64,000 nucleotides of DNA from positions 1 to 64,000 of the forward strand of contig JAFTUC010000010.1 in the NCBI GenBank assembly GCA_017466445.1, written 5' to 3'. The notes beneath the pieces were generated by a model, which saw only the letters and a program-made list of their open reading frames with translations, was not told the DNA's origin and ran no database searches. The translations under genes and the position numbers were made by a program. Numbering within the stretch: the stretch's first letter is position 1; each line of letters starts with the position of its first letter. Below are positions 1 to 64,000 of the stretch, piece after piece. Source of the DNA: Clostridia bacterium. GTDB lineage: Bacteria; Bacillota; Clostridia; Oscillospirales; CAG-272.

Positions 1-52
1 AAAGGCTCCCTCCGGGAGGGAGCTGTCAGCGAAGCTGACTGAGGGAGAGTGC
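1..52. repeat. Dispersed hairpin repeat, unit 1
   Basis: This non-coding stretch contains two adjacent inverted repeats: GCTCCCTCC with GGAGGGAGC, then GTCAGC-gaa-GCTGAC, closed by a further GAGGGAG. It resembles the REP/BOX-like elements scattered in many clostridial genomes, but that is from memory. No second copy is seen in this window. Confidence 0.55.
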
Positions 53-85
53 GTTACTATAAAGTTTATCTAAGCTCAAAGTCAC

Positions 86-142
86 GCAGGCTCCTTCCGT
101 CACGCTACGCGTGCCACCTTCCTCCCGGAGGAAGGCTTTTTG
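86..142. repeat. Dispersed hairpin repeat, unit 2 (terminator-like on plus strand)
   Basis: It contains CACGC-tac-GCGTG and then CCTTCCTCC-c-GGAGGAAGG, followed by CTTTTTG. The second hairpin with its T run would act as an intrinsic terminator on the plus strand. It has the same style as the neighbouring repeats but a different sequence. Confidence 0.5.
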
Positions 143-162
143 TTAGTTCCATTGTAACACAA

Positions 163-192
163 ATCGGCAGAGAAAACAAGTCCTCTGCCGAT
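163..192 (-). terminator. Possible terminator of the glycosidase array
   Basis: A perfect 10-bp inverted repeat (ATCGGCAGAG / CTCTGCCGAT) with a 10-base loop lies about 120 bases downstream of the last array gene. On the minus strand it is followed only by TTTGTG, so the T tract is weak. It is the best candidate for the 3' end of the minus-strand transcript. Confidence 0.4.
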
Positions 193-204
193 ATTTATAT
201 GTGT

Positions 205-258
205 ATCCGTAGGGGAGACCTGCGGTCTCCCACGGGCGAACACAGTTCGCCCCTACCG
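205..258. repeat. Cloverleaf-like dispersed repeat, unit 3
   Basis: Two consecutive perfect hairpins (GGAGACC-tgc-GGTCTCC and GGGCGAAC-aca-GTTCGCCC) sit inside an outer complementary pair, GTAGGGG...CCCCTAC. The result is a folded element of about 48 bases. It lies in the 3' region of the last array gene and has no coding content. Confidence 0.55.
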
Positions 259-308
259 TGTTCCGAAAACATCCTTATGAGAACGCTCCTAAAAGACCGT
301 CATTTTTT

Positions 309-1952
309 TCAGTATACTCTTATCTTAGTCATAACAAGCGATCCGCAAGAAAATTCTTCGCCCGGAGCGGGGTTGTTGACGTAATAAATACATCCGTCTT
401 TATCCACGAAAAATGCCGGGCTGTACGAGCTTCTGTGCTTATCTGTTTTTTTGACAGGAATGGGGTTTTCGATTGCAACGAAGCTTTTTCCGTAGTCAAA
501 GCTCATAAATAGGTCGCATTTGGAATCGGTTTTGGAATCAAGACCGTCCAGTGCGCAGAGGAACAAAACCCCGTCTTCACCGCCCGCGGGAGTCCAAGCC
601 ATTCCGGGACCCGATTCGAGTCCGACTCCATCAGGAGTCCTTACCTCGGTTCCGAGATCTGAAACCTTCCATTCCCATATATGATCCGAATATTTTATGT
701 GTATCGGCAGATTGTATCCTCCGATCTTACAGCATTCAAACGCAAGTGCCCATTTTCCGTTGCCCATTTTAGTGAGCGCGACCATTCCGACGCCGTACTC
801 CTTATCGCCCGTAACGCTATAGGTTTTGCTCCAGTTTACAAGATCTGTCGTATATCTGAACGCAAGCTTCTGCTCGTATTTAGGATCACTTTGGTCGGAA
901 TAAAAGCAGAAAAATCTTTTACTTTCCTCATCATACTGAAGGAAAGGCTCCCATATTCCATCCTTGAGCCATCTGTCCTGGTTATTAACGCCACCCTCGG
1001 CTATTTCGCTTATTCCCTTCCAGCTTTCCCCGAGATCGACAGAATGTGCAAGGATAAGAACGGTACGCCACGGACTGTAAACGCATGCACTGAAAAGGAT
1101 AGTTCCTTTTTTATACTCACCTACGTCTGCAGGAAGCTCGTAAAGATATGGCTGATATCCCGGAGATGCGTCTTTAGCTATGTCATTCCGGTAAGGCTTT
1201 AATACCTCCCAAGTCTCTCCGTCATCCATACTACGGTATATCGACCAAGGATTCAGGTTGATATTTTCATTCGTTGCAATCAAAACACCGTTGTTTTTAG
1301 GATCCGGCTGATGCTCAAGCTTTATTATTTTCGGATAAGATCTCCACTCGGTATCGTTTGTATCATAGGGGCTAAATATCGTACTCATTCTTTCAAGAAC
1401 GACGACCTGTCCGTCAGGTCCAACGGTAAGAACCTGTCCTGAGTTACCGATCTTTGTCATATCGCCCCTTTCAAGACTGAGTCTGCCCTTATATTTTGAC
1501 GGTGCTACGTACGCAAGAATGAAGCGTCTTACCGCAAGTGCAGTATAATTATCGTTTTTTCCGAGCAATATTATCTTGTTTCCGACCGTCTTTATCATAA
1601 TAACCTTATCGTCTTTCTTCTCGGAAAGCTCGGCATAAGCGTCAATGCTCTCCTGTCTGTTTGTCCGACCGACAAGTATCTCATATTCTACGGCATCAAG
1701 ATCAACATCGATGGCGACAGGCACTTCGGCAGATGTATACTTAAATATTTGTTTTCTGAGATTTGCTGCCGCAGTAACGGTAGTGCGCTCGCACATATCG
1801 GGACGTATCACGGTATATTTACTGATATCAATAAGATTTTCGTCCACCTTATCGGTATCATTCTTCTTTTTATTACCGTTATTACCGCTGCATCCTACAA
1901 AGGATGATATAAAGAGTACGAGTGCGAGTAAAACAGAAATGTATTTTTTCAT
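309..1952 (-). CDS. GH93-like propeller glycosidase lipoprotein, array copy 1
   Basis: This 547-residue lipoprotein has signal peptide residues 1-20 and a lipobox ending at Cys21. A small alpha/beta domain (about 40-165) carries the EILVGRTNR motif. A six-bladed propeller follows, with Asp-boxes at 241-248, 304-311 and 484-491. The pair Glu335 (in WEPF) and Glu406 (in WALAFE) is 71 residues apart, close to the catalytic Glu pair I recall for fungal GH93 exo-arabinanases. The usual RPGM motif before the second Glu reads GVGM here, as in copy 2, which may alter the active site. It is the last gene of a unit shared with copy 2, 9 bases downstream of it. The enzyme family is an inference; a sialidase-like annotation is possible, but no FRIP motif is seen. 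Confidence 0.8.
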   Translation of the reverse strand: MKKYISVLLALVLFISSFVGCSGNNGNKKKNDTDKVDENLIDISKYTVIRPDMCERTTVTAAANLRKQIFKYTSAEVPVAIDVDLDAVEYEILVGRTNRQESIDAYAELSEKKDDKVIMIKTVGNKIILLGKNDNYTALAVRRFILAYVAPSKYKGRLSLERGDMTKIGNSGQVLTVGPDGQVVVLERMSTIFSPYDTNDTEWRSYPKIIKLEHQPDPKNNGVLIATNENINLNPWSIYRSMDDGETWEVLKPYRNDIAKDASPGYQPYLYELPADVGEYKKGTILFSACVYSPWRTVLILAHSVDLGESWKGISEIAEGGVNNQDRWLKDGIWEPFLQYDEESKRFFCFYSDQSDPKYEQKLAFRYTTDLVNWSKTYSVTGDKEYGVGMVALTKMGNGKWALAFECCKIGGYNLPIHIKYSDHIWEWKVSDLGTEVRTPDGVGLESGPGMAWTPAGGEDGVLFLCALDGLDSKTDSKCDLFMSFDYGKSFVAIENPIPVKKTDKHRSSYSPAFFVDKDGCIYYVNNPAPGEEFSCGSLVMTKIRVY

Positions 1953-1961
1953 ATGATTACC

Positions 1962-3611
1962 TCAATATACGACTATTTTCGCCATTTCAAGCTTTCCGGA
2001 TACAAGTCCTGACGCAAGCGGAGGATTGTTTATATAATAGATTGCGCCCTCTTTATCGACATAAAATCCGGGACTGTACGAGCTTTTATTTGCGTCGTCT
2101 TTCTTCACATTCAAGGGATTTTTGACAGAAACAAAGCTGTTTCCGTAATCAAAGCTAAAGAAAAGGTCACATTTTGATCCGGTAGTCGATCGCATCCCCT
2201 TATAAGCGCACAAGACGATAACACCCTTATCTCCTCCTGCCGGTGACCATACCATTGAAGGTGCACATTCAAGTCCTATGCCTCGGTTATCTCTTACCTC
2301 TTTACCGAGATCGGGCACATTCCACGTATCGAGCCTATCCGTATACTTGATATGAACGGGTAGAGTGATCTCGCCGATCTTACAGCATTCAAATGCGAGC
2401 GCCCATTTTCCGTTGCCCATTTTCGTAAGTGCGACCATTCCCACTCCGTAGTTAACGTCACCGGTTACACTATAGGTATCGCTCCAATTTACAAGGTCTG
2501 TCGTATATCTGTACGCAAGCTTCTGCTCATATTTCGGATCACTTTCGTCCGAATAAAAGCAATAAAGCCTTTTGGTTTCCTCGTCGTAGATTATAACAGG
2601 CTCCCATACGCCATCCTGCTCCCAGCGATCGGGAGCGTCGGTTCCGCCCTCAACGATCTCACCTATACCTTTCCAAGTTTCCCCGAGATCGGTAGATCCT
2701 GCGATGATCAATGCTGTACGGCTTGCATTATATACACAAGCGCTGAAAAGAACAGTTCCCTTTTTGTACGCGCCGACATCTGCAGGAAGCTCGAAAAGAT
2801 ATGGCTGATATCCGGGAGATGCATCGGTCGCTACATCATTTCGGTATGGATCCAAAACCTCCCAGGTCTCTCCGTCATCCTTGCTGCGATATAAAGACCA
2901 GGGTCTCATCTTGGTATTTTCATTTGTCGCGATCAAGACACCGTTATTTTTAGGGTCGGGCTGATTTTCAAGCTTGATTATCTTCGGATAGGTACGCTCC
3001 TCGATATCAAAAACGTTATCCGGATCAAATACGGTACTCTTTTTTTCAAGAACGACTATCTGTCCGTCAGGTCCGACGGTAAGTATCTCTCCCGCCGTTC
3101 CGATCTTAGTCATATTCTCCCTTTTAAGGCTCAGCCTGCCCTCATATTTTGACGGTGCTACGTACGCAAGAATGAAGCGCTTCACCGCAAGTGCGGTATA
3201 GTTATCGTCAGAGCCAAGTATAACTATCTTATTTCCGACGACCTTTATTATAAGTGCCTGCGAGTTCTTCTTTTTCGAAAGCTCGGCATATGCGTCAGCG
3301 CTTTCCTTTCTGTCAGTCTTTCCAACAAGGATCTCATATACGTCAGACTCCGTATCAGAATCGATTGCAACCTGTACATCGGCACCCGTGTACTTAAGCA
3401 GATCTGCTTTAAGGTTTGAAACAGATTTTATAACTGCGTTGTCGCAGACGTCGGGACGGATTATCTTATAAATACCGATGTCGATAAAATTATCGTAGGT
3501 CGCTTTTTCATTGCTACTGTTTTCGTTTTTCCTAAAAGAACACCCGCAAAGGGATCCCAAAACTGTTACAAAAACGAGAAGCAACGAGATCAACAAAGAA
3601 ACTTTTTTCAT
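1962..3611 (-). CDS. GH93-like propeller glycosidase lipoprotein, array copy 2
   Basis: 549 residues; lipobox LCGC with Cys24. It has the same architecture as copy 1: an N-terminal alpha/beta domain with EILVGKTDR, then a propeller with Asp-boxes at 243-250 and 306-313 and one near the C-terminus. The candidate catalytic pair is Glu337 and Glu408. Like copy 1 it reads YGVGM where most copies read RPGM, so the two form a recent sub-branch. The start is supported by AAAGGAG upstream. It is the first gene after an internal promoter and is probably co-transcribed with copy 1. It is predicted to be anchored on the outer face of the membrane and to act on an oligosaccharide. Confidence 0.8.
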   Translation of the reverse strand: MKKVSLLISLLLVFVTVLGSLCGCSFRKNENSSNEKATYDNFIDIGIYKIIRPDVCDNAVIKSVSNLKADLLKYTGADVQVAIDSDTESDVYEILVGKTDRKESADAYAELSKKKNSQALIIKVVGNKIVILGSDDNYTALAVKRFILAYVAPSKYEGRLSLKRENMTKIGTAGEILTVGPDGQIVVLEKKSTVFDPDNVFDIEERTYPKIIKLENQPDPKNNGVLIATNENTKMRPWSLYRSKDDGETWEVLDPYRNDVATDASPGYQPYLFELPADVGAYKKGTVLFSACVYNASRTALIIAGSTDLGETWKGIGEIVEGGTDAPDRWEQDGVWEPVIIYDEETKRLYCFYSDESDPKYEQKLAYRYTTDLVNWSDTYSVTGDVNYGVGMVALTKMGNGKWALAFECCKIGEITLPVHIKYTDRLDTWNVPDLGKEVRDNRGIGLECAPSMVWSPAGGDKGVIVLCAYKGMRSTTGSKCDLFFSFDYGNSFVSVKNPLNVKKDDANKSSYSPGFYVDKEGAIYYINNPPLASGLVSGKLEMAKIVVY

Positions 3612-3648
3612 ATTTCAAACTCCTTTTATAATTTTAGAGCACATAATA

Positions 3649-3677
3649 ATTATATATCAGTAAAAAAACACGGTCAA
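3649..3677 (-). promoter_or_regulatory. Promoter of array copies 2-1
   Basis: On the minus strand TTGACC (3677-3672) and TATAAT (3654-3649) are separated by exactly 17 bases, in the 144-base gap before copy 2. This is the widest gap within this part of the array. Confidence 0.8.
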
Positions 3678-3755
3678 TATATTATGATGTGAAAAAAGTA
3701 ACATTTTGTGTAATCTGAAAAGCGACCTACGATTCAAAAAATATATTTCAGAAGA

Positions 3756-5381
3756 TCAATATACCATTATCTTTGCCATATCGACTCTTCCCGCATTAAG
3801 TCCCTTGACGAGTGCGGGATTATTTACGTAATATACGGCACCGTCCTTATCGGTATAGAATCCGGGGCTGTAGGAGCACTTATGCTTTGCGTCCTTCATA
3901 ACGGCAAGAGGATTTTCTATGGAAACAAAGGTTTTACCGTAATCGAAGCTCATAAAGAGGTCACATCTTGAATCGGTTTTCGAGTTTATATTCTTATACG
4001 CGCAAAGGAAGAGAACACCGTCTCCGCCTCCCGCGGGAGTCCATGTCATTGCGGGTCCCGACTCAAGCGAAACGCCCGTAGTGCTTACTACCTGTGTTCC
4101 GGCACTGATCGATTTCCAAGAATCAAGCTTATCAGCGAACATTATACGAACGGGATATCCTGCTTGTCCGGAGGTCCAGTATTCAAATGCGAGAGCCCAT
4201 TTTCCGTTACCCATCTTGGTAAGAGCTACCATTCCGGGACGGTTAGGACCTGATGTTACCATATCGCCTATCTCGCTCCAAGTCTTAAGGTCGGTTGTAT
4301 ACTTATAGATAAGTCTCTGATTGTGGAAGCTATCCTGCTCATCCGAATAGAAGCAGTATATCCTTCCATTCTCATATGCAATTACGGGTTCCCAAACTCC
4401 GTTGGTGTTAGGTCCTCCGATAGTGACGTTGCCAAGGCTCTTCCACGTCTCACCAAGATCGGTGCTACAGAGCATGATTATAGCGGTCTGAGAACCATTA
4501 TAGGTACATGCGGCGAAGAGAATAGTTCCCTTTTTGTATTCTCCAACATCCTCAGGAAGCTCAAAAAGATAGGGCTGATATCCCGCAAACCATCCGTTTA
4601 CAAGATCGGGGATAGACTTTAAATTCTCCCAAGTATCACCGTCATCCTTACTTCTGTACATAGGCCATGGACTCGGAGAGGCAAATTCGTTGGTTGCGAG
4701 AAGAATTCCGTTGTTTTTTTCGTCAGGCTGATGTTCAAGCTTGATTATCTTGGCATAAGAGCGCGCGTGAGTATCGCCATAGTTATCGGTTTTAAATACA
4801 GTACTCTTTTTGTCAAGGACTACTACAGAACCGATCTCACTGACATAAAGAACTTCCCCGTTCTTACCGAATTTGGTAGTATCTCCCTTTTCGAGGTAAA
4901 GACATTTTTCCTTCGTCGATTTAGAAACGAATGCGTTTATAAACTGCTTTACGCCGAGAGCAGTATAGTCCTCGGTGTGCCCGAGAATAACTATCTTACT
5001 TCCGACAACCTTTATAACGTATCCTTCTTTTTTGATCTTTCCTTTAAGCTCTACAAGAGCATCCACGCTTTCCTTACGGTTAGTTTCACCTACAAGGATC
5101 TCACATTCGACCTCGGTCTCATCGTCCATAGCGACAGTAAGATCAAGCTTAACATTGTCGTTTATGCTCTTCTTCAAAACGGAGGTCATATTTCTTACAG
5201 TGTCTCCCGAAGCAGCCGAACGTACGATCGTATAACCGCTTACATCGAGATAGTCAATGTTATCTTCTTTAGGTTTGTCGTTATTTTCGTCTTTGTTTTT
5301 GTTATTTCCGCTTGCGGAACATGCCGACAGAATACCGGTGAGCATCACAAGCGCAAGAATAAGTGATAAGAATTTTTTCAT
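3756..5381 (-). CDS. GH93-like propeller glycosidase lipoprotein, array copy 3
   Basis: 541 residues. I chose the ATG at 5381 rather than the one at 5396, because the upstream ATG overlaps the GGAG that lies 9 bases before the internal ATG. The signal peptide ends in lipobox LSAC with Cys21. The N-terminal domain carries EILVGETNR. The propeller has Asp-boxes at 244-251 and 306-313 and a C-terminal SFDYGKTF. Candidate catalytic residues are Glu331 (WEPV) and Glu400 (ALAFE), and RPGM is intact. It is the last gene of the copy 9-3 unit, with no convincing terminator before the next promoter. Confidence 0.8.
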   Translation of the reverse strand: MKKFLSLILALVMLTGILSACSASGNNKNKDENNDKPKEDNIDYLDVSGYTIVRSAASGDTVRNMTSVLKKSINDNVKLDLTVAMDDETEVECEILVGETNRKESVDALVELKGKIKKEGYVIKVVGSKIVILGHTEDYTALGVKQFINAFVSKSTKEKCLYLEKGDTTKFGKNGEVLYVSEIGSVVVLDKKSTVFKTDNYGDTHARSYAKIIKLEHQPDEKNNGILLATNEFASPSPWPMYRSKDDGDTWENLKSIPDLVNGWFAGYQPYLFELPEDVGEYKKGTILFAACTYNGSQTAIIMLCSTDLGETWKSLGNVTIGGPNTNGVWEPVIAYENGRIYCFYSDEQDSFHNQRLIYKYTTDLKTWSEIGDMVTSGPNRPGMVALTKMGNGKWALAFEYWTSGQAGYPVRIMFADKLDSWKSISAGTQVVSTTGVSLESGPAMTWTPAGGGDGVLFLCAYKNINSKTDSRCDLFMSFDYGKTFVSIENPLAVMKDAKHKCSYSPGFYTDKDGAVYYVNNPALVKGLNAGRVDMAKIMVY

Positions 5382-5417
5382 GCTGCATTTCTCCATAACT
5401 TATTATTTTTATTATCA

Positions 5418-6911
5418 TCAGTACATCTTAAGCTTAGCAGACATAAGCTTTCCGGCAGCCGTATCAAATGCCACCCCGGGATTATTTGCGTAATATACGC
5501 TTCCCTGCTTATCTACGTAAAATCCGGGGCTGTAAGAGGTCTTGTTTAAATGTCCCTCAAGTACCGGAAGAGGATTATCGACCGAGACAAAGGTCTGTCC
5601 GTAATCGAAGCTGAGGAAGAAGTCGCATCTGAACCTTGTCTTGACCCCTGCGTTTCTCATAGCGGTAACTATAAGAGTTCCGCAATCTCCACCGTCGGGA
5701 GTCCATGCTGCTGCAGGACTTGAGATCATAAACTTGCCCTCTCCATCGGTCAGGAGTTTTCCCTCATCATTTGTCTTCCACGAGTCGAGCGAGTCGGCAA
5801 AGGTGATATACACAGGCCAACCGTCCGCACCCTGCTTCCAGAGCTCGAATGCATGCGCCCACTTTCCGTTACCCATCTTCGCAAGCGCGATCATTCCGGG
5901 ACGGCAGTTTCCAAGAGCGATCATATCACAAATCTCGCTCCAGTTTTCAAGATCGGTGGTATATCTGTACACAAGCTTCTGATTATGAGCGGGATCGGTC
6001 TCGTCCGAATAGAAGCAGTAGAGTCTTTTCGTCTCCGGCTCATATACAAGGAAGGGTTCCCATATGCCTTCTCTTCCGTCACGTCCTACCGCAACGTTAC
6101 ATATTCCCTTCCAGCTCTCACCGAGATCGGTAGAATGGGAAAGGAACATGATCGTCTTTCCGAATCCGTAGGTACATCCCGCAAAAAGGATGGTTCCCTT
6201 TTTATAATGACCAATGTCCGCGGGAAGCTCATAGAGATATGGCTGATATCCCGGTATATTGGAGGTGTTTATATCGTCGGGAACGCCCGAAAGCTTTTCC
6301 CACGTCGATCCGTCATCCTTACTGCGGTAAATATCCCAAGGATTGCGCTTTACGTTTTCGTTGGAGGCGAGGAGTATGCCGTTATTCTCCTCGTTTTCCT
6401 GATTTTCAAGCTTGATTATCTTTGCGTAAGAGCACCAGTTATGATCAAAAAGCTCAGGGGTCTCGTATATGGTATTGATCTTTTCGAGAACGAGAGACTC
6501 GTAATTTTCACCCATATAAATGACAGCGCCCGTTCTTTTTATAAAGAACTCCTCGACAGAAAGAATCGCTCCGTCGAGTGACTTTTTGAGGTACTCACTT
6601 ATAAAATATCTGATTCCGAGAATAGTATCGTTATCGTTTTTTCCCGCGATATGAAGCTTATTTCCGTCAAAGGCTATGACAAACGATTTTTCTTTGATCT
6701 TTGGGAAAAGCTCATTACTGCCTGCTCTTGAGGTCTTTCCGACAAGTATCTCAAAATCATTTTCTTTTTCGGTGTCCTTGTAGATATCAAGCTCGACACA
6801 GGAATACTTCTCGATATTTTTCTTGAGATAATTCGCTGCCCCGACAAGCTTTTCAGACGCTTCTGCAAAAAATACGATCGAATATTTCGTAAGATCTACA
6901 CTGGTTTTCAT
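5418..6911 (-). CDS. GH93-like glycosidase without signal peptide, array copy 4
   Basis: 497 residues starting directly at the N-terminal alpha/beta domain, with EILVGKTSR at about 54-62. There is no hydrophobic leader or lipobox. The ATG has AGGTGA 6 bases upstream, so the leaderless form looks genuine rather than miscalled. The candidate catalytic pair is Glu285 and Glu356, with RPGM intact. The protein is predicted to be cytoplasmic and might hydrolyse imported oligosaccharides. It keeps the N-terminal domain, unlike leaderless copies 5 and 13, so export and N-domain loss are independent events. Confidence 0.78.
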   Translation of the reverse strand: MKTSVDLTKYSIVFFAEASEKLVGAANYLKKNIEKYSCVELDIYKDTEKENDFEILVGKTSRAGSNELFPKIKEKSFVIAFDGNKLHIAGKNDNDTILGIRYFISEYLKKSLDGAILSVEEFFIKRTGAVIYMGENYESLVLEKINTIYETPELFDHNWCSYAKIIKLENQENEENNGILLASNENVKRNPWDIYRSKDDGSTWEKLSGVPDDINTSNIPGYQPYLYELPADIGHYKKGTILFAGCTYGFGKTIMFLSHSTDLGESWKGICNVAVGRDGREGIWEPFLVYEPETKRLYCFYSDETDPAHNQKLVYRYTTDLENWSEICDMIALGNCRPGMIALAKMGNGKWAHAFELWKQGADGWPVYITFADSLDSWKTNDEGKLLTDGEGKFMISSPAAAWTPDGGDCGTLIVTAMRNAGVKTRFRCDFFLSFDYGQTFVSVDNPLPVLEGHLNKTSYSPGFYVDKQGSVYYANNPGVAFDTAAGKLMSAKLKMY

Positions 6912-6929
6912 ACTACTTCACCTGTCCTT

Positions 6930-8069
6930 TTATTTTTTTGCACTGAGCTTTGCAAAAACGAGCTTTTCGCATACCGCTCCCTTATCGTATTCAGGATCGT
7001 TTACGTAATAAACGTATCCGTCCTTATCTACGAAAAATCCCGAGCTGTATCCGCTTCTTACGGAAGAATTTGGCATAGCCGGTATAGGATTTTCAACAGA
7101 CATAAATGTCTCGCCGTAATCATAGCTTACAAAAAGCGCACACTGAGTTGCTGTATCGGTCTTCCAATCGTAAACTGCGGTTATCATAAGAGTTCCGCAC
7201 TCTCCTCCGTCGGGAGTCCATGCAATAGCCGGCGCCCCCGCAAGTCCGCCTCCCTGAGCATTGAGTACGGGCTTACCGCGCTCGGTAGGCTCCCAGCTTT
7301 CAAGGGAGTCGGAGAATTTGATATGGACCTGCGCGTGAGGATCAAAATTGACCATCTCGTACACCATTGCATATTTTCCGTTACCCATTTTTGTAAAGGC
7401 GATCATTCCGGGACGAAGCTCTTTGAGCGTGAGAACGTCTATTTCTTCACTCCAGTTTACAACGTCGGTAGAATATTTGCAGATAAGTCTTTGATTGTGC
7501 TCGGGATTCTGCTCGTCGGAATAGTAGCAGTAAAGCTTGCCCGACTCGTCGTCGAAGTACATAAAGGGCTCCCATACACCTTGGCTGGTCCAACCGCCCT
7601 GGTTATATCCTCCGCCCATACCGATGTTGCAAACACCTTCCCAAGAAACTCCGAGATCACGGCTCGCAAAGAGAACGATATTGGTCTTCGTACCCGAATA
7701 GGAGCATCCGGAATAAAGGATAGTTCCCTTTTTATAATCTCCCATATCAGTAGGAAGCTCTATCATATAAGGCTGATATCCGGGAAAGCAATCGGTATTG
7801 ATAGAATCGGGGATCGAAGAAAATTCCTCCCAGCTGTCACCGTCATCATAGCTTCTGTAGAGAGCCCAGTTCTTGGTCTCGGAATTCTCATTCGTCGCAA
7901 TGAGAATTCCGTTATTTTCGCCATTATGCTCGAGCTTTATTATCTTTCCGTAAGTATAGCATTTTTTTGACGTTATGTCATCCGGTATTTTTATATCTAT
8001 CATTTTTTCACGAATGAGAGGTGTGTGAATACCGTCGTTACATACTACCTTTTGGTTGAAATCTTTCAT
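6930..8069 (-). CDS. GH93-like glycosidase, catalytic domain only, array copy 5
   Basis: 379 residues. Both the signal peptide and the N-terminal alpha/beta domain are absent, and the propeller begins at about residue 38. Asp-boxes read SYDDGDSW (73-80), SRDLGVSW and SYDYGETF. Candidate catalytic residues are Glu167 and Glu238, 71 apart, with RPGM intact. AAGGAG lies 10 bases before the ATG, supporting this start. It is probably cytoplasmic. Gaps of about 20 bases on both sides place it inside the copy 9-3 transcript, so lipoprotein and cytoplasmic forms would be made together. Confidence 0.78.
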   Translation of the reverse strand: MKDFNQKVVCNDGIHTPLIREKMIDIKIPDDITSKKCYTYGKIIKLEHNGENNGILIATNENSETKNWALYRSYDDGDSWEEFSSIPDSINTDCFPGYQPYMIELPTDMGDYKKGTILYSGCSYSGTKTNIVLFASRDLGVSWEGVCNIGMGGGYNQGGWTSQGVWEPFMYFDDESGKLYCYYSDEQNPEHNQRLICKYSTDVVNWSEEIDVLTLKELRPGMIAFTKMGNGKYAMVYEMVNFDPHAQVHIKFSDSLESWEPTERGKPVLNAQGGGLAGAPAIAWTPDGGECGTLMITAVYDWKTDTATQCALFVSYDYGETFMSVENPIPAMPNSSVRSGYSSGFFVDKDGYVYYVNDPEYDKGAVCEKLVFAKLSAKK

Positions 8070-8093
8070 TTCAAGTACACTCCTTCGGATATA

Positions 8094-9749
8094 TTAATAT
8101 ACCTTGATCTTTGCCATAAGCATTTTGTCATTTACAGACTGTATATATTCTGTATTGTTTACGTAATAGAGCGATCCCTCTTTATCGACGTAGAATCCTG
8201 TACTGTAGCCTGTCGCGGGGCCCTTAACGTGGAGGGGATTATCCATAACGGTAAAGGTCTTTCCGTAATCGAAGCTTACAAAGAAGGTACATGCGGTATC
8301 TGAATATACTGTGCCCCAGTCATAAACTGCAGTCACGATGAGTGTTCCGCATTCTCCGCCGCCGGGTACCCATACTACCGAAGGTGCGCCTGCGAGTCCT
8401 GCGCCGCCCGAAGATACGGGAGTTCCCTTATCCGCTACGTCCCACGAAGTCATAGAATCAGCGAACTTAATGTGGATATTTTCGTGCAAACCGTTAACAT
8501 TATTATTGATCATCTCATATACAAGAGCCCACTTTCCGTTACCCATTCTTGTGAGCGATACCATTCCGGGACGAAGATCACCGAGTGCACACATATCTCC
8601 ATCCTCGCTCCATTTTTTGAGATCGGTCGTATACTTATAGGAGAGCTTCTGATTATGCTTGGGGTCTGTCTCGTCGGAATAGGTATAATAAAGTCTTCCC
8701 GTTTCTTCTTCATATACGATAAACGGCTCCCAAAGTCCTTCGCTTGCATATGTAATACCGTTATACGAACCGCCCTGAGCTACAACACCCAGTGATTCCC
8801 ATGTCTCACCGAAGTCGGTAGATGCCTGAAGGATCAAATTTGTTTTTCCGGGAGAAATGGTATTAGCGGCAAACAGGAGAGTTCCTGCTTTATAATCTCC
8901 CATATCAACGGGAAGCTCAAACAGGAAGGGCTGATATCCTGTACTTGCATTAAGCACCGCATCACCTATTCTCGGAAGACTCGTCCATGTCTTTCCGTCA
9001 TCCTCACTTCTGAAAAGAGGATAACGTGTCGACGGCTTAGATTCAGACGTTACGAAAAGCATTCCGTTTTTCGATTCGTCGCTCTGATGCTCAAGCTTTA
9101 CTATCTTACTGAAATTAAAGAAATCAGAGCTTATGGGAGAAGACGGCGTTGCCGCAGTTGCGGTCTTTTCTATTACGACAGCATCATAATCCGGGGATAC
9201 GTAATGAAGCTTTCCGGTCTGTTTAAGAACAGTGGTATCTCCCTTCTCAAGTGCAAGAGTCTTTTCGCCCTTAGACTTATCCACGTACTCGTTTATGAAA
9301 TGATTTACTCCGATAAGCGTATCGTCATCCGAAATACCAACAATAACGATCTTGGTACCATTTACGCTGATCGCAAACGCTTCCTTTTTTGCCGCCTTGG
9401 AAAGCGAGGATGCTATATCGCTGCTTACACTGCGGTTGGTCTTTCCAATAAGGATCTCATATTCTGTCTCGGATTCATCATCGGTAACGACCTTGATATC
9501 CGCCTTGCAGGAGTCCTTGATGCTCGTCTTAAGCTTAGATGTAACGCCGACAATATTTCTTGATGCAACCTCGGGTCTTACTATCGTATACTTACTTACG
9601 TCAATAAAATCGGAGATCTCCTCACCCGACTTATCATCGTTTTTGTCATCGTTTTTGTCATCCTTCTTGCCACTGCCGCAGGCAACGAGAGCTGCGAGAA
9701 GCATAACGGCAACAATAAGAAGCGCGCCTACTCTTTTGAATGTTTTCAT
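8094..9749 (-). CDS. GH93-like propeller glycosidase lipoprotein, array copy 6
   Basis: 551 residues from the ATG at 9749, preceded by AAGGAAATCAAA; an ATG 30 bases upstream has no ribosome binding site. Lipobox LVAC, Cys24, followed by an Asp/Asn/Lys-rich linker in which DKNDDKNDDK is an internal duplication. The N-terminal domain carries EILIGKTNR, and the propeller has candidate Glu341 and Glu412. It is nearly identical to copy 7 over its whole length, including the ribosome binding site and C-terminal MAKIKVY, so the two are products of a recent tandem duplication. Confidence 0.8.
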   Translation of the reverse strand: MKTFKRVGALLIVAVMLLAALVACGSGKKDDKNDDKNDDKSGEEISDFIDVSKYTIVRPEVASRNIVGVTSKLKTSIKDSCKADIKVVTDDESETEYEILIGKTNRSVSSDIASSLSKAAKKEAFAISVNGTKIVIVGISDDDTLIGVNHFINEYVDKSKGEKTLALEKGDTTVLKQTGKLHYVSPDYDAVVIEKTATAATPSSPISSDFFNFSKIVKLEHQSDESKNGMLFVTSESKPSTRYPLFRSEDDGKTWTSLPRIGDAVLNASTGYQPFLFELPVDMGDYKAGTLLFAANTISPGKTNLILQASTDFGETWESLGVVAQGGSYNGITYASEGLWEPFIVYEEETGRLYYTYSDETDPKHNQKLSYKYTTDLKKWSEDGDMCALGDLRPGMVSLTRMGNGKWALVYEMINNNVNGLHENIHIKFADSMTSWDVADKGTPVSSGGAGLAGAPSVVWVPGGGECGTLIVTAVYDWGTVYSDTACTFFVSFDYGKTFTVMDNPLHVKGPATGYSTGFYVDKEGSLYYVNNTEYIQSVNDKMLMAKIKVY

Positions 9750-9782
9750 TTTGATTTCCTTTCGTAAATGTATCATCATATC

Positions 9783-11420
9783 TTAATATATTTTAATCTT
9801 TGCCATAAGCATTTTGTCATTTACCGATTGGATGTATTCTGTATTATTTACATAATAGAGGTATCCTTCCTTGTCAACATAGAATCCAGTACTGTAGCCT
9901 GTTCTGGAGCCCTTAACGTGGAGGGGATTGTCTATAACGGTAAAGGTCTTTCCGTAATCGAAGCTTACAAAGAAGGCACACGGGATATCGGGATACTGAG
10001 TTCCCCAATCGAATATTGCAGTAACAATAAGGGTTCCGCATTCACCGCCGCCGGGTACCCATACTACCGAAGGTCCGCCTGCGAGTCCTGCTCCGCCCGC
10101 GGATATGGGAGTTCCCTTATCATCTACATCCCACGATGTCATGGAATCAGCGAACTTAATGTGGATATTTTCATGCGATCCGATGATATTGTTATTGATC
10201 ATCTCATATGCGAGCGCCCACTTTCCGTTACCCATTTTGGTAAGTGCGACCATTCCGGGACGAAGATCACCGAGTGCACACATATCTCCAACCTTGCTCC
10301 AATTTTTGAGATCGGTCGTATACTTATAGGAGAGCTTTTGATTATGCTTGGGGTCTGTCTCGTCGGAATAGGTGTAATAAAGTCTGCCTGTTTCTTCTTC
10401 ATATACGATGAACGGCTCCCAAAGACCTTCGCTGTCATACGTAGTACCGTTATACGCACCGCCCTGAGCTACAATTCCCAGTGATTCCCACGTCTCACCG
10501 AAATCGGTAGATGCCTGAAGGATCAAATTTGTTTTTCCGGGAGAAATAGTATTAGCGGCAAACAGAAGGGTTCCTGCTTTATAATCTCCCATATTAACGG
10601 GAAGCTCAAACAGGAAGGGCTGATATCCTGTGGTTGCATTAAGCACCTCATCGCCTATCTTGGGAAGGCGTGTCCACGTCTTTCCGTCATCCTCACTTCT
10701 GAAAAGAGGATAATCTCCTTTTGATTCAGACGTTACGAAAAGCATTCCGTTTTTCGATTTGTCGCTCTGATGCTCGAGCTTTACTATCTTACTGAAATTA
10801 AAGAAATCAGAGGTTATGGGAGAAGACGGCGTTGCCGCAGTTGCGGTCTTTTCTATTACGACAGCATCATAATTCGGGGATACGTAATGAAGCTTTCCGG
10901 TCTGTTTAAGAACAGTGGTATCACCCTTCTTAAGTGCAAGAGTCTTTTCGCCCTTAGACTTATCCACGTACTCGTTTATGAAATGATTTACTCCGATAAG
11001 CGTATCGTCATCCGAAATACCAACAATAACGATCTTGGTACCATTTATACTTATTGCGAACGCTTCCTTTTTTGCCGTCTTGGAAAGCGAAGATACCACG
11101 TCTCCGCTTACACTGCGGTTAGTATTTCCTATAAGAATCTCATATTCTGTCTCGGATTCATCATCGGTAACGACGTTGATATCCGCCTTGCATGAGTCCT
11201 TGATACTCGTCTTAAGCTTAGATGTAACGCCGAGAATATTTCTTGATGCAACATCGGGTCTTACTATCGTATACTTACTTACGTCAATAAGATCGGAGAT
11301 ATCCTCACCCGACTTATCATCGTTTTTGTCATCCTTCTTACCACTGCCGCAGGCAACGAAAGCTGCGAGAAGCATAACGGCAACAATAAGAAGCGCGCCT
11401 ACTCTTTTGATTGTTTTCAT
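9783..11420 (-). CDS. GH93-like propeller glycosidase lipoprotein, array copy 7
   Basis: 545 residues; lipobox FVAC, Cys24. It is the sister of copy 6, with a linker one repeat unit shorter (DKNDDK once). Candidate catalytic residues are Glu335 (LWEPF) and a Glu 71 residues later. Asp-boxes include SEDDGKTW at 242-249. It shares the same AAGGAAATCAAA ribosome binding site as copy 6. The high identity makes this pair a likely site of unequal recombination, and of assembly error in short-read data. Confidence 0.8.
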   Translation of the reverse strand: MKTIKRVGALLIVAVMLLAAFVACGSGKKDDKNDDKSGEDISDLIDVSKYTIVRPDVASRNILGVTSKLKTSIKDSCKADINVVTDDESETEYEILIGNTNRSVSGDVVSSLSKTAKKEAFAISINGTKIVIVGISDDDTLIGVNHFINEYVDKSKGEKTLALKKGDTTVLKQTGKLHYVSPNYDAVVIEKTATAATPSSPITSDFFNFSKIVKLEHQSDKSKNGMLFVTSESKGDYPLFRSEDDGKTWTRLPKIGDEVLNATTGYQPFLFELPVNMGDYKAGTLLFAANTISPGKTNLILQASTDFGETWESLGIVAQGGAYNGTTYDSEGLWEPFIVYEEETGRLYYTYSDETDPKHNQKLSYKYTTDLKNWSKVGDMCALGDLRPGMVALTKMGNGKWALAYEMINNNIIGSHENIHIKFADSMTSWDVDDKGTPISAGGAGLAGGPSVVWVPGGGECGTLIVTAIFDWGTQYPDIPCAFFVSFDYGKTFTVIDNPLHVKGSRTGYSTGFYVDKEGYLYYVNNTEYIQSVNDKMLMAKIKIY

Positions 11421-11453
11421 TTTGATTTCCTTTCATGAACAAATCGTTTTATA

Positions 11454-13078
11454 TTAATACACCCTAATTCTCGCGAACATAAGCTTTTCGTTAAAAGAAT
11501 TACGGTAGCATTCTGGATTATTGACGTAATACACAGTTCCCTCTTTGTCAACGTAGAATCCGGGACTGTAGCCGCTTGAGCAAAATTCGTTGCTCATATT
11601 TGGGATAGGATTTTCAATTACAACGAAATTTTTTCCGTAATCAAAGCTTAAGAAAAGCCCACACTTGGTTTCAGTTCCCGCATTGTTTTGATCATCATGT
11701 GATGTAACTATAAGAGTTCCGCAATCTCCACCGGCAGGAGTCCATGCTATTGCAGGACCGGATCTGCACATTCCTCCTGTGTTTTTATCAGCAACCGGCA
11801 TTCCTTTATCCGAAGGATCCCAATCATCGATAAAATCGGCAAACTTGATATGTATAAGCGGTCCACTACTGCTCCCTATCTCATAGGCGAGTGCCCACTT
11901 TCCGTTGCCCATTTTGGTAAGGGCAACCATCCCCGGAGCAAGTGTGCTGTCCGAAAGTGCTACCATGTTTTTTATATCGCTCCAATTTTTCAAATCTGTA
12001 GTAGATTTGAAAACAAGCTTTTGACTGTAATTTTCATCACTTTGATCCGAGTAAAAGCAGTACAGCTTCTTGGTATGTTCATCATACTGAAGAACAGGCT
12101 CCCAAATACCGTCACTAAACGAACCGCCTATAGCTATATTACACACACCAGTCCAACTCTCACCGAGATCGGTAGATGCCTGCAGTATTATATGAGTTCG
12201 CTCGTTTTCAGCAGCATTTCTGCTACACGCAGCCATAAGGAGAGTTCCCTTTTTATAATTTCCTATATCCACAGGAAGCTCGTAAAGATACGGCTGATAC
12301 CCAGGAATATATCCGTTTACCTCATCCACAATATTAGCAAGTTTGCTCCATGTTTTTCCATCGTCATTTGATCGGTACAACTTCCACGGTTGCATATTGA
12401 AACCCTCGCTTGCCGAAAACAATATGCCGTTATTTTTTTCACTATGCTCTTTACTATTTTAGCATAAGAAAAACGTGCATCATCTGTCAGCGCGGGACAA
12501 TCAATATCGGTGAGCGTTTCAAGAACTATTGAATCGTAATTATCATTATGATAAAGCAGATTTCCTGTTTTCTTCACTACAGCTTTTTCGTCCTTCTTTG
12601 CGTAAAGACAGTTGTTCGATGTAGAGGATTTTACATAGGTATTGATAAAATATTTAACACCCAAAATGAGATCGTTATCTGAAAGCCCCACGATCACGAT
12701 CTTATTATCTGTAAATGTGATAGCAAATGCGTTTTGGGACGCTTTGGCTGAAACCGCTTCGAGTACAGTTCTGCTGTCATCACGATCGGTGTTTCCAACG
12801 AGTATCTCGTATTCTTTTGAAATATCCGAATCTGTACCAACCTTTATATCTGATATGCAATATTCAAGGATCTCACGCTTTAAAAGAGATGTTACTCCTA
12901 TAACATCTCTTGAAGCTGAATCGGAACGTATTATTGTATACGAGCTTATGTCTATAAAATCGTTGATTGTCTGCTCAGAATCTTTTTTATCGTCAGATGC
13001 TATTGTTCCGCAAGAAATAAATACCGAAAGCAAAAAGGCAAACTCAAGTACTATGGAAACTATTTTTAATTTCTTCAT
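11454..13078 (-). pseudogene. Array copy 8, frameshifted GH93-like lipoprotein gene
   Basis: The gene starts normally at 13078 with AAAGGA upstream, a signal peptide and lipobox (FISC), and a full N-terminal domain. Frame is lost at the conserved AKIVKLEH motif. Paralogues have AAGCTTGAGCAT there, while this copy is missing four bases (the AAGC/GCTT) between 12449 and 12450. The 5' part then reads off-frame to a stop near 12317. The rest of the propeller (from SASEGF, about 12422, to 11454) is intact in the other frame, with WEPV, ALAYE and SFDYG motifs. This is either a real recent pseudogene or a sequencing or assembly error. The C-terminus (NPECYRNSFNEKLMFARIRVY region) closely matches copy 9, marking it as that copy's sister. 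Confidence 0.85.
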
Positions 13079-13105
13079 ATGTGATTCCTTTCGATTATCG
13101 TTGGT

Positions 13106-14779
13106 TTAATACACCTTAATTCTCGCGAACATAAGCTTTTCGTTAAAAGAATTTCGGTAGCATTCGGGATTATTGACGTAATATATAGTTCCTTCACTGT
13201 CAACGTAGAATCCGGGACTGTATCCGCTCTTTACCATATCGTTAACCATGTTGGGTATCGGATTTTCGATAGTGACAAAGGTCTTGCCGTAGTCGAAACT
13301 GAGGAAAAGTCCACACTTTGTCTTTGTTGAAGGAACACGGTCACTGTTTGAGGTAACGATAAGTGTTCCGCAGTCTCCTCCGTTTGGGGTCCAGATTATT
13401 GCGGGACCCGATGCCATTCCCTTACCGCTTACGCTGTCAAGAACAAGCTTTCCTTTATCGGTCGGATCCCAATCGGAAAGTGAATCGGAAATCTTTATAT
13501 GTATATCGCAGCCATAACCCTTACCGCACATCTCGTATGCAAGCGCAAATTTCCCGTTACCCATTTTGGTAAGTGCGACCATTCCGGGACGAAGCTCGGG
13601 ATTTTCAAGCGATACCATATCGTGTTTGGTGCTCCAGGACTTAAGATCCGTGGTATATTTGTAAACAAGTCTTTGATTATGTCCGCCGACATGATTTTCT
13701 CCCACTCCGTTTTCAAGCTCGTCGGAATAGTAGCAGTAAAGTCTGCCGGTCTCCTTCTCGTACATAAGTACCGGCTCCCAAAGTCCGTCGCTCGACCAAT
13801 CTCCTTGATTATAGCATCCGCCGATCTCAACATTTCCGATAGGCTCCCATGTGATTCCGAAATCGGTGGTCGCCTGAACGAATATGTATGTCGTCTCCTT
13901 GGCACCTCTACGGCTGCATCCTGCAAATAGGATGGTCCCTGCCGGATATTTTCCCATAGCCTCGGGCAGCTCATAAAGATACGGCTGATATCCCGGGATG
14001 TTACCATTATTTACGTAATCATAAAGAGGTGCCATCTTTTCCCAGGTCTTTCCGTCATCGTCAGACCTGAACATCTGCCACGGGAAGGTATTATTATTTT
14101 GGCTTACCGCAAAAAGAACGCCGTTATTCTTTTCATTCTTCTGATGCTCGAGCTTTATGATCTTACCGTAGGAATAGGTGGTTTCATCCGTAATACGCTC
14201 TTCGATATCGCAAAGCTCCTCGAGAACAACTGTCTCAAAATTCGGACCTACGTATAAGACCTCGCCCGTTTTTTTCATAAGAGTACGCGGTCCCGCCTCA
14301 AGCGCAAGATGCTTTTCTATCTTTGACGGCTTTACAAAGGATTTTATAAATTCCTTAACACCTATAATCGTATCCTCGTCAGAAAGTCCGTATATAACGA
14401 TCTTTTTGTCGGTAACTACGATGGTATAGGCTTCCTTTTTCGTTTTATCCGAAAGCGCTTTAGCCGCCGCTTTTACCTCCTCACGATCGGATTTTCCGAT
14501 CAGTATCTCATACTCGGACTCCTCGTCATCATCAATAGAGACCGCAAGATCCGCCTTAGTATTTTCGAGAATACTGTTTTTAAGAAAGGACGTAAGCTTT
14601 ATAATACTGCTTGATGCAGTATATGGACGAACTATTTTGTACAGGCTGAGATCGATATAATTTTTTGCTTCATCATTACCGTCTTTTCCGTTATCCTTTG
14701 ATTTATTACCCGATGCACATCCGGTAAAAGCAGAAAGACAGAAGATCAGCGCCACAAAAATTGAGAGAATTCTTTTCAT
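13106..14779 (-). CDS. GH93-like propeller glycosidase lipoprotein, array copy 9
   Basis: 557 residues; lipobox FTGC, Cys21. The N-terminal domain carries EILIGKSDR, with a KIVIYG strand after it. The propeller has Asp-box SDDDGKTW (239-246) and candidate Glu335 (LWEPV) and Glu416 (ALAYE). The spacing between them is 81 rather than 71, because of an insertion around residues 355-365 (NGVGENHVGG). It is the first gene of the copy 9-3 transcript, immediately downstream of a consensus promoter. It shares its last about 20 residues almost exactly with copy 8. Confidence 0.8.
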   Translation of the reverse strand: MKRILSIFVALIFCLSAFTGCASGNKSKDNGKDGNDEAKNYIDLSLYKIVRPYTASSSIIKLTSFLKNSILENTKADLAVSIDDDEESEYEILIGKSDREEVKAAAKALSDKTKKEAYTIVVTDKKIVIYGLSDEDTIIGVKEFIKSFVKPSKIEKHLALEAGPRTLMKKTGEVLYVGPNFETVVLEELCDIEERITDETTYSYGKIIKLEHQKNEKNNGVLFAVSQNNNTFPWQMFRSDDDGKTWEKMAPLYDYVNNGNIPGYQPYLYELPEAMGKYPAGTILFAGCSRRGAKETTYIFVQATTDFGITWEPIGNVEIGGCYNQGDWSSDGLWEPVLMYEKETGRLYCYYSDELENGVGENHVGGHNQRLVYKYTTDLKSWSTKHDMVSLENPELRPGMVALTKMGNGKFALAYEMCGKGYGCDIHIKISDSLSDWDPTDKGKLVLDSVSGKGMASGPAIIWTPNGGDCGTLIVTSNSDRVPSTKTKCGLFLSFDYGKTFVTIENPIPNMVNDMVKSGYSPGFYVDSEGTIYYVNNPECYRNSFNEKLMFARIKVY

Positions 14780-14821
14780 TGCAAAATCAAACCTTTCATC
14801 AATGATTGGAACACTATTTTC

Positions 14822-14850
14822 AGTATACCTGTTTCGAAAAACATTGTCAA
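14822..14850 (-). promoter_or_regulatory. Promoter of array copies 9-3
   Basis: On the minus strand TTGACA (14850-14845) and TATACT (14827-14822) are 17 bases apart, about 40 bases upstream of copy 9. The -35 hexamer overlaps the end of the inverted repeat at 14849-14876. Confidence 0.85.
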
Positions 14851-14876
14851 GGACATAAATTTTACTTTATGTCCTT
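14849..14876 (-). terminator. Inverted repeat between two array transcripts
   Basis: AAGGACATAAA / TTTATGTCCTT is a perfect 11-bp stem with a 6-base loop, located after the stop of copy 10. On the minus strand it is followed by GACAATGTTTTTCG, a delayed and impure T tract. It may be a weak terminator for the upstream unit. Because it abuts the -35 box of the next promoter, it may instead be an operator. Confidence 0.45.
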
Positions 14877-14910
14877 CACGCAGTTATTGTACTCAAATAA
14901 AAATTGGGAA

Positions 14911-16569
14911 TTATTTTATTTCAATTTTAACGAAGTTAATATCGTGACCCTGCTTGAATTTATTAAGGGGATTATTTACGTAGTAAAGTGTTTTTCCGTC
15001 TTTCGAGAAGACCACGCACGGGCTATATCCGCAGTGCGTTTCTTCTGCCTTAAGATCGTACGGGATCGGGTTATCTATTGCAACGAACGTCTCGCCGTAA
15101 TCAAAGCTGAGGAACATCTTTGCGCCTTTATCGGTAACGTGATAAGGAACGGGATGCTTACCGACAACAACGAGAGTTCCGCACGCACCGCCTACGGGCG
15201 ACCATGCACACCAGGGACCCGAGCCGGTCGAATGTCCGTCCGTGCTCTTTACGGGCTTACCGTAATCAGCGGGATCACCCCAGTTGTCAAGATCCTTGGT
15301 CTTCTTATAATATACCTGAACATCGGGAATGCCCGATGCCATCATTTCATAGGTCATAAGATATCCGCCCTCACCCATATCCACGACCGAGGTCATTCCG
15401 GGACGGTATCCTTTATTGGAGCAGGCTACGGCATCCTTAGGGTCTACGTCAACGCCGACCTTATCGTCCTTACCGTGCCAGTTCTCAAGATCGGTAGAAT
15501 ACTTATATGCAAGCTTCTGACTATGATCGGGATCGCTATCGTCCGAATAGAAGCAGTAAAGTCTGTCTCGCTCTTCCTCATATATAAGGTAAGGCTCCCA
15601 AACACCTTCTCCTCCGCCACCGCCGAGATCAACGTTGCAAACGGTCTCCCATGTCTTACCGCCATCGGTACTTGCGTGAATAGTTATGGTGCTTACTGTA
15701 AATGTGTCCTTTTCATTTTTTGAAGTTCCGGCAAGAAGAACGGTTCCTGCCTTATATTTTCCCATATCTACGGGAAGCTCGTAAAGATGAGGCATCCATT
15801 CCGCTACGTAGCCCTTATTGAGCGTATCTGTAACGGTCGAGAACTGATGCCATGTTGCACCTCCGTCGGTGCTTCTGTGAATAGTATATTTATACGAATA
15901 ATTTTCGTAAGTAGCAAGCAGCGTTCCGTCGCTGAGAGGAACGATCTTGGAATACTGAATAAGTCCGGTAGCAAGATCATCTCTGTTGGTGACAGATACC
16001 TTTTTACCTATCGATATTTCGGTAAACGAATCAAAAAGCATGGATTTTGAGTTTGCTACAGCGTTTTTTTCAAAATCCGACTTCATATTGATAGTCTTTC
16101 CGCCCTTGGAGGTATATACCGCTTCATCAAGGAAATCCTTAAGTGCCTTCATGGTAGTATCTTCGGTCTTACCGAGGATGACTATTTTGTTACCGGAAAC
16201 ACGGATAGTATAGTACGTATCCTTTTCAAGAATCTTTACAAGATCGGCAGATTCCTTACGGTTGGTGCTTCCGATAAGAATCTCTTTAGCGTTCGGATCG
16301 GCTTTTTGATCTGTATCGATAACTACCTGAAGATCCGCTCCGGTATTATCGGCAACTATCTTTTTGAAGTTCTTGATATAATTCAAATATTCGTTTGCAA
16401 GAGTTGACGGTCTTACGATCTTATATTCGCTAATATCAAATCCGTCGACCTTATTGTCCTCACTTTTGTCGTCGTTTGCTTTTTTTGATCCATCCGTGCA
16501 GGATACGAGGATAGCGGCTATCATTGTCACGAGAAGAATCAGCGAAAGCAGTTTTTTTATCAGTTTCAT
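14911..16569 (-). CDS. GH93-like propeller glycosidase lipoprotein, array copy 10
   Basis: 552 residues from the ATG at 16569, with AAAGGAG 9 bases before it; the ATG at 16590 is upstream of that site. Lipobox LVSC, Cys24. This copy and 11-13 form a second subfamily whose first strand reads L-DGTLLATYENY instead of KLEHQ...NNG-LIATNE. The N-terminal domain has EILIGSTNR. Asp-boxes read STDGGATW (233-240) and STDGGKTW. Candidate catalytic pair Glu325 and Glu408 is 83 apart, because this subfamily has a longer loop (GVDVDPKDAVAC) before RPGM. It is the last gene of the transketolase-headed unit. Confidence 0.8.
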   Translation of the reverse strand: MKLIKKLLSLILLVTMIAAILVSCTDGSKKANDDKSEDNKVDGFDISEYKIVRPSTLANEYLNYIKNFKKIVADNTGADLQVVIDTDQKADPNAKEILIGSTNRKESADLVKILEKDTYYTIRVSGNKIVILGKTEDTTMKALKDFLDEAVYTSKGGKTINMKSDFEKNAVANSKSMLFDSFTEISIGKKVSVTNRDDLATGLIQYSKIVPLSDGTLLATYENYSYKYTIHRSTDGGATWHQFSTVTDTLNKGYVAEWMPHLYELPVDMGKYKAGTVLLAGTSKNEKDTFTVSTITIHASTDGGKTWETVCNVDLGGGGGEGVWEPYLIYEEERDRLYCFYSDDSDPDHSQKLAYKYSTDLENWHGKDDKVGVDVDPKDAVACSNKGYRPGMTSVVDMGEGGYLMTYEMMASGIPDVQVYYKKTKDLDNWGDPADYGKPVKSTDGHSTGSGPWCAWSPVGGACGTLVVVGKHPVPYHVTDKGAKMFLSFDYGETFVAIDNPIPYDLKAEETHCGYSPCVVFSKDGKTLYYVNNPLNKFKQGHDINFVKIEIK

Positions 16570-16613
16570 AAAAATGTACTCCTTTATCATTTGTTTATGT
16601 ATTTTTTAAGCAA

Positions 16614-18269
16614 TCATCTTATCTTTATCTTAGCAAGAACGATCTCCTGGCAGTTTCCGAGCTTAAGCAGCGGATTGTTTACGTAATAAAGTGTCTTTCC
16701 GTCCTGTGAAAAGAGCAGGCACGGACTGTAGCCGCATCTGTCTACGTTATACGGAATAGGATTGTCTATAGATACAAATGTTTCACCGTAATCAAAGCTG
16801 AGAAGCATCTTGGCACCCTTTGTTGTACTGTAATAAGGGGATGGATGCTTGCCTACAACGACAAGAGTTCCGCAGTCGCCGCCTCCCTCGGGAGTCCACG
16901 CACACCAAGACGAGGATCCGAACGAATCCTTGCCGCATGCCACGGGTTTTCCGTAATCGGAAACATCACCCCAATCATCAAGATCCATAGTTTTTTTGCA
17001 GTGTGTCTGAAGATCGGGAAGTCCTACCATTTCGTAGGTCATTATATATCCGCCCTTTCCCATATCGGCAATCGATATCATTCCGGGACGGAATTTGGGA
17101 TTATCGCATGCTACGGCTTCTTTTGGATCAATATCTACTCCGACCTTATCATCCTTGCCGTACCAATTTTTAAGATCTGTCGTATATTTGTAAACGAGCT
17201 TTTGATCGTGATCGCCTTCTACGTTCTTACCACTATCGTCAGAATAGAAGCAGTAAAGTCTGCCTCGCTTTGCCTCGTAGATAAGAAATGGCTCCCATAT
17301 TCCGAGATCATCTACGATTCCGGGTGCCTCGTCTACGTTGCATATAGTGTTCCAAGTTAGGCCCTTATCGGTGCTTGCGTGAAGCGTGATCGTGCTTTTA
17401 TCAAATCTATCCTTTTCGTTTTTAGACGTACCTGCCAGAATGACCGTACCCGCCTTATATTCTCCCATATCTACGGGAAGCTCGTAAAGCATTGGCATCC
17501 ATTCGGCTATGTACGGTGTACCTGTGATTTCCTTGTTCAAGGTATCCTTTACCGAAGAAATTTTTTCCCATGTCTTTCCGTCATCGGTGCTTCGGTGAAT
17601 ATTATAAGCAAATCCGTAATTTTCGTAAGTAGCGAGAAGAGTTCCGTCACTAAGTCTTACTATAGAGGGATACTGTATTATTCCGGTAACCCATTCTCCC
17701 GGATTAAAGACCGAATATTTTCCCTCGATCTCAAACTCGGTGAAATTATCGAAAATTATCGAATCAAGATTCGCAATTCCCTTCTTTTGATAACCTGCAT
17801 CGAGATTTATGTGCGAGTCACCCTTGGAGGCCCTTGCGTTATTCTGAAGAAAATCCTTCATTGCTCTTACTGTCGCATCATCTGTCTTTCCGATTATAAC
17901 GATCTTATTTCCAACAGATTCGACGATATAATGATTATCATTTTTCAGCAGAGCATATGCATCCAAAGATTCCTTTCGGTTAGTCTTACCAAGAAGGATT
18001 TCCTTATTTTCATCGGCGCTCTTCACGTCAGAATCGATAGCAACACTAAGATCCGCGCCGGTATAATTAAAAAGGCATTTTTTAAAGTTCGAGGTATACG
18101 AATAAAAGGACGGCGCCGCCGCATCCGAACGCACTATCGTATAGCCGCTTATATCAAATCCGGTCGGCTTTTCTGTATCATCCGCTTTTTCTTTAGTTGG
18201 ATTTTTACATGCCGCAAAAAGTGAAAGTACCATTACAGCAACAAAAATCGCGCAAATTATCCTTTTCAT
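16614..18269 (-). CDS. GH93-like propeller glycosidase lipoprotein, array copy 11
   Basis: 551 residues; lipobox FAAC, Cys21; GGAAGGAG upstream of the ATG. The N-terminal domain has EILLGKTNR at about 90-98 and KIVIIG. The first propeller strand reads YPSIVRLSDGTLLATYENYG. Candidate catalytic residues are Glu326 (IWEPF) and Glu413 (IMTYE). The spacing of 87 is the longest in the array. RPGM is intact. Its sequence belongs with copies 10, 12 and 13. Probably a surface-anchored exo-acting arabinan hydrolase; substrate not demonstrable from sequence. Confidence 0.8.
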   Translation of the reverse strand: MKRIICAIFVAVMVLSLFAACKNPTKEKADDTEKPTGFDISGYTIVRSDAAAPSFYSYTSNFKKCLFNYTGADLSVAIDSDVKSADENKEILLGKTNRKESLDAYALLKNDNHYIVESVGNKIVIIGKTDDATVRAMKDFLQNNARASKGDSHINLDAGYQKKGIANLDSIIFDNFTEFEIEGKYSVFNPGEWVTGIIQYPSIVRLSDGTLLATYENYGFAYNIHRSTDDGKTWEKISSVKDTLNKEITGTPYIAEWMPMLYELPVDMGEYKAGTVILAGTSKNEKDRFDKSTITLHASTDKGLTWNTICNVDEAPGIVDDLGIWEPFLIYEAKRGRLYCFYSDDSGKNVEGDHDQKLVYKYTTDLKNWYGKDDKVGVDIDPKEAVACDNPKFRPGMISIADMGKGGYIMTYEMVGLPDLQTHCKKTMDLDDWGDVSDYGKPVACGKDSFGSSSWCAWTPEGGGDCGTLVVVGKHPSPYYSTTKGAKMLLSFDYGETFVSIDNPIPYNVDRCGYSPCLLFSQDGKTLYYVNNPLLKLGNCQEIVLAKIKIR

Positions 18270-18308
18270 TGTTTTTTCTCCTTCCGAGATAAGTTACTAC
18301 TGTTTAGA

Positions 18309-19940
18309 TCACCAGATCTTTATCTTTGCCATAACGACCTTCTGACAGGTACCGAGTCCGAACAGAGGGTTGTTTGTGTAATAAAGTGTCTTTCCGTCAT
18401 GTGAGAAGACTACGCAGGGACTGTATCCGGATTTTTCTACGTTATACGGAATAGGATTATCGATAGCAATAAAGGTCTCACCGTAGTCGAAGCTGAGCAG
18501 CATTTTTGCGCCCTTACCTGTGGAATAAAAAGGAACGGGATGTCTTCCTATAACCACAAGGGTTCCGCACTTTCCGCCGCCTTCGGGAGTCCACGCGCAC
18601 CATGGAGATGATCCAAAGGAATTATTTCCGGGCGCAGCCACCGGCTTGCCGTAATCGGCAGGATCTCCCCAGTCATCGAGATCCATCGTTTTCTTATAAT
18701 ATGCCTGAACGTCGGGAATGCCCGATGCCATCATCTCATAGGTCATAATGTATCCGCCCTCACCCATGTCGGCGATCGATATCATTCCGGGACGCCATGA
18801 TTTGTTAGGACAAGCAACTGCAAGCTTTGGCTCTACCTCCACTCCTACCTCATCGTTTACACCGTGCCAATTTTTAAGATCGGTCGTGTACTTATAGACG
18901 AGAGACTGACTGTATTCGGGATCGCTGTCATCCGAATAGAAGCAGTAAAGTCTTCCTCTCTTTTCTTCATATACAAGGAAGGGCTCCCATACGCCTTCGT
19001 TTGACCATCCTCCGACATCAACGTTACATATTGTATTCCAGGTCTCGCCCTTATCCGTACTTGCGTGAAGAGTTATCTTAGTTTCGGTTATAGGATCGTA
19101 TGCAGTACTTGAGGTTCCCGCCAGAATTGCAGTTCCCGCTTTATATTCTCCCATATCTACGGGAAGAGTATAGAGATGCGGCATCAGCTCTCCCTCAAAT
19201 CCGCTATTCAGCGTATCCGTAACCTTTGAACAGTACTCCCACGTTTTTCCGTTATCCGTACTTCTGTAGATATTGCAGCCTCCGCTGTAATTTTCATATG
19301 TCGCCAGAAGTGTTCCGTCAAGAAGCTCTGTTACCTTAGTATATTGGATCACGCCCACGGCAGAAAGTGAGGGTACCATTATATCACTTGTGTATTCATG
19401 ATAAAATTCGGTAAAATTGTCAAAAAGTATAGAGTCAAGGTTAGCAACACCGTTATTTGAATAACCTTCCTCAATGTCTATATAACCGTCACCTTTAGAG
19501 GTTTTGACGCAGGAATCGAGAAAGACCTTAATCGCTCTTGCGGTAGTTTCCTCGGTCTTTCCGGCGATAACGATCTTTCCGTTTACCATTTTTATTACAA
19601 ATCGGTTATCCTCATTCAGCTGTGCGAATGCTTCGGTGGATTCCGTTCTGTTAGTATTACCGAGAAGAATCTCCTTAGGCTCGGGATCGTAGTCGCCGTC
19701 AAACTTGACCGTGAGACTTTTTCCGGTATATTCCTCGATCATACTATGAAAGTTTGAAACATACTTCGCAAACGCAGCTCCCGATTTATCCGAACGTATT
19801 ATGGAATACTCGCTTATATCGAGTCCCGTATGTGTAGGATCATCCTTCTTGTCGTCTTTTTTCTTGTCGCCACATGATGCTAACAGAAAAGCGGAGACAA
19901 TCATACACACCGCAATTATAACGGATAAGATTCTTCTCAT
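18309..19940 (-). CDS. GH93-like propeller glycosidase lipoprotein, array copy 12
   Basis: 543 residues; lipobox LASC, Cys23; AAGGAG upstream of the ATG. The N-terminal domain has EILLGNTNR and KIVIAG. Asp-boxes read STDNGKTW (226-233) and STDKGETW. Candidate catalytic residues are Glu319 and Glu402. Its first strand reads YTKVTELLDGTLLATYENY, slightly degenerate compared with copies 11 and 13. The start lies only 2 bases after the stop of copy 13 (TAAATATG), so translation of the two is probably coupled. Confidence 0.8.
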   Translation of the reverse strand: MRRILSVIIAVCMIVSAFLLASCGDKKKDDKKDDPTHTGLDISEYSIIRSDKSGAAFAKYVSNFHSMIEEYTGKSLTVKFDGDYDPEPKEILLGNTNRTESTEAFAQLNEDNRFVIKMVNGKIVIAGKTEETTARAIKVFLDSCVKTSKGDGYIDIEEGYSNNGVANLDSILFDNFTEFYHEYTSDIMVPSLSAVGVIQYTKVTELLDGTLLATYENYSGGCNIYRSTDNGKTWEYCSKVTDTLNSGFEGELMPHLYTLPVDMGEYKAGTAILAGTSSTAYDPITETKITLHASTDKGETWNTICNVDVGGWSNEGVWEPFLVYEEKRGRLYCFYSDDSDPEYSQSLVYKYTTDLKNWHGVNDEVGVEVEPKLAVACPNKSWRPGMISIADMGEGGYIMTYEMMASGIPDVQAYYKKTMDLDDWGDPADYGKPVAAPGNNSFGSSPWCAWTPEGGGKCGTLVVIGRHPVPFYSTGKGAKMLLSFDYGETFIAIDNPIPYNVEKSGYSPCVVFSHDGKTLYYTNNPLFGLGTCQKVVMAKIKIW

Positions 19941-19942
19941 AT

Positions 19943-21091
19943 TTAATTCTCCTTAGCTTTCAAAAGCTTGTTCTCTATTCTTATTTTCTTGAGTACTATC
20001 TCGTGACACTTTTCGGTAGGAATAAGAGTATTACCGACATAATAAAGTATCTCTCCGTCAGGTGAAAAGAAGAGGCACGGACTGTACCCGCAGTGCGTTT
20101 CCTTAGCGCGCAGGGGGTATGGGATAGGATTATCAAGTGCCGTAAAACTTTTACCGTAATCAAAGCTTACAAGCATCTTGGCACCCGCTTCGGTGTGATA
20201 ATAAGGAGCGGGATGCTTTCCGACTACAACGAGAGTTCCGCACTCTCCGCCACAGGGCGACCAAGCACACCACGGAGAGGCTCCAAAGGACCGCCCGTCA
20301 GTGCTTATTACCTGCGTTCCGTAATCGTTTATATCTCCCCAATCATCAAGATCAAAGGTCTTTTTGCAAAAAACGGGAAGATCTCTGAGTCTGTCGACCT
20401 CATAGGTCATTATATATTCGCCGTTACCCATTTTCGCTATGGAGATCATTCCGGGTCTGAGGTTATGATCCGCGCATTCAACAGCATCCTTCGGCTCGCA
20501 CTCGACTCCTATCTGTCCGTCCTTTCCAACCCAATTCTTGAGATCGGTGGTATACTTGTACACAAGCTTTTGTCCGACTGCGAACGCGCTGTCATCCGAA
20601 TAGAAGCAGTAAAGTCTTCCGCGCTCCTCTTCATAAATGAGGAATGGCTCCCAAACACCCCAACCGCCGCCTCCGCCGATATCGACGTTACAAACGGTAG
20701 ACCACGTAGCACCCTTATCTGTGCTTGCGTGGAGAGTTATCGTGCTTATATCGAAGGTGTCCTTCTGATTTTTGGAGGTACCGGCAAGAATGACCGTTCC
20801 TGCCTTATAATCTCCCATATCAACGGGAAGCTCATAAAGGTGTGGCATCCATTCTGCCACGTATCCTACGTTAAGGGTATCGGTAACCGTGGAAAATCTT
20901 TCCCACGTTATACCGTCGTCAAGGCTTCTGTGAATAATATACTTCCATCCGTAGTTTTCGTAGGTCGCAAGCAGAGTTCCGTCGGAAAGACGTACCATGG
21001 ACGGGTATTGTATGATCCCGACAGAGCCGTCCGCAGGACGTACCACCGAGCTTCTGGATTCGACTATTACGCTTATATCGTTATGATTCAT
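19943..21091 (-). CDS. GH93-like glycosidase, catalytic domain only, array copy 13
   Basis: 382 residues with no signal peptide and no N-terminal domain. The propeller starts at about residue 26 (IIQYPSMVRLSDG). AGGAGG lies 9 bases before the ATG, so the short form is real. Asp-boxes are SLDDGITW (56-63), STDKGATW and SFDYGKSF. Candidate catalytic residues are Glu148 (VWEPF) and Glu231 (IMTYE), 83 apart. It is the first glycosidase after the transketolase genes, 36 bases downstream of tktC. A cytoplasmic enzyme releasing pentose next to a pentose-phosphate enzyme is a coherent arrangement, but this is inference. Confidence 0.78.
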   Translation of the reverse strand: MNHNDISVIVESRSSVVRPADGSVGIIQYPSMVRLSDGTLLATYENYGWKYIIHRSLDDGITWERFSTVTDTLNVGYVAEWMPHLYELPVDMGDYKAGTVILAGTSKNQKDTFDISTITLHASTDKGATWSTVCNVDIGGGGGWGVWEPFLIYEEERGRLYCFYSDDSAFAVGQKLVYKYTTDLKNWVGKDGQIGVECEPKDAVECADHNLRPGMISIAKMGNGEYIMTYEVDRLRDLPVFCKKTFDLDDWGDINDYGTQVISTDGRSFGASPWCAWSPCGGECGTLVVVGKHPAPYYHTEAGAKMLVSFDYGKSFTALDNPIPYPLRAKETHCGYSPCLFFSPDGEILYYVGNTLIPTEKCHEIVLKKIRIENKLLKAKEN

Positions 21092-21127
21092 ATACGTATT
21101 CCTCCTCGGAGCTGCATGGATAATGCT

Positions 21128-22075
21128 TTATTTTTTAAGAGATATCGCCTTCAGGCACTTTTCTGCAATAACGTCCGGAGTAAGTCCGTATTTTTCAAGC
21201 ACCAAAGGTGCCTTGCCCGAGCATCCGAACTCGTCATTAACGCCGTGACGGACAACGGGGACGGGACATGCCTCGGAAATGTACTCGCAGACCGCCGCTC
21301 CGAGACCGCCTATAACGCTATGCTCCTCGGTAGTAACTATCGCTCCGGTTTCCTTTGCCGCCTTCAGGAGTATATCGGTATCGATCGGCTTTACGGTGTG
21401 CATATCGATAACGCGCGCGGAAATTCCCTTTTCCGAAAGGATCTCAGCTGCCTTCATAGCCATCTGCACCATCATACCTGTCGCAACTACCGTAACGTCA
21501 CTTCCGTCCTTTAAGGTGGACGCCTTTCCGATCTCAAAGCTGTAATTTTCCAGAGCGTCGGTAACAGACTCGACCGCGAGTCTGCCGAGACGAAGATAAA
21601 CGGGACCGTCAAAGTTCATTATCGCTTCAACTGCCATAGTCATCTCATTACCGTCACAGGGAACGACAACGGTCATTCCGGGAATGGCTCTCATAAGAGC
21701 TATGTCCTCGCAGCACTGATGGGTAGCGCCGTCCTCACCGACCGAAAGTCCGCCGTGAGATCCTACCACCGTAACGGGAAGCCCCGGATATGCCACCGAG
21801 TTTCTTACCTGCTCAAACGCTCTTCCCGCGGAGAACATAGCAAAGGAATTAGCAAACACCTTTTTACCGCAGGTTGCAAGTCCCGCCGCACAGCCTATCA
21901 TATTTGCCTCGGCAATACCCATATCAAAGAATCTGTCGGGATATGCCTTTGAAAATCCTATAGTTTTGGTTGCTTCTGCAAGGTCTGCGTCAAGAACCAC
22001 AAAATCGGGATACTTTTCCGCAAGAGCCACGAGAGCCTTTCCGTACGCTTCTCTTGTTGCTATCTTATCTGCCAT
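21128..22075 (-). CDS. Transketolase, C-terminal subunit
   Basis: 315 residues covering the pyrimidine-binding and C-terminal domains of transketolase, in the split two-subunit form common in Firmicutes and Archaea. Recognisable features are the DADLAEAT start, FDMGIAEANMIG with the cofactor-activating Glu, the SFAMF and HGGLSVGEDGATHQ loops, and GGLGAAV near the C-terminus. It transfers two-carbon ketol units between sugar phosphates in the pentose phosphate pathway. GGAGGG lies 8 bases before the ATG, which follows the upstream tktN stop by one base. The pair would form one enzyme. Co-transcription with the glycosidase array fits pentose release from arabinan. Confidence 0.93.
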   Translation of the reverse strand: MADKIATREAYGKALVALAEKYPDFVVLDADLAEATKTIGFSKAYPDRFFDMGIAEANMIGCAAGLATCGKKVFANSFAMFSAGRAFEQVRNSVAYPGLPVTVVGSHGGLSVGEDGATHQCCEDIALMRAIPGMTVVVPCDGNEMTMAVEAIMNFDGPVYLRLGRLAVESVTDALENYSFEIGKASTLKDGSDVTVVATGMMVQMAMKAAEILSEKGISARVIDMHTVKPIDTDILLKAAKETGAIVTTEEHSVIGGLGAAVCEYISEACPVPVVRHGVNDEFGCSGKAPLVLEKYGLTPDVIAEKCLKAISLKK

Positions 22076-22076
22076 T

Positions 22077-22913
22077 TCAGTTACCCTCCAGCTCGGAAAT
22101 TATTTTGTCAAGATCCTTTACCGCGATCTCATATTCGGAGGCGTTGGGAGCCTTTCCGTGCCAGGAAACGCTGTTTTCCATATAGGACACGCCCTTACCC
22201 TTGACAGTCTTGGCAAGCACGAGCGTAGGCTTGTCCTTACACTTTTCAGCAAGCTCGAGAGCCTCGTTTATCTGATCAAAATCGTGTCCGTCTATCTTTA
22301 TGACGTTCCAGCCGAAGGATGCGAATTTCTCATCGAGCGGCTCTGTAGGCATAACGACCGAGGTAGGACCGTCTATCTGAAGTCCGTTTACATCAACGAA
22401 GGCGCAGAGATTGTCGAGCTTATATTTAGCTCCCGCCATCATAGCCTCCCATACCTGACCCTCTTCGATCTCACCGTCTCCCATTATCGCATAAACTCTG
22501 TAATCCTTTTTGTCAAGCTTTCCCGCCATTGCCATTCCGACAGCCGCAGAAATTCCCTGTCCGAGAGATCCGGTCGACATATCGACTCCCTTTACCTTAC
22601 GCATCTCTGCGTGTCCCGACATATGTCCGTCGATACTTCTGAAGGTCTTTACGTCCTCGATAGGGAAAAATCCGCGAAGAGCAAGCACAGAATAGAGCGC
22701 GGGCGCACAGTGTCCCTTGGAGAGAACGAATCTGTCTCTGTTCTCCCATTTGGGGTCTTCGGGGTCAACGCGCATCTTGTTAAAATAGAGCGCTGTCATA
22801 ATGTCGGTAGCGGAAAGCGATCCGCCGGGATGTCCCGAGGATGCGGTAAATACTGCTTCAACGCACAGCTTTCTCGCCTTGGCGGCAACGAGTTTCAGTT
22901 CTTTTGTTGTCAT
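22077..22913 (-). CDS. Transketolase, N-terminal subunit
   Basis: 278 residues containing the thiamine diphosphate-binding domain. The GDGE...N motif is visible as MGDGEIEEGQVWEA followed by FVDVNGLQ. SSGHPGG near residue 26, SKGHC near 70 and MSTGSLGQG near 112 are typical of the family. It pairs with the C-terminal subunit just downstream. It is the first gene of a transcript that continues into glycosidase copies 13-10. The start is preceded by AAAGGA. Confidence 0.93.
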   Translation of the reverse strand: MTTKELKLVAAKARKLCVEAVFTASSGHPGGSLSATDIMTALYFNKMRVDPEDPKWENRDRFVLSKGHCAPALYSVLALRGFFPIEDVKTFRSIDGHMSGHAEMRKVKGVDMSTGSLGQGISAAVGMAMAGKLDKKDYRVYAIMGDGEIEEGQVWEAMMAGAKYKLDNLCAFVDVNGLQIDGPTSVVMPTEPLDEKFASFGWNVIKIDGHDFDQINEALELAEKCKDKPTLVLAKTVKGKGVSYMENSVSWHGKAPNASEYEIAVKDLDKIISELEGN

Positions 22914-23010
22914 CTTACTTATATCCTTTCACACGCATATAGCGATAATTTACTCCGTAAGGGTCACCTTAAAAAGAGCACACCTACTCACGATAGATTA
23001 TTACTTATAA

Positions 23011-23039
23011 ATTATATCATCATACTTTCCCCGTGTCAA
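23011..23039 (-). promoter_or_regulatory. Promoter of the tktN-tktC-glycosidase transcript
   Basis: TTGACA (23039-23034) and TATAAT (23016-23011) on the minus strand, with a 17-base spacer: a perfect match to the sigma-A consensus, which suggests high expression. Confidence 0.9.
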
Positions 23040-23181
23040 CCGAATGAGGAGAAACTTGATGAAAAAAATAGAAAACTTTTTGTTAAGAGAAGACTTATTG
23101 CACAAAAAACAGCGTTTGTTTTTGTACAAAATCCCGAAGTCTTTATTTGCAATCAAACACACAAACGAAATCGCGAGGGTA

Positions 23182-23210
23182 TTGACAAGGACGTATACCA
23201 AGTGTATAAT
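23182..23210 (+). promoter_or_regulatory. Promoter of yfcE and the GLUG protein gene
   Basis: TTGACA (23182-23187), 17 bases, TATAAT (23205-23210): another perfect consensus. About 25 bases separate the predicted start site from the yfcE ATG. Confidence 0.9.
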
Positions 23211-23241
23211 TAATAAAAACCGACACGGAAGGACAAAAAAC

Positions 23242-23790
23242 ATGAAATGGCTGATAGCATCCGACATACACGGATCATCCTATTACTGCGAAAAGCTTAT
23301 AAACGCATTTAACAAAGAGAGAGCGGACAGAATGATACTTCTCGGAGATATACTTTATCACGGACCGAGAAACGATCTTCCCCGTGATTACGCGCCGAAA
23401 AAGGTAATCGAAATGCTGAACGCCGTAAGCAAAAATCTTCTTTGCGTACGCGGAAACTGCGACTGCGAGGTAGATCAGATGGTTCTTGACTTCCCCGTTC
23501 TTGCGGATTACGCTATCCTTGACCTCGGTGACAGATGCGCTTTTTTAACTCACGGTCACGTATATAATCTCAAAAATCTCCCACCTCTTTCAAGTGGAGA
23601 TCTGCTTATTCACGGACACACTCACGTTCCCGCATGTGAAAAGCTCGGGGACATCACCTATATAAATCCCGGATCGGTATCTATCCCGAAAGAAAATTCA
23701 CACAACGGATATATCACGCTCGAAAACAGAAAATTTGTTTGGAAATCTCTTGACGGAGAGATAATAGAAAATTATGCATATTCCTTTTGA
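23242..23790 (+). CDS. yfcE: YfcE-like phosphodiesterase
   Basis: 182 residues from the ATG at 23242, which has GGAAGGA upstream; the frame is open further upstream, but those codons lie across the promoter. It belongs to the calcineurin-like metallophosphoesterase superfamily, with metal ligands in SDIHGS, LGDILYHGPRN, RGNCD, THGH and GHTH, followed by NPGSVSIPK. The match to E. coli YfcE in length and motif order is close. The family hydrolyses phosphodiesters such as bis-pNPP in vitro; its natural substrate is uncertain. It is cytoplasmic and probably co-transcribed with the surface protein gene 24 bases downstream. Confidence 0.9.
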   Translation: MKWLIASDIHGSSYYCEKLINAFNKERADRMILLGDILYHGPRNDLPRDYAPKKVIEMLNAVSKNLLCVRGNCDCEVDQMVLDFPVLADYAILDLGDRCAFLTHGHVYNLKNLPPLSSGDLLIHGHTHVPACEKLGDITYINPGSVSIPKENSHNGYITLENRKFVWKSLDGEIIENYAYSF

Positions 23791-23814
23791 AGCACAAGCA
23801 AAGGAAACCTTTAA

Positions 23815-25875
23815 ATGACTCGAAGAGCAGAAATTTGGAAATTATTTTCGGTTTTGACTCTTGTACTCACGCTACTTGCCGCTATACCGCACGCGAGGAT
23901 CAAGGCATCACAAAATACACCGCAGATATGGGATCAAAGCGTAGCGTCAGGCTTTTCAAAAGGTACGGGTAGCAAAAACGATCCGTACGTTATTGCGAGT
24001 GCAAGCGAGCTTGCGTATCTTTCATCTTCCGTGTTATCGGGTGAGACCTACTTCGGTAAATATATCGTGCTTGAATGCGACGTGATCATAAATGACGAGA
24101 CCTTTGAGTTTGATCCCGACAGCGGACTCATAAAAGTAAGCGACAATGAAAACACGACCTTTTTCGGAAGCGGAATCAAGGGTGATCAAAGCGCCAACAG
24201 CACCGTGTTTGACGCAGAAGCAAGCGTACGCGGATCTCAGTACAGATCTGCAGCTTCGTCATCTCCCGCTCCGGGAACATATAAGGGTCGTATAAACCAA
24301 TTAAAGCCGATCGGCAGCATGTCCAGCCCATTTTGCGGCAGCTTTGACGGAAAAGGTCACACCGTATCGGGATTGTTCGCAAATACGAGGTTGGATAATC
24401 AGGGGCTCTTCGGGTACGTAAAGGACGCAACCATAACAGGAGTTCATGTAGAAAATTCTTACATATCGGGAGGCGCCTACTGCGCTTCGGTCGTAGGAAA
24501 AGCGCTGCGATCCGAGATAAGCTATTGCTCCGCTCAGGCATACGTTTTCGGTGACGGAGGCTGTGCCGGTATAGTGGGAGGTCTTGAGGAAAGCAGTATA
24601 TCACGCTCACGCTCTGTATGCGTGATAGGAGCGGTAAACAACGTTGGCGGTATCGCGGGATATTCTACCGGAAACATCTCAGACTGCTATTCACGTTCAA
24701 GTCTTTTTGCAATAAACGCATGTGCAGGCATAGTCAGCTACGCCGGCGACGGAAGTGTGGAACGTTGTTATTTCGCCGGAAGCACCTTTAATCCGAGCTC
24801 AATGTCACCCATATGCGGCGCAGGAAATGCATCTGTGCGGCTTTGCTACTTTTTGCAAAGCAGTATGCCGACATATACCGGAGGATTTACCGAAGAGCAG
24901 ATGCGCTCCTCAAAATCCTTTGCGGGATTTGACTTTTCGTCTGTCTGGACAATGAACTCATCCCAGTCGTGTGGATATCCCGGTCTTTTGAATCTTGACA
25001 AAGCACCGCACGAGCACGAATTTGACAATGCTTGCGACACATCCTGCAACTCATGCGAGTATATTCGGGAAGCAGCTCATAAATATACCGACTCATACGG
25101 TTATGACACAAACGATCACTTCAAGACCTGTGTGATCTGCAAGCACACCGATGAAAAAAGTCCTCACGTATGGGCAAGTCCTTGTGACACCGATTGCGAC
25201 GTTTGCGGTAAAACGCGAAATATTTCTCACGACTACGCAGACACGCCGATAGGCGATAAAAACGGACACCGATACGAGTGTACTCTATGTCACATACAAA
25301 CCGAAAACGAAAAACACGTATCATCGGGAAAAGCGACCGAGGAAGCAGCTGAGATCTGCACCGTTTGTAAATATGTGATATCACCGAAAAAGGATCACGT
25401 TCACAGCTTTAGCGGTGAATATACTCCCGTATCAAACGGACACGCAAAAGCCTGCCACTGCGGTGAATATAGCAAAACCGAGGATCACATCTGGAGCAGC
25501 GGAGAAAATATAAAGGATCCGACCGAAAAGGATGATGGGATCCTACTGCGACTTTGCGAGCTTTGCGGTGCAAGATCCGAGGAGGTCATCCCAAGGCTTC
25601 CGAGCTCTGGCACGACAAATGATATCCCGGTGGACATTCCGCAGGAAAGCATCCCAGACGACGATCAAGACGGGGATCCAAAAAACGATAAAGACGCAGA
25701 GACAAGTCTGACCGATACAGAGACCGAAAAAAACGGCGACACTGAAGAAAAGAAGGACAATGACAGCTCACAATCGCTTTCCCTTGTAATAAGCGTATCG
25801 GCTATCACGGTAAGCGTAATATCACTTATAGCAAATACTGTTATTGCGATCACTGTTATAAAAAAGAAACGGTGA
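23815..25875 (+). CDS. GLUG-motif surface protein with C-terminal membrane anchor
   Basis: 686 residues. A signal peptide spans about 1-31. A GLUG-type beta-helix region follows from about 150 to 370, with repeats such as GLFGYVKDATITGV, AGIVGGLEESSI and GGIAGYSTGNIS. Between about 395 and 590 come several Cys-rich His/Cys segments (CDTSCNSC, CVIC, CDTDCDVC, CTLC, CTVC, CHC, CELC), which look like small zinc or disulfide modules. A Asp/Glu/Lys-rich linker leads to a transmembrane helix at about 658-682 and KKKR. No LPXTG motif is present, so anchoring is probably by the helix. The role is unknown; adhesion or substrate binding is a guess. Confidence 0.8.
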   Translation: MTRRAEIWKLFSVLTLVLTLLAAIPHARIKASQNTPQIWDQSVASGFSKGTGSKNDPYVIASASELAYLSSSVLSGETYFGKYIVLECDVIINDETFEFDPDSGLIKVSDNENTTFFGSGIKGDQSANSTVFDAEASVRGSQYRSAASSSPAPGTYKGRINQLKPIGSMSSPFCGSFDGKGHTVSGLFANTRLDNQGLFGYVKDATITGVHVENSYISGGAYCASVVGKALRSEISYCSAQAYVFGDGGCAGIVGGLEESSISRSRSVCVIGAVNNVGGIAGYSTGNISDCYSRSSLFAINACAGIVSYAGDGSVERCYFAGSTFNPSSMSPICGAGNASVRLCYFLQSSMPTYTGGFTEEQMRSSKSFAGFDFSSVWTMNSSQSCGYPGLLNLDKAPHEHEFDNACDTSCNSCEYIREAAHKYTDSYGYDTNDHFKTCVICKHTDEKSPHVWASPCDTDCDVCGKTRNISHDYADTPIGDKNGHRYECTLCHIQTENEKHVSSGKATEEAAEICTVCKYVISPKKDHVHSFSGEYTPVSNGHAKACHCGEYSKTEDHIWSSGENIKDPTEKDDGILLRLCELCGARSEEVIPRLPSSGTTNDIPVDIPQESIPDDDQDGDPKNDKDAETSLTDTETEKNGDTEEKKDNDSSQSLSLVISVSAITVSVISLIANTVIAITVIKKKR

Positions 25876-25903
25876 AAAAGCGCCTCGGTACAGAGGCGCT
25901 TTT
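25876..25903 (+). terminator. Terminator of yfcE-GLUG operon
   Basis: AAAAGCGCCTC-GGTACA-GAGGCGCTTTT, an 11-bp perfect stem with a terminal T run, directly after the stop codon. Confidence 0.9.
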
Positions 25904-25988
25904 CAATTTGCATTCAATTTGCATTCGGGTATTTTTTTGATATTCGGCTTGATAACAAGCATTTTTTTACCTCGATAGATTATTTTTC

Positions 25989-26017
25989 TTGACAGATAGT
26001 GAAAAAAGAGTTATACT
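25989..26017 (+). promoter_or_regulatory. Promoter of the uxaCBA operon
   Basis: TTGACA (25989-25994), 17 bases, TATACT (26012-26017). The promoter lies inside the in-frame upstream extension of uxaC, which supports the downstream ATG as the true start. Confidence 0.85.
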
Positions 26018-26057
26018 GAAGCAAATACGTATACACGAAAGGATTGCAAACAGTAAA

Positions 26058-27455
26058 ATGAAATTCATGGACAAGGACTTCCTTCTCGGAAATGAAACCG
26101 CAAAAAGGCTTTACGAAGACTTTGCAAAGGATATGCCTATAATCGACTATCACTGCCATATAAATCCGCGCGAGATATATGAGGACAGAAAATTTGACAA
26201 CATAACCCAAATATGGCTCGGCGGAGATCATTATAAATGGCGTCTTATAAGAAGCAACGGCGTTACCGAAAACGAGATCACGGGGGATGCCGACGATTAT
26301 ACGAAATTTCTCCGTTTTGCTGAGGCGCTTCCCAAGGCTATAGGAAATCCCATGTATCACTGGACACATCTGGAGCTCAAAAAATATTTCGGATACGACG
26401 GAATTTTGAACGCAAAGACCGCACCCGAGGTTTGGGATATATGCAACAAAAAGCTTTCCTGCGACGATATGACCGTAAGACAGATTATCGAAAGATCGGG
26501 CGTTAAAATGATCGGCACTACCGACGATCCGATCGACGATCTTATCTGGCACAGAAAACTTCGCGATGAGGGAAAATTCAAAACTGCGGTTCTTCCCTCC
26601 TTCCGTCCAGACAAGGCAGTCAACATAGAAAAGCCCGGATTTACCGATTATATCGCAAAGCTTTCCGAGATATCCGAGATAAATATCGAGAGCGTATGTG
26701 ACGTAAAATCCGCTCTCAGCGCGCGTCTTGACTATTTCTGTGAGCTTGGATGCCGAGCTACCGACCACGGACTTGATTACGTGGTTTACGAGGAAGCAGA
26801 TGACTCGGAGATAGAGACGATATTTAAAAAAGCGATGAATGGCGAAAAGATATCTCAGAGCGATGCCGATAAGTACAAGACCGCAATACTTATCCATCTC
26901 GGACGTGAATACGCAAGGCGCGGTATCGTAATGCAGATCCACTACGGAGCGCAAAGAAACACCAACTTTGCAATGTTTGAGAAGCTCGGACCCGACACAG
27001 GATACGATTGCATATCCGTACGCGATTGCGGATATGCTATAACCTCCTTCTTAAACGCTCTTGAAAGGGATTCTCTCCTTCCCAAGACGATCCTCTATTC
27101 GCTTAATCCCCACGACAACGAGCTTCTCGATACTATAATCGGCTCCTTCCAAGGACCCGAGATTGCAGGAAAGATCCAGCACGGATCTGCCTGGTGGTTC
27201 AGCGATACCAAAAGCGGAATGGAGGCGCAGATCAGGTCGCTCGCTAATCTCTCCATTCTCGGAAACTTCATCGGTATGCTTACCGACTCGAGAAGCTTCC
27301 TCTCATATACGAGACACGAATATTTCAGAAGGATACTCTGTAATATTATCGGTACTTGGGTCGAAAACGGCGAATATCCCGATGACAGCGAAGCTCTTGA
27401 AAATATCGTAAAGGGAATCTGCTATTTCAACGCGGAAAAGTATTTTAATATCTGA
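26058..27455 (+). CDS. uxaC: Glucuronate/galacturonate isomerase
   Basis: 465 residues from the ATG at 26058, matching the family start MKFMDKDFLL...; E. coli UxaC has 470. It isomerises D-glucuronate to D-fructuronate and D-galacturonate to D-tagaturonate in the cytoplasm. The metal-dependent amidohydrolase-type fold is indicated by the DYHCH motif (30-34), NPREI, and later IHYGAQRN and SRSFLSYTRHEYFRRILCN. The ribosome binding site AAAGGA is rather far upstream (about 14 bases). First gene of a three-gene hexuronate operon, consistent with pectin-derived galacturonate use. Confidence 0.95.
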   Translation: MKFMDKDFLLGNETAKRLYEDFAKDMPIIDYHCHINPREIYEDRKFDNITQIWLGGDHYKWRLIRSNGVTENEITGDADDYTKFLRFAEALPKAIGNPMYHWTHLELKKYFGYDGILNAKTAPEVWDICNKKLSCDDMTVRQIIERSGVKMIGTTDDPIDDLIWHRKLRDEGKFKTAVLPSFRPDKAVNIEKPGFTDYIAKLSEISEINIESVCDVKSALSARLDYFCELGCRATDHGLDYVVYEEADDSEIETIFKKAMNGEKISQSDADKYKTAILIHLGREYARRGIVMQIHYGAQRNTNFAMFEKLGPDTGYDCISVRDCGYAITSFLNALERDSLLPKTILYSLNPHDNELLDTIIGSFQGPEIAGKIQHGSAWWFSDTKSGMEAQIRSLANLSILGNFIGMLTDSRSFLSYTRHEYFRRILCNIIGTWVENGEYPDDSEALENIVKGICYFNAEKYFNI

Positions 27456-27475
27456 GTCTGAAAGGATACTCGCTC

Positions 27476-28942
27476 ATGAAAATGATAACCGATCTTGGTA
27501 TACTTCCCGAGAAACGTCCTATAAAGATAGTTCAGTTCGGAGAAGGAAATTTTCTCCGTGCCTTTGTTGACAATATGATCGACATCGCAAATGAAAAAGG
27601 CTTTTTTGACGGAAGTATCGCTATTATAAAGCCGATTTCCTACGGAAGCCTTGAAAACTTCAAAAAACAGAACAATCTATATACAACAGTCCTGCGCGGT
27701 AAGGAAAACGGCAAGACCGTATATACCTCCCGTGTTATCAGATGCATATCAAGGGTCCTTGATGCCGCAGAGGATTACGACGAATATATGTCACTTGCCG
27801 AGCTTGACAGTCTTGAATTTATAGTATCCAACACCACGGAGGCAGGGATAGTTCTTAAAAAGGACGACTCTATTGACGCTCTTCCCGATTCATATCCTGG
27901 AAAGCTGACCAAATTTCTTTTCAAAAGATACGAGCATTTTAACGGTGATCCGAGCAAGGGACTTATCGTCCTTCCGGTCGAGCTTATAGAGAACAACGGA
28001 GAAAAGCTTCTCGAGTGCGTACTCGCACTTTCGGACATCTGGCAGCTTCCGGATGGATTTAAAAAATGGATAGTAGAAAACAATACATTCTGCAGTACCT
28101 TAGTCGACCGAATAGTAACCGGATATCCCGGAAAGGAAGCTGCCGAGCTGATATACAACGACATTGGATACGAGGACACGCTTCTTGATGTGGGAGAGCC
28201 GTTTGCACTTTGGGTCATAGAAAGCAAAACCGACATCAGCGAAAGGCTTCCGCTTGACAAGGCGGGACTTCCCGTGATCTTCACCGACAATCAGCGTCCG
28301 TATCGGGAAAGAAAGGTGCGAGTCCTCAACGGAGCTCACACGTCAAGCGTTCTTGCCGCATATCTCTGCGGATTTGATATCGTAAGGGACTGCATGAGCG
28401 ACAGGCTCGTCGGATCCTTCATTCGCCGCGCAGTCACCGAGGAAATCGCTCCGCACGTACCCCTTCCTTACGGTGAGGTCCTCGACTTTGCGAGCTCGGT
28501 TTTCGAGAGATTCGAGAATCCTTTTATTGATCACTCACTTCTCGCAATCTCGCTGAATTCCGTATCCAAATGGAGGTCAAGAGTACTTCCCTCTTTTAAA
28601 GACCACGTAAAAAGCACGGGATTAGTTCCGAGACTACTCACATTCTCTTTTGCTGCGCTTTTAGCCTTTTATACCTCAGATGAGTACGTTGACGGTACTC
28701 TTAAAGCCACAAGATCAAACGGAGACGTATATAGCGTAAGGGACGATAGATCGGTACTCGAATTTTTTGCAGAAAACAGCAAAAAGCCAGCCGAGGAGTT
28801 TGTAAGACTTGCGTGCATGAGGATCGATTTTTGGGGTGAGGATCTCACAAAATACGATACTTTTGAAAGTGAAGTCACAAGATATCTTGATCTTATACGC
28901 AAGGATCCGATAGGCGCTATGAAGCTTGTTATGGAGAATTAA
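27476..28942 (+). CDS. uxaB: Tagaturonate reductase (altronate oxidoreductase)
   Basis: 488 residues of the mannitol dehydrogenase-like NAD-dependent family. IVQFGEGNFLRAF near the N-terminus is the Rossmann-type motif, and VSNTTEAGI and LNGAHT are family hallmarks in the C-terminal domain. It reduces tagaturonate to altronate. UxaB fits better than fructuronate reductase (UxuB), because the partner dehydratase next door is UxaA. AGGA lies 9 bases before the ATG; a second ATG two codons later is a possible alternative. The stop codon touches the start of uxaA. Confidence 0.93.
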   Translation: MKMITDLGILPEKRPIKIVQFGEGNFLRAFVDNMIDIANEKGFFDGSIAIIKPISYGSLENFKKQNNLYTTVLRGKENGKTVYTSRVIRCISRVLDAAEDYDEYMSLAELDSLEFIVSNTTEAGIVLKKDDSIDALPDSYPGKLTKFLFKRYEHFNGDPSKGLIVLPVELIENNGEKLLECVLALSDIWQLPDGFKKWIVENNTFCSTLVDRIVTGYPGKEAAELIYNDIGYEDTLLDVGEPFALWVIESKTDISERLPLDKAGLPVIFTDNQRPYRERKVRVLNGAHTSSVLAAYLCGFDIVRDCMSDRLVGSFIRRAVTEEIAPHVPLPYGEVLDFASSVFERFENPFIDHSLLAISLNSVSKWRSRVLPSFKDHVKSTGLVPRLLTFSFAALLAFYTSDEYVDGTLKATRSNGDVYSVRDDRSVLEFFAENSKKPAEEFVRLACMRIDFWGEDLTKYDTFESEVTRYLDLIRKDPIGAMKLVMEN

Positions 28943-30424
28943 ATGAAAGCTTTCAGAATAAATAATTATGACTCTGTTATCGTTGCCACCTGCGATATTT
29001 CCAGAGGAGAGACCGTCACAGACGGCCTTGACGATATAGAAATACTGTCCGATATTCCGTCAGGTCACAAGATCGCGAGTCGCGATATAAAAGAAAACGA
29101 AAACGTAATAAAATACGGATATCCTATCGGTCACGCAATCCGCGATATCAAAAAGGGTGAGCACGTTCATACTCACAACATCCGTTCGAATCTCTCAAGC
29201 TTACTCGAATACACTTATGAACCGAACTTCAAGGAGATCACCCCAAGGGAGCCCAAATATTTTCTCGGTTACAGGCGTCCCGATAATAGTGTCGGTATAA
29301 GAAACGAGATATGGATAATCCCGACCGTGGGATGCGTAAACTCCATAGTGCGTGAAATAGAGCGCGGATCCGAAAAATACAAAACGGAAAATATCGACGG
29401 AATATTTTCCTATAATCATCCGTACGGATGTTCTCAGCTTGGTGACGATCTTCTAATGACTCTCGACCACCTTGCGGGACTTATAAAGCATCCTAATGCG
29501 GCTGGTGTTTTGGTAGTCGGTCTCGGGTGTGAAAACGGAAATATAGACGAATTAAAAAAGAGACTCGGTGATTACGATCCCAATCGCGTGAGATTCCTCG
29601 TATGTCAGCAGTGCTCTGACGAGATATCGGAAGGAATTTCCATAGTCAAGGAGCTTGCCGCAATGGCAGATCTCTGCAGACGCGAAAAATGCCCTGCCTC
29701 AGAGCTTACCGTAGGTCTGAAATGCGGAGGCTCGGACGGATTTTCGGGCATCACCGCAAATCCACTGCTCGGCGCATTTTCAGACACGCTCATAGCACTC
29801 GGAGGAAGCACGATACTCACAGAGGTTCCCGAAATGTTCGGCGCGGAAACGATACTTATGAACCGCTGCCGCTCTGTACAAGTATTTGACAAGACGGTCG
29901 ATCTGATAAACGGTTTCAAAAAATATTTTATGCGCTACGGAGAGCCGATAGACGAGAATCCATCACCGGGCAACAAGGACGGAGGCATTTCAACACTCGA
30001 GGACAAATCTCTCGGATGCACCCAAAAGGGCGGAAATGCACCGGTAGAGGACGTTCTTGATTACGGTGAGCAGATACGCACAAAAGGCCTTTCCCTTCTC
30101 AGAGCGCCCGGAAACGATCTCGTAGCCTCTGAGGCTCTTGCCGCCGCAGGAGCGCAGCTCATACTTTTCACAACGGGACGCGGAACTCCATTCGGATCTC
30201 CTGTCCCGACTGTCAAGATATCAAGCAACTCAAAGCTTGCCGCCCTAAAGCCATCCTGGATCGATTTTGACGCAGGAAGACTTCTTTCGGGGCTCGATAT
30301 GCGCTCACTTTCCGAAGAATTCACCGATTACGTTTTATCGGTAGCTTCAGGAGAAATAAGGGCAAGCTCCGAGAAGCTCGACAAGCACGGACTTGCGATA
30401 TTCAAGGACGGAATAACTTTATAA
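28943..30424 (+). CDS. uxaA: Altronate dehydratase
   Basis: 493 residues. The N-terminal SAF-like domain (about 1-90) is followed by the UxaA catalytic region, with HPYGCSQLGDDL, VGLGCENGN, LKCGGSDGFSG and TTGRGTPFG. It dehydrates D-altronate to 2-keto-3-deoxygluconate in the cytoplasm. The ATG follows the uxaB stop with no gap (TAAATG), so translation is coupled. The downstream KDG kinase and aldolase genes are not in this window. Confidence 0.95.
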   Translation: MKAFRINNYDSVIVATCDISRGETVTDGLDDIEILSDIPSGHKIASRDIKENENVIKYGYPIGHAIRDIKKGEHVHTHNIRSNLSSLLEYTYEPNFKEITPREPKYFLGYRRPDNSVGIRNEIWIIPTVGCVNSIVREIERGSEKYKTENIDGIFSYNHPYGCSQLGDDLLMTLDHLAGLIKHPNAAGVLVVGLGCENGNIDELKKRLGDYDPNRVRFLVCQQCSDEISEGISIVKELAAMADLCRREKCPASELTVGLKCGGSDGFSGITANPLLGAFSDTLIALGGSTILTEVPEMFGAETILMNRCRSVQVFDKTVDLINGFKKYFMRYGEPIDENPSPGNKDGGISTLEDKSLGCTQKGGNAPVEDVLDYGEQIRTKGLSLLRAPGNDLVASEALAAAGAQLILFTTGRGTPFGSPVPTVKISSNSKLAALKPSWIDFDAGRLLSGLDMRSLSEEFTDYVLSVASGEIRASSEKLDKHGLAIFKDGITL

Positions 30425-30440
30425 AATTCATTAAAAGCAA

Positions 30441-30476
30441 AAGATGCACGCCTCGAAAGATCAAGGTGTGCATCTT
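30441..30476. terminator. Bidirectional terminator between uxaA and pflA
   Basis: AAGATGCACGCCT pairs with AGGTGTGCATCTT (one G-T) around a 10-base loop between the two convergent genes. A-rich and T-rich flanks allow use in both directions. Confidence 0.75.
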
Positions 30477-30479
30477 CTA

Positions 30480-31202
30480 TTATTTATCAAGCATACTGTC
30501 TGCAAAGCGCTGAAGTCTCAAAAGAGTTTCCTTATCAAGCGCATTTTTATCAGAAAAGCGATTAGTCAGACCAAGCTCAGAGTATTTGAAGAATCCCATA
30601 GTATGGAAGGCAAGAAGCTCGTATTTTTTTACACACTTTTTGCCGTAAATATAAGGGATATATTTCTCAACGCTCTTTTCACTGTCGTTAATACCCGGAA
30701 CGATAACGGTACGGACGACCGTTTCTTTTCCGATATCTTCGAGAAATTCAAGTGTTTTAAGCACGTTTTTCATATCCGCGCCCGTATATTCAAGATAGCT
30801 TTCGTCACTCCAGAATTTAAGGTCAAGAAGTACTCTCTGTGAATTTTCAAGAACGTGCTTTATCGCATCCGTAAGAGGAAGCGCGCCCGATGTATCTATA
30901 ACGTACGGGATCGACTCGCTATCAAGAAGAGGTACCGTCTCAGAGATGAATTCAGCCTGCAAAAGCGGCTCTCCGCCGACAAAGGTAACCCCACCGTCAT
31001 TTTTAAAATAGGGCTTAAATCTGGATATCTTCATTACAAGCTCGGACGGCGTCATCTCTGTTTTGGCAGATTCACACACCCACATATCCGGATTATGACA
31101 GTACGCGCATCTGAGCGGACATCCGGCAAAAAAGACCGCAAAGCGAACACCGCCGCCATCAAGCGTTGCAAGGCTTTCAAACGAATGTATATATCCCTTC
31201 AT
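30480..31202 (-). CDS. pflA: Pyruvate formate-lyase activating enzyme
   Basis: 240 residues from the ATG at 31202 (MKGYIHSFES). A radical SAM enzyme with the CxxxCxxC cluster Cys28, Cys32, Cys35 (GCPLRCAYC) and GGEPLLQ. It uses S-adenosylmethionine to install the glycyl radical on PflB. No clear Shine-Dalgarno is seen; the ATG is 10 bases after the pflB stop, so coupled translation is likely. A longer in-frame start at 31250 would lie inside pflB and does not match the family N-terminus. Confidence 0.93.
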   Translation of the reverse strand: MKGYIHSFESLATLDGGGVRFAVFFAGCPLRCAYCHNPDMWVCESAKTEMTPSELVMKISRFKPYFKNDGGVTFVGGEPLLQAEFISETVPLLDSESIPYVIDTSGALPLTDAIKHVLENSQRVLLDLKFWSDESYLEYTGADMKNVLKTLEFLEDIGKETVVRTVIVPGINDSEKSVEKYIPYIYGKKCVKKYELLAFHTMGFFKYSELGLTNRFSDKNALDKETLLRLQRFADSMLDK

Positions 31203-31212
31203 TTTCACGTTT

Positions 31213-33438
31213 TCACATCTTTTCGTGGAAGGTCCTTGATATGACCTCAAGCTGCTTATCCTTTGTCAGCTTATTGAAATTCACGGCATATCCGCTTACA
31301 CGGATAGTAAGCGACGGATAGAGTGTAGGATCGTTCATTGCGTCGATAAGCTTCTGGCGGTTGAGAACGTTCACGTTAAGATGGTGCGCATCCTGAACAA
31401 AATATCCGTCAAGAACGTTAACGAGGTTAGAGATCCTGTTTTCCTCATCGCTTCCGAGCGTATCGGGCGTTATCGAGAAGGTGTTCGAGATTCCGTCCTG
31501 ACAGCAGTCATAGCATATCTTCGCTACCGAATTGAGTGATGAAAGCGCTCCGTCCTTATCACGCCCGTGCATAGGATTTGCACCGGGTGCAAAGGGCTCG
31601 CCTGCTCTTCTTCCGTCGGGAGTAGCGCCCGTTTTCTGTCCGTATACGACGTTAGAGGTGATCGTAAGTATAGAAAGCGTATGCTTTGCTCCTCTGTAAG
31701 CCTTTGTCTTACAAAGCTCGGTGTAGAAGAATTCGGTTATCCATTTGGCGATCGAGTCAACCCTGTCATCATCATTTCCGTATTTCGGGAAATCGCCCTC
31801 GGTCTTAAAATCAACGATTATACCGCGCTCATCCTTGATAGGAGTGACCCGTGCATATTTTATAGCGCTCAGGCTATCGGTAAGTACGCTGAGACCGCTG
31901 ATACCGAATGCCATAAGTCTTTCGGGCTCAACGTCATGAAGAGACATCATAAGGCGCTCATACGCGTATCTGTCGTGCATATAGTGAATTATGTTCATGG
32001 TGTTGACGTAGAGCTTTGCCATCCACGAAGCATACATCTTAAATGCCTCAAGGACCTCCTCATAATCAAGAACTGCTTCGTCAAAGGATCTGCCCTCGGG
32101 TGCGATCTGCTCGCCGTGGATCTCATCCTTTCCGCCGTTAAGTGCCATAAGAAGCACCTTTGCAAGATTACATCTCGCACCGAAGAACTGCATCTGCTTA
32201 CCCGTCTTCATAGCCGAAACACAGCACGCGATAGAATAATCGTCCCCAAAATCACGGCGCATCACGTCGTCATTCTCATACTGAACCGAATCGGTGTCGA
32301 TCGAAACCTTAGCGCAGAAGCGCTTGAACGGCTCTGAAAGCTTCTGAGACCAAAGGATAGTAAGATTAGGCTCCGCACTCGGTCCGAGATTATAAAGGGT
32401 CTGAAGGAATCTGAAGCAGGTCTTTGTTACAAGAGATCTTCCGTCCTCGCACATTCCGGCTATAGAGCAGGTTACCCACACGGGGTCTCCGGCGAAAAGA
32501 TTGTTATATTCGGGAGTACGCAGGTGACGTACAAGTCTCATCTTGAGCACAAGATCGTCGATAAGCTCCTGTGCATGAAGCTCGTCAAGAGTTCCCTCAT
32601 CGAGATCACGCTGAATATATATATCGAGGAATGCGGAAATTCTTCCGATACTGTTTGCTGCGCCGTTCTGCTCCTTTACCGCTCCGAGATATCCGAAATA
32701 GAGCCACTGTACAGCCTCGTAAGCGTTGTCCGCAGGCTTAGATATATCGCATCCGTACTCAGCTGCCATAGTTACGAGCTGCTTCATAAATTCAAGCTGC
32801 TTTTCAATATCCTCAAGAAGCTGGATATTATCGGCATCCATATTTCTTTCGCTTATACGCTTTTTATCGAGCGTGCGCTCTTTAATAAGATGTTCCATTC
32901 CGTAAAGCGCTATACGGCGATAGTCACCGATGATCCTACCGCGCGCATAGGCATCGGGAAGTCCTGTAAGGACACCTGCGTGCCTTGCCTTTTTCATAGT
33001 ATCCGTATATACTCTGAAAACACCGGTATTATGGGTAGTACGGTATTTGAATTCGTTATAGACGTTTTCTCCTATCTCATAGCCGTATGCCTGGCATGCC
33101 TGAACCGCGTTACGGTATCCGGCAAAGGGATTCACCGCCCTCTTTAAGGGCTCGTCGGTCTGGAGTCCGACGATTATATCCTTATTTTTTATTACGTATC
33201 CGGGTCTGTGCGAAAGTATTGAGGATACGTTATCGGTATCTATACTAAGCACGCCGCCCTTTTCGTTTTCCGCAATAAGCAGTCTTTCAACCTCGGCTCT
33301 TACCTCGTCTGTTCGCTCGGTAGTTCCGGAAAGAAACTCCCCTCCGCCTCGGTATTCGGTATAATTCCTTTTTATAAAGTCACTTACGTCTATATTTAAA
33401 CTCCAGTTTCCTTCTTTGAAGTTTCTCCATTGATTCAT
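31213..33438 (-). CDS. pflB: Pyruvate formate-lyase
   Basis: 741 residues from the ATG at 33438, with AAAGGAA 5-6 bases before it. It is a glycyl radical enzyme splitting pyruvate plus CoA into acetyl-CoA and formate in anaerobic fermentation. The adjacent catalytic cysteines are Cys405-Cys406 (ACCVSAM), and the radical Gly is Gly716 in RVSGYAVNF. Length is close to the E. coli enzyme (760). It is followed directly by its activase. With ackA in this window, it gives a formate plus acetate route to ATP. Confidence 0.96.
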
Positions 33439-33471
33439 AAAAAATTCCTTTCGTAGCAAAGAGAAAAACGC

Positions 33472-33504
33472 AAAATCCCGCAGTCATAGCGAGGGCGGGA
33501 TTTT
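33472..33504 (-). terminator. Terminator of guaB
   Basis: AAAATCCCGC / GCGGGATTTT, a 10-bp stem with a 13-base loop, between guaB and pflB. On the minus strand it is followed by GCGTTTTTC. Confidence 0.8.
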
Positions 33505-33515
33505 ATGTTATACTC

Positions 33516-35018
<1,503 letters not shown>

Positions 35019-35042
35019 TCACTTTACAAATTTATTATTATA

Positions 35043-35070
35043 ATTATACTTATTTTTCTCTCTTTGTCAA
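35043..35070 (-). promoter_or_regulatory. Promoter of guaB
   Basis: TTGACA (35070-35065), 16 bases, TATAAT (35048-35043) on the minus strand, 65 bases upstream of the guaB start. Confidence 0.8.
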
Positions 35071-35137
35071 GAGCAAACAAAGCGAAAAGTCTTTTTTTAT
35101 CATTAGCACAAAAAAAGACATTTTTACATCTCCCTAT

Positions 35138-35166
35138 TTGACAAATTTATATTTATGTGATATAAT
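35138..35166 (+). promoter_or_regulatory. Promoter of the diacylglycerol kinase-like gene
   Basis: TTGACA (35138-35143), 17 bases, TATAAT (35161-35166): perfect consensus, divergent from the guaB promoter. Confidence 0.88.
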
Positions 35167-35202
35167 AACGTAGTTTATCAAACTAACAGTTGCGAGGTAC
35201 TT

Positions 35203-36063
35203 ATGGTAAAGACCAAAGAGTTCACTATAATCAACTCCAAAAACAAATCTCCCGCAGGCGTGGATCTGTCAAAATGCTACAGATCAACGGGACCCGGTGA
35301 CGCAACAGAAAAGATAAAGGAAATATGCCAAGGCGATCCTGACGCACACGTTACCATATACGGAGGCGACGGCAGTGTCTACGAGGCAGTCAACGCAATA
35401 ATGTCCGCCTCTGCGTGCAAAAGCGCGTCTCTCACAGTATGCCCTCTCGGCACGGGAAACGATTTCGTAAAATCTCTTCCAAAGGACGATCATTTCGAGA
35501 AAAGGATCGATCTTATAAAATTCAACGACAGCTACTGCGCTAACATACTTAATATAGGATTTGACTGCGACGTTGTCGCAACCACCGAAAAGCTCAAAAG
35601 GTTAAAGCTCGTAAAAGGCAGTATTGCGTATGCCATCGGAGTAGTATGCACTATCTTCAAACGGCTCGGAAAAAAATTCGAGATCGAGATGACCCTTGAG
35701 AGCGGAAAAAAGATTCGTGAAATCGGAGACCATCTGCTTTGTCTCGTGGCAAACGGAAAATATTACGGCGGAGGCTTCAAATCAGCTCCTCTTGCCGAGC
35801 TTGACGATGGTCTTCTCGATGTGGTTCTCGTTAAGAAAATGTCGCGCTTCCGTTTTATCAGATTTGTGGGCGGATACAAAAAAGGAAAGCATATCCTTCC
35901 TGACGGCAGTGTGAGTCCGAAATACGCGTCTATAGCAAAATTTTTCAGATGCACCGCTCTCTCATTTAAAAGCGTCGGCAGAGTATGCGCGGACGGTGAG
36001 ATAATCGAGTGCGAAGATCTTGATATTTCCGTAGTACATAAGGCAATAAACATAGTTAAATAA
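35203..36063 (+). CDS. Diacylglycerol/lipid kinase family protein
   Basis: 286 residues of the DagK/YegS-like lipid kinase family. The nucleotide-binding motif reads YGGDGSVYEAVNAI (usual GGDGT), followed by PLGTGNDFVKSL. A C-terminal beta domain ends with CADGEI. It most likely phosphorylates diacylglycerol or another lipid at the membrane for phospholipid recycling. GAGGT lies before the ATG. Substrate is not certain; sphingosine- and NAD-kinase relatives share the fold. Single-gene unit bounded by a promoter and a strong terminator. Confidence 0.88.
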   Translation: MVKTKEFTIINSKNKSPAGVDLSKCYRSTGPGDATEKIKEICQGDPDAHVTIYGGDGSVYEAVNAIMSASACKSASLTVCPLGTGNDFVKSLPKDDHFEKRIDLIKFNDSYCANILNIGFDCDVVATTEKLKRLKLVKGSIAYAIGVVCTIFKRLGKKFEIEMTLESGKKIREIGDHLLCLVANGKYYGGGFKSAPLAELDDGLLDVVLVKKMSRFRFIRFVGGYKKGKHILPDGSVSPKYASIAKFFRCTALSFKSVGRVCADGEIIECEDLDISVVHKAINIVK

Positions 36064-36067
36064 AACC

Positions 36068-36098
36068 AAGTGGCGGATACGTTTCGTATCCGCCACTT
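36068..36098. terminator. Bidirectional terminator
   Basis: AAGTGGCGGATACG-TTT-CGTATCCGCCACTT, a 14-bp perfect stem followed by ATTTTT on the plus strand. It serves the lipid kinase gene and probably the convergent nitrilase-GDPD gene. Confidence 0.92.
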
Positions 36099-36108
36099 AT
36101 TTTTAACG

Positions 36109-37719
36109 TTACGATATACCGAGAGCGTTTGATATCTTAAGATAATCGTTTGTAAGTATCACGTCTATTCCCATCTCGCGGTAACGCTTAGCCTCTTCTA
36201 TGTCATCGGCAAAGAAAACGTTACAGATTATTCCGTGCTCGTGAGCCTTATCCACCATTTCCTGATTAAAATAGGGCTTAAAAAGCTGTACCTTCTGCGC
36301 GCCGAGCTCGATAGCTCTGTCAACTATAGCATACGGGCGCTTATCGTCATGTCCGACGCATACGTTTATATCGGGAGCGTATATTCTGAGCTTTCTTATC
36401 ACCTCGTCGTTTACCGTCATAAAATAAACGTGCTTTTCGCAGTCGTATTTACGGATCAGGGAAACTATATCCTCTATCCTCTCATCGGGAAGATTGCAGT
36501 CCCAGATCTTTACGTGTATGTTCATTATGACACGTCCGGCAAATTTCCGGAGTATCTCCTCAAAGGTGGATATCTTCAGACCGCTGAAGGATTTTCCAAA
36601 CTCAACGCCGAAATCGAGCTCGGAAAGCTCCTTGTAGGTATGCTCGTATATAATGCCCTTTCCGTTGCTTACCCTATCAAGATACATATCGTGGCAGGAA
36701 ACTATCACTCCATCAGAGGTCGACCAGAGATCAAACTCGATCTCCTTGGCACCAAGCGCTACTGCGGCACCCCATGCAGGCATAGTATTCTCGGGAGCAG
36801 CCGTACTGAAGCCTCGGTGCGCGCAAAGACGGGGATACGGCATATCATTATCGTTCATCACAACCGATGCGCCTGCGTTACGGTAGAGCCACGGACGTCT
36901 TCCCTGCTCGATATACTGATAGTGAGCGGTAGGCTTTCCGTTAAATCCAGCGGCCTTATAGTATTTTTGGTGAGGATCTATCTCACAGCTTGCAAGTCCC
37001 ACATCGTTTTTCATATTCACGAGCTCGGTTCCGTCGGGAGTGATAACCGAGCTGCATCCGCACACCTCGCTGTCTGCGCCGAGAGATATTGACGCACGGA
37101 TAAGATAAGCGTTCGTATTGTAGCAAAGGAACTTATTTATTATCGAAAGTGCCGAATGCGTATCGGTGCGCTGATAGGAGCAGCCGATTATAACGTCGAT
37201 ATCCTTTCTCGCAAGACGCGCGAAATTTTCATAAAAATAGAAATCGTAGCAGGTCATAAAGCCGAATCTGATGCCCTCGAGCTCAAGAACGTAAGGCTCG
37301 GAAAATTCGTAGCTGTACTTAACGTCGAGTCCGTATCCGCCATCACTCGCGGGTCTTACCTCGCTCGGTGCCGGATGAGCCTTGAAATATTTACCGACAA
37401 GCTCTCCCAGTCTGTTCAGTGCGTATGTGGTATTTATGTAACCGCTTCCGCTATCGTAAGCGGCATTGAAAAAGAGGATGGAATTGCATCTTTTCGCGGT
37501 ATACGCCGCCTTTTCCTTTAAGATCGCGTTATTTTTTTCAATTGCGGCGTAAAATTGCTCCGATCCCGACACGTTTGCAGGAACGTCGGAATATTCGGGA
37601 AGAACGATAATATCGCTCGTCTCATCACATTTATCGAGAAGCTCGATAACGCCGTCAAAGCATTTTTGCATATCCTTTTCATTCATTGAATATGCCGGCT
37701 GCAGAACAGTAACCTTCAT
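36109..37719 (-). CDS. Nitrilase-family / glycerophosphodiester phosphodiesterase fusion
   Basis: 536 residues from the ATG at 37719 (AAGGAG 6 bases upstream). Residues 1-275 form a carbon-nitrogen hydrolase with the Glu-Lys-Cys triad Glu42 (LPEYSD), Lys113 (KYFKAHP) and Cys157 (MTCYDF). Residues about 295-536 form a GDPD domain with His301-Arg302, Glu310-Asn311, Glu328, Asp330 and His343, all as in active GDPD enzymes. Both halves therefore look catalytically intact. The GDPD part would release glycerol-3-phosphate from deacylated phospholipids; the amidase substrate is unknown. The join is in one uninterrupted frame without a stop. Fusion of these families is unfamiliar to me. Confidence 0.88.
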   Translation of the reverse strand: MKVTVLQPAYSMNEKDMQKCFDGVIELLDKCDETSDIIVLPEYSDVPANVSGSEQFYAAIEKNNAILKEKAAYTAKRCNSILFFNAAYDSGSGYINTTYALNRLGELVGKYFKAHPAPSEVRPASDGGYGLDVKYSYEFSEPYVLELEGIRFGFMTCYDFYFYENFARLARKDIDVIIGCSYQRTDTHSALSIINKFLCYNTNAYLIRASISLGADSEVCGCSSVITPDGTELVNMKNDVGLASCEIDPHQKYYKAAGFNGKPTAHYQYIEQGRRPWLYRNAGASVVMNDNDMPYPRLCAHRGFSTAAPENTMPAWGAAVALGAKEIEFDLWSTSDGVIVSCHDMYLDRVSNGKGIIYEHTYKELSELDFGVEFGKSFSGLKISTFEEILRKFAGRVIMNIHVKIWDCNLPDERIEDIVSLIRKYDCEKHVYFMTVNDEVIRKLRIYAPDINVCVGHDDKRPYAIVDRAIELGAQKVQLFKPYFNQEMVDKAHEHGIICNVFFADDIEEAKRYREMGIDVILTNDYLKISNALGIS

Positions 37720-37742
37720 AATTATCTCCTTAAGCATTTTAA

Positions 37743-39719
37743 TTACATAATAGCATAATTTTCATCCGTCATCGCGCCACGCGCGTAAAGTATCCATTTT
37801 GCACGGTCAAGAGGATTCGGTCCCCGCCTCTCGGCAGTTTTTCCGAGCTCGAGCGGACATTCTCTGTATCCGTCGAACGAGGAGAAGAAAAGTCCCTTTC
37901 CGTGCGTCAGAGTGGCAAGACGCACAGGATAATCGAGAGAGGTTGCGACCGGAAGGGATGCCTCTATAGTGAAGCTGTCGCCGTTTATTACTGGGGTATC
38001 GAATTCTCCGCGCATAGAGGTTATATCTCCTATCACCTTACCGAGAAGATCGGCGCCGGCGCTTATTCTTACCCTTATGAAGGGCTCGAGAAGAGCGGTC
38101 CCGATAGCCGTAAGACCGTTCATTATCGCCATAGGGGTGGCAACAAAGAAATCGAGAGGATGCGTATGTATGGTATGATGCTCGGCGTATTCAAGGGTGG
38201 CCTTAAAATCGGTGACCTCCCATCCGAGCGGTCCCTGCGCAAGGTTTGCGAAAAATGATCTCTTTATATGCTCCTGATACTTATAAAAGCAGGTGTTGTT
38301 CGGCACCTTTCCGGGATCGTATACAACACCGGAGCCGATCGGAAGCCTTTCGAACTTAAGCTTAAGTATAGCCCAGCACGGCTTAGGCATCGTATAATGA
38401 GCGTGACCGATTCCACTTCCCTTAGGCGTCTCCTTGTATATTACTGACGGCTCGGAAAAGCTTGCGGAAAGTCCGTATCGGGACATTAGTAGTGAGGCGA
38501 TTATCTCCATTTGCATATGTCCGGTTATTGATATAACTATTTCACGCTCGGATTTTTCCCATTTGCAGTCAAGAAGAGGATCCTCGTCCGAAAGCTCCTT
38601 AAGAGCGGTGAGAAGAGGCATAAGCTCTGCCTCGGTCTTAGGCGCGACCTTTACCGAAAGAAATGGATTTGCGAGTCTGTATGAGTTTGAGAGCGACGAT
38701 TCGCCTATAACGTCCATGACGCGCAGGGACGAAAGTCCGCACAGAGCGGCAATGTCGCCTGCGGATACCTTTCCCACGTCAAAATATTTTTGACCGTTGA
38801 ATTTTCTTATCTGCGTTATCTTTTCGGGATTTCCTCTGCCGACATCTACGGTATCTCTTGCCGAAAATTCTCCGCCGTACATTCTTACGTGCGCTATCTT
38901 TCCCATAGTCTTATCGTGCTCTATCTTAAAGACGGTAGCACCAAGCTCGGGCAGAAGCCTTTTATCCGCGCTCGGAAGAAGAGTTACTACTGCGTCGAGA
39001 AGAGCCTCAACGCCTATATTCTTCTGAGCGCAGCCGCAGAAGATCGGAATAATATTTCTGTTTTCGACCGCTTTTTGAAGAGATGATAACAAAAGTCCTC
39101 TATCGAGCGTCTCTTCCATGAGGAATGCCTGCGCCACGGTATCGTCGTAATCGGCAAGCGTTTCGAAAGTTTTTTCTCCGAGCATATCAATGCCTTTTAT
39201 CTCAAAATCTCCGAGTCCCTCGTTAGTTACGTCTGTAAGCGGCAAAAGCGAGCAGCCCTCACATCCGAGAATTTTCGGAAATTCCTCACAGATCTCGTAG
39301 AACCTGCTTCCCGCTCTGTCGACCTTGTTTATAAATATAACAGTCGGTATTTTAAGCTTTACAAGCGCTCTCCAAAGACTCTCGGTATATGACTGAACAC
39401 CCTCGACGGCGGACAGAAGAAGCACCGCTCCGTCAAGAACGCCGAGTATACGCTCGACCTCGCCTGCAAAATCGATATGACCGGGTGTATCTATGAGATT
39501 TATTTGGGTATCCTTCCAAAAAAACGTAGTCTGAGCGGATCTTACCGAGATCCCTCGCTCACGTTCGATAGGAAGAAAATCGGTGTGCGTGTCTCCGTCA
39601 TCGACGCTTCCCGCCTTGCGAAGCGCACCCGAAAGGTAAAGTATCTGTTCACTGAGCGTGGTCTTTCCCGCGTCAACGTGAGCAAGTATTCCTATATTAC
39701 GTATTTTATCTGGAGTCAT
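37743..39719 (-). CDS. TetM-like translational GTPase
   Basis: 658 residues from the ATG at 39719, 8 bases after GGAG; earlier in-frame ATGs overlap that site. EF-G-type domain order with G1 AHVDAGKT (13-20), DTPGH and NKVD. It is closest to the ribosomal protection family (TetM/O/W), which removes tetracycline from the ribosome. However, the domain IV loop reads HTIHTHPLDFF, where TetM has a YSPVSTPADFR-like loop, so resistance cannot be claimed. Many clostridia carry such a chromosomal homologue with no known drug role. Transcribed from its own promoter, divergent from dpaA. Confidence 0.85.
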   Translation of the reverse strand: MTPDKIRNIGILAHVDAGKTTLSEQILYLSGALRKAGSVDDGDTHTDFLPIERERGISVRSAQTTFFWKDTQINLIDTPGHIDFAGEVERILGVLDGAVLLLSAVEGVQSYTESLWRALVKLKIPTVIFINKVDRAGSRFYEICEEFPKILGCEGCSLLPLTDVTNEGLGDFEIKGIDMLGEKTFETLADYDDTVAQAFLMEETLDRGLLLSSLQKAVENRNIIPIFCGCAQKNIGVEALLDAVVTLLPSADKRLLPELGATVFKIEHDKTMGKIAHVRMYGGEFSARDTVDVGRGNPEKITQIRKFNGQKYFDVGKVSAGDIAALCGLSSLRVMDVIGESSLSNSYRLANPFLSVKVAPKTEAELMPLLTALKELSDEDPLLDCKWEKSEREIVISITGHMQMEIIASLLMSRYGLSASFSEPSVIYKETPKGSGIGHAHYTMPKPCWAILKLKFERLPIGSGVVYDPGKVPNNTCFYKYQEHIKRSFFANLAQGPLGWEVTDFKATLEYAEHHTIHTHPLDFFVATPMAIMNGLTAIGTALLEPFIRVRISAGADLLGKVIGDITSMRGEFDTPVINGDSFTIEASLPVATSLDYPVRLATLTHGKGLFFSSFDGYRECPLELGKTAERRGPNPLDRAKWILYARGAMTDENYAIM

Positions 39720-39753
39720 ATACATTTCTCCATTCATAAAGATAGTTTTTATT

Positions 39754-39782
39754 ATTATAAACTATTTTACCCAAATAGTCAA
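39754..39782 (-). promoter_or_regulatory. Promoter of the TetM-like gene
   Basis: TTGACT (39782-39777), 17 bases, TATAAT (39759-39754) on the minus strand. No leader-peptide attenuator like that of tetM is visible in the short 5' region. Confidence 0.8.
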
Positions 39783-39793
39783 GTCATATTATG

Positions 39794-39820
39794 ACCTATA
39801 TTTTTTTCGGACATATTATG
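39794..39820 (+). promoter_or_regulatory. Possible sigma-K-type promoter of dpaAB
   Basis: GACC at 39793-39796 and CATATTATG at 39812-39820 are separated by about 16 bases, resembling the sporulation sigma-K pattern AC-N16/17-CATAnnnTA, though the last base differs. B. subtilis spoVF is sigma-K dependent. The -10-like CATATTATG also occurs at 39785-39793. Confidence 0.45.
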
Positions 39821-39885
39821 TAGAGTAGGTATCTGCCTACGGATAAACATCCGACGAAGTAAAAAAGAAAGGCGGTAAATTACCC

Positions 39886-40761
39886 TTGAAAAAAATAAAA
39901 AAGATAGCGGTGCTTGGCGGTGACATGCGGCAGATCCACATTGCAAGGTATTACAAAGAAAAAGGATATGAGGTCATCACGGCAGCAAACTCTCTTTCGG
40001 ATGACGAGTACCCATTTAACAAGGAATCATTATCATATCTTTTATCGGAGCTTGATATGATGATCCTACCTTTACCGATGACGCGCGACGGCATAACTCT
40101 GAATGCCCCGCATAGCAAGGATATTATCTCACTTGATGATATCTTCAGCGTCACGTACGGCGTAGCGGTAATTGCTTTACCCGAAACGAATGATGACATC
40201 AAAAAAATGATATCCGACGATACTTTTCTTATCGAATATGCCAAAAGCGAGGAATTTATCCTGAAAAACGCTCTTGCAAGTGCCGAAGGAGCCCTTGCTG
40301 TTTCGATATGTGAGAGCGATAAAACTATTTTCGGATCGGTATATGCTATATGCGGCTACGGAAGGATAGGAAGGATTCTTACGCATATGCTCGTAGCTCT
40401 CGGTGCCGATGTTAAGGTATTCGCACGAAAGAGCCGAGACCGTACACTTGCCATTCTTGACGGTGCAAACGGATTTGATATATCGGAGATATCCGATAAT
40501 ATCTACGATGTGGACGTTATAATAAACACTGTACCTGCGGTGATAATGGGAGAAAAGGAGCTTTCCCATCGCAAAAAGGAGCTTATTATAATAGAGCTCG
40601 CATCCTTGCCGGGAGGCGTTTGTGAGAATGTTTGCGAGTCACTTGGAGTACGGCTTATAAGCGCACACTCTCTTCCGGGAAGATTTTCTGCGTATTCATC
40701 GGCTCATTATATAATTGAGTGCATTTGCGATATCTTAAAGGAAAACGAGGTGATCTTATGA
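39886..40761 (+). CDS. dpaA: Dipicolinate synthase subunit A
   Basis: 291 residues starting at a TTG codon, with AAAGGCGG 10 bases upstream. The reading IAVLGGDMRQIHIARYYKEKG matches the usual DpaA N-terminus, and the first in-frame ATG (DMRQ) would delete it. A second Rossmann motif (CGYGRIGRILTHML) lies at about 159-172. With DpaB it makes dipicolinic acid from the lysine pathway intermediate in the mother cell, for the spore core. Its stop overlaps the dpaB start (ATGA). This is strong evidence that the organism forms spores. Confidence 0.92.
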   Translation: MKKIKKIAVLGGDMRQIHIARYYKEKGYEVITAANSLSDDEYPFNKESLSYLLSELDMMILPLPMTRDGITLNAPHSKDIISLDDIFSVTYGVAVIALPETNDDIKKMISDDTFLIEYAKSEEFILKNALASAEGALAVSICESDKTIFGSVYAICGYGRIGRILTHMLVALGADVKVFARKSRDRTLAILDGANGFDISEISDNIYDVDVIINTVPAVIMGEKELSHRKKELIIIELASLPGGVCENVCESLGVRLISAHSLPGRFSAYSSAHYIIECICDILKENEVIL

Positions 40762-41315
40762 TAGGCTGGTGCTTCTGCGGTTCCTTCTGTACTTTGTCAA
40801 AATGCATCGACGAGCTCGGGCTTTTATCTGAAAAAGAAGAGATACTTCCCATAATCAGCGATTCGGTAAGCAGTATATCGAGCAGATTCGGAACGCCCGA
40901 TGAATTTATATCCCGCATATCTGCTATAACAAAAAAAGATCCTCTTAAAACGATCGGGAGCTGTGAGGTGATAGGTCCGAAAAATTTCCTCTCCGCACTT
41001 ATAGTTGCTCCATGCACGGGAAACACACTTGCCAAGATCGCAAACGGAGTAACAGACACAGCCGTAACAATGGCTGTAAAGGCCCATTTGCGAAATAGCA
41101 AGCCTCTTGTGATCGCGCTTGCATCAAACGATGCGATGTCGGCAAATTTTAAAAATCTTGCATCTCTTGCCGAGCGTAAGAACGTGTATTTCGTTCCGCT
41201 TGCGCAGGATGATCCGAGAGGGAAGCCGACATCTCTCGTTGCTGATTTCACTAAAATAAGAGAAACGCTCGATATGGCGATGCAGGGCGTACAGATACGC
41301 CCGTTATTTTTATAA
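40758..41315 (+). CDS. dpaB: Dipicolinate synthase subunit B
   Basis: 185 residues from the ATG at 40758 that overlaps the dpaA stop; GAGGTGA precedes it. A flavoprotein-like fold is indicated by GWCFCGSFCTL at the N-terminus, APCTGNTLAKIANG, and SNDAMSANFKNLASL with VPLAQDDPRGKPTSLVADF near the end, all characteristic of DpaB. Works with DpaA as one enzyme. Confidence 0.93.
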   Translation: MIGWCFCGSFCTLSKCIDELGLLSEKEEILPIISDSVSSISSRFGTPDEFISRISAITKKDPLKTIGSCEVIGPKNFLSALIVAPCTGNTLAKIANGVTDTAVTMAVKAHLRNSKPLVIALASNDAMSANFKNLASLAERKNVYFVPLAQDDPRGKPTSLVADFTKIRETLDMAMQGVQIRPLFL

Positions 41316-41323
41316 TTATTACT

Positions 41324-41358
41324 CGGCAGCGGTACAAAGCGTACTGCTGCCGTTTTTT
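41324..41358 (+). terminator. Terminator of dpaAB
   Basis: CGGCAGCGGTAC / GTACTGCTGCCG (one G-T pair) with loop AAAGC, followed by TTTTTT. Confidence 0.92.
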
Positions 41359-41467
41359 GATAAATCCGATAATTACCGATAATTTAAAGCCTTTACAAGA
41401 ATTTCAAGGCATAATATCACGCTATTATGAGAAAATCTTAGTTGAGACCATCTAAAAGGAGGCAATT

Positions 41468-42259
41468 ATGAAAAAGAGCTTATTAAAAGCGATAAGCGCG
41501 TTTTTTGCGTTTATTTTTATGATAAATATTTTTTGTCTTCCGCTTCGTGTTTATGCGGGACGCTCTTACAACTGGTACTGCAAAAACAACGACACGCACA
41601 GTGTTCCGAAACTTGATCCCGATTTTGATTTTATCGGGAAATACGGCGGATATTACGCAAATCTAAACGTAAAAAAGGGAGACAAGGTAATATATCTCAC
41701 CTTTGACGCGGGATATGAAAACGGAAACGTGGCAAAGATACTCGATACACTTAAGGAGCATAACGCTCACGGATCCTTCTTCATACTTGAAAATCTGATA
41801 AGAAGAAATCCCGATCTTGTAATGAGAATGAAAAACGAGGGGCATCTCGTCTGCAATCACACGGCAAAGCACCCTGATATGACAAAAATAGCAAGCATCG
41901 ATCTTTTTGAAAAGCAGCTCACACGTCTCGAGGATGCCTACTTTGAGCTGACCGGAGACAGTATGGCAAAGGTATACCGTCCGCCCGAGGGTCGTTTTTC
42001 AGAGGAAAATCTGAGATTTGCGCACGAGCTCGGATATAAAACTATATTCTGGTCGTTTGCGTACGCAGATTGGGACAACCAAAAGCAGCCCGAATGCTCA
42101 AGATCGCTTGAAAAGCTGATCTCACACGTTCACAACGGCGAGATCCTTTTGCTCCACCCAACGTCCGAAACAAATACCAAAATACTCGGAGAGTTTCTTA
42201 CAAGACTTGAGAGCGAGGGATACAGATTCGGAGATCTGAGTGAATTATGGGCAAGATAG
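41468..42259 (+). CDS. pdaA: PdaA-type polysaccharide deacetylase
   Basis: 263 residues; signal peptide about 1-30. The NodB-type deacetylase domain begins near 73 with LTFDAGYENG (Asp80). PdaA proteins typically read TFD-x-GYENG, lacking the second Asp of TFDDG. NHTAKHPDM and YRPPEGRF supply the metal His and the other conserved motifs, and LLLHP the late His. PdaA deacetylates N-acetylmuramic acid as a step to the muramic delta-lactam of spore cortex. AAAGGAGG lies before the ATG. It overlaps the next deacetylase gene by 13 bases. Placement just after dpaAB supports a spore role. Confidence 0.85.
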   Translation: MKKSLLKAISAFFAFIFMINIFCLPLRVYAGRSYNWYCKNNDTHSVPKLDPDFDFIGKYGGYYANLNVKKGDKVIYLTFDAGYENGNVAKILDTLKEHNAHGSFFILENLIRRNPDLVMRMKNEGHLVCNHTAKHPDMTKIASIDLFEKQLTRLEDAYFELTGDSMAKVYRPPEGRFSEENLRFAHELGYKTIFWSFAYADWDNQKQPECSRSLEKLISHVHNGEILLLHPTSETNTKILGEFLTRLESEGYRFGDLSELWAR

Positions 42260-42927
42260 GACGTATTTTAAGGTGTGCGGCATCCGTTCTGACGCTCCTC
42301 TCTATCAGTGTTTCCTCATTTCCGATATTTGCAAAAGCAAAGATCGAGAGCGACACCAAAAGAATGATCGCCCTCACCTTTGACGACGGACCTCACGGAA
42401 AATACACCGATGAAATACTTGATATTCTCGGTGAATACGGGATAAAAGCAACATTCTTCGTAGTTGGCGTATGTGCCGAAAAATATCCGCAGATAATCGC
42501 CCGCGAGATCGCAGAGGGACACGAAATAGGAAATCACACCTATTCGCACATTCATATAAACGGAGCGAGCGACAGTGTGATCGCCGGAGAAATAGACAAG
42601 ACAGAGCAGCTGATTTTTGAGAGCAGCGGATATTCGACTACTCTCTTCAGACCGCCCGAGGGAGTATGCAACGACACTGTGCGCTCGGTGGCAAAAAATA
42701 TGAACTATTCTCTTGTTTTATGGACGGTAGACACAAGAGACTGGATACCGAGCTCTAAGGAAAGCATAATAAACACGGTAATGAGTGAGGTAGACGGCGG
42801 TGAGATAATACTGATGCACGATTACGTTGCAAAAAACAGTAATACTCCGGACGCGCTACGCGTCATCATACCGAAACTGCTTGATATGGGATACACCTTT
42901 GTCACAGTATCCGAGCTGATAAAATAA
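42247..42927 (+). CDS. Secreted polysaccharide deacetylase (NodB family)
   Basis: 226 residues; signal peptide about 1-31. All canonical motifs are present: TFDDGPHG, NHTYSHIHI, FRPPEGV, DTRDW and LMHDY, so it should be an active metal-dependent deacetylase of peptidoglycan or another amino-sugar polymer. Its start lies within the end of pdaA in another frame, indicating coupled translation. It resembles PdaB/YlxY-type sporulation deacetylases in size, but I cannot assign the exact orthologue. Confidence 0.85.
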   Translation: MGKIGRILRCAASVLTLLSISVSSFPIFAKAKIESDTKRMIALTFDDGPHGKYTDEILDILGEYGIKATFFVVGVCAEKYPQIIAREIAEGHEIGNHTYSHIHINGASDSVIAGEIDKTEQLIFESSGYSTTLFRPPEGVCNDTVRSVAKNMNYSLVLWTVDTRDWIPSSKESIINTVMSEVDGGEIILMHDYVAKNSNTPDALRVIIPKLLDMGYTFVTVSELIK

Positions 42928-42975
42928 AACACCCGAATCCATTAATGAGGGCATGTATTTTGAAAAATTATCAAA

Positions 42976-43008
42976 CCGCCGAGAGTAACCGTTTGGTGCT
43001 CTCGGCGG
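42976..43008. terminator. Shared-family hairpin terminator, copy 1
   Basis: CCGCCGAGAG-taaccgtttggtg-CTCTCGGCGG, followed by TGTTTG, between the convergent deacetylase and XRE genes. The same hairpin with nearly the same loop recurs at 44447-44480 and 46233-46266. Confidence 0.85.
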
Positions 43009-43045
43009 TGTTTGTTATATGGACTTGCTAATTATCGTGCAAATA

Positions 43046-44206
43046 TTAAGCATCATAAAGAACTTTCTCGATTTCCTTAACTGCATTTTTATATTGTTCC
43101 GACTTTGTAAAATCGTTATCCTCACTTGAATACAAACCGCTAAAGCTAAATGCCCAATGAGGTGTTTTTTCAGCAAAGAACTTGTAATCCGCCAATACTT
43201 CCTCATCCTTTGTCTTTCCTTTTACCCATGCAAACATTTCACACGCTGTTTTTGCCGCTTTGTCAAGTGCTGTATATGCAGCATCGTAATCGCTATTCAA
43301 CAAATGCATTTTGCACATCATAGTGTATGCCGTGATCAGATAGCAATAGGGCATCTTTTCATAAGAATTAACGTCAAGAGTTGTTACATCCAAATACAAA
43401 GATACTGCCGTTTTGGCAATACTTTCGGCGTGCTCCAATACCAAAATGGATTTGTCTTTCCCATACATACCGGAAATTGCGCTTTCATACAATGCCCTCA
43501 AATAATCCAAGCATTTTTCTTTATCTGCAATCAATTTCACTTGGTTCGCTTTGTCAATTGCTTTTTGAGCATACAATACCTTGCTTTGTGCCGTGCATTT
43601 GATTCCGCAGGTTCCCGGAAGCATTTCAACGAAGTGCAGAGCTTTGTCAAAGTTATCGTCCAAGAGCAAAAGCTCGATCATCAACTGATTGGCATTTATC
43701 TGAAGCTCTATAACCAAGGTGTTGTTACAAATCGAAGAAAGCATTAATTTGCACCGAGTGTAGATTGATTCATAGGTATCTGCTTCAATATGGAATTTTC
43801 CTCTTACCTTGCCTACCAAAAGATAATCGTATAAAGCCAACGCGCACTTGTATTTTACCTCGTAATCGGTAGGATACTTGCGTAGATACTCCTTATAAAG
43901 ATTGGCGACCAACAAATCGGCATTGTTTTCTTTGGTGTTGACAGAATAATTTGCCCAAACGGTATTTACGTTGCGGATGAGTGTTTCGTGATCGGCTTTC
44001 TCATCAAATCCGACTCCGAGCAAATAATCGGTTGAAACACAAAGGATACTTGCAAGCGGAACGATTTGAGAGATATCCGGCATTGTGTTATTGCATTCCC
44101 AATTGGAGATAGATTGAACCGAAACACCAATGTGTTCTGCAAGCATCGCTTGCGACAAGCCTGCATCCGTGCGCAGCTTTTTAATTTTCTGACCAAAATT
44201 CAACAT
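43046..44206 (-). CDS. XRE-family regulator with helical TPR-like C-terminus
   Basis: 386 residues from the ATG at 44206, which is 6 bases after GAAGGA; the ATG at 44224 lies upstream of that site. Residues about 5-60 form a HTH_XRE domain (LRTDAGLSQAMLAEHIGVSVQSISNWE...). The remaining 320 residues are helix-rich with TPR-like pairs (ALALYDYLL, AYTALDKAAKTA) and no enzymatic motif. Such Rgg/PlcR-like layouts often sense peptides or measure a signal through the repeats, but no peptide gene is seen next to it. It is transcribed towards copy 1 of the repeated terminator. Confidence 0.8.
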   Translation of the reverse strand: MLNFGQKIKKLRTDAGLSQAMLAEHIGVSVQSISNWECNNTMPDISQIVPLASILCVSTDYLLGVGFDEKADHETLIRNVNTVWANYSVNTKENNADLLVANLYKEYLRKYPTDYEVKYKCALALYDYLLVGKVRGKFHIEADTYESIYTRCKLMLSSICNNTLVIELQINANQLMIELLLLDDNFDKALHFVEMLPGTCGIKCTAQSKVLYAQKAIDKANQVKLIADKEKCLDYLRALYESAISGMYGKDKSILVLEHAESIAKTAVSLYLDVTTLDVNSYEKMPYCYLITAYTMMCKMHLLNSDYDAAYTALDKAAKTACEMFAWVKGKTKDEEVLADYKFFAEKTPHWAFSFSGLYSSEDNDFTKSEQYKNAVKEIEKVLYDA

Positions 44207-44444
44207 ATTCATTCCTTCTTTCATGTTTTGATTGAAAGATCGTAGCTACTCTTTCTGGTGACATTATAGCAGTAAATATTCAAAAATAAAATATAGCAAA
44301 TCGTTAAGCCAATTACAAACGCGTTTATACACCGCATTAGTTGTATTCATTATACCATGTTTTTGTAAAAAACTGAAGATGGAAATAAAATTTTGGACTT
44401 TTAATACGGGTTATCAAAAGGAACGCCGCATTCGCTTAATAACA

Positions 44445-44482
44445 CACCGCCGAGAGTAACCGTTGGGGCACTCTCGGCGGTG
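44445..44482. terminator. Shared-family hairpin, copy 2
   Basis: CACCGCCGAGAG / CTCTCGGCGGTG around loop taaccgttggggca, then TTGTTATAG. It lies in a divergent intergenic region where no gene ends, so it is a terminator shape without an obvious gene to terminate. Confidence 0.7.
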
Positions 44483-44488
44483 TTGTTA

Positions 44489-44517
44489 TAGACTAATTCA
44501 TAATTTTATGATATAAT
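44489..44517 (+). promoter_or_regulatory. Promoter of the sigma-factor-like gene
   Basis: TAGACT (44489-44494), 17 bases, TATAAT (44512-44517). The -35 is only a 4/6 match; the -10 is perfect. Confidence 0.6.
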
Positions 44518-44582
44518 ATTTCCAATAATCTTGTCAGCAATTCGAGAAATGCCACACTATATGAGTGAAAGGAGGCGAGGAA

Positions 44583-46226
44583 ATGCAAGAAACGAACGAA
44601 ATGCGTGATCGGCTTATCAATGAATTTACCGAAAACTATATGGAAAAGTTGTTTTATTTCTGCCTAAAGAAGACAGGAAACACTGTTGAAGCTAAAGATC
44701 TGACGCAAGATATAGCACTTCAGATCATCACAGCTTTGAATAAAGGCACGATACCAACGAGCTTTTCGGCGTGGGTATGGCGGATCGCGCGAAACCGATA
44801 CTGCGTATGGGCGAATGAAAAGCATAATCGAAACAAGTCGGTAACCGGTTCCGATATCGGCGATTATGAAATTGAGGATGAAAGCGAAAATATCCTTGAT
44901 GAAATGATACATACAGAGCAGATGGCTATGCTTCGGCGGGAGCTGGCGTTCATCAAAAGTGATTATCGCAACATCGTCGTTGCCTACTACATAGAGAACA
45001 AGAGCGTTCGTGATATTGCATCGTCACTTTCTATTTCGATTAGCGCGGTTCAGCAAAGGCTTCACCGTGCAAGAATCATATTGAAGGAAGGTATGAATAT
45101 GGCAAGAGAATTTGGTGTAAGAAGCTATAAGCCGGAGGAGATTGATTTCAGCTGTAGCTGTGATTCCTTTGGAGAATTTGGCCAACCGTGGACAATTCTC
45201 AACCACAAAATCTACAAAAACATTTTCCTTGAAGCCTATGGTAATCCCTCCACCGCAGAGGAGTTGTCCCTCGAACTCGGGGTGGCACTTCCTTATATGG
45301 AGGACGAGTTAAGGTATCTGGTAGAGCAGACAATGCTTGTTCGTAATGGAAACAAATATGAGACTGCTTTTCCCATCCTGAGTAGTCAGGCGCAGGAAAA
45401 AACATGGGCTTACAATGACCGCATGATACCGCAGCTTACGGGGTTGTTTACCAAGCTTATCGATAATTTTATTCAGATCTGTGAAGCTCATGGCATCAGC
45501 TGCTTTGGAAAGTATCATACATACGAGGATGCCAAGTGGACGCTCTTGATGCGTGCATTTGATATGCTCGCGTTCACTGCTTCTCCCGAGGGTTATTACC
45601 AAAAAGGCTACACCAAGCGTCCCAACGGAGGATGTTGGGACATCGTGGGCTATCAAAAAGCGGACATTCCCGATATTCCTTGGGTAGGCCTTCACGGTTG
45701 CCCAAAGGAGCGAATGGATCAGCCCGCTGTGTATTTCCAACAATTCAAATACAAGCATGAGGATATTTGGATGAAGACCCCCGAGTATCTGACTCACGAC
45801 GAGGCATTGACCCTAAAAGCGGTTGTCGAAGGAAAGTGGGAAGCATGTGAGGCATATTGGATGGATCGTCTGCTTTCATACGGCTATATCAAAAAGACCG
45901 AGACGGGATACGAACCTACCATCGTCGTGTTTGAACAGGGTGCAAAGGAAAGATATCTTGAATCGTTCACCGATGAAGAAAAGAAGTTGCTGATGGATAC
46001 AGCAACGGAAATCAAGAAAATGCTCCGAGAAGCTAAGGACTTCTCCTGTAAGATCATTGTGGAGGATCTTCCCGATAGCATTGCAAGCAATGAAAACTTA
46101 AGGTTCATTGCTTTTCAGGAGAACGGAGCCGATCGGCGCTATGTGCTTGAGCAGGCTTTGAAGGATGGTTGGCTCGTTTACGACGATAAGACCTCCCCTG
46201 TCATTGGTGCGTATATGTATCTGTAA
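44583..46226 (+). CDS. ECF-type sigma factor with long C-terminal extension
   Basis: 547 residues from the ATG at 44583 (GGAGG 7 bases upstream). Region 2 (about 10-85) includes KKTGNTVEAKDLTQDIALQI and FSAWVWRIARNRY. Region 4 (about 115-170) includes VVAYYIENKSVRDIASSLSISISAVQQRLHRAR. The other about 375 residues have no enzymatic motif I recognise. A winged-helix-like piece is visible at about 225-265 (STAEELSLELGVALPYMEDELRYLV), and a second candidate at about 425-450. ECF sigma factors usually have about 180 residues, so the extension is probably a sensor or autoinhibitory part. No anti-sigma gene lies adjacent. Confidence 0.8.
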   Translation: MQETNEMRDRLINEFTENYMEKLFYFCLKKTGNTVEAKDLTQDIALQIITALNKGTIPTSFSAWVWRIARNRYCVWANEKHNRNKSVTGSDIGDYEIEDESENILDEMIHTEQMAMLRRELAFIKSDYRNIVVAYYIENKSVRDIASSLSISISAVQQRLHRARIILKEGMNMAREFGVRSYKPEEIDFSCSCDSFGEFGQPWTILNHKIYKNIFLEAYGNPSTAEELSLELGVALPYMEDELRYLVEQTMLVRNGNKYETAFPILSSQAQEKTWAYNDRMIPQLTGLFTKLIDNFIQICEAHGISCFGKYHTYEDAKWTLLMRAFDMLAFTASPEGYYQKGYTKRPNGGCWDIVGYQKADIPDIPWVGLHGCPKERMDQPAVYFQQFKYKHEDIWMKTPEYLTHDEALTLKAVVEGKWEACEAYWMDRLLSYGYIKKTETGYEPTIVVFEQGAKERYLESFTDEEKKLLMDTATEIKKMLREAKDFSCKIIVEDLPDSIASNENLRFIAFQENGADRRYVLEQALKDGWLVYDDKTSPVIGAYMYL

Positions 46227-46232
46227 ATAACG

Positions 46233-46266
46233 CCGCCGAGAGTAACCGTTTGGTCACTCTCGGCGG
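46233..46266 (+). terminator. Shared-family hairpin terminator, copy 3
   Basis: CCGCCGAGAG-taaccgtttggtca-CTCTCGGCGG, followed by TCTTTTA, just after the sigma-factor gene stop. Confidence 0.85.
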
Positions 46267-46353
46267 TCTTTTATACATTTCGGGATTTCAACTACTATTT
46301 TGCTGTTTCTCCAATAAATCTCCGTTTCGGAGAAATAATAAAACGTTGCTCTG

Positions 46354-46382
46354 TTGACTCTACCGTTAGTTTCATGTATAAT
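46354..46382 (+). promoter_or_regulatory. Promoter of the XRE-winged helix pair
   Basis: TTGACT (46354-46359), 17 bases, TATAAT (46377-46382). Just upstream, CTCCG-ttt-CGGAG (about 46319-46331) and a flanking TTTCTCC...GGAGAAA pair form a small palindrome that might be an operator. Confidence 0.75.
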
Positions 46383-46428
46383 ATAGTCACAAGCTCCGGA
46401 ACTTGAATTTTTTCGAGAGGTGAAAAAC

Positions 46429-47292
46429 ATGTACGAATGTAAGATCGCAGAAAAATTGGTGGAGCTCCGCAATTCAAAGGGAGTAACACAAGAAGATGTG
46501 GCACAAAGCCTATCTATTTCAAATAAAACGGTTTCCAAATGGGAGAATGGTGCCTCGGCACCCGATCTTCCCATGGTTGTAGAACTCGCAAAATATTACG
46601 GTGTTACTACTGACACGCTTCTCGGACTTTCCGAGAACAAAAAGCAAAGCACAGCGGAAGAAATCCGCTCTTTGTTTGAGGGGCTTGATCGCCGTGAGTC
46701 TGTGCTCAAAGCCTTTGAAACAATAAGAGCTCTTGTTCCTTCAATGTATGGAACCATATCCAAATATTATGATGACGCTTATGATAAAGAAAACGTTTTT
46801 CCGACAGGTATGTCACATGGATACCGTTCCGCAATTTCACTCCATGAGTTCTTTGAGTTTACCGCAAGCTCGGAAGATGTGAATGTAGCCGTGATGATGC
46901 TGCGGAACAAGGCTAACTTTGCGTGGATGAGCGATCCGAACAAACAAAAAGAAATCGTGAAAATATTCAAATTTTTATCGAATGAAGATACGCTTGCCGT
47001 TCTTTATTACGTCCATTCTACAAACTGCTCCGAAAGCTTCACAGCGGACTATGTTGCGCGTAATACGGGACTTAAAGAAGAACGCATTACAGAAATCCTC
47101 GATGAATTCTGTTCCGTTGGCGCATGCCATTGGGTAACAGCGCACCTTTCCGAAGGAGAGATAAGAGTTTATGAGTGCCATGGAGACGGTATTATTTTGT
47201 CCCTAATTTGCTTGGCATTTGAGATAATGTGTGGCAGACAGTCCTACGACTACTGCTTTAACGGAAGATGCAAAATGATCGGAGGTAAGTAA
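46429..47292 (+). CDS. XRE-family regulator with C-terminal winged helix (A)
   Basis: 287 residues from the ATG at 46429, with GAGAGGTG 6 bases before it. HTH_XRE spans about 3-60 (LRNSKGVTQEDVAQSLSISNKTVSKWENG). A second helical region at about 160-240 (KIFKFLSNEDTLAVLYYVHST...ARNTGLKEERITEILDEFCSVG) looks like an ArsR-type winged helix. The C-terminus has Cys residues (CHGDG, CLAFEIMCGR, CFNGRC) that could bind metal. Its stop is one base before the start of a paralogous regulator. Two DNA-binding modules in one protein are unusual. Confidence 0.8.
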   Translation: MYECKIAEKLVELRNSKGVTQEDVAQSLSISNKTVSKWENGASAPDLPMVVELAKYYGVTTDTLLGLSENKKQSTAEEIRSLFEGLDRRESVLKAFETIRALVPSMYGTISKYYDDAYDKENVFPTGMSHGYRSAISLHEFFEFTASSEDVNVAVMMLRNKANFAWMSDPNKQKEIVKIFKFLSNEDTLAVLYYVHSTNCSESFTADYVARNTGLKEERITEILDEFCSVGACHWVTAHLSEGEIRVYECHGDGIILSLICLAFEIMCGRQSYDYCFNGRCKMIGGK

Positions 47293-47293
47293 T

Positions 47294-48100
47294 ATGAGTT
47301 TATCGGCTAATATTAAAAGATTGCGTCTTGAAAAGAATTTGACACAAGAGCAGCTTGCCACAAAGCTTGGCGTATCGGCGCAAGCAGTATCAAAATGGGA
47401 AACGAGCGAAACATACCCCGATGGTGCGCTTCTTGTTCCTCTTGCGAACGAGCTGGATGTTTCTCTTGACGAGCTTTTCGGAAACGATTCTGTCACGATG
47501 GCAGATATTTCGGGAAAAATTATGAAATTGATCCATAACACCGAGGCAAAAGAGCGTTTCAACGTTTCGCGTGATATTACTTGGCAGATCGAGCGCGGTT
47601 TGTTTAACTGCCGTATGGAGATAGAAAAGAAGTACGATCCAAACGAAATCAAGAATCAGAAAAACGCATCCTACATTCTTGACGATAACGGATTTACAAT
47701 CGTTTCTAATGGAAAAGAGCCTTTCTTCTCGGTGTTTCCAGAGCCGGCAGAGGGATACGGACATTTTTTGAACGACAAGGACGACATGCAAAAGATCTTT
47801 GCGGCGCTGTCACATACGGATACAATGAATGCTTTGATCTATTTGTATCATAAAACGGAGAATTATGTTTTTGAGAGTTCTGTTCTTGAGAAGGACTGCA
47901 ATATCCCGGGTGATAAAATAGAATCGGTGTTGGCGGATCTGCTACTGCTAAAGGTAATGTGGAAGCAAAATCTTATCATTAACGGCGAGGAGCGTACTCT
48001 GTTCGGGGAGCTGTTTTTATATTCTGATTTAAAATGTCACATTTCTCTGATTATGACATTTGCACAATTATTTTATTATTTGTTTGTGAATTATGAATGA
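47294..48100 (+). CDS. XRE-family regulator with C-terminal winged helix (B)
   Basis: 268 residues; GGAGG 8 bases before the ATG. HTH_XRE spans about 4-60 (LRLEKNLTQEQLATKLGVSAQAVSKWETSETYPDGA). The C-terminal part (about 160-240) repeats the winged-helix pattern of the preceding gene (QKIFAALSHTDTMNALIYLYH...). It is probably a diverged duplicate that acts in the same circuit. It lacks the Cys-rich tail of its neighbour and ends in a hydrophobic stretch (IMTFAQLFYYLF), which may mean a shortened C-terminus. Confidence 0.78.
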   Translation: MSLSANIKRLRLEKNLTQEQLATKLGVSAQAVSKWETSETYPDGALLVPLANELDVSLDELFGNDSVTMADISGKIMKLIHNTEAKERFNVSRDITWQIERGLFNCRMEIEKKYDPNEIKNQKNASYILDDNGFTIVSNGKEPFFSVFPEPAEGYGHFLNDKDDMQKIFAALSHTDTMNALIYLYHKTENYVFESSVLEKDCNIPGDKIESVLADLLLLKVMWKQNLIINGEERTLFGELFLYSDLKCHISLIMTFAQLFYYLFVNYE

Positions 48101-48125
48101 ATTTTTGCTTTTTTGTTTTTTTCTA

Positions 48126-48154
48126 TTGACATAATAATTAAAATACGATATAAT
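48126..48154 (+). promoter_or_regulatory. Promoter of the secreted-protein genes
   Basis: TTGACA (48126-48131), 17 bases, TATAAT (48149-48154): full consensus, 46 bases before the first secreted-protein start. Confidence 0.88.
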
Positions 48155-48200
48155 TCAATCGGCAAAACTGATTCAAAATAAATTTAAGGAGGGTTTTAAA

Positions 48201-48956
48201 ATGAAAAAAATTATCAGTTTAGCACTCGTACTCACATTTGTGTTTGCAATGTTCACATCAAGCTTTGCTACAAGCGACATTCCGGGAGTTACACATTCCA
48301 CCGGAGCTTGGGAGGTTATTGAGGACGGAAAGGGCGTAAAGGCAACATCCGCAGGTATCCTTCTTCTTGACGTTACCATGACAGCGGGATCTATCGAGTT
48401 CACTGTAGATATGGCTACCATTCTTTCGGGTGGAAAGCCTGCCGTTTATCTTCAGGGCACCGGATTTGAAAACGTGACCGGTACCATGAGCAACGAGATC
48501 GAGGCTGTCACCACCGATAGCTATTACATTTGGTTCCATCAGTATCCCTGCCTCGCGCTTGTTGATATGCAGGCGGGCAAATACGATGCAAGCTATCAGA
48601 ACAGCGCTAACGACTTCGATATGTATGTAGAGAATCCCAAGGAGCTCACAGAGATCACATTCAAATTTGAGTTCGGAAACGGATCCTGCCAGGCTTACAT
48701 CGCAGGCAAAAAGTGCGACAAGAGTATGCCGATCAGCTATAGCGCAACGGGAAACCAGGTAACTCTTTACGGTGCGACCGGAACTCAGTTCACAGATGTC
48801 AAGATAAACGGAGAGGACTACCTCTTCAAGGCACCCGTAGTAGACGATAACGCAGAGACAGGCGACGCAACCGTTATTGCAATCGCAGTTGTATCTTTCG
48901 CAACTCTCGCTGCAGGCGCAGTTCTCACTATTGCAAAGAAGAAGATCGCCAAGTAA
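48201..48956 (+). CDS. Secreted membrane-anchored protein of unknown function (A)
   Basis: 251 residues; signal peptide about 1-23; C-terminal transmembrane helix about 223-245 followed by KKKIAK. The body (about 28-205) is beta-rich with no family I can name. A LamG or jelly-roll-like carbohydrate-binding fold is a guess. Conserved with the next gene are GVTHSTG-WEVI, YIWFH-YPC, NDFDMYVENP and a paired-Cys segment (SCQAYIAGKKCDK). TGDAT before the helix recalls sortase substrates, but there is no LPXTG. Strong AGGAGG-type site upstream. Confidence 0.78.
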   Translation: MKKIISLALVLTFVFAMFTSSFATSDIPGVTHSTGAWEVIEDGKGVKATSAGILLLDVTMTAGSIEFTVDMATILSGGKPAVYLQGTGFENVTGTMSNEIEAVTTDSYYIWFHQYPCLALVDMQAGKYDASYQNSANDFDMYVENPKELTEITFKFEFGNGSCQAYIAGKKCDKSMPISYSATGNQVTLYGATGTQFTDVKINGEDYLFKAPVVDDNAETGDATVIAIAVVSFATLAAGAVLTIAKKKIAK

Positions 48957-48997
48957 GTAAAAAGATCAGTTTTAACCTTAAATTCGGGCGATTTATG

Positions 48998-49028
48998 AAA
49001 GACTTGTCGCATTTATCGGCAGGTCTTT
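48998..49028 (+). terminator. Possible attenuating hairpin between the secreted-protein genes
   Basis: AAAGACTTGTCG / CGGCAGGTCTTT (two G-T pairs) around an 7-base loop, then TGCC. It may partly terminate after gene A, giving less of gene B and the lipoprotein gene. No separate promoter was found downstream. Confidence 0.55.
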
Positions 49029-49083
49029 TGCCTTAAATATGCCATAAATATTTTAAAACAGATATTTTTAGGAGGATATCAAA

Positions 49084-49941
49084 ATGAAAAAACTAATAAC
49101 CCTTGTGCTTATACTCACATTTGTACTTTCCATATGCACGGTATCATTGGCCGATGAATATGTTATGTCCGGAGTAACTCATTCTACAGGCGAATGGGAA
49201 GTGATTGACGACGGAAGCGGTGTAATGTCATTTAGTCCCTTCGGAATCCTTGTTCTTGAAAAGACCGCAAAGCTCGGATCCATTGAATTTACCATAGATA
49301 TGGCTTCCATTCTAGCCGGTGGACACCCGGCCGTCTATCTCCAGGGAACGGGATTTGAAAATGTGACCGAGCTCGATGCTGCGGCAATTGAGGCGGCTAC
49401 TACCGACAGTCTTTACATTTGGTTTCACGAATATCCCTGCATAGCGATCACCAATATGAATAAAGGTCAGTGGTCTGCCGACCGTCAGGACAGTGCAAAT
49501 GACTTCGATATGTATGTTGAAAATCCCAATGAGCTGACTGAGCTCACCTTTAAATTCGAGTTTGGAGACGGCAAGTGTCAGGGATATATCAACGGAATAA
49601 AATGCGACAAAAACATGCCGTTCAGTTATGATGCAATCGGCGAGCAGATCGTTCTTCGCGGATCGGTAGCGACCGAATTCAGGAATGTTAAGATCAACGG
49701 CGAAGCAGTTGATTTCTCTTACAAGCTCGTAGAGGAGACTCCCGGTGAGCAACCCGCTGAAAATACAGGTAATGATACTACCGACGATACGCAGACAGAG
49801 AATACCGACAACCAAAAGAACGAGAACGACGAAAGTAACAAGGATGCTGTCAAGATAGTTCCGATAGTTATAGCTATCGTAGCTGCGGTCGCAGTTATTG
49901 CAGTAGTTGCAGTTATCGTTATCAAGAAGAAAAAAGCTTAA
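49084..49941 (+). CDS. Secreted membrane-anchored protein of unknown function (B)
   Basis: 285 residues; signal peptide about 1-23. A paralogue of the preceding protein, with the same about 180-residue body including YIWFHEYPC and GKCQGYINGIKCDK. It differs by a longer Asp/Glu/Asn/Thr-rich spacer (about 225-262) before the transmembrane helix (about 263-280) and KKKKA. The spacer would hold the domain further out from the membrane. AGGAGG precedes the ATG. Confidence 0.78.
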   Translation: MKKLITLVLILTFVLSICTVSLADEYVMSGVTHSTGEWEVIDDGSGVMSFSPFGILVLEKTAKLGSIEFTIDMASILAGGHPAVYLQGTGFENVTELDAAAIEAATTDSLYIWFHEYPCIAITNMNKGQWSADRQDSANDFDMYVENPNELTELTFKFEFGDGKCQGYINGIKCDKNMPFSYDAIGEQIVLRGSVATEFRNVKINGEAVDFSYKLVEETPGEQPAENTGNDTTDDTQTENTDNQKNENDESNKDAVKIVPIVIAIVAAVAVIAVVAVIVIKKKKA

Positions 49942-49974
49942 ATCAACCCATAGGATCAGGAGGAAAATAAAAGC

Positions 49975-51561
49975 ATGAAACATTTTTTACGTATACTGTA
50001 TTTTGCTCTCGCGCTTGTAATGTTAATGCAAGCTATGGTTGCGTGCACCGCCCAAGGAGGCTCGACAGCAACGGACAAAAAAAGCGATTCAAAGGATCCG
50101 TCCGACGGTGAAAAAGACGAGGCTGAACCTATAGTTTTACAGCTCACAGGAAAAAGAGAGGTCTTTTGGGACGATTATCTCCTTGATACCGAAAATACCA
50201 CAGCTACCCATGTGCTTCACCAGCCGACCGAGGCAGGTGTTGCCATTACACACGATCTTCCTTGGGAAGGAAATGCTACCGATTATCACTGCATTGTACA
50301 AGAGCCGGACGGGCTTTTAAGAATGTATTATCTCGGTTGGAATTTGAGCTTCTCAGGCGGTGTACGCTCAACTCCCATCAATGTTTGCTACGCAGAAAGC
50401 CGTGACGGTATAGTTTGGGAAAAGCCCGAACTGGATATAGCTACTTGGGACGGACAAAAGACGAATATTATCATAGACGGACGCACATCCGATGCGGTTA
50501 ATGACGGCTTTTTCGTTTTCAGGGATGAAAATCCCAACTGCCCTGCTGAGGAGTTATACAAGGGTCTTGTCAGACGTGACAAGGCAAACGGAAGCGGACA
50601 GGAGCTCTGGTGCTATACCTCGGCAGATGCCATACACTTTAAAAAGGGCTGGTGTATGACCGACAAGGGATGGTTTGACTCGCTCAATACGGTAATATGG
50701 GACGCAGAGTCGGAAACTTATATTTGCTATATCCGCGATTTTCACGGAGATGAAGACAAGGAAAAGGCTACAAGAGATGTTCGGTATATGTACTCCAGTG
50801 ATTTCCGTACTTGGAGTGATCCGGTGCAGCTCGACTTTATGGGAAAAGAGGATTACCCTCTTTATACCAACTGTATTTCGCAGTATCAGCGTGCTTCTCA
50901 AATCTATGTCGGATTTCCCACAAGATATTATGACCGCGGAGAATGGTCTCGTAATTACAGCAGACTTTGCGGCGCTGAGGCACGTCTGAAAAGATATCTT
51001 CTCGTTAAAAGATACGGTACAACTATCACAGACTGTGTGTTCATGTTCTCCAGAGACGGCGAAAAGTGGACTCGCTATGACGAGGCGTTTATGAGACCGG
51101 GACCCGAATATTCGGACAACTGGATATACGGCGACTGCTATCCCGCAAACGGAACACTTGTTGAAACTGCAGGAAAGCATGGAACCGAGAGCGAAATCTC
51201 ACTTTATTCCATGATAGGCGTTTGGAGCGAAAAGAATCCTGCCCAGCTCATGCGCTACACGATTCGCAAGGACGGCTTTGTTTCGCTGAACGCTCCGTAT
51301 AGCGGCGCTAAAATCACGACCAAGCAGTTCGTGTTCGGCGGCGAGGGTATCTCAATAAACTTTTCGACTTCGGCAAGAGGTTATGTTCGTATAACTCTTA
51401 CCGCAGAAGACGGAACCGTTGTAAAGAGTGAAGAGATCTTTGGAGATTCGTGCGACCGCATAGTTGATTTTGACAAAAAGCTATCTTCATTAGCAGGAAA
51501 GAAGGTAGTTATGGAGATAGAAATGAGAGATGCCGATATATATTCGGTTAAATTTGATTGA
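49975..51561 (+). CDS. Lipoprotein with five-bladed-propeller glycosidase-like domain
   Basis: 528 residues; lipobox MVAC (Cys24). After a Lys/Asp/Ser-rich linker comes a region resembling GH32/GH43-type propellers. FWDDYLLDT opens it, and CYAESRDGIVWEKPEL, MYSSDFRTWSDPV and FMFSRDGEKWTRYDEAF are repeated strand motifs. A C-terminal beta-sandwich (about 430-528) is likely. A catalytic set cannot be assigned from sequence alone. It is 33 bases after secreted protein B and may act on polysaccharide held by that pair. This is not a member of the GH93-like array. Confidence 0.72.
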   Translation: MKHFLRILYFALALVMLMQAMVACTAQGGSTATDKKSDSKDPSDGEKDEAEPIVLQLTGKREVFWDDYLLDTENTTATHVLHQPTEAGVAITHDLPWEGNATDYHCIVQEPDGLLRMYYLGWNLSFSGGVRSTPINVCYAESRDGIVWEKPELDIATWDGQKTNIIIDGRTSDAVNDGFFVFRDENPNCPAEELYKGLVRRDKANGSGQELWCYTSADAIHFKKGWCMTDKGWFDSLNTVIWDAESETYICYIRDFHGDEDKEKATRDVRYMYSSDFRTWSDPVQLDFMGKEDYPLYTNCISQYQRASQIYVGFPTRYYDRGEWSRNYSRLCGAEARLKRYLLVKRYGTTITDCVFMFSRDGEKWTRYDEAFMRPGPEYSDNWIYGDCYPANGTLVETAGKHGTESEISLYSMIGVWSEKNPAQLMRYTIRKDGFVSLNAPYSGAKITTKQFVFGGEGISINFSTSARGYVRITLTAEDGTVVKSEEIFGDSCDRIVDFDKKLSSLAGKKVVMEIEMRDADIYSVKFD

Positions 51562-51578
51562 TATCGCTTGTAAAACCA

Positions 51579-51610
51579 AAGACTCTCTGTCCCACACAAC
51601 AGAGAGTCTT
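51579..51610. terminator. Bidirectional terminator
   Basis: AAGACTCTCTGT / ACAGAGAGTCTT, a 12-bp perfect stem followed by GTTTTTATTT on the plus strand, between the lipoprotein gene and the convergent ygiQ-type gene. Confidence 0.92.
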
Positions 51611-51614
51611 GTTT

Positions 51615-53576
51615 TTATTTCTTCTTGTCTGTTCGAGCACCTTTTTTTGCACCGTTCGGATGATTTTGGCGATTTGTGGAGGCAGAAGCTCGTTTTTGGT
51701 TACCTTTTTTGCTCTTTGGCTGATCATAGCGCTTCGGGTCGCCTTTAGGCGCATATTTTGCGCGCACGAGGCAGTTTGGTGTGCTTCCTATGAGATCTTC
51801 CCTTCCGCATTTTATCAGTGCCTCGCGCACTATATCTGCGTTCTCGGGACGGTTATATTGGAGCAGTGCTCTCTGCATCATTTTGCTATGATAGTCGGAC
51901 TCGCAGTAGACCTCTTTCATTGTAAGCGGATCAATTCCCGTATAGAACATAACGGTAGACGCAGTTCCCGGGGTAGGATAATAATCCTGAACCTGCTCGG
52001 GAGAGCATCCCGTACGCTTTAAGTATTCGGCAAGCTCGACAGCGTCGGAAAGACGGCTTCCCGGATGGCTCGACATAAGGTACGGAACAAGGTACTGCTC
52101 CTTTCCGAACTCCTTGGTTATTTCGAAAAAGCGTTTTTTGAATCTATCGTAAACCTCGATGGACGGCTTACCCATACATTTTAAAACGTGGTCACTGCAG
52201 TGCTCGGGCGCCACCTTCAGCTGTCCGCTGACGTGATCTCTGACAAGCTTTTTGAAAAATGTCTCATCCTTATCGTAAACGAGATAATCAAATCGTATCC
52301 CCGATCTAACGAAGACCTTTTTCACCTTGGGAAGACTTTCGATCTGCGAAAGAAGCTCTGTATACTCGCTATGGTCAACCTTCAGATTTTTACACGGCGT
52401 AGGCGTAAGGCACTTTCTTTGTGCGCACACTCCGTCCTTTAGCTGCTTATCGCACGCGGGATATCTGAAGTTTGCGGTAGGGCCTCCGACATCGTGAATA
52501 TATCCCTTAAATCCGGGCATTTCTGTGATGAGCTTCGCTTCTGCCACTACGCTTTCCATGCTTCTCGAGCGAACGCTTCGTCCTTGATGGAAGGCAAGCG
52601 CGCAGAAATTACACGCTCCGAAGCATCCCCTATTGTGCGTTATGGAGAACTCAACCTCCTGTATCCCGGGAACTCCTCCGTCCTTTTGATACATGGGATG
52701 CCATTTCCTCGTATACGGAAGAGAATACACCTTATCAAGCTCTTCCCTTTCAAGCGGAGGCATCGGAGGGTTCTGCACGAGTATCTTATCTCCGTAAGAT
52801 TCTACTACCGCACGTCCCCTTATCGCGTCCTGCTCCATATACTGAATACCGAACGCCCTCGCGTAAGCCTTTTTATCATTCTTGATCTCTTCAAAGGAAG
52901 GACATTCGACCGATTCAAAATGCAGCGCATCTCCCGGTCTTGCGAGATATACAGTTCCTCTTACGTCGCGTATCTTTTTTATCGGAACGCCTTTATCGAG
53001 AAGCTTGGCTATACGTACAAGTATATTCTCGCCCATTCCGTAAGTAAGGATATCGGCGCGAGAATCGACAAGAACCGAGCGTCTTATCCGATTTTCCCAG
53101 TAATCGTAATGAGAAAAGCGACGAAGCGATGCCTCAAGTCCGCCGAGAATGATCGGAACGTCTCCGTAAGCCTCTCTTATGCGGTTAGAATAAACGATAG
53201 TCGCTCTATCAGGTCTGAGACCTATCCTACCGCCGGGCGAGTAATAATCGTACGAGCGCTTCTTTTTTGCGGCGGTATAGTGTGCCACCATAGAGTCGAT
53301 ATTTCCCGCACTTACGAGAAATCCGAGCCTTGGTCTGCCAAATCGCTTAAAATCCTCGCAGCTCTTATAGTCGGGCTGCGAAAGGATCGCTATTCTGAAT
53401 CCTGCGTTCTCAAGCACGCGAGAGATTATAGCCGTTCCGAACGAAGGATGATCGACGTACGCGTCGCCCGTAACGTAAACAAAATCGGGCACATCCCATC
53501 CGAGAAGCGTACACTCATCACGAGTTACGGGGAGAAATGAATCTCCCATACGCGGTAAAAATTTACATTCTGACAT
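51615..53576 (-). CDS. YgiQ-family radical SAM protein
   Basis: 653 residues, the usual length for YgiQ (UPF0313). The radical SAM cluster is Cys318, Cys322, Cys325 (RGCFGACNFC). The N-terminal half begins FLPVTRDE and includes ILGGLEASLRRFSHYDYW, the family signature. The C-terminal tail is Lys/Arg-rich and low-complexity, possibly for RNA or nucleic-acid binding. The reaction is not known. AAAGGA precedes the ATG. It follows the infB terminator and has no obvious promoter of its own. Confidence 0.9.
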   Translation of the reverse strand: MSECKFLPRMGDSFLPVTRDECTLLGWDVPDFVYVTGDAYVDHPSFGTAIISRVLENAGFRIAILSQPDYKSCEDFKRFGRPRLGFLVSAGNIDSMVAHYTAAKKKRSYDYYSPGGRIGLRPDRATIVYSNRIREAYGDVPIILGGLEASLRRFSHYDYWENRIRRSVLVDSRADILTYGMGENILVRIAKLLDKGVPIKKIRDVRGTVYLARPGDALHFESVECPSFEEIKNDKKAYARAFGIQYMEQDAIRGRAVVESYGDKILVQNPPMPPLEREELDKVYSLPYTRKWHPMYQKDGGVPGIQEVEFSITHNRGCFGACNFCALAFHQGRSVRSRSMESVVAEAKLITEMPGFKGYIHDVGGPTANFRYPACDKQLKDGVCAQRKCLTPTPCKNLKVDHSEYTELLSQIESLPKVKKVFVRSGIRFDYLVYDKDETFFKKLVRDHVSGQLKVAPEHCSDHVLKCMGKPSIEVYDRFKKRFFEITKEFGKEQYLVPYLMSSHPGSRLSDAVELAEYLKRTGCSPEQVQDYYPTPGTASTVMFYTGIDPLTMKEVYCESDYHSKMMQRALLQYNRPENADIVREALIKCGREDLIGSTPNCLVRAKYAPKGDPKRYDQPKSKKGNQKRASASTNRQNHPNGAKKGARTDKKK

Positions 53577-53595
53577 TTTATTTTCCTTTTAACTC

Positions 53596-53642
53596 AAAAC
53601 CGCCGTAGCGAGGCTTATTTTAAGCTCCGACACAGCGGTTTT
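53596..53642 (-). terminator. Terminator of the rimP-infB operon
   Basis: AAAACCGC and GCGGTTTT form the outer stem around a further short hairpin, directly after the infB stop. Confidence 0.75.
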
Positions 53643-53648
53643 TCAAGA

Positions 53649-56201
53649 TTACTGTTTAACTTCTACTATCTCAAACGCCTCGAGAATATCGCCTATCTTG
53701 ATATCGTTGAACTTCTCAAGACCGATACCGCACTCGTATCCCTGTGCGACCTCCTTGACATCGTCCTTGAAACGGCGGAGCGAGGAGATCTTATCCTCAA
53801 AGATGACCACACCGTCACGGACTACGCGGATCTGCGCGTTTCTTGCAACCTTACCGTCCTGAACGTAGGATCCTGCAATAGTACCCGCTCCGGGAACGTG
53901 GATAGTCTGTCTGACCTCGATATGTCCGAGAAGCTCTTCCTTGAATTTAGGAGCAAGCATACCCTTCATAGCAGCCTCGATCTCGTTTATACAGTCGTAG
54001 ATTATTCTGTAGGTACGGATATCGACCTTCTGTCTTTCCGCGCTATCGATAGCGCCCTTATCGGGACGTACGTTGAAGCCTACGATGATAGCGTTGGAAG
54101 CTGCCGCAAACATAACGTCGCTCTCGGTGATTCCGCCGACGCCGCTATGGATAACTCTAACCTTGACCTCTTCGTTGGTGAGCTTAAGAAGCGATGCCTT
54201 TACCGCCTCTGCCGATCCGCCAACGTCTGCTTTTACAACGATATTGAGTTCCTTGGTTCCTTCAGAGATCTGCGCGAACAGATCGTCGAGGCTGACCTTG
54301 GAGGCCGCCTTGAACTGCTCTTCCTTGCTCTTATTCTTTCTCTGCTCGGCAAGCTCACGCGCCATACGCTCGTCCTTGACCGCATTGAATTCATCACCGG
54401 AGGAAGGAACCTCGTCAAGACCTACGATCTCGACCGAATCCGAGGGACCTGCGACCTTAACGCTTCTACCCTTATCATCGGTCATTGCACGGACACGCCC
54501 GACCGCGGTTCCCGCGATAACTGTATCTCCGTGATTAAGAGTTCCGTTCTGAACGAGAACGGTTGCAACGGGACCTCTTCCTTTATCAAGGCGTGCCTCG
54601 ATAATAGTTCCCTTCGCTGCTCTGTTCGGGTTAGCTCTGAGTCCCTTCACCTCTGCTACAAGAAGGATGGACTCGAGAAGATCGTCTATACCCATTCCGG
54701 TAAGTGCCGAAACGGGGACGCATATAGTATCTCCGCCCCACTCCTCGGGAATTATCTCGTATTGGGTAAGGCTCTGCTTGATCTGTTCGGGATTAGCAGT
54801 CGGCTTATCCATCTTATTTATGGCAACGATGATATCAACGCCCGCAGCCTTAGCGTGGCTTATAGCCTCAATAGTCTGTGGCATTATTCCGTCATCGGCC
54901 GCAACTACGAGTACCGCGATATCGGTAACCATCGCGCCTCTGAGTCTCATAGAGGTAAACGCCTCGTGTCCGGGGGTATCGAGGAAGGTTATATCCTTGC
55001 CGTTTATATTAGTCTTATAAGCACCGATATGCTGAGTAATTCCACCTGCCTCGCCCGCGGTGACGTGAGCGTTTCTTATACGGTCAAGGATGGAGGTCTT
55101 ACCGTGGTCGACGTGACCCATTACAACTACGACGGGAGCACGCTCGATGAGGTTATCCTCACTATCCTCGCTGTCATCAAATAGCTTTTCCTCGATAGTC
55201 ACGACTTTTTCCTTGGTTACGACAGCACCAAGCTCGGTTCCTACGTATTCTGCGGTATCGTAATCGACCGTCTGGTTAACGGTAGCCATGATTCCGAGTC
55301 CGAAAAGCTTCTTTATTACCTCGGCCGCTGTCACCTTGAGTCTGGAGGCAAGCTCACCTACAGTGATCTCGTCGGGAACTGTGATGGAGACCTGCTGCTT
55401 AACGGGAGGCAGCTTTTCCTGCTTCTTCTGATTCTTTGCGGACTGAACATGCTTGCTTACTCGACCATCATTTCCCTGCACCTGAGGAGTCTGTTTCTTA
55501 CCGAACTTCTGTCTCTGCGAGGAGGAATGAGCCGACTTATCTTCACTTTCATAGCGCTCAAGCTTAGTATCGTATTTGGAAAGATCAACACTGCTTGCAC
55601 GCGTATCGATAACCTTGGTACCCGCACGGCGACCGGAGTTTTCGTCTGTACGGATAACTGTAACGGGAGACGCATCCTTAACATCGTTAGCACCCGGAGT
55701 GGGTCTTACGATATTTGCGGGAGTCTCTGCCTTCTTTTCTTTTTCCTTCTTTATCTGCTTTTGATTATTCTGCGTGGGAGCGAGAGGATTGGCAAAGCGA
55801 TCCTTCTTTTCGGGCACCGGCTTGGGAGTCGGCTTCTTAACGGGCGCAGAAGGCGCCGCCTCTTTCTTTTCGGGAGCCTTTTTCTCGGGAGCCTTATTTT
55901 TTTCCTCAACAGCAGGCTCTACGCGAGGATCACTCTTCTTTTCGGTGCTCGCAGCCTTATCTGCCTTCTCCTTATCCTCGGGTCTCTCTATCTCGATCTT
56001 AGTGACACCGTTAAGATAATCATTGATATTTGTGATCTGATTATTTTTCGTATAGTATTCTATTACAAATTCAAATTCGGTCTCGCTAAGGGGCGAAGAA
56101 TGGGTCTTACCCGTTATTCCGTTTGAGGCAAGTACCTCAAGCAGCTCCTTATTCTTAATTCCGAGATCCTTTGCAAGAACGCTGATTTTACAAGTTCCCA
56201 T
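53649..56201 (-). CDS. infB: Translation initiation factor IF-2
   Basis: 850 residues. The N-terminal IF2_N helical domain is about 1-55. A long Lys/Glu/Pro/Ala-rich linker runs to about 270, then a second IF2_N-type segment. The G domain starts at MGHVDHGKT (361-369), with DTPGHEAF and NKMD. The C-terminal domain binds initiator tRNA. GTP-dependent recruitment of fMet-tRNA to the 30S subunit. AGGAGG precedes the ATG, whose A is also the last base of the ylxQ stop. Confidence 0.98.
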
Positions 56202-56560
56202 TATGCTCTACCTCCTACGGATTCTCCGTTATCCGCTCTGATAAACATTGTTTTGTCAAGTTTTCCTGTTATAGCCGCCGACATGCCCTCATCAAAAAGC
56301 GCCACACACATAACGCTTGATTCCTTTCCGAGGATCGCGGCAAGTTCATCCCCCGTGACGTCAAGTCTTGCGAGGGTCGTCTTATAATACGCGCACGAAT
56401 CGCTGATCCGCTTTACGGTATTGTCCGACGCATCCGACGCTATCATAACGAGAAGCGGCTTTCGTTTTCCTCTCACAGAGTCCCTTACAAGCGCCGTACC
56501 CGTCACGAGATATCCCGCACGCCGTGCGAGACCGAGTATTCTTGTGATATAACTATCCAT
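56201..56560 (-). CDS. ylxQ: YlxQ, L7Ae-family K-turn RNA-binding protein
   Basis: 119 residues of the L7Ae/L30e fold ([14 protein letters not shown] near the start, ASDASDNT...). In Firmicutes this gene always sits between ylxR and infB. It binds K-turn-type RNA and is thought to assist translation. Its start overlaps the ylxR stop by one base. Confidence 0.9.
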
Positions 56561-56832
56561 TAAGTATTTTCAAGCTCCGCCTCAAGGCTGGCATATACAT
56601 CCTCGGGGATCTCGCATTCGAGATTTTTTTCAAAGCGTTTCGCCTTTCTCGCCTTTAAAAAGCAGGTCTTGTTATGGCAAATATATGCTCCTCTTCCCGA
56701 TTTCTTTCCCGTAAAATCGAGAGAAAGCTCTCCTTCCGGAGATCTTACGAGTCTTATAAGCTCCTTTTTGGGAAAGGATTCCATACATCCGAGACATTTT
56801 CTGTTCGGTATCTTTTTTTCCTTGATCGGCAT
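56560..56832 (-). CDS. ylxR: YlxR (DUF448) nucleic-acid-binding protein
   Basis: 90 residues. The signature RKCLGCMESFPKKELIRLVR and GRGAYICHNKTCFLKARK are typical of YlxR. It occurs in nusA-infB operons and has been linked to RNase P or transcription regulation in B. subtilis. Overlaps ylxQ by one base. Confidence 0.92.
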   Translation of the reverse strand: MPIKEKKIPNRKCLGCMESFPKKELIRLVRSPEGELSLDFTGKKSGRGAYICHNKTCFLKARKAKRFEKNLECEIPEDVYASLEAELENT

Positions 56833-56857
56833 AAATCATACTCCGTTTAAGGACAGA

Positions 56858-57895
56858 TCACTCAGCCCTTATATCGATCTTAAATCCCGTAAGTCTTGCA
56901 GCAAGACGGGCATTCTGTCCTGCCTTACCGATTGCAAGCGAAAGCTGATCGCTATCCACAATAACGTAGCAAACCTTTTCGCTCTCAATAACGACTTCCT
57001 TTACGTTTGCGGGAGAAAGTGCGTTCGCAATAAACTCCTCGGGCTTTTCGCTGTATCTTACTATATCTATCTTTTCTCCGCGAAGCTCACTGAGTATTCC
57101 GCGAATTCTCGATCCGTGAGGACCGATACATGCGCCTACGGGATCTACCGCCTCATCGTTGGAGGCAACAGCCATTTTTACTCTCGACCCCGCTTCACGG
57201 GTAATAGCCTTGATAACCACGGTTCCGTCGCTGATCTCGGGAACGTCGTTTTCGAACATTCTCTTGACCATATGGGAATGAGTTCTCGAAAGAGTTACGA
57301 TAGGACCTCTCTGAGAATCCTTGCTCACCTCGGTAACGAACACCTTTACGTGATCGCCGACAGCGAAATTCTCACCGGGGATCTGCTCGCTCTTAAGAAG
57401 AGTTGCGATGCTCGTTCCGGTATCAACGAGAACGTTGCCGTTCTGAGGATCGACTCTCTGGACCACTGCCGTGATGATCGCTTCCCTCTTGTCCTCATAT
57501 TCCTTTATTATCATTCCGCGCTCAGCTTCTCTGATTGCCTGGATTATTACCTGCTTTGCGGTCTGAGCGGAAAGACGTCTAAAATTCTTGACCTTGAGCT
57601 CGGTCTCTACAACTCCGCCGAGGGTGTGTCTTTTGCTGAGACTCTTTGCCTCGTCAAGACGGATATGAAGAAGCTCATCATATTCTTCAAAATCGTTCTC
57701 AACGACCTCACGTACCTGATAGACCTTTACGTCCTTCTTTACGGGATCTATCACTATACGGACGTTACTGTTTCCTCCCTGCTCACGCTTATACGCGCTT
57801 ATGAGAGCGACCTCGACCTTTTCGATCATATACTCCTTGGGAATACCCTTTTCAGCCTCAAGTATTTCAAGAGCCTTAAAAAACTCTGCGTTCAT
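56858..57895 (-). CDS. nusA: Transcription termination/antitermination factor NusA
   Basis: 345 residues, the short Firmicutes form without the C-terminal acidic repeats of E. coli. N-terminal RNAP-binding domain about 1-125, S1 domain about 130-200 and two KH domains to the end; KH-type GPHGSRIRGI and LAIGKAGQNARLAARLTG are visible. It sets pausing and intrinsic termination, and might act on the hairpin in its own operon leader (see findings). Its ribosome binding site (AAAGG) is 13 bases from the ATG. Confidence 0.97.
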   Translation of the reverse strand: MNAEFFKALEILEAEKGIPKEYMIEKVEVALISAYKREQGGNSNVRIVIDPVKKDVKVYQVREVVENDFEEYDELLHIRLDEAKSLSKRHTLGGVVETELKVKNFRRLSAQTAKQVIIQAIREAERGMIIKEYEDKREAIITAVVQRVDPQNGNVLVDTGTSIATLLKSEQIPGENFAVGDHVKVFVTEVSKDSQRGPIVTLSRTHSHMVKRMFENDVPEISDGTVVIKAITREAGSRVKMAVASNDEAVDPVGACIGPHGSRIRGILSELRGEKIDIVRYSEKPEEFIANALSPANVKEVVIESEKVCYVIVDSDQLSLAIGKAGQNARLAARLTGFKIDIRAE

Positions 57896-57944
57896 TTTTA
57901 GAACCGTACCTTTCGTTAGTTATATTTAAGAATATTAGTTTACG

Positions 57945-58418
57945 TTAATCAAAATCAAATACCGTATTTGCTCTGGATATATCCGAGCGATCGAATTCAT
58001 AGCGCGCATCTCCGACGCTTATGAATATCTTATCCGCATTCTCGTCGGTATCAAGTATACCTTCAAACTGCTTTGCTCCGTGTTTCGGCGCAAAAAGCTT
58101 TACAAGCACCTTTTCGCCAACCATCATTAAAAAATGCTCTCTTGTGCGAATATTTCTCTCAAGTCCGGGTGAAGAGACCTCGAGATGATATGCGCTTTCG
58201 ATCGGATCCGCATCGTCAAGGATCGGGTCGATAGCTCTGTGTACCTTTTCACAGTCATCGATATCTATTCCGTCCTCGCTATCGATCGTTATTCTGAGGA
58301 ACCACTCTGATCCCTCTTTTACAAACTCGACGTCCCAGACGTCGTATCCGAGAGCGTTTATCGGTTCTTCAAGGATCTCGCGGACCCTGACAGCCGTTTT
58401 GTTTTCATTTCTTGCCAA
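57945..58418 (-). CDS. rimP: Ribosome maturation factor RimP
   Basis: 157 residues starting at TTG, with GGAGG 10 bases upstream. Motifs VWDVEFVKEGSEWFLRITID, GIDIDDCEKVHRAIDPILD and YHLEVSSPGLERNIRTREHF are typical. It acts in 30S assembly. First gene of the operon rimP-nusA-ylxR-ylxQ-infB. Confidence 0.95.
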   Translation of the reverse strand: MARNENKTAVRVREILEEPINALGYDVWDVEFVKEGSEWFLRITIDSEDGIDIDDCEKVHRAIDPILDDADPIESAYHLEVSSPGLERNIRTREHFLMMVGEKVLVKLFAPKHGAKQFEGILDTDENADKIFISVGDARYEFDRSDISRANTVFDFD

Positions 58419-58448
58419 AGAACTGATACCTCCGTATTCATAAAAATC

Positions 58449-58472
58449 GGAAGAGTGCTTTCACACTCTTCC
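58449..58472 (-). terminator. Terminator-like hairpin in the rimP-nusA leader
   Basis: On the minus strand GGAAGAGTG-TGAAAG-CACTCTTCC is followed by GATTTTTATG, a complete intrinsic-terminator shape. It lies between the promoter and the rimP start, about 20 bases into the transcript. Confidence 0.8.
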
Positions 58473-58498
58473 AACCACCGATAATCTTACTGTACTAT

Positions 58499-58526
58499 AT
58501 TATAACATAATATTCGGAAATTGCAA
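58499..58526 (-). promoter_or_regulatory. Promoter of the rimP-nusA-infB operon
   Basis: TTGCAA (58526-58521), 16 bases, TATAAT (58504-58499) on the minus strand. Confidence 0.75.
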
Positions 58527-58579
58527 GTGTTTTTTCAAAAAAAATCGAAATATTTTTGATTTTTGGGACATTGTCTTCC

Positions 58580-58957
58580 TTATTCGGACGTTTTTGTATC
58601 CCTTTTACTGCAACTTTTACAAATTTCGTATCCTTGATCAAGATAAGCATCTATCTCCGAGGGGTCAATCTTCTTTTTATTTTCCTCTTTAATGGATGAA
58701 ACGTGAGAGCAATCGGGAAAGAGATGTATCCTCTTACTCGACGTGTTGAGAACAGGATCGGTGATTTCAGACTCATCGGTCATATCACCCCGAATGTCTG
58801 TATCGGTATCATCATTTCCCTCGGACAAATGATCCTTCGAATCACTTATCCACACACGCTCATCATCCGAAAAAGACTCGCACGAGGCAAGCAGCAATAA
58901 AAGCGCAAGGACGAGAAGCAGTGGCAAGAACGGCTTTTTCAGCATATCGGGGTCCAT
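58580..58957 (-). CDS. Small lipoprotein with Cys/His C-terminal module
   Basis: 125 residues; hydrophobic signal with lipobox LASC (Cys26). A polar Asp/Ser/Glu-rich middle is followed by a compact C-terminal module, IHLFPDCSHVSSI...LDQGYEICKSC. It resembles the short His-x-x-x-Asp-Cys...Cys-x-x-Cys modules found at the ends of many secreted proteins, and may bind metal. The ATG directly follows the stop of the upstream gene (TAAATG), with only a weak ribosome binding site. An alternative start four codons later also lacks one. Function unknown. Confidence 0.7.
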   Translation of the reverse strand: MDPDMLKKPFLPLLLVLALLLLLASCESFSDDERVWISDSKDHLSEGNDDTDTDIRGDMTDESEITDPVLNTSSKRIHLFPDCSHVSSIKEENKKKIDPSEIDAYLDQGYEICKSCSKRDTKTSE

Positions 58958-59275
58958 TTATCTCTTATTATGTCTTTCAAGTCTGATCATACCGAAGTCA
59001 AGAGCCTCGTAAAGAGTCTTTTTGGTAAACTGCTCTACCATTCTCTCAGACGTCGGCTTAGAGGTGTCCGTGCTGAGTATCTGTCCCACGATATTCTCGG
59101 GGATCTCAAGCTTGATGTTAGGGTCAGCGGTATCGATCTTCTTGCTTCCGAGGAGCATGAGAAAGAGAACGTATTTATCTCTCATATCTCCGTAGCATAT
59201 AAAGTTGTTTTCTCTTACGAGCGGCTTGTTTTTATAGGTGAGGTATTTTCCCTCAACGGTGATCTCGTTTGCCAT
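58958..59275 (-). CDS. Conserved hypothetical protein
   Basis: 105 residues, no signal peptide, mixed alpha/beta composition. Not recognised. GGAGG lies before the ATG, and it has its own promoter. Translation is coupled to the lipoprotein gene downstream. The sequence (KYLTYKNKPLVRENNFICYGD, FGMIRLERHNKR) shows no catalytic motif. Confidence 0.75.
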   Translation of the reverse strand: MANEITVEGKYLTYKNKPLVRENNFICYGDMRDKYVLFLMLLGSKKIDTADPNIKLEIPENIVGQILSTDTSKPTSERMVEQFTKKTLYEALDFGMIRLERHNKR

Positions 59276-59316
59276 TTATTTATCCTCCGTCAGATTAAAA
59301 TTTCAACATTTTTTAT

Positions 59317-59345
59317 ATAATACCACATTTTTTTCTTTTATTCAA
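59317..59345 (-). promoter_or_regulatory. Promoter of the hypothetical-lipoprotein pair
   Basis: TTGAAT (59345-59340), 17 bases, TATTAT (59322-59317) on the minus strand. Confidence 0.65.
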
Positions 59346-59363
59346 GGGTATATTGTAAATATT

Positions 59364-60521
59364 TCAAGATTTTGCGTAAGGCTTGTTCCCTTCCGAATCC
59401 GAAAGTCTTCCGCAAAACGAAAAGGCTCTGTCGGCTCTTTGAGATATCTCATACTGCACCGCAACCTTATCGGAAAGCTTATTGTGAGCCGATTTCGTCG
59501 AAAGGACGGTTATTTCGGCTTTTTTCGATACCGATCTCATAAGTGAGCGTCCGACATCGGAAAAGGCAAGCACCGAGGTATATTCGGGCATAGTCTCAAT
59601 ATCGCTCCGCCTTACGGAAAGATAGGAAAAATTAATCGCTCTGCGAATACGCGAATCGGTATATTTTTTGGTAGACACCGCGCTGAGAAGGTCCTGCAAT
59701 CTCGTATATTTTCCGTTTTTCGCGGCATTTACGAGACGTGAAGCAAGATCAAAGCTCATTTCGGGAGATTCGGCAAGAGTCTCGGGATCCGCAAAAGCAA
59801 GAAAAAGTATGAGAGCGGCATCGGGAAGATTTTGCGCAAATCTGCTTGCATCAAGAGTCTTTTCTCCGACCTCGACGGGTATCATTTCAAGAAAACGCTC
59901 CGTATCGTCCGAGGCGATCAGCCTTCTGCTCTCACTTGCCGAAAAATCGGTATCTCTGCGTATGAGCAGAGGCTTCACAGAGCTTCCCAGACGGTCGATA
60001 GCAGCATGATATTCAAGTGCGAGAATCTCGTTGGGTCTTGTCGGAAGCTTTTTTGAGAAAAGCTCGAAAAAGGTCTCCTCGCGAAGGGTCGCGTACCTAC
60101 ATGCGCTGTTTTTTTCCTGCTTTACCTTTTCGGAAAGCGCGTTTTCAAATTCATCAGATACAAGAAGACGCGCACACTCGGATATATACTCACTATCAAA
60201 CGATTCGCTTCCGAATGCGAGGTAGTCAATGACCTTAAGACCATCTGCTATATACACTCCCGCACTCGCAAATGACTGTGCGTAGGATGCCGACCAAGGG
60301 AAAGGAAGCTCGAGAACGAGATCGGCGCCTACATCGACCGCGATCTCCGCACGTTTATATTTTGAAAAGAGTGCCACAGAGCCTCTTTGAACGTAATTTC
60401 CGCTCATTATACATACTATACAGACCTGCTCGGGAGCAAAATGCGCTCTGATCCTGTCAAACAGTATCTTATGACCGTTATGAAACGGGTTAAATTCACA
60501 AATGACACCCACGTTTATCAT
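59364..60521 (-). CDS. tmcAL: tRNA(Met) cytidine acetate ligase TmcAL
   Basis: 385 residues. The N-terminal nucleotidyltransferase domain opens with GVICEFNPFHNGHKILFD, containing the HxGH-type motif (HNGH), and MSGNYVQRGSVALFSKYKRAE, the hallmark of TmcAL (formerly YlbM). It activates acetate with ATP and acetylates the wobble cytidine of elongator tRNA-Met. The helical C-terminal half includes SRRLIAS and RRAINFSYL. Its use of acetate fits its position beside ackA, although the two genes diverge. Confidence 0.9.
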   Translation of the reverse strand: MINVGVICEFNPFHNGHKILFDRIRAHFAPEQVCIVCIMSGNYVQRGSVALFSKYKRAEIAVDVGADLVLELPFPWSASYAQSFASAGVYIADGLKVIDYLAFGSESFDSEYISECARLLVSDEFENALSEKVKQEKNSACRYATLREETFFELFSKKLPTRPNEILALEYHAAIDRLGSSVKPLLIRRDTDFSASESRRLIASDDTERFLEMIPVEVGEKTLDASRFAQNLPDAALILFLAFADPETLAESPEMSFDLASRLVNAAKNGKYTRLQDLLSAVSTKKYTDSRIRRAINFSYLSVRRSDIETMPEYTSVLAFSDVGRSLMRSVSKKAEITVLSTKSAHNKLSDKVAVQYEISQRADRAFSFCGRLSDSEGNKPYAKS

Positions 60522-60580
60522 AGTTTTTTCCCACTTTTGTAAATTTTTTGATATTTGGACATGTTTTCGCTCATATCCAC

Positions 60581-60609
60581 TTGAAATTTCGTTCTACATG
60601 TTATATAAT
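60581..60609 (+). promoter_or_regulatory. Promoter of ackA
   Basis: TTGAAA (60581-60586), 17 bases, TATAAT (60604-60609). The leader of about 85 bases contains CGGAG-ccaagtgcc-CTCCG (about 60632-60650). Confidence 0.8.
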
Positions 60610-60655
60610 TACAATAATTGTGTAGCTTTACCGGAGCCAAGTGCCCTCCGATAAG

Positions 60656-60684
60656 ATATTACCACAAAATTTTATATTTGTCAA
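60656..60684 (-). promoter_or_regulatory. Possible promoter of tmcAL
   Basis: TTGACA (60684-60679), 17 bases, TAATAT (60661-60656) on the minus strand. It lies inside the ackA leader, so the two transcripts would overlap at their 5' ends. Confidence 0.5.
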
Positions 60685-60699
60685 ACATAGGAGAAAAAA

Positions 60700-61923
60700 A
60701 TGAACGTACTCGTTGTAAACGCGGGAAGCTCCTCGCTCAAGTATCAGCTCATCGACACCGTTACGGAAGACGTAAAATGTAAAGGTATCTGTGAAAGGAT
60801 CGGCTCCGATGGAAGCCTTATCGAGCACAAGATAAACGGCGAGAAGTATTCCAAGGAATACGAAATGCCCAATCACTCGGTTGCTATGAAGATCGTCGTT
60901 GACACTCTTTGCGACGAAAAGCTCGGATGCATCAAGGACATTTCCGAGATAGAAGCTATCGGTCACCGTGTAGTCCACGGCGGTCCCTACTTCTTTGAGA
61001 GCTGTCTCGTTACCCCCGAGGTAATCGAAAAGCTCAGACTCTGCCATGACTTCGCGCCCCTTCACACTCCCGCTCACCTTATGGGTATTGAGGGCTGTAC
61101 CGCGGTTATGCCCGACGTAAAGCAGGTACTCGTATTTGACACCGCTTTCCATCAGACTATGCCTCAGAAGGCTTATATGTATCCTCTTTCCTACGACATG
61201 TACGAGGATTACAAGATCCGCCGTTACGGCGCACACGGAACCTCTCACCGCTTCGTTTCGGGAATCATGAACGAGATCCTGGCAAAGAAGGGTGTTACCG
61301 GTGACACCAAGGTGATCACCTGCCACATCGGAAACGGATCCTCGATCTCCGCAGTTCGCGGCGGCAAGGTCATCGATACATCCATGGGCTTCACTCCGCT
61401 TGAGGGTGTTGAGATGGGAACCCGTTGCGGATCCATCGACCCCGCTATCGTTCCTTATATGATGGACAAGAAGGGCTGGAGCACCGACGAGGTTGCAAGC
61501 TATATGAACAAGAAGTGCGGTTTCCTCGGTCTTACCGGAAAGTCCGACTCCCGTGACCTTGAAAGTGCGGTCGAAAACGGACCCTCCGATCCTCTTTACG
61601 AGCGCGCTGAGCTCGCTACGAGCGTTCTCTTCTACCAGATCAAGAAGTACATCGGATCCTACACCGCAGCTATGGGCGGACTCGACGCTATCGTATTCAC
61701 CGCAGGTCTTGGCGAGAACAATCCCAGACTCCGTGAAAAGGTATGTGAGGACATGGAATTCTTCGGAATCGAGATCAACAAGGAGCTCAATGCAAAGATT
61801 CTCCGTCAGTCCAACATAGTAAAGCTCTCGACAGAAAACTCCAAGGTCGACGTTTACCTCATTCCCACCAACGAGGAGCTCGTCATCGCAAAGGACACAG
61901 AAGCTATAGTTTCCGCTCTTTGA
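60700..61923 (+). CDS. ackA: Acetate kinase
   Basis: 407 residues. VVNAGSSSLKYQL at the N-terminus, GHRVVHGG, HTPAHLMG, FDTAFHQTMP and GLGENNPRLRE are all family motifs of the ASKHA acetate kinases. It makes ATP and acetate from acetyl phosphate, the energy-yielding end of the PFL pathway encoded at 31-33 kb. AGGAG precedes the ATG. No pta gene is in the window. Codon use is strongly C-ended compared with neighbours, as expected of a highly expressed gene. Confidence 0.98.
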   Translation: MNVLVVNAGSSSLKYQLIDTVTEDVKCKGICERIGSDGSLIEHKINGEKYSKEYEMPNHSVAMKIVVDTLCDEKLGCIKDISEIEAIGHRVVHGGPYFFESCLVTPEVIEKLRLCHDFAPLHTPAHLMGIEGCTAVMPDVKQVLVFDTAFHQTMPQKAYMYPLSYDMYEDYKIRRYGAHGTSHRFVSGIMNEILAKKGVTGDTKVITCHIGNGSSISAVRGGKVIDTSMGFTPLEGVEMGTRCGSIDPAIVPYMMDKKGWSTDEVASYMNKKCGFLGLTGKSDSRDLESAVENGPSDPLYERAELATSVLFYQIKKYIGSYTAAMGGLDAIVFTAGLGENNPRLREKVCEDMEFFGIEINKELNAKILRQSNIVKLSTENSKVDVYLIPTNEELVIAKDTEAIVSAL

Positions 61924-61943
61924 TCTCTTATCTAAGATCATAC

Positions 61944-61979
61944 AAAAGCATTTACGGTCGTTTTTCCGTAGATGCTTTT
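61944..61979 (+). terminator. Terminator of ackA
   Basis: AAAAGCATTTACGG / CCGTAGATGCTTTT with one mismatch, followed by ATTTTT. Confidence 0.9.
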
Positions 61980-61996
61980 ATTTTTCCGTAAAAGGA

Positions 61997-62025
61997 TTGA
62001 AAAATTAACAATTTGGTGCTATAAT
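61997..62025 (+). promoter_or_regulatory. Promoter of the DtxR/MntR-type gene
   Basis: TTGAAA (61997-62002), 17 bases, TATAAT (62020-62025). Confidence 0.8.
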
Positions 62026-62088
62026 GATACCATATACTGAAAAAAGCACCGAATTACTTACAAAACAAGCCAAAAGGAGTGTTGTGCG

Positions 62089-62457
62089 ATGCATTTACAG
62101 GAATCAGGCGAGATGTATCTTGAAGCGATACACGTTCTTTACAGTAAAAACTCAAGCGTACGTTCTATTGATATAAGCGAGCATCTCGGATACTCAAAGC
62201 CGAGCGTCAGCCGTGCCGTAGGTCTTTTAAAAAACGGCGGATATATAACGGTAGACAAGGACGGCTTCATCCTTCTGACCGAAGCGGGAAAAGAGGTAGC
62301 CGAAAAAATATACGAGCGACACACGCTTTTGACAAGATTCCTCTGTTATATCGGAGTTGACGAGGAAACGGCATCAGAGGACGCCTGCAAGATAGAGCAC
62401 GCTATCAGCGACGAATCCTTTGCCGCTATCAAGCGTTACGCATCAAATCTTAAATAA
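62089..62457 (+). CDS. DtxR/MntR-family metal-dependent regulator
   Basis: 122 residues. The winged-helix domain (about 1-65: SGEMYLEAIHVLYSKNSSVRSIDISEHLGYSKPSVSRAV) is followed by the dimerisation/metal domain (ERHTLLTRFL...GVDEETASEDACKIEHAIS), where the His and Glu ligands of this family occur. It is a little shorter than B. subtilis MntR (142) and has no SH3-like domain. It probably represses metal uptake when Mn or Fe is plentiful. No transporter gene is adjacent. AAAGGAG lies 9 bases before the ATG. Confidence 0.88.
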   Translation: MHLQESGEMYLEAIHVLYSKNSSVRSIDISEHLGYSKPSVSRAVGLLKNGGYITVDKDGFILLTEAGKEVAEKIYERHTLLTRFLCYIGVDEETASEDACKIEHAISDESFAAIKRYASNLK

Positions 62458-62463
62458 AAGCTT

Positions 62464-62495
62464 ACGGCAGATATCGTTTTTTTGATATCTGCCGT
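62464..62495. terminator. Bidirectional terminator
   Basis: ACGGCAGATATC-GTTTTTTT-GATATCTGCCGT, a 12-bp perfect stem followed by ATTTTT, between the regulator gene and the convergent partial gene. Confidence 0.92.
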
Positions 62496-62506
62496 ATTTT
62501 TATGTA

Positions 62507-64000
62507 TCAGGATTCGATCTTTACAAATTCGATCGGATAAAGAAGATCCTTGGAATCATCCGCGGGGTCAAAGAGCGCCTCGCTTGCCGAGATCAGAGAA
62601 AAGGTCTTATTATCCTCGCTCATCACGTATTCCTCGTAATAACGCTTGTTTATATCATCGTCCGCATCGGTAGACGTATAGAGCCTTCCGCCCTTAGCGA
62701 GAAATGCACCTCCTTTATGATGAAACATATCGTCAATGAGCCCTTCAACGTCGAACTCAGCGACCGCATCATTTACAAGCTCCTTAAGCGTGAGATCCAT
62801 TTCGGCAAGAAGGTCATCGAGGCTCTCGTATCCCATTTCGGATGCCAGCTTGGCGTAATATTTCGGAAGCGCCTCGCTAAATCCTTTTTTGAAGTTATCC
62901 GCAAAAATTTTCGACGAATTCTCGGAAATCGTCACCTTATAAGTATTATCGCTACCGAAAAGCATACGCACGGTAAGCGTGAGACCGTCGAAATCGAATA
63001 AGGAAGATCCTTCATCGTTAAGAGACATCTCGACACGCTCGGTAAGATCTACGGTAGATTCCCAAAGACCAACGAAATTACTGCTGAGATCCTCTCCCTC
63101 GATACTGTCCGCATCCGAAACGTTGGGAGTTGGGATACCGTCCTTATACGACCATTCACCCTCAAGGTAATGATTTATCACGCTCGGAACAAAGCCGTCA
63201 TATTCGCCTTTAAAATAGAGTCTCGTATTTTCGAGAGAATAGACGTATTCATCCGACTCGGGAAATGACGCATTTTCCGGAACGACGAGATTTTTTATTA
63301 TGATATCCCCCTCGGAGAGAATATACTTCACCTCAATACCGAGTATATCATCAAGTACGGTGTACGCTTTTACCTTCCCGTTAAGTGCGGGATATCCGTA
63401 ATTTTCCGCATAACTCGCTCCCATAAAACAAAGAGCGTTATCGTCATACGAATATTCGTACGCCACGCCGTCAAGGATCTGCGTAAACGAGGACTTTTCG
63501 TCATACCCTACGTCCGAGATCCATTCGGGAGCGGTAACAGACACCTTTTTACCGATATCGGTAAAGGAAACGTCAAAGGTCTGACTTCCCCTCTCTCCCA
63601 TATCCGTATCATCGTAGTCGGAGCTCAGATACATTCCGACAAGCACTCCACTTTTATTCACGGTAAATGTCAGGACCGAATCGTATTTTTCATAGTCACC
63701 GCTGATCTCACTGTTTATGCGATCGTCAAAAACCGCATCGCTTTCGAGGATCTTCATTATTTCGAGATAGCTTGACGTTTTTACATTCAGAATATAATTT
63801 CCGTTCTTTTCGCTTATATCACAAAGCTTTGCAAATGTTGACGCGGTATGCTCGAACGAATCTATCCCTGCGCCCGTAAGTATCCTTCTGATTATTAGGT
63901 ACGGAGTGAACGCCTCATCCGAAAAGGCATATGAAAATCCGTACCACTCGCCGTAGCAGTATGCCTGCTTTCCGTCATAATAATATCCGTAATACTCATC
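62507..64000 (-). CDS. Protein of unknown function, 5' end outside window
   Basis: The frame is open from the stop at 62507 to the window edge, so at least 497 residues are encoded and the start lies beyond 64000. An internal Met at 63757 is not the start, because in-frame coding continues upstream (DEYYGYYYDGKQAYCYGEWYG). The protein is acidic, beta-rich and Asp/Tyr/Ser-rich, with a region GYESLDDLLAEMDLTLKELVNDAVAEF. Not recognised; possibly extracytoplasmic, judging from composition, but the N-terminus is unavailable. Confidence 0.75.
   Translation of the reverse strand, partial: DEYYGYYYDGKQAYCYGEWYGFSYAFSDEAFTPYLIIRRILTGAGIDSFEHTASTFAKLCDISEKNGNYILNVKTSSYLEIMKILESDAVFDDRINSEISGDYEKYDSVLTFTVNKSGVLVGMYLSSDYDDTDMGERGSQTFDVSFTDIGKKVSVTAPEWISDVGYDEKSSFTQILDGVAYEYSYDDNALCFMGASYAENYGYPALNGKVKAYTVLDDILGIEVKYILSEGDIIIKNLVVPENASFPESDEYVYSLENTRLYFKGEYDGFVPSVINHYLEGEWSYKDGIPTPNVSDADSIEGEDLSSNFVGLWESTVDLTERVEMSLNDEGSSLFDFDGLTLTVRMLFGSDNTYKVTISENSSKIFADNFKKGFSEALPKYYAKLASEMGYESLDDLLAEMDLTLKELVNDAVAEFDVEGLIDDMFHHKGGAFLAKGGRLYTSTDADDDINKRYYEEYVMSEDNKTFSLISASEALFDPADDSKDLLYPIEFVKIES

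What the first reader, a model, noticed from the sequence alone, without database searches (positions are those of the whole stretch)
309..21091. Thirteen tandem paralogues of a GH93-like propeller glycosidase
About 20.8 kb is one run of homologous genes on one strand. Direct observation: every intact copy keeps a WEP Glu and a second Glu in an [AM]xxE strand end, 69-71 residues apart in most copies (81-87 where a loop is inserted), with RPGM shortly before the second. I recall E170 and E242 as the catalytic pair of fungal exo-arabinanase Arb93A (spacing 72). The FRIP motif of sialidases is absent. The inference is a locally expanded set of exo-arabinanases. Such copy number in one array is unusual to my knowledge.
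Basis: partly seen in the sequence, partly recalled or inferred. Interest (0 to 1): 0.8.

Follow-up and report, generated by a model that had tools for sequence, protein, structure and literature searches.

The report
Tandem array of bacterial GH93 arabinanases
A probable gut bacterium carries thirteen side-by-side copies (one broken) of an enzyme best known from fungi that trims the plant sugar polymer arabinan, and the four genomes examined from its genus have multiplied these genes repeatedly, which suggests a specialist in arabinan breakdown.

Summary
Observation confirmed. Twelve intact GH93-like genes and one frameshifted copy lie head to tail at 309-21091, minus strand. All 13 keep both catalytic Glu and a third catalytic residue, Tyr; RPGM is in 10 of 13, not all. 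Profiles place them in GH93 (solved exo-arabinanases 3a71, 2w5n: E 6e-92, 5e-89), far ahead of GH33. Ten copies have a signal peptide of lipoprotein type; three do not. Eleven carry an N-terminal domain absent from 23 of 23 GH93s outside the genus and found on unrelated enzymes in relatives. The array follows a split transketolase, an order seen in three of four genus genomes. The four genomes hold 81 GH93 domains (17-26 each); strong matches occur in 12 of 391 other family genomes and 6 of 390 other class genomes sampled. The window array grew in its own lineage; another array grew in two sister species, and copies there are kept as 1:1 orthologues (dN/dS 0.06-0.17). GH51 arabinofuranosidase genes stand beside GH93 genes in 6 of 16 cases (0.45 expected), in three lineages, none in the window's own genome. 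Exo-arabinanase array supported by homology and context; activity, fold and co-transcription untested.

The parts
309..1952 (-). GH93 paralogue g1; lipoprotein-type signal + N-domain + GH93; RPGM replaced by GVGM
1962..3611 (-). GH93 paralogue g2; signal peptide + N-domain + GH93; sister of g1, also GVGM
3756..5396 (-). GH93 paralogue g3; lipoprotein-type signal + N-domain + GH93
5418..6911 (-). GH93 paralogue g4; N-domain but no signal peptide seen (cytosolic by inference)
6930..8069 (-). GH93 paralogue g5; catalytic domain only, no signal seen (cytosolic by inference)
8094..9779 (-). GH93 paralogue g6; lipoprotein-type signal; most recent duplicate with g7 (90% identical proteins, dS 0.28)
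9783..11420 (-). GH93 paralogue g7; lipoprotein-type signal
11454..13078 (-). one frameshifted GH93 copy read as two ORFs (11454-12422 catalytic part, 12317-13078 signal + N-domain)
13106..14779 (-). GH93 paralogue g10; lipoprotein-type signal; reference for residue numbers (E335, E416, Y520)
14911..16590 (-). GH93 paralogue g11; lipoprotein-type signal; second clade with g12-g14
16614..18269 (-). GH93 paralogue g12; lipoprotein-type signal
18309..19940 (-). GH93 paralogue g13; lipoprotein-type signal
19943..21091 (-). GH93 paralogue g14; catalytic domain only, no signal seen (cytosolic by inference); next to transketolase
21128..22075 (-). transketolase C-terminal half, 36 bp upstream of g14
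   Evidence: Pfam PF02779/PF02780; same order in relatives
22077..22913 (-). transketolase N-terminal half; first gene of the run
   Evidence: Pfam PF00456
23011..23039 (-). promoter-like site, 12 of 12 with TG before the second hexamer, upstream of transketolase
   Evidence: consensus match only
14822..14850 (-). promoter-like site, 11 of 12, in the 131-bp gap between g11 and g10
   Evidence: consensus match only
3649..3677 (-). promoter-like site, 11 of 12, in the 144-bp gap between g3 and g2
   Evidence: consensus match only
163..192 (-). terminator-like hairpin (12 pairs) after g1
   Evidence: consensus match only
26064..30424 (+). neighbouring hexuronate genes: UxaC (26064-27455), mannitol-dehydrogenase-family oxidoreductase (27476-28942), altronate/galactarate dehydratase family (28943-30424); on the other strand, pectin-related by inference, not part of the array

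Best explanation
The array is a set of GH93 exo-alpha-1,5-L-arabinanases made by repeated tandem duplication in one lineage of a Clostridia genus from the animal gut. Ten surface lipoproteins (one of them the broken copy) would bind the non-reducing ends of pectic arabinan chains and, using the Glu/Glu pair plus Tyr, release arabinobiose or related short ends outside the cell. Imported oligosaccharides would be trimmed by the three cytosolic copies. GH51 arabinofuranosidase would finish them, and AraA, AraB and AraD plus the transketolase encoded at the head of the same gene run would feed arabinose into the pentose phosphate pathway. The copies are kept because they differ in fine specificity for chain-end structure, not for simple dosage. 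Shown: GH93 homology, conserved catalytic residues, gene layout, repeated expansion in the genus, and purifying selection on orthologues in two sister species. Inferred: arabinan as substrate, exo mode, lipoprotein anchoring and cytosolic location (signal pattern only), co-transcription, and specificity differences.
For: GH93 match 6e-92 to 3a71 and 5e-89 to 2w5n; both alignments reach the Tyr, which by count is Y337 in the Fusarium chain. E/E/Y intact in 13 of 13 window copies. Transketolase halves directly upstream of a GH93 array in G000 and G002, and the end of the C half at the very start of the G003 array contig. AraA in 4 of 4 genus genomes; araA, an FGGY kinase and a class II aldolase-family gene on the same 20-kb stretch as a GH93-GH51 pair in G002. 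GH51 domain within 1.5 kb of a GH93 domain in 6 of 16 places, 0.45 expected, P 3e-6, against 0 of 45 GH43 places; the six form three orthologous pairs (96, 77 and 72% identical) of GH51 lineages only 24-29% alike, so three independent cases, each kept in two species. dN/dS 0.06-0.17 for 17 orthologue pairs of G001 and G003. Columns where paralogues differ but orthologues agree: 33 seen, 15.3 expected. Window copies keep P266 (13 of 13) and E227 (12 of 13), typical of GH93 outside the genus (23 of 23 and 17 of 18 without a gap).
Against: No activity data and no structure model. The six GH93 enzymes in the review's Table 3 are all fungal, so bacterial specificity is extrapolated over a long distance. 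g1, g2 and the broken copy lack the RPGM Arg found in 23 of 23 outgroup GH93s. The 33 divergent columns do not cluster near the catalytic residues in sequence (4 of 33 against 13 of 139 other variable columns), and the binomial null ignores rate variation. None of the dN/dS orthologue pairs is from the window, and their dS (0.9-1.6) is near saturation. None of the six GH51 neighbours is in the window's own genome, and no GH51, araA or transporter gene was identified next to the window array (neighbours scanned only in part). G001 gave no transketolase match. Overall counts of promoter-like and terminator-like sites are little above shuffles.
Confidence: 0.74

Rival explanations
1. Gene-dosage expansion: the copies are functionally equivalent exo-arabinanases and the array only raises enzyme amount.
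For: All 13 window copies keep the same catalytic residues; g6 and g7 are a recent near-duplicate.
Against: Median identity of the 12 intact catalytic domains is only 44%. In sister species 18 of 19 G001 copies can be paired with a G003 copy in the tree (17 as two-member clades, one in an unresolved fork), and the 17 tested are under purifying selection, which equivalent copies would hardly need. Some columns differ between paralogues yet stay fixed between orthologues. The window array itself has no such orthologues to test.
Confidence: 0.15
2. GH93-fold enzymes with a different main substrate (arabinogalactan-protein, extensin hydroxyproline-arabinosides, arabinoxylan side chains, or another furanoside).
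For: Across the 81 genus copies, Pro at 266 is replaced in 35 and Glu at 227 is not seen in 52 (one a gap); nearly all of these are outside the window array (0 and 1 of 13 window copies). Four copies have Arg or His in place of the catalytic Tyr and two have Asp for the second Glu. Uncharacterised glycyl radical enzymes lie inside or beside five GH93 sites of sister species.
Against: Window copies keep the residues typical of GH93 elsewhere, and GH51 and arabinose genes point to L-arabinofuranose.
Confidence: 0.12
3. A sialidase (GH33) or other propeller family, with GH93 only a distant relative.
For: Asp-box/BNR repeats are present.
Against: The profile match to GH93 structures is more than 45 orders of magnitude better than to any other chain listed; no FRIP-like motif; Pfam BNR_2 matches are below cut-off in the copies scanned (8 of 13).
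Confidence: 0.01
4. Surface binding proteins or decoy antigens that have lost catalysis, kept for binding or surface diversity.
For: Most have a lipoprotein-type or other signal and they diverge strongly in sequence.
Against: First Glu kept in 81 of 81, second in 79 of 81; copies without a signal exist; the search of 1-23100 for inverted repeats of 20 nt or more found only two imperfect pairs, 21 and 22 nt, 8-12 kb apart.
Confidence: 0.04

Closest known systems
GH93 exo-1,5-alpha-L-arabinanases Arb93A (Fusarium graminearum) and Abnx (Penicillium chrysogenum)
   Same: Homology over nearly the whole catalytic domain, same Glu/Glu/Tyr positions, shared WEPF, RPGM and W.P.GG motifs.
   Different: The review lists the fungal GH93 enzymes at 354-365 aa without signal peptide (Table 3). 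Here most copies carry a lipoprotein-type signal and an extra N-terminal domain, some have no signal, and they occur in arrays.
GH93 genes of other Clostridia, Lachnospiraceae and Fibrobacterota found here
   Same: Same catalytic domain and residues: both Glu in 23 of 23, Tyr in 19 of 21 without a gap.
   Different: One strong place per genome in the class sample; N-domain in 0 of 23, against 66 of 81 genus copies.
N-terminal domain of GH84 O-GlcNAcase NagJ; Pfam NAGLU_N and GH20b domains
   Same: The N-domain profile matches NagJ residues 61-137 weakly (E 0.004) and NAGLU_N below cut-off.
   Different: Here it is a movable front module, also found before GDSL, metallo-beta-lactamase-fold, pectate-lyase-like, phosphatase-like, GH32/43-like and DUF4838 domains in relatives.
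[quoted passage not shown] suis (PMC10970622, abstract and passages seen)
   Same: Division of labour: extracellular arabinanase, intracellular arabinofuranosidases including GH51, ara genes.
   Different: Uses GH43 arabinanases, few copies, ABC transporter genes in the cluster; the word GH93 does not occur in its main text and Arb93A only in a figure legend.

Membership tests
GH93 | Sequence similarity to characterised GH93 clearly above any other GH family | tested here: met
   3e-58 to GH93 against 5e-12 for the best other solved chain; 6e-92 with a broader profile. dbCAN's own GH93 model was not available
GH93 | Catalytic Glu pair E170/E242 | tested here: met
   13 of 13 window copies; aligned with the two Glu of 3a71/2w5n, and entry 2ydp shows Ala at the second one
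GH93 | Third catalytic residue Y337 | tested here: met
   Aligned; Tyr in all 13 window copies, 77 of 81 genus copies
GH93 | Six-bladed beta-propeller with the Glu pair at its centre | not testable with these tools
   Structure prediction switched off; the alignment covers nearly the whole solved chain
GH93 | Exo release of arabinobiose from linear arabinan | not testable with these tools
   Needs an enzyme assay
GH33 sialidase | FRIP motif and best match to sialidases | tested here: not met
   No FRIP-like motif; sialidase hits many orders weaker
GH43 | Pfam GH43 match over cut-off | tested here: not met
   Only sub-cut-off hits: 16.0 against 32.2 bits in g5, of 8 copies scanned; 22.8 bits at C3:4062-4490 in g3

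The most novel reading that the evidence does not exclude
GH93 arrays in this genus are a diversified end-recognition kit: each paralogue is a distinct exo-enzyme tuned to a different decoration of arabinofuranosyl chain ends in plant walls, different species have grown different arrays, and some members of sister species (Tyr replaced by Arg or His, second Glu by Asp), together with the glycyl radical enzymes inside their arrays, carry out chemistry not yet described for GH93.
Probability: 0.3. Interest if true: 0.75.

Novelty: new variant of a known kind. Interest (0 to 1): 0.55.

Why it matters
The characterised GH93 enzymes in the review consulted are all fungal (six of six in its Table 3), and GH93 is rare in the bacteria sampled here. 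A bacterial genus with 17-26 copies per genome of about 1.8-2.5 Mb, in arrays that grew separately in different species, many of them held by purifying selection, offers a ready-made panel to learn what in GH93 sets specificity. It would also link one enzyme family to a narrow gut niche, pectic arabinan. The conserved pairing with transketolase and with three lineages of GH51 makes a testable pathway.

Tried and rejected
Sialidase/GH33 and GH43 readings were tested and rejected at sequence level. Assembly-repeat artefact was rejected: the intact copies are 35-89% identical and arrays recur in three other genomes. Contamination of one contig was rejected because 4 of 4 genus genomes carry the family. 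Truncation by the contig edge was judged unlikely because of the hairpin after g1. Phase variation by inversion has no support. Clustering of divergent columns near the catalytic residues was tested and not found. The idea that nearby glycyl radical enzymes are hydroxyproline dehydratases was not supported: the four uncharacterised ones scanned scored 218-274 bits against that model's cut-off of 1100, and these genomes hold many such enzymes (10-26 match places each), so closeness to GH93 is weak evidence. Pfam and NCBIfam gave no useful family name for the GH93 copies scanned (8, 3). Paper searches on GH93 with arabinan, GH93 with bacteria and rumen, exo-arabinanase with bacterial gene cluster, glycyl radical enzyme with arabinan, glycoside hydrolase family 93, Arb93A, tandem glycoside hydrolase paralogues in Oscillospiraceae, and GH93 with Firmicutes listed no title or abstract start that describes a bacterial GH93 array; the lists were capped, and only passages of PMC11813348, PMC10970622 and PMC9655821 were seen beyond listings.
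Full report
What is there. The minus strand from 21091 down to 309 carries thirteen homologous genes: twelve intact and one split by a frameshift (11454-13078). Intact copies are 379-561 aa. The last 340-360 residues of each are one homologous domain. Eleven copies carry a further N-terminal domain of about 135 residues, counting the upstream piece of the broken copy. Ten have a signal peptide of lipoprotein type: nine intact copies were flagged by a rough pattern (eight as lipobox, g2 as signal only), and that of the broken copy was read by eye. Three (g4, g5, g14) showed no signal. Intact catalytic domains are 35-89% identical, median 44%. RPGM is exact in 10 of 13.

What family. g10 and g11 alone found the solved exo-arabinanases 3a71/3a72 (Penicillium by the review) and 2ydt/2w5n (Fusarium) at E about 1e-37. 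The profile of 12 window domains gave 3e-58 to these, while the best other chain gave 5e-12 and the best one named GH33 gave 4e-11. A profile of six window domains and nine GH93 domains from other genomes gave 6e-92 and 5e-89, aligned over chain residues 9-348 of 355 in 3a71. The review gives E170, E242 and Y337 as the catalytic residues in a figure legend on 3A72. By my count these numbers fit the Fusarium chain (2w5n) with an offset of 14, and align with E335, E416 and Y520 of g10; in 3a71 the same two Glu are also 72 apart. Entry 2ydp has Ala exactly at the second Glu, as expected of a catalytic mutant (inference). Pfam and NCBIfam see only weak matches.

How widespread. The window's genome (2.09 Mb, 52 contigs, 86.6% complete, 6.3% contamination) has 17 GH93 domains; its three genus mates have 19, 19 and 26, together 81 (weak matches above 1e-60 left out). 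In 395 family genomes (at most five candidates scored per genome, so copy counts are lower bounds) strong matches (E below 1e-70) occur in these four and in 12 of the other 391, from five genera; two of those 12 genomes, both of one genus, show four and five strong places. So the closest genera also have some multiplication. In 391 class genomes six of the 390 others have a strong match (E below 1e-39), one place each. In 398 phylum genomes one besides the own reaches 1e-20. So the copy number is exceptional in these samples; eukaryotes and other phyla were not searched.

How it arose. A tree of 104 domains (81 genus, 23 others; quick method, SH-aLRT support only) puts the window copies in two groups found only in this genome: g11-g14 (support 99), and g1-g10 together with two dispersed copies on contigs C27 and C15 (support 97). 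The tree thus implies that the window array grew after this species split off from the other three. A different array, with nine copies in G003:C57 and six in G001:C65, grew before those two species parted: all six C65 copies pair with C57 copies. Genome-wide, 17 G001-G003 pairs form two-member clades and an eighteenth is likely, out of 19 G001 copies. The 17 pairs have dN/dS 0.06-0.17, the eight with a C57 member 0.10-0.13 (Nei-Gojobori; dS 0.9-1.6, near saturation). Each of these copies is thus kept by selection on its own. Columns that differ among paralogues but agree between orthologues number 33 of 344, against 15.3 expected under a simple binomial that ignores rate variation; they are not concentrated near the catalytic residues. 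Window copies keep residues typical of GH93 elsewhere (P266 in 13 of 13, E227 in 12 of 13) that other genus copies have often lost. In the genus the first Glu is kept in 81 of 81, the second in 79 (two Asp), and the Tyr in 77 (two Arg, two His).

Neighbours and gene layout. Directly upstream, in the same direction, lie the two halves of a transketolase, 36 bp from g14. The same order, transketolase N half, C half, GH93 array, is found in G002, and the end of the C half stands at the very start of the G003 contig that opens with a GH93 array. G001 has no match, perhaps for incompleteness. The three strongest minus-strand promoter-like sites between 1 and 23100 (12, 11 and 11 of 12) fall before transketolase N and in the two internal gaps over 100 bp, g11-g10 and g3-g2. 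A 12-pair terminator-like hairpin follows g1. These are consensus matches only; overall counts are 47 promoter-like sites against 40.1 (sd 6.6) in shuffles of 1-20000 and 15 against 10.0 (sd 2.8) in 19000-26100, and 22 terminator-like sites against 18.0 (sd 4.7) in 1-20000. Hexuronate genes lie nearby on the other strand. AraA is present in 4 of 4 genus genomes. In G002 one 20-kb stretch holds araA, an FGGY kinase, a class II aldolase-family gene, a GH51 gene and a GH93 gene. Of 16 GH51 places in the four genomes, six have their domain match within 1.5 kb of a GH93 domain match (0.45 expected, P 3e-6); of 45 GH43 places over cut-off none does. The six form three orthologous pairs, 96, 77 and 72% identical within a pair and 24-29% between pairs: three independent GH51 lineages, each standing beside GH93 in two species. 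None of the six is in the window's own genome.

How it most likely works. Surface copies trim arabinan ends, probably releasing arabinobiose as the fungal enzymes do (review). GH93 copies without a signal and GH51 would finish the job in the cell, and arabinose enters the pentose phosphate pathway, for which the transketolase gene is at hand. Substrate, exo mode, location and co-transcription are inferred. No transporter was identified, and none was specifically searched for.

The N-domain. It is on 66 of 81 genus copies and on 0 of 23 GH93s from outside the genus. Its profile matches the N-terminal part of GH84 O-GlcNAcase NagJ weakly (E 0.004). In other proteins of relatives it stands in front of a GDSL lipase-like domain, a metallo-beta-lactamase-fold domain, a pectate-lyase-like domain, an exo/endonuclease-phosphatase domain, a GH32/43-like domain, a BNR repeat domain and DUF4838. 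That is seven of the ten proteins scanned; two others gave nothing beyond a weak NAGLU_N match, and one (L133:7198-9561) is itself a GH93 protein. It also occurs on g4, which has no signal. So it is a movable accessory module, not merely a spacer for surface proteins; its role is unknown.

Novelty. GH93 is a known family; forms with this N-domain and a lipoprotein-type signal, and arrays of this size, are a new variant in the material I could search. The literature searches are listed under Tried and rejected; most subscription papers and CAZy itself were not available.

Noticed in passing
L118 17974-19899 (G003:C57) and L138 5056-7215 (G001:C65): A PFL-like glycyl radical enzyme sits inside the GH93 array in two sister species (82% identical to each other); it keeps a glycyl-radical-type C-terminus and a Cys-x-Glu motif (dehydratase-like by recall). 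L138 was scanned against NCBIfam and lies far under the named families' cut-offs.
   Followed up: partly
L121 9572-12327, L140 614-3351, L135 1137-4107: Other uncharacterised glycyl radical enzymes, with radical SAM activase genes beside them, lie next to GH51-GH93 or GH93 genes.
   Followed up: partly
L122 7149-8888 and L130 4598-6358; L118 9285-10994, L143 4165-5874, L119 273-1988, L138 3278-5038: GH93 paralogues conserved between species but with Asp for the second Glu (first two) or Arg/His for the catalytic Tyr (last four).
   Followed up: partly
A3 N-domain; L058-L063, L124 4081-5571, L019 14521-16515: The same N-terminal module precedes many unrelated catalytic domains in proteins of relatives.
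   Followed up: partly
window 1-150: Short G+C-rich palindromic repeat at the contig end, also seen once each in L143 and L147 among 36 fetched loci; may explain the contig break.
   Followed up: no
window 31213-33459 and 30480-31250: Ordinary pyruvate formate-lyase (formate C-acetyltransferase cut-off met) with its activase gene (212 bits against a cut-off of 231.75).
   Followed up: yes
window 23815-25875: 686-aa protein, surface-located by look of its ends, without any Pfam match at 1e-4.
   Followed up: no
window 36109-37737: Fusion of a carbon-nitrogen hydrolase domain with a glycerophosphodiester phosphodiesterase domain.
   Followed up: no
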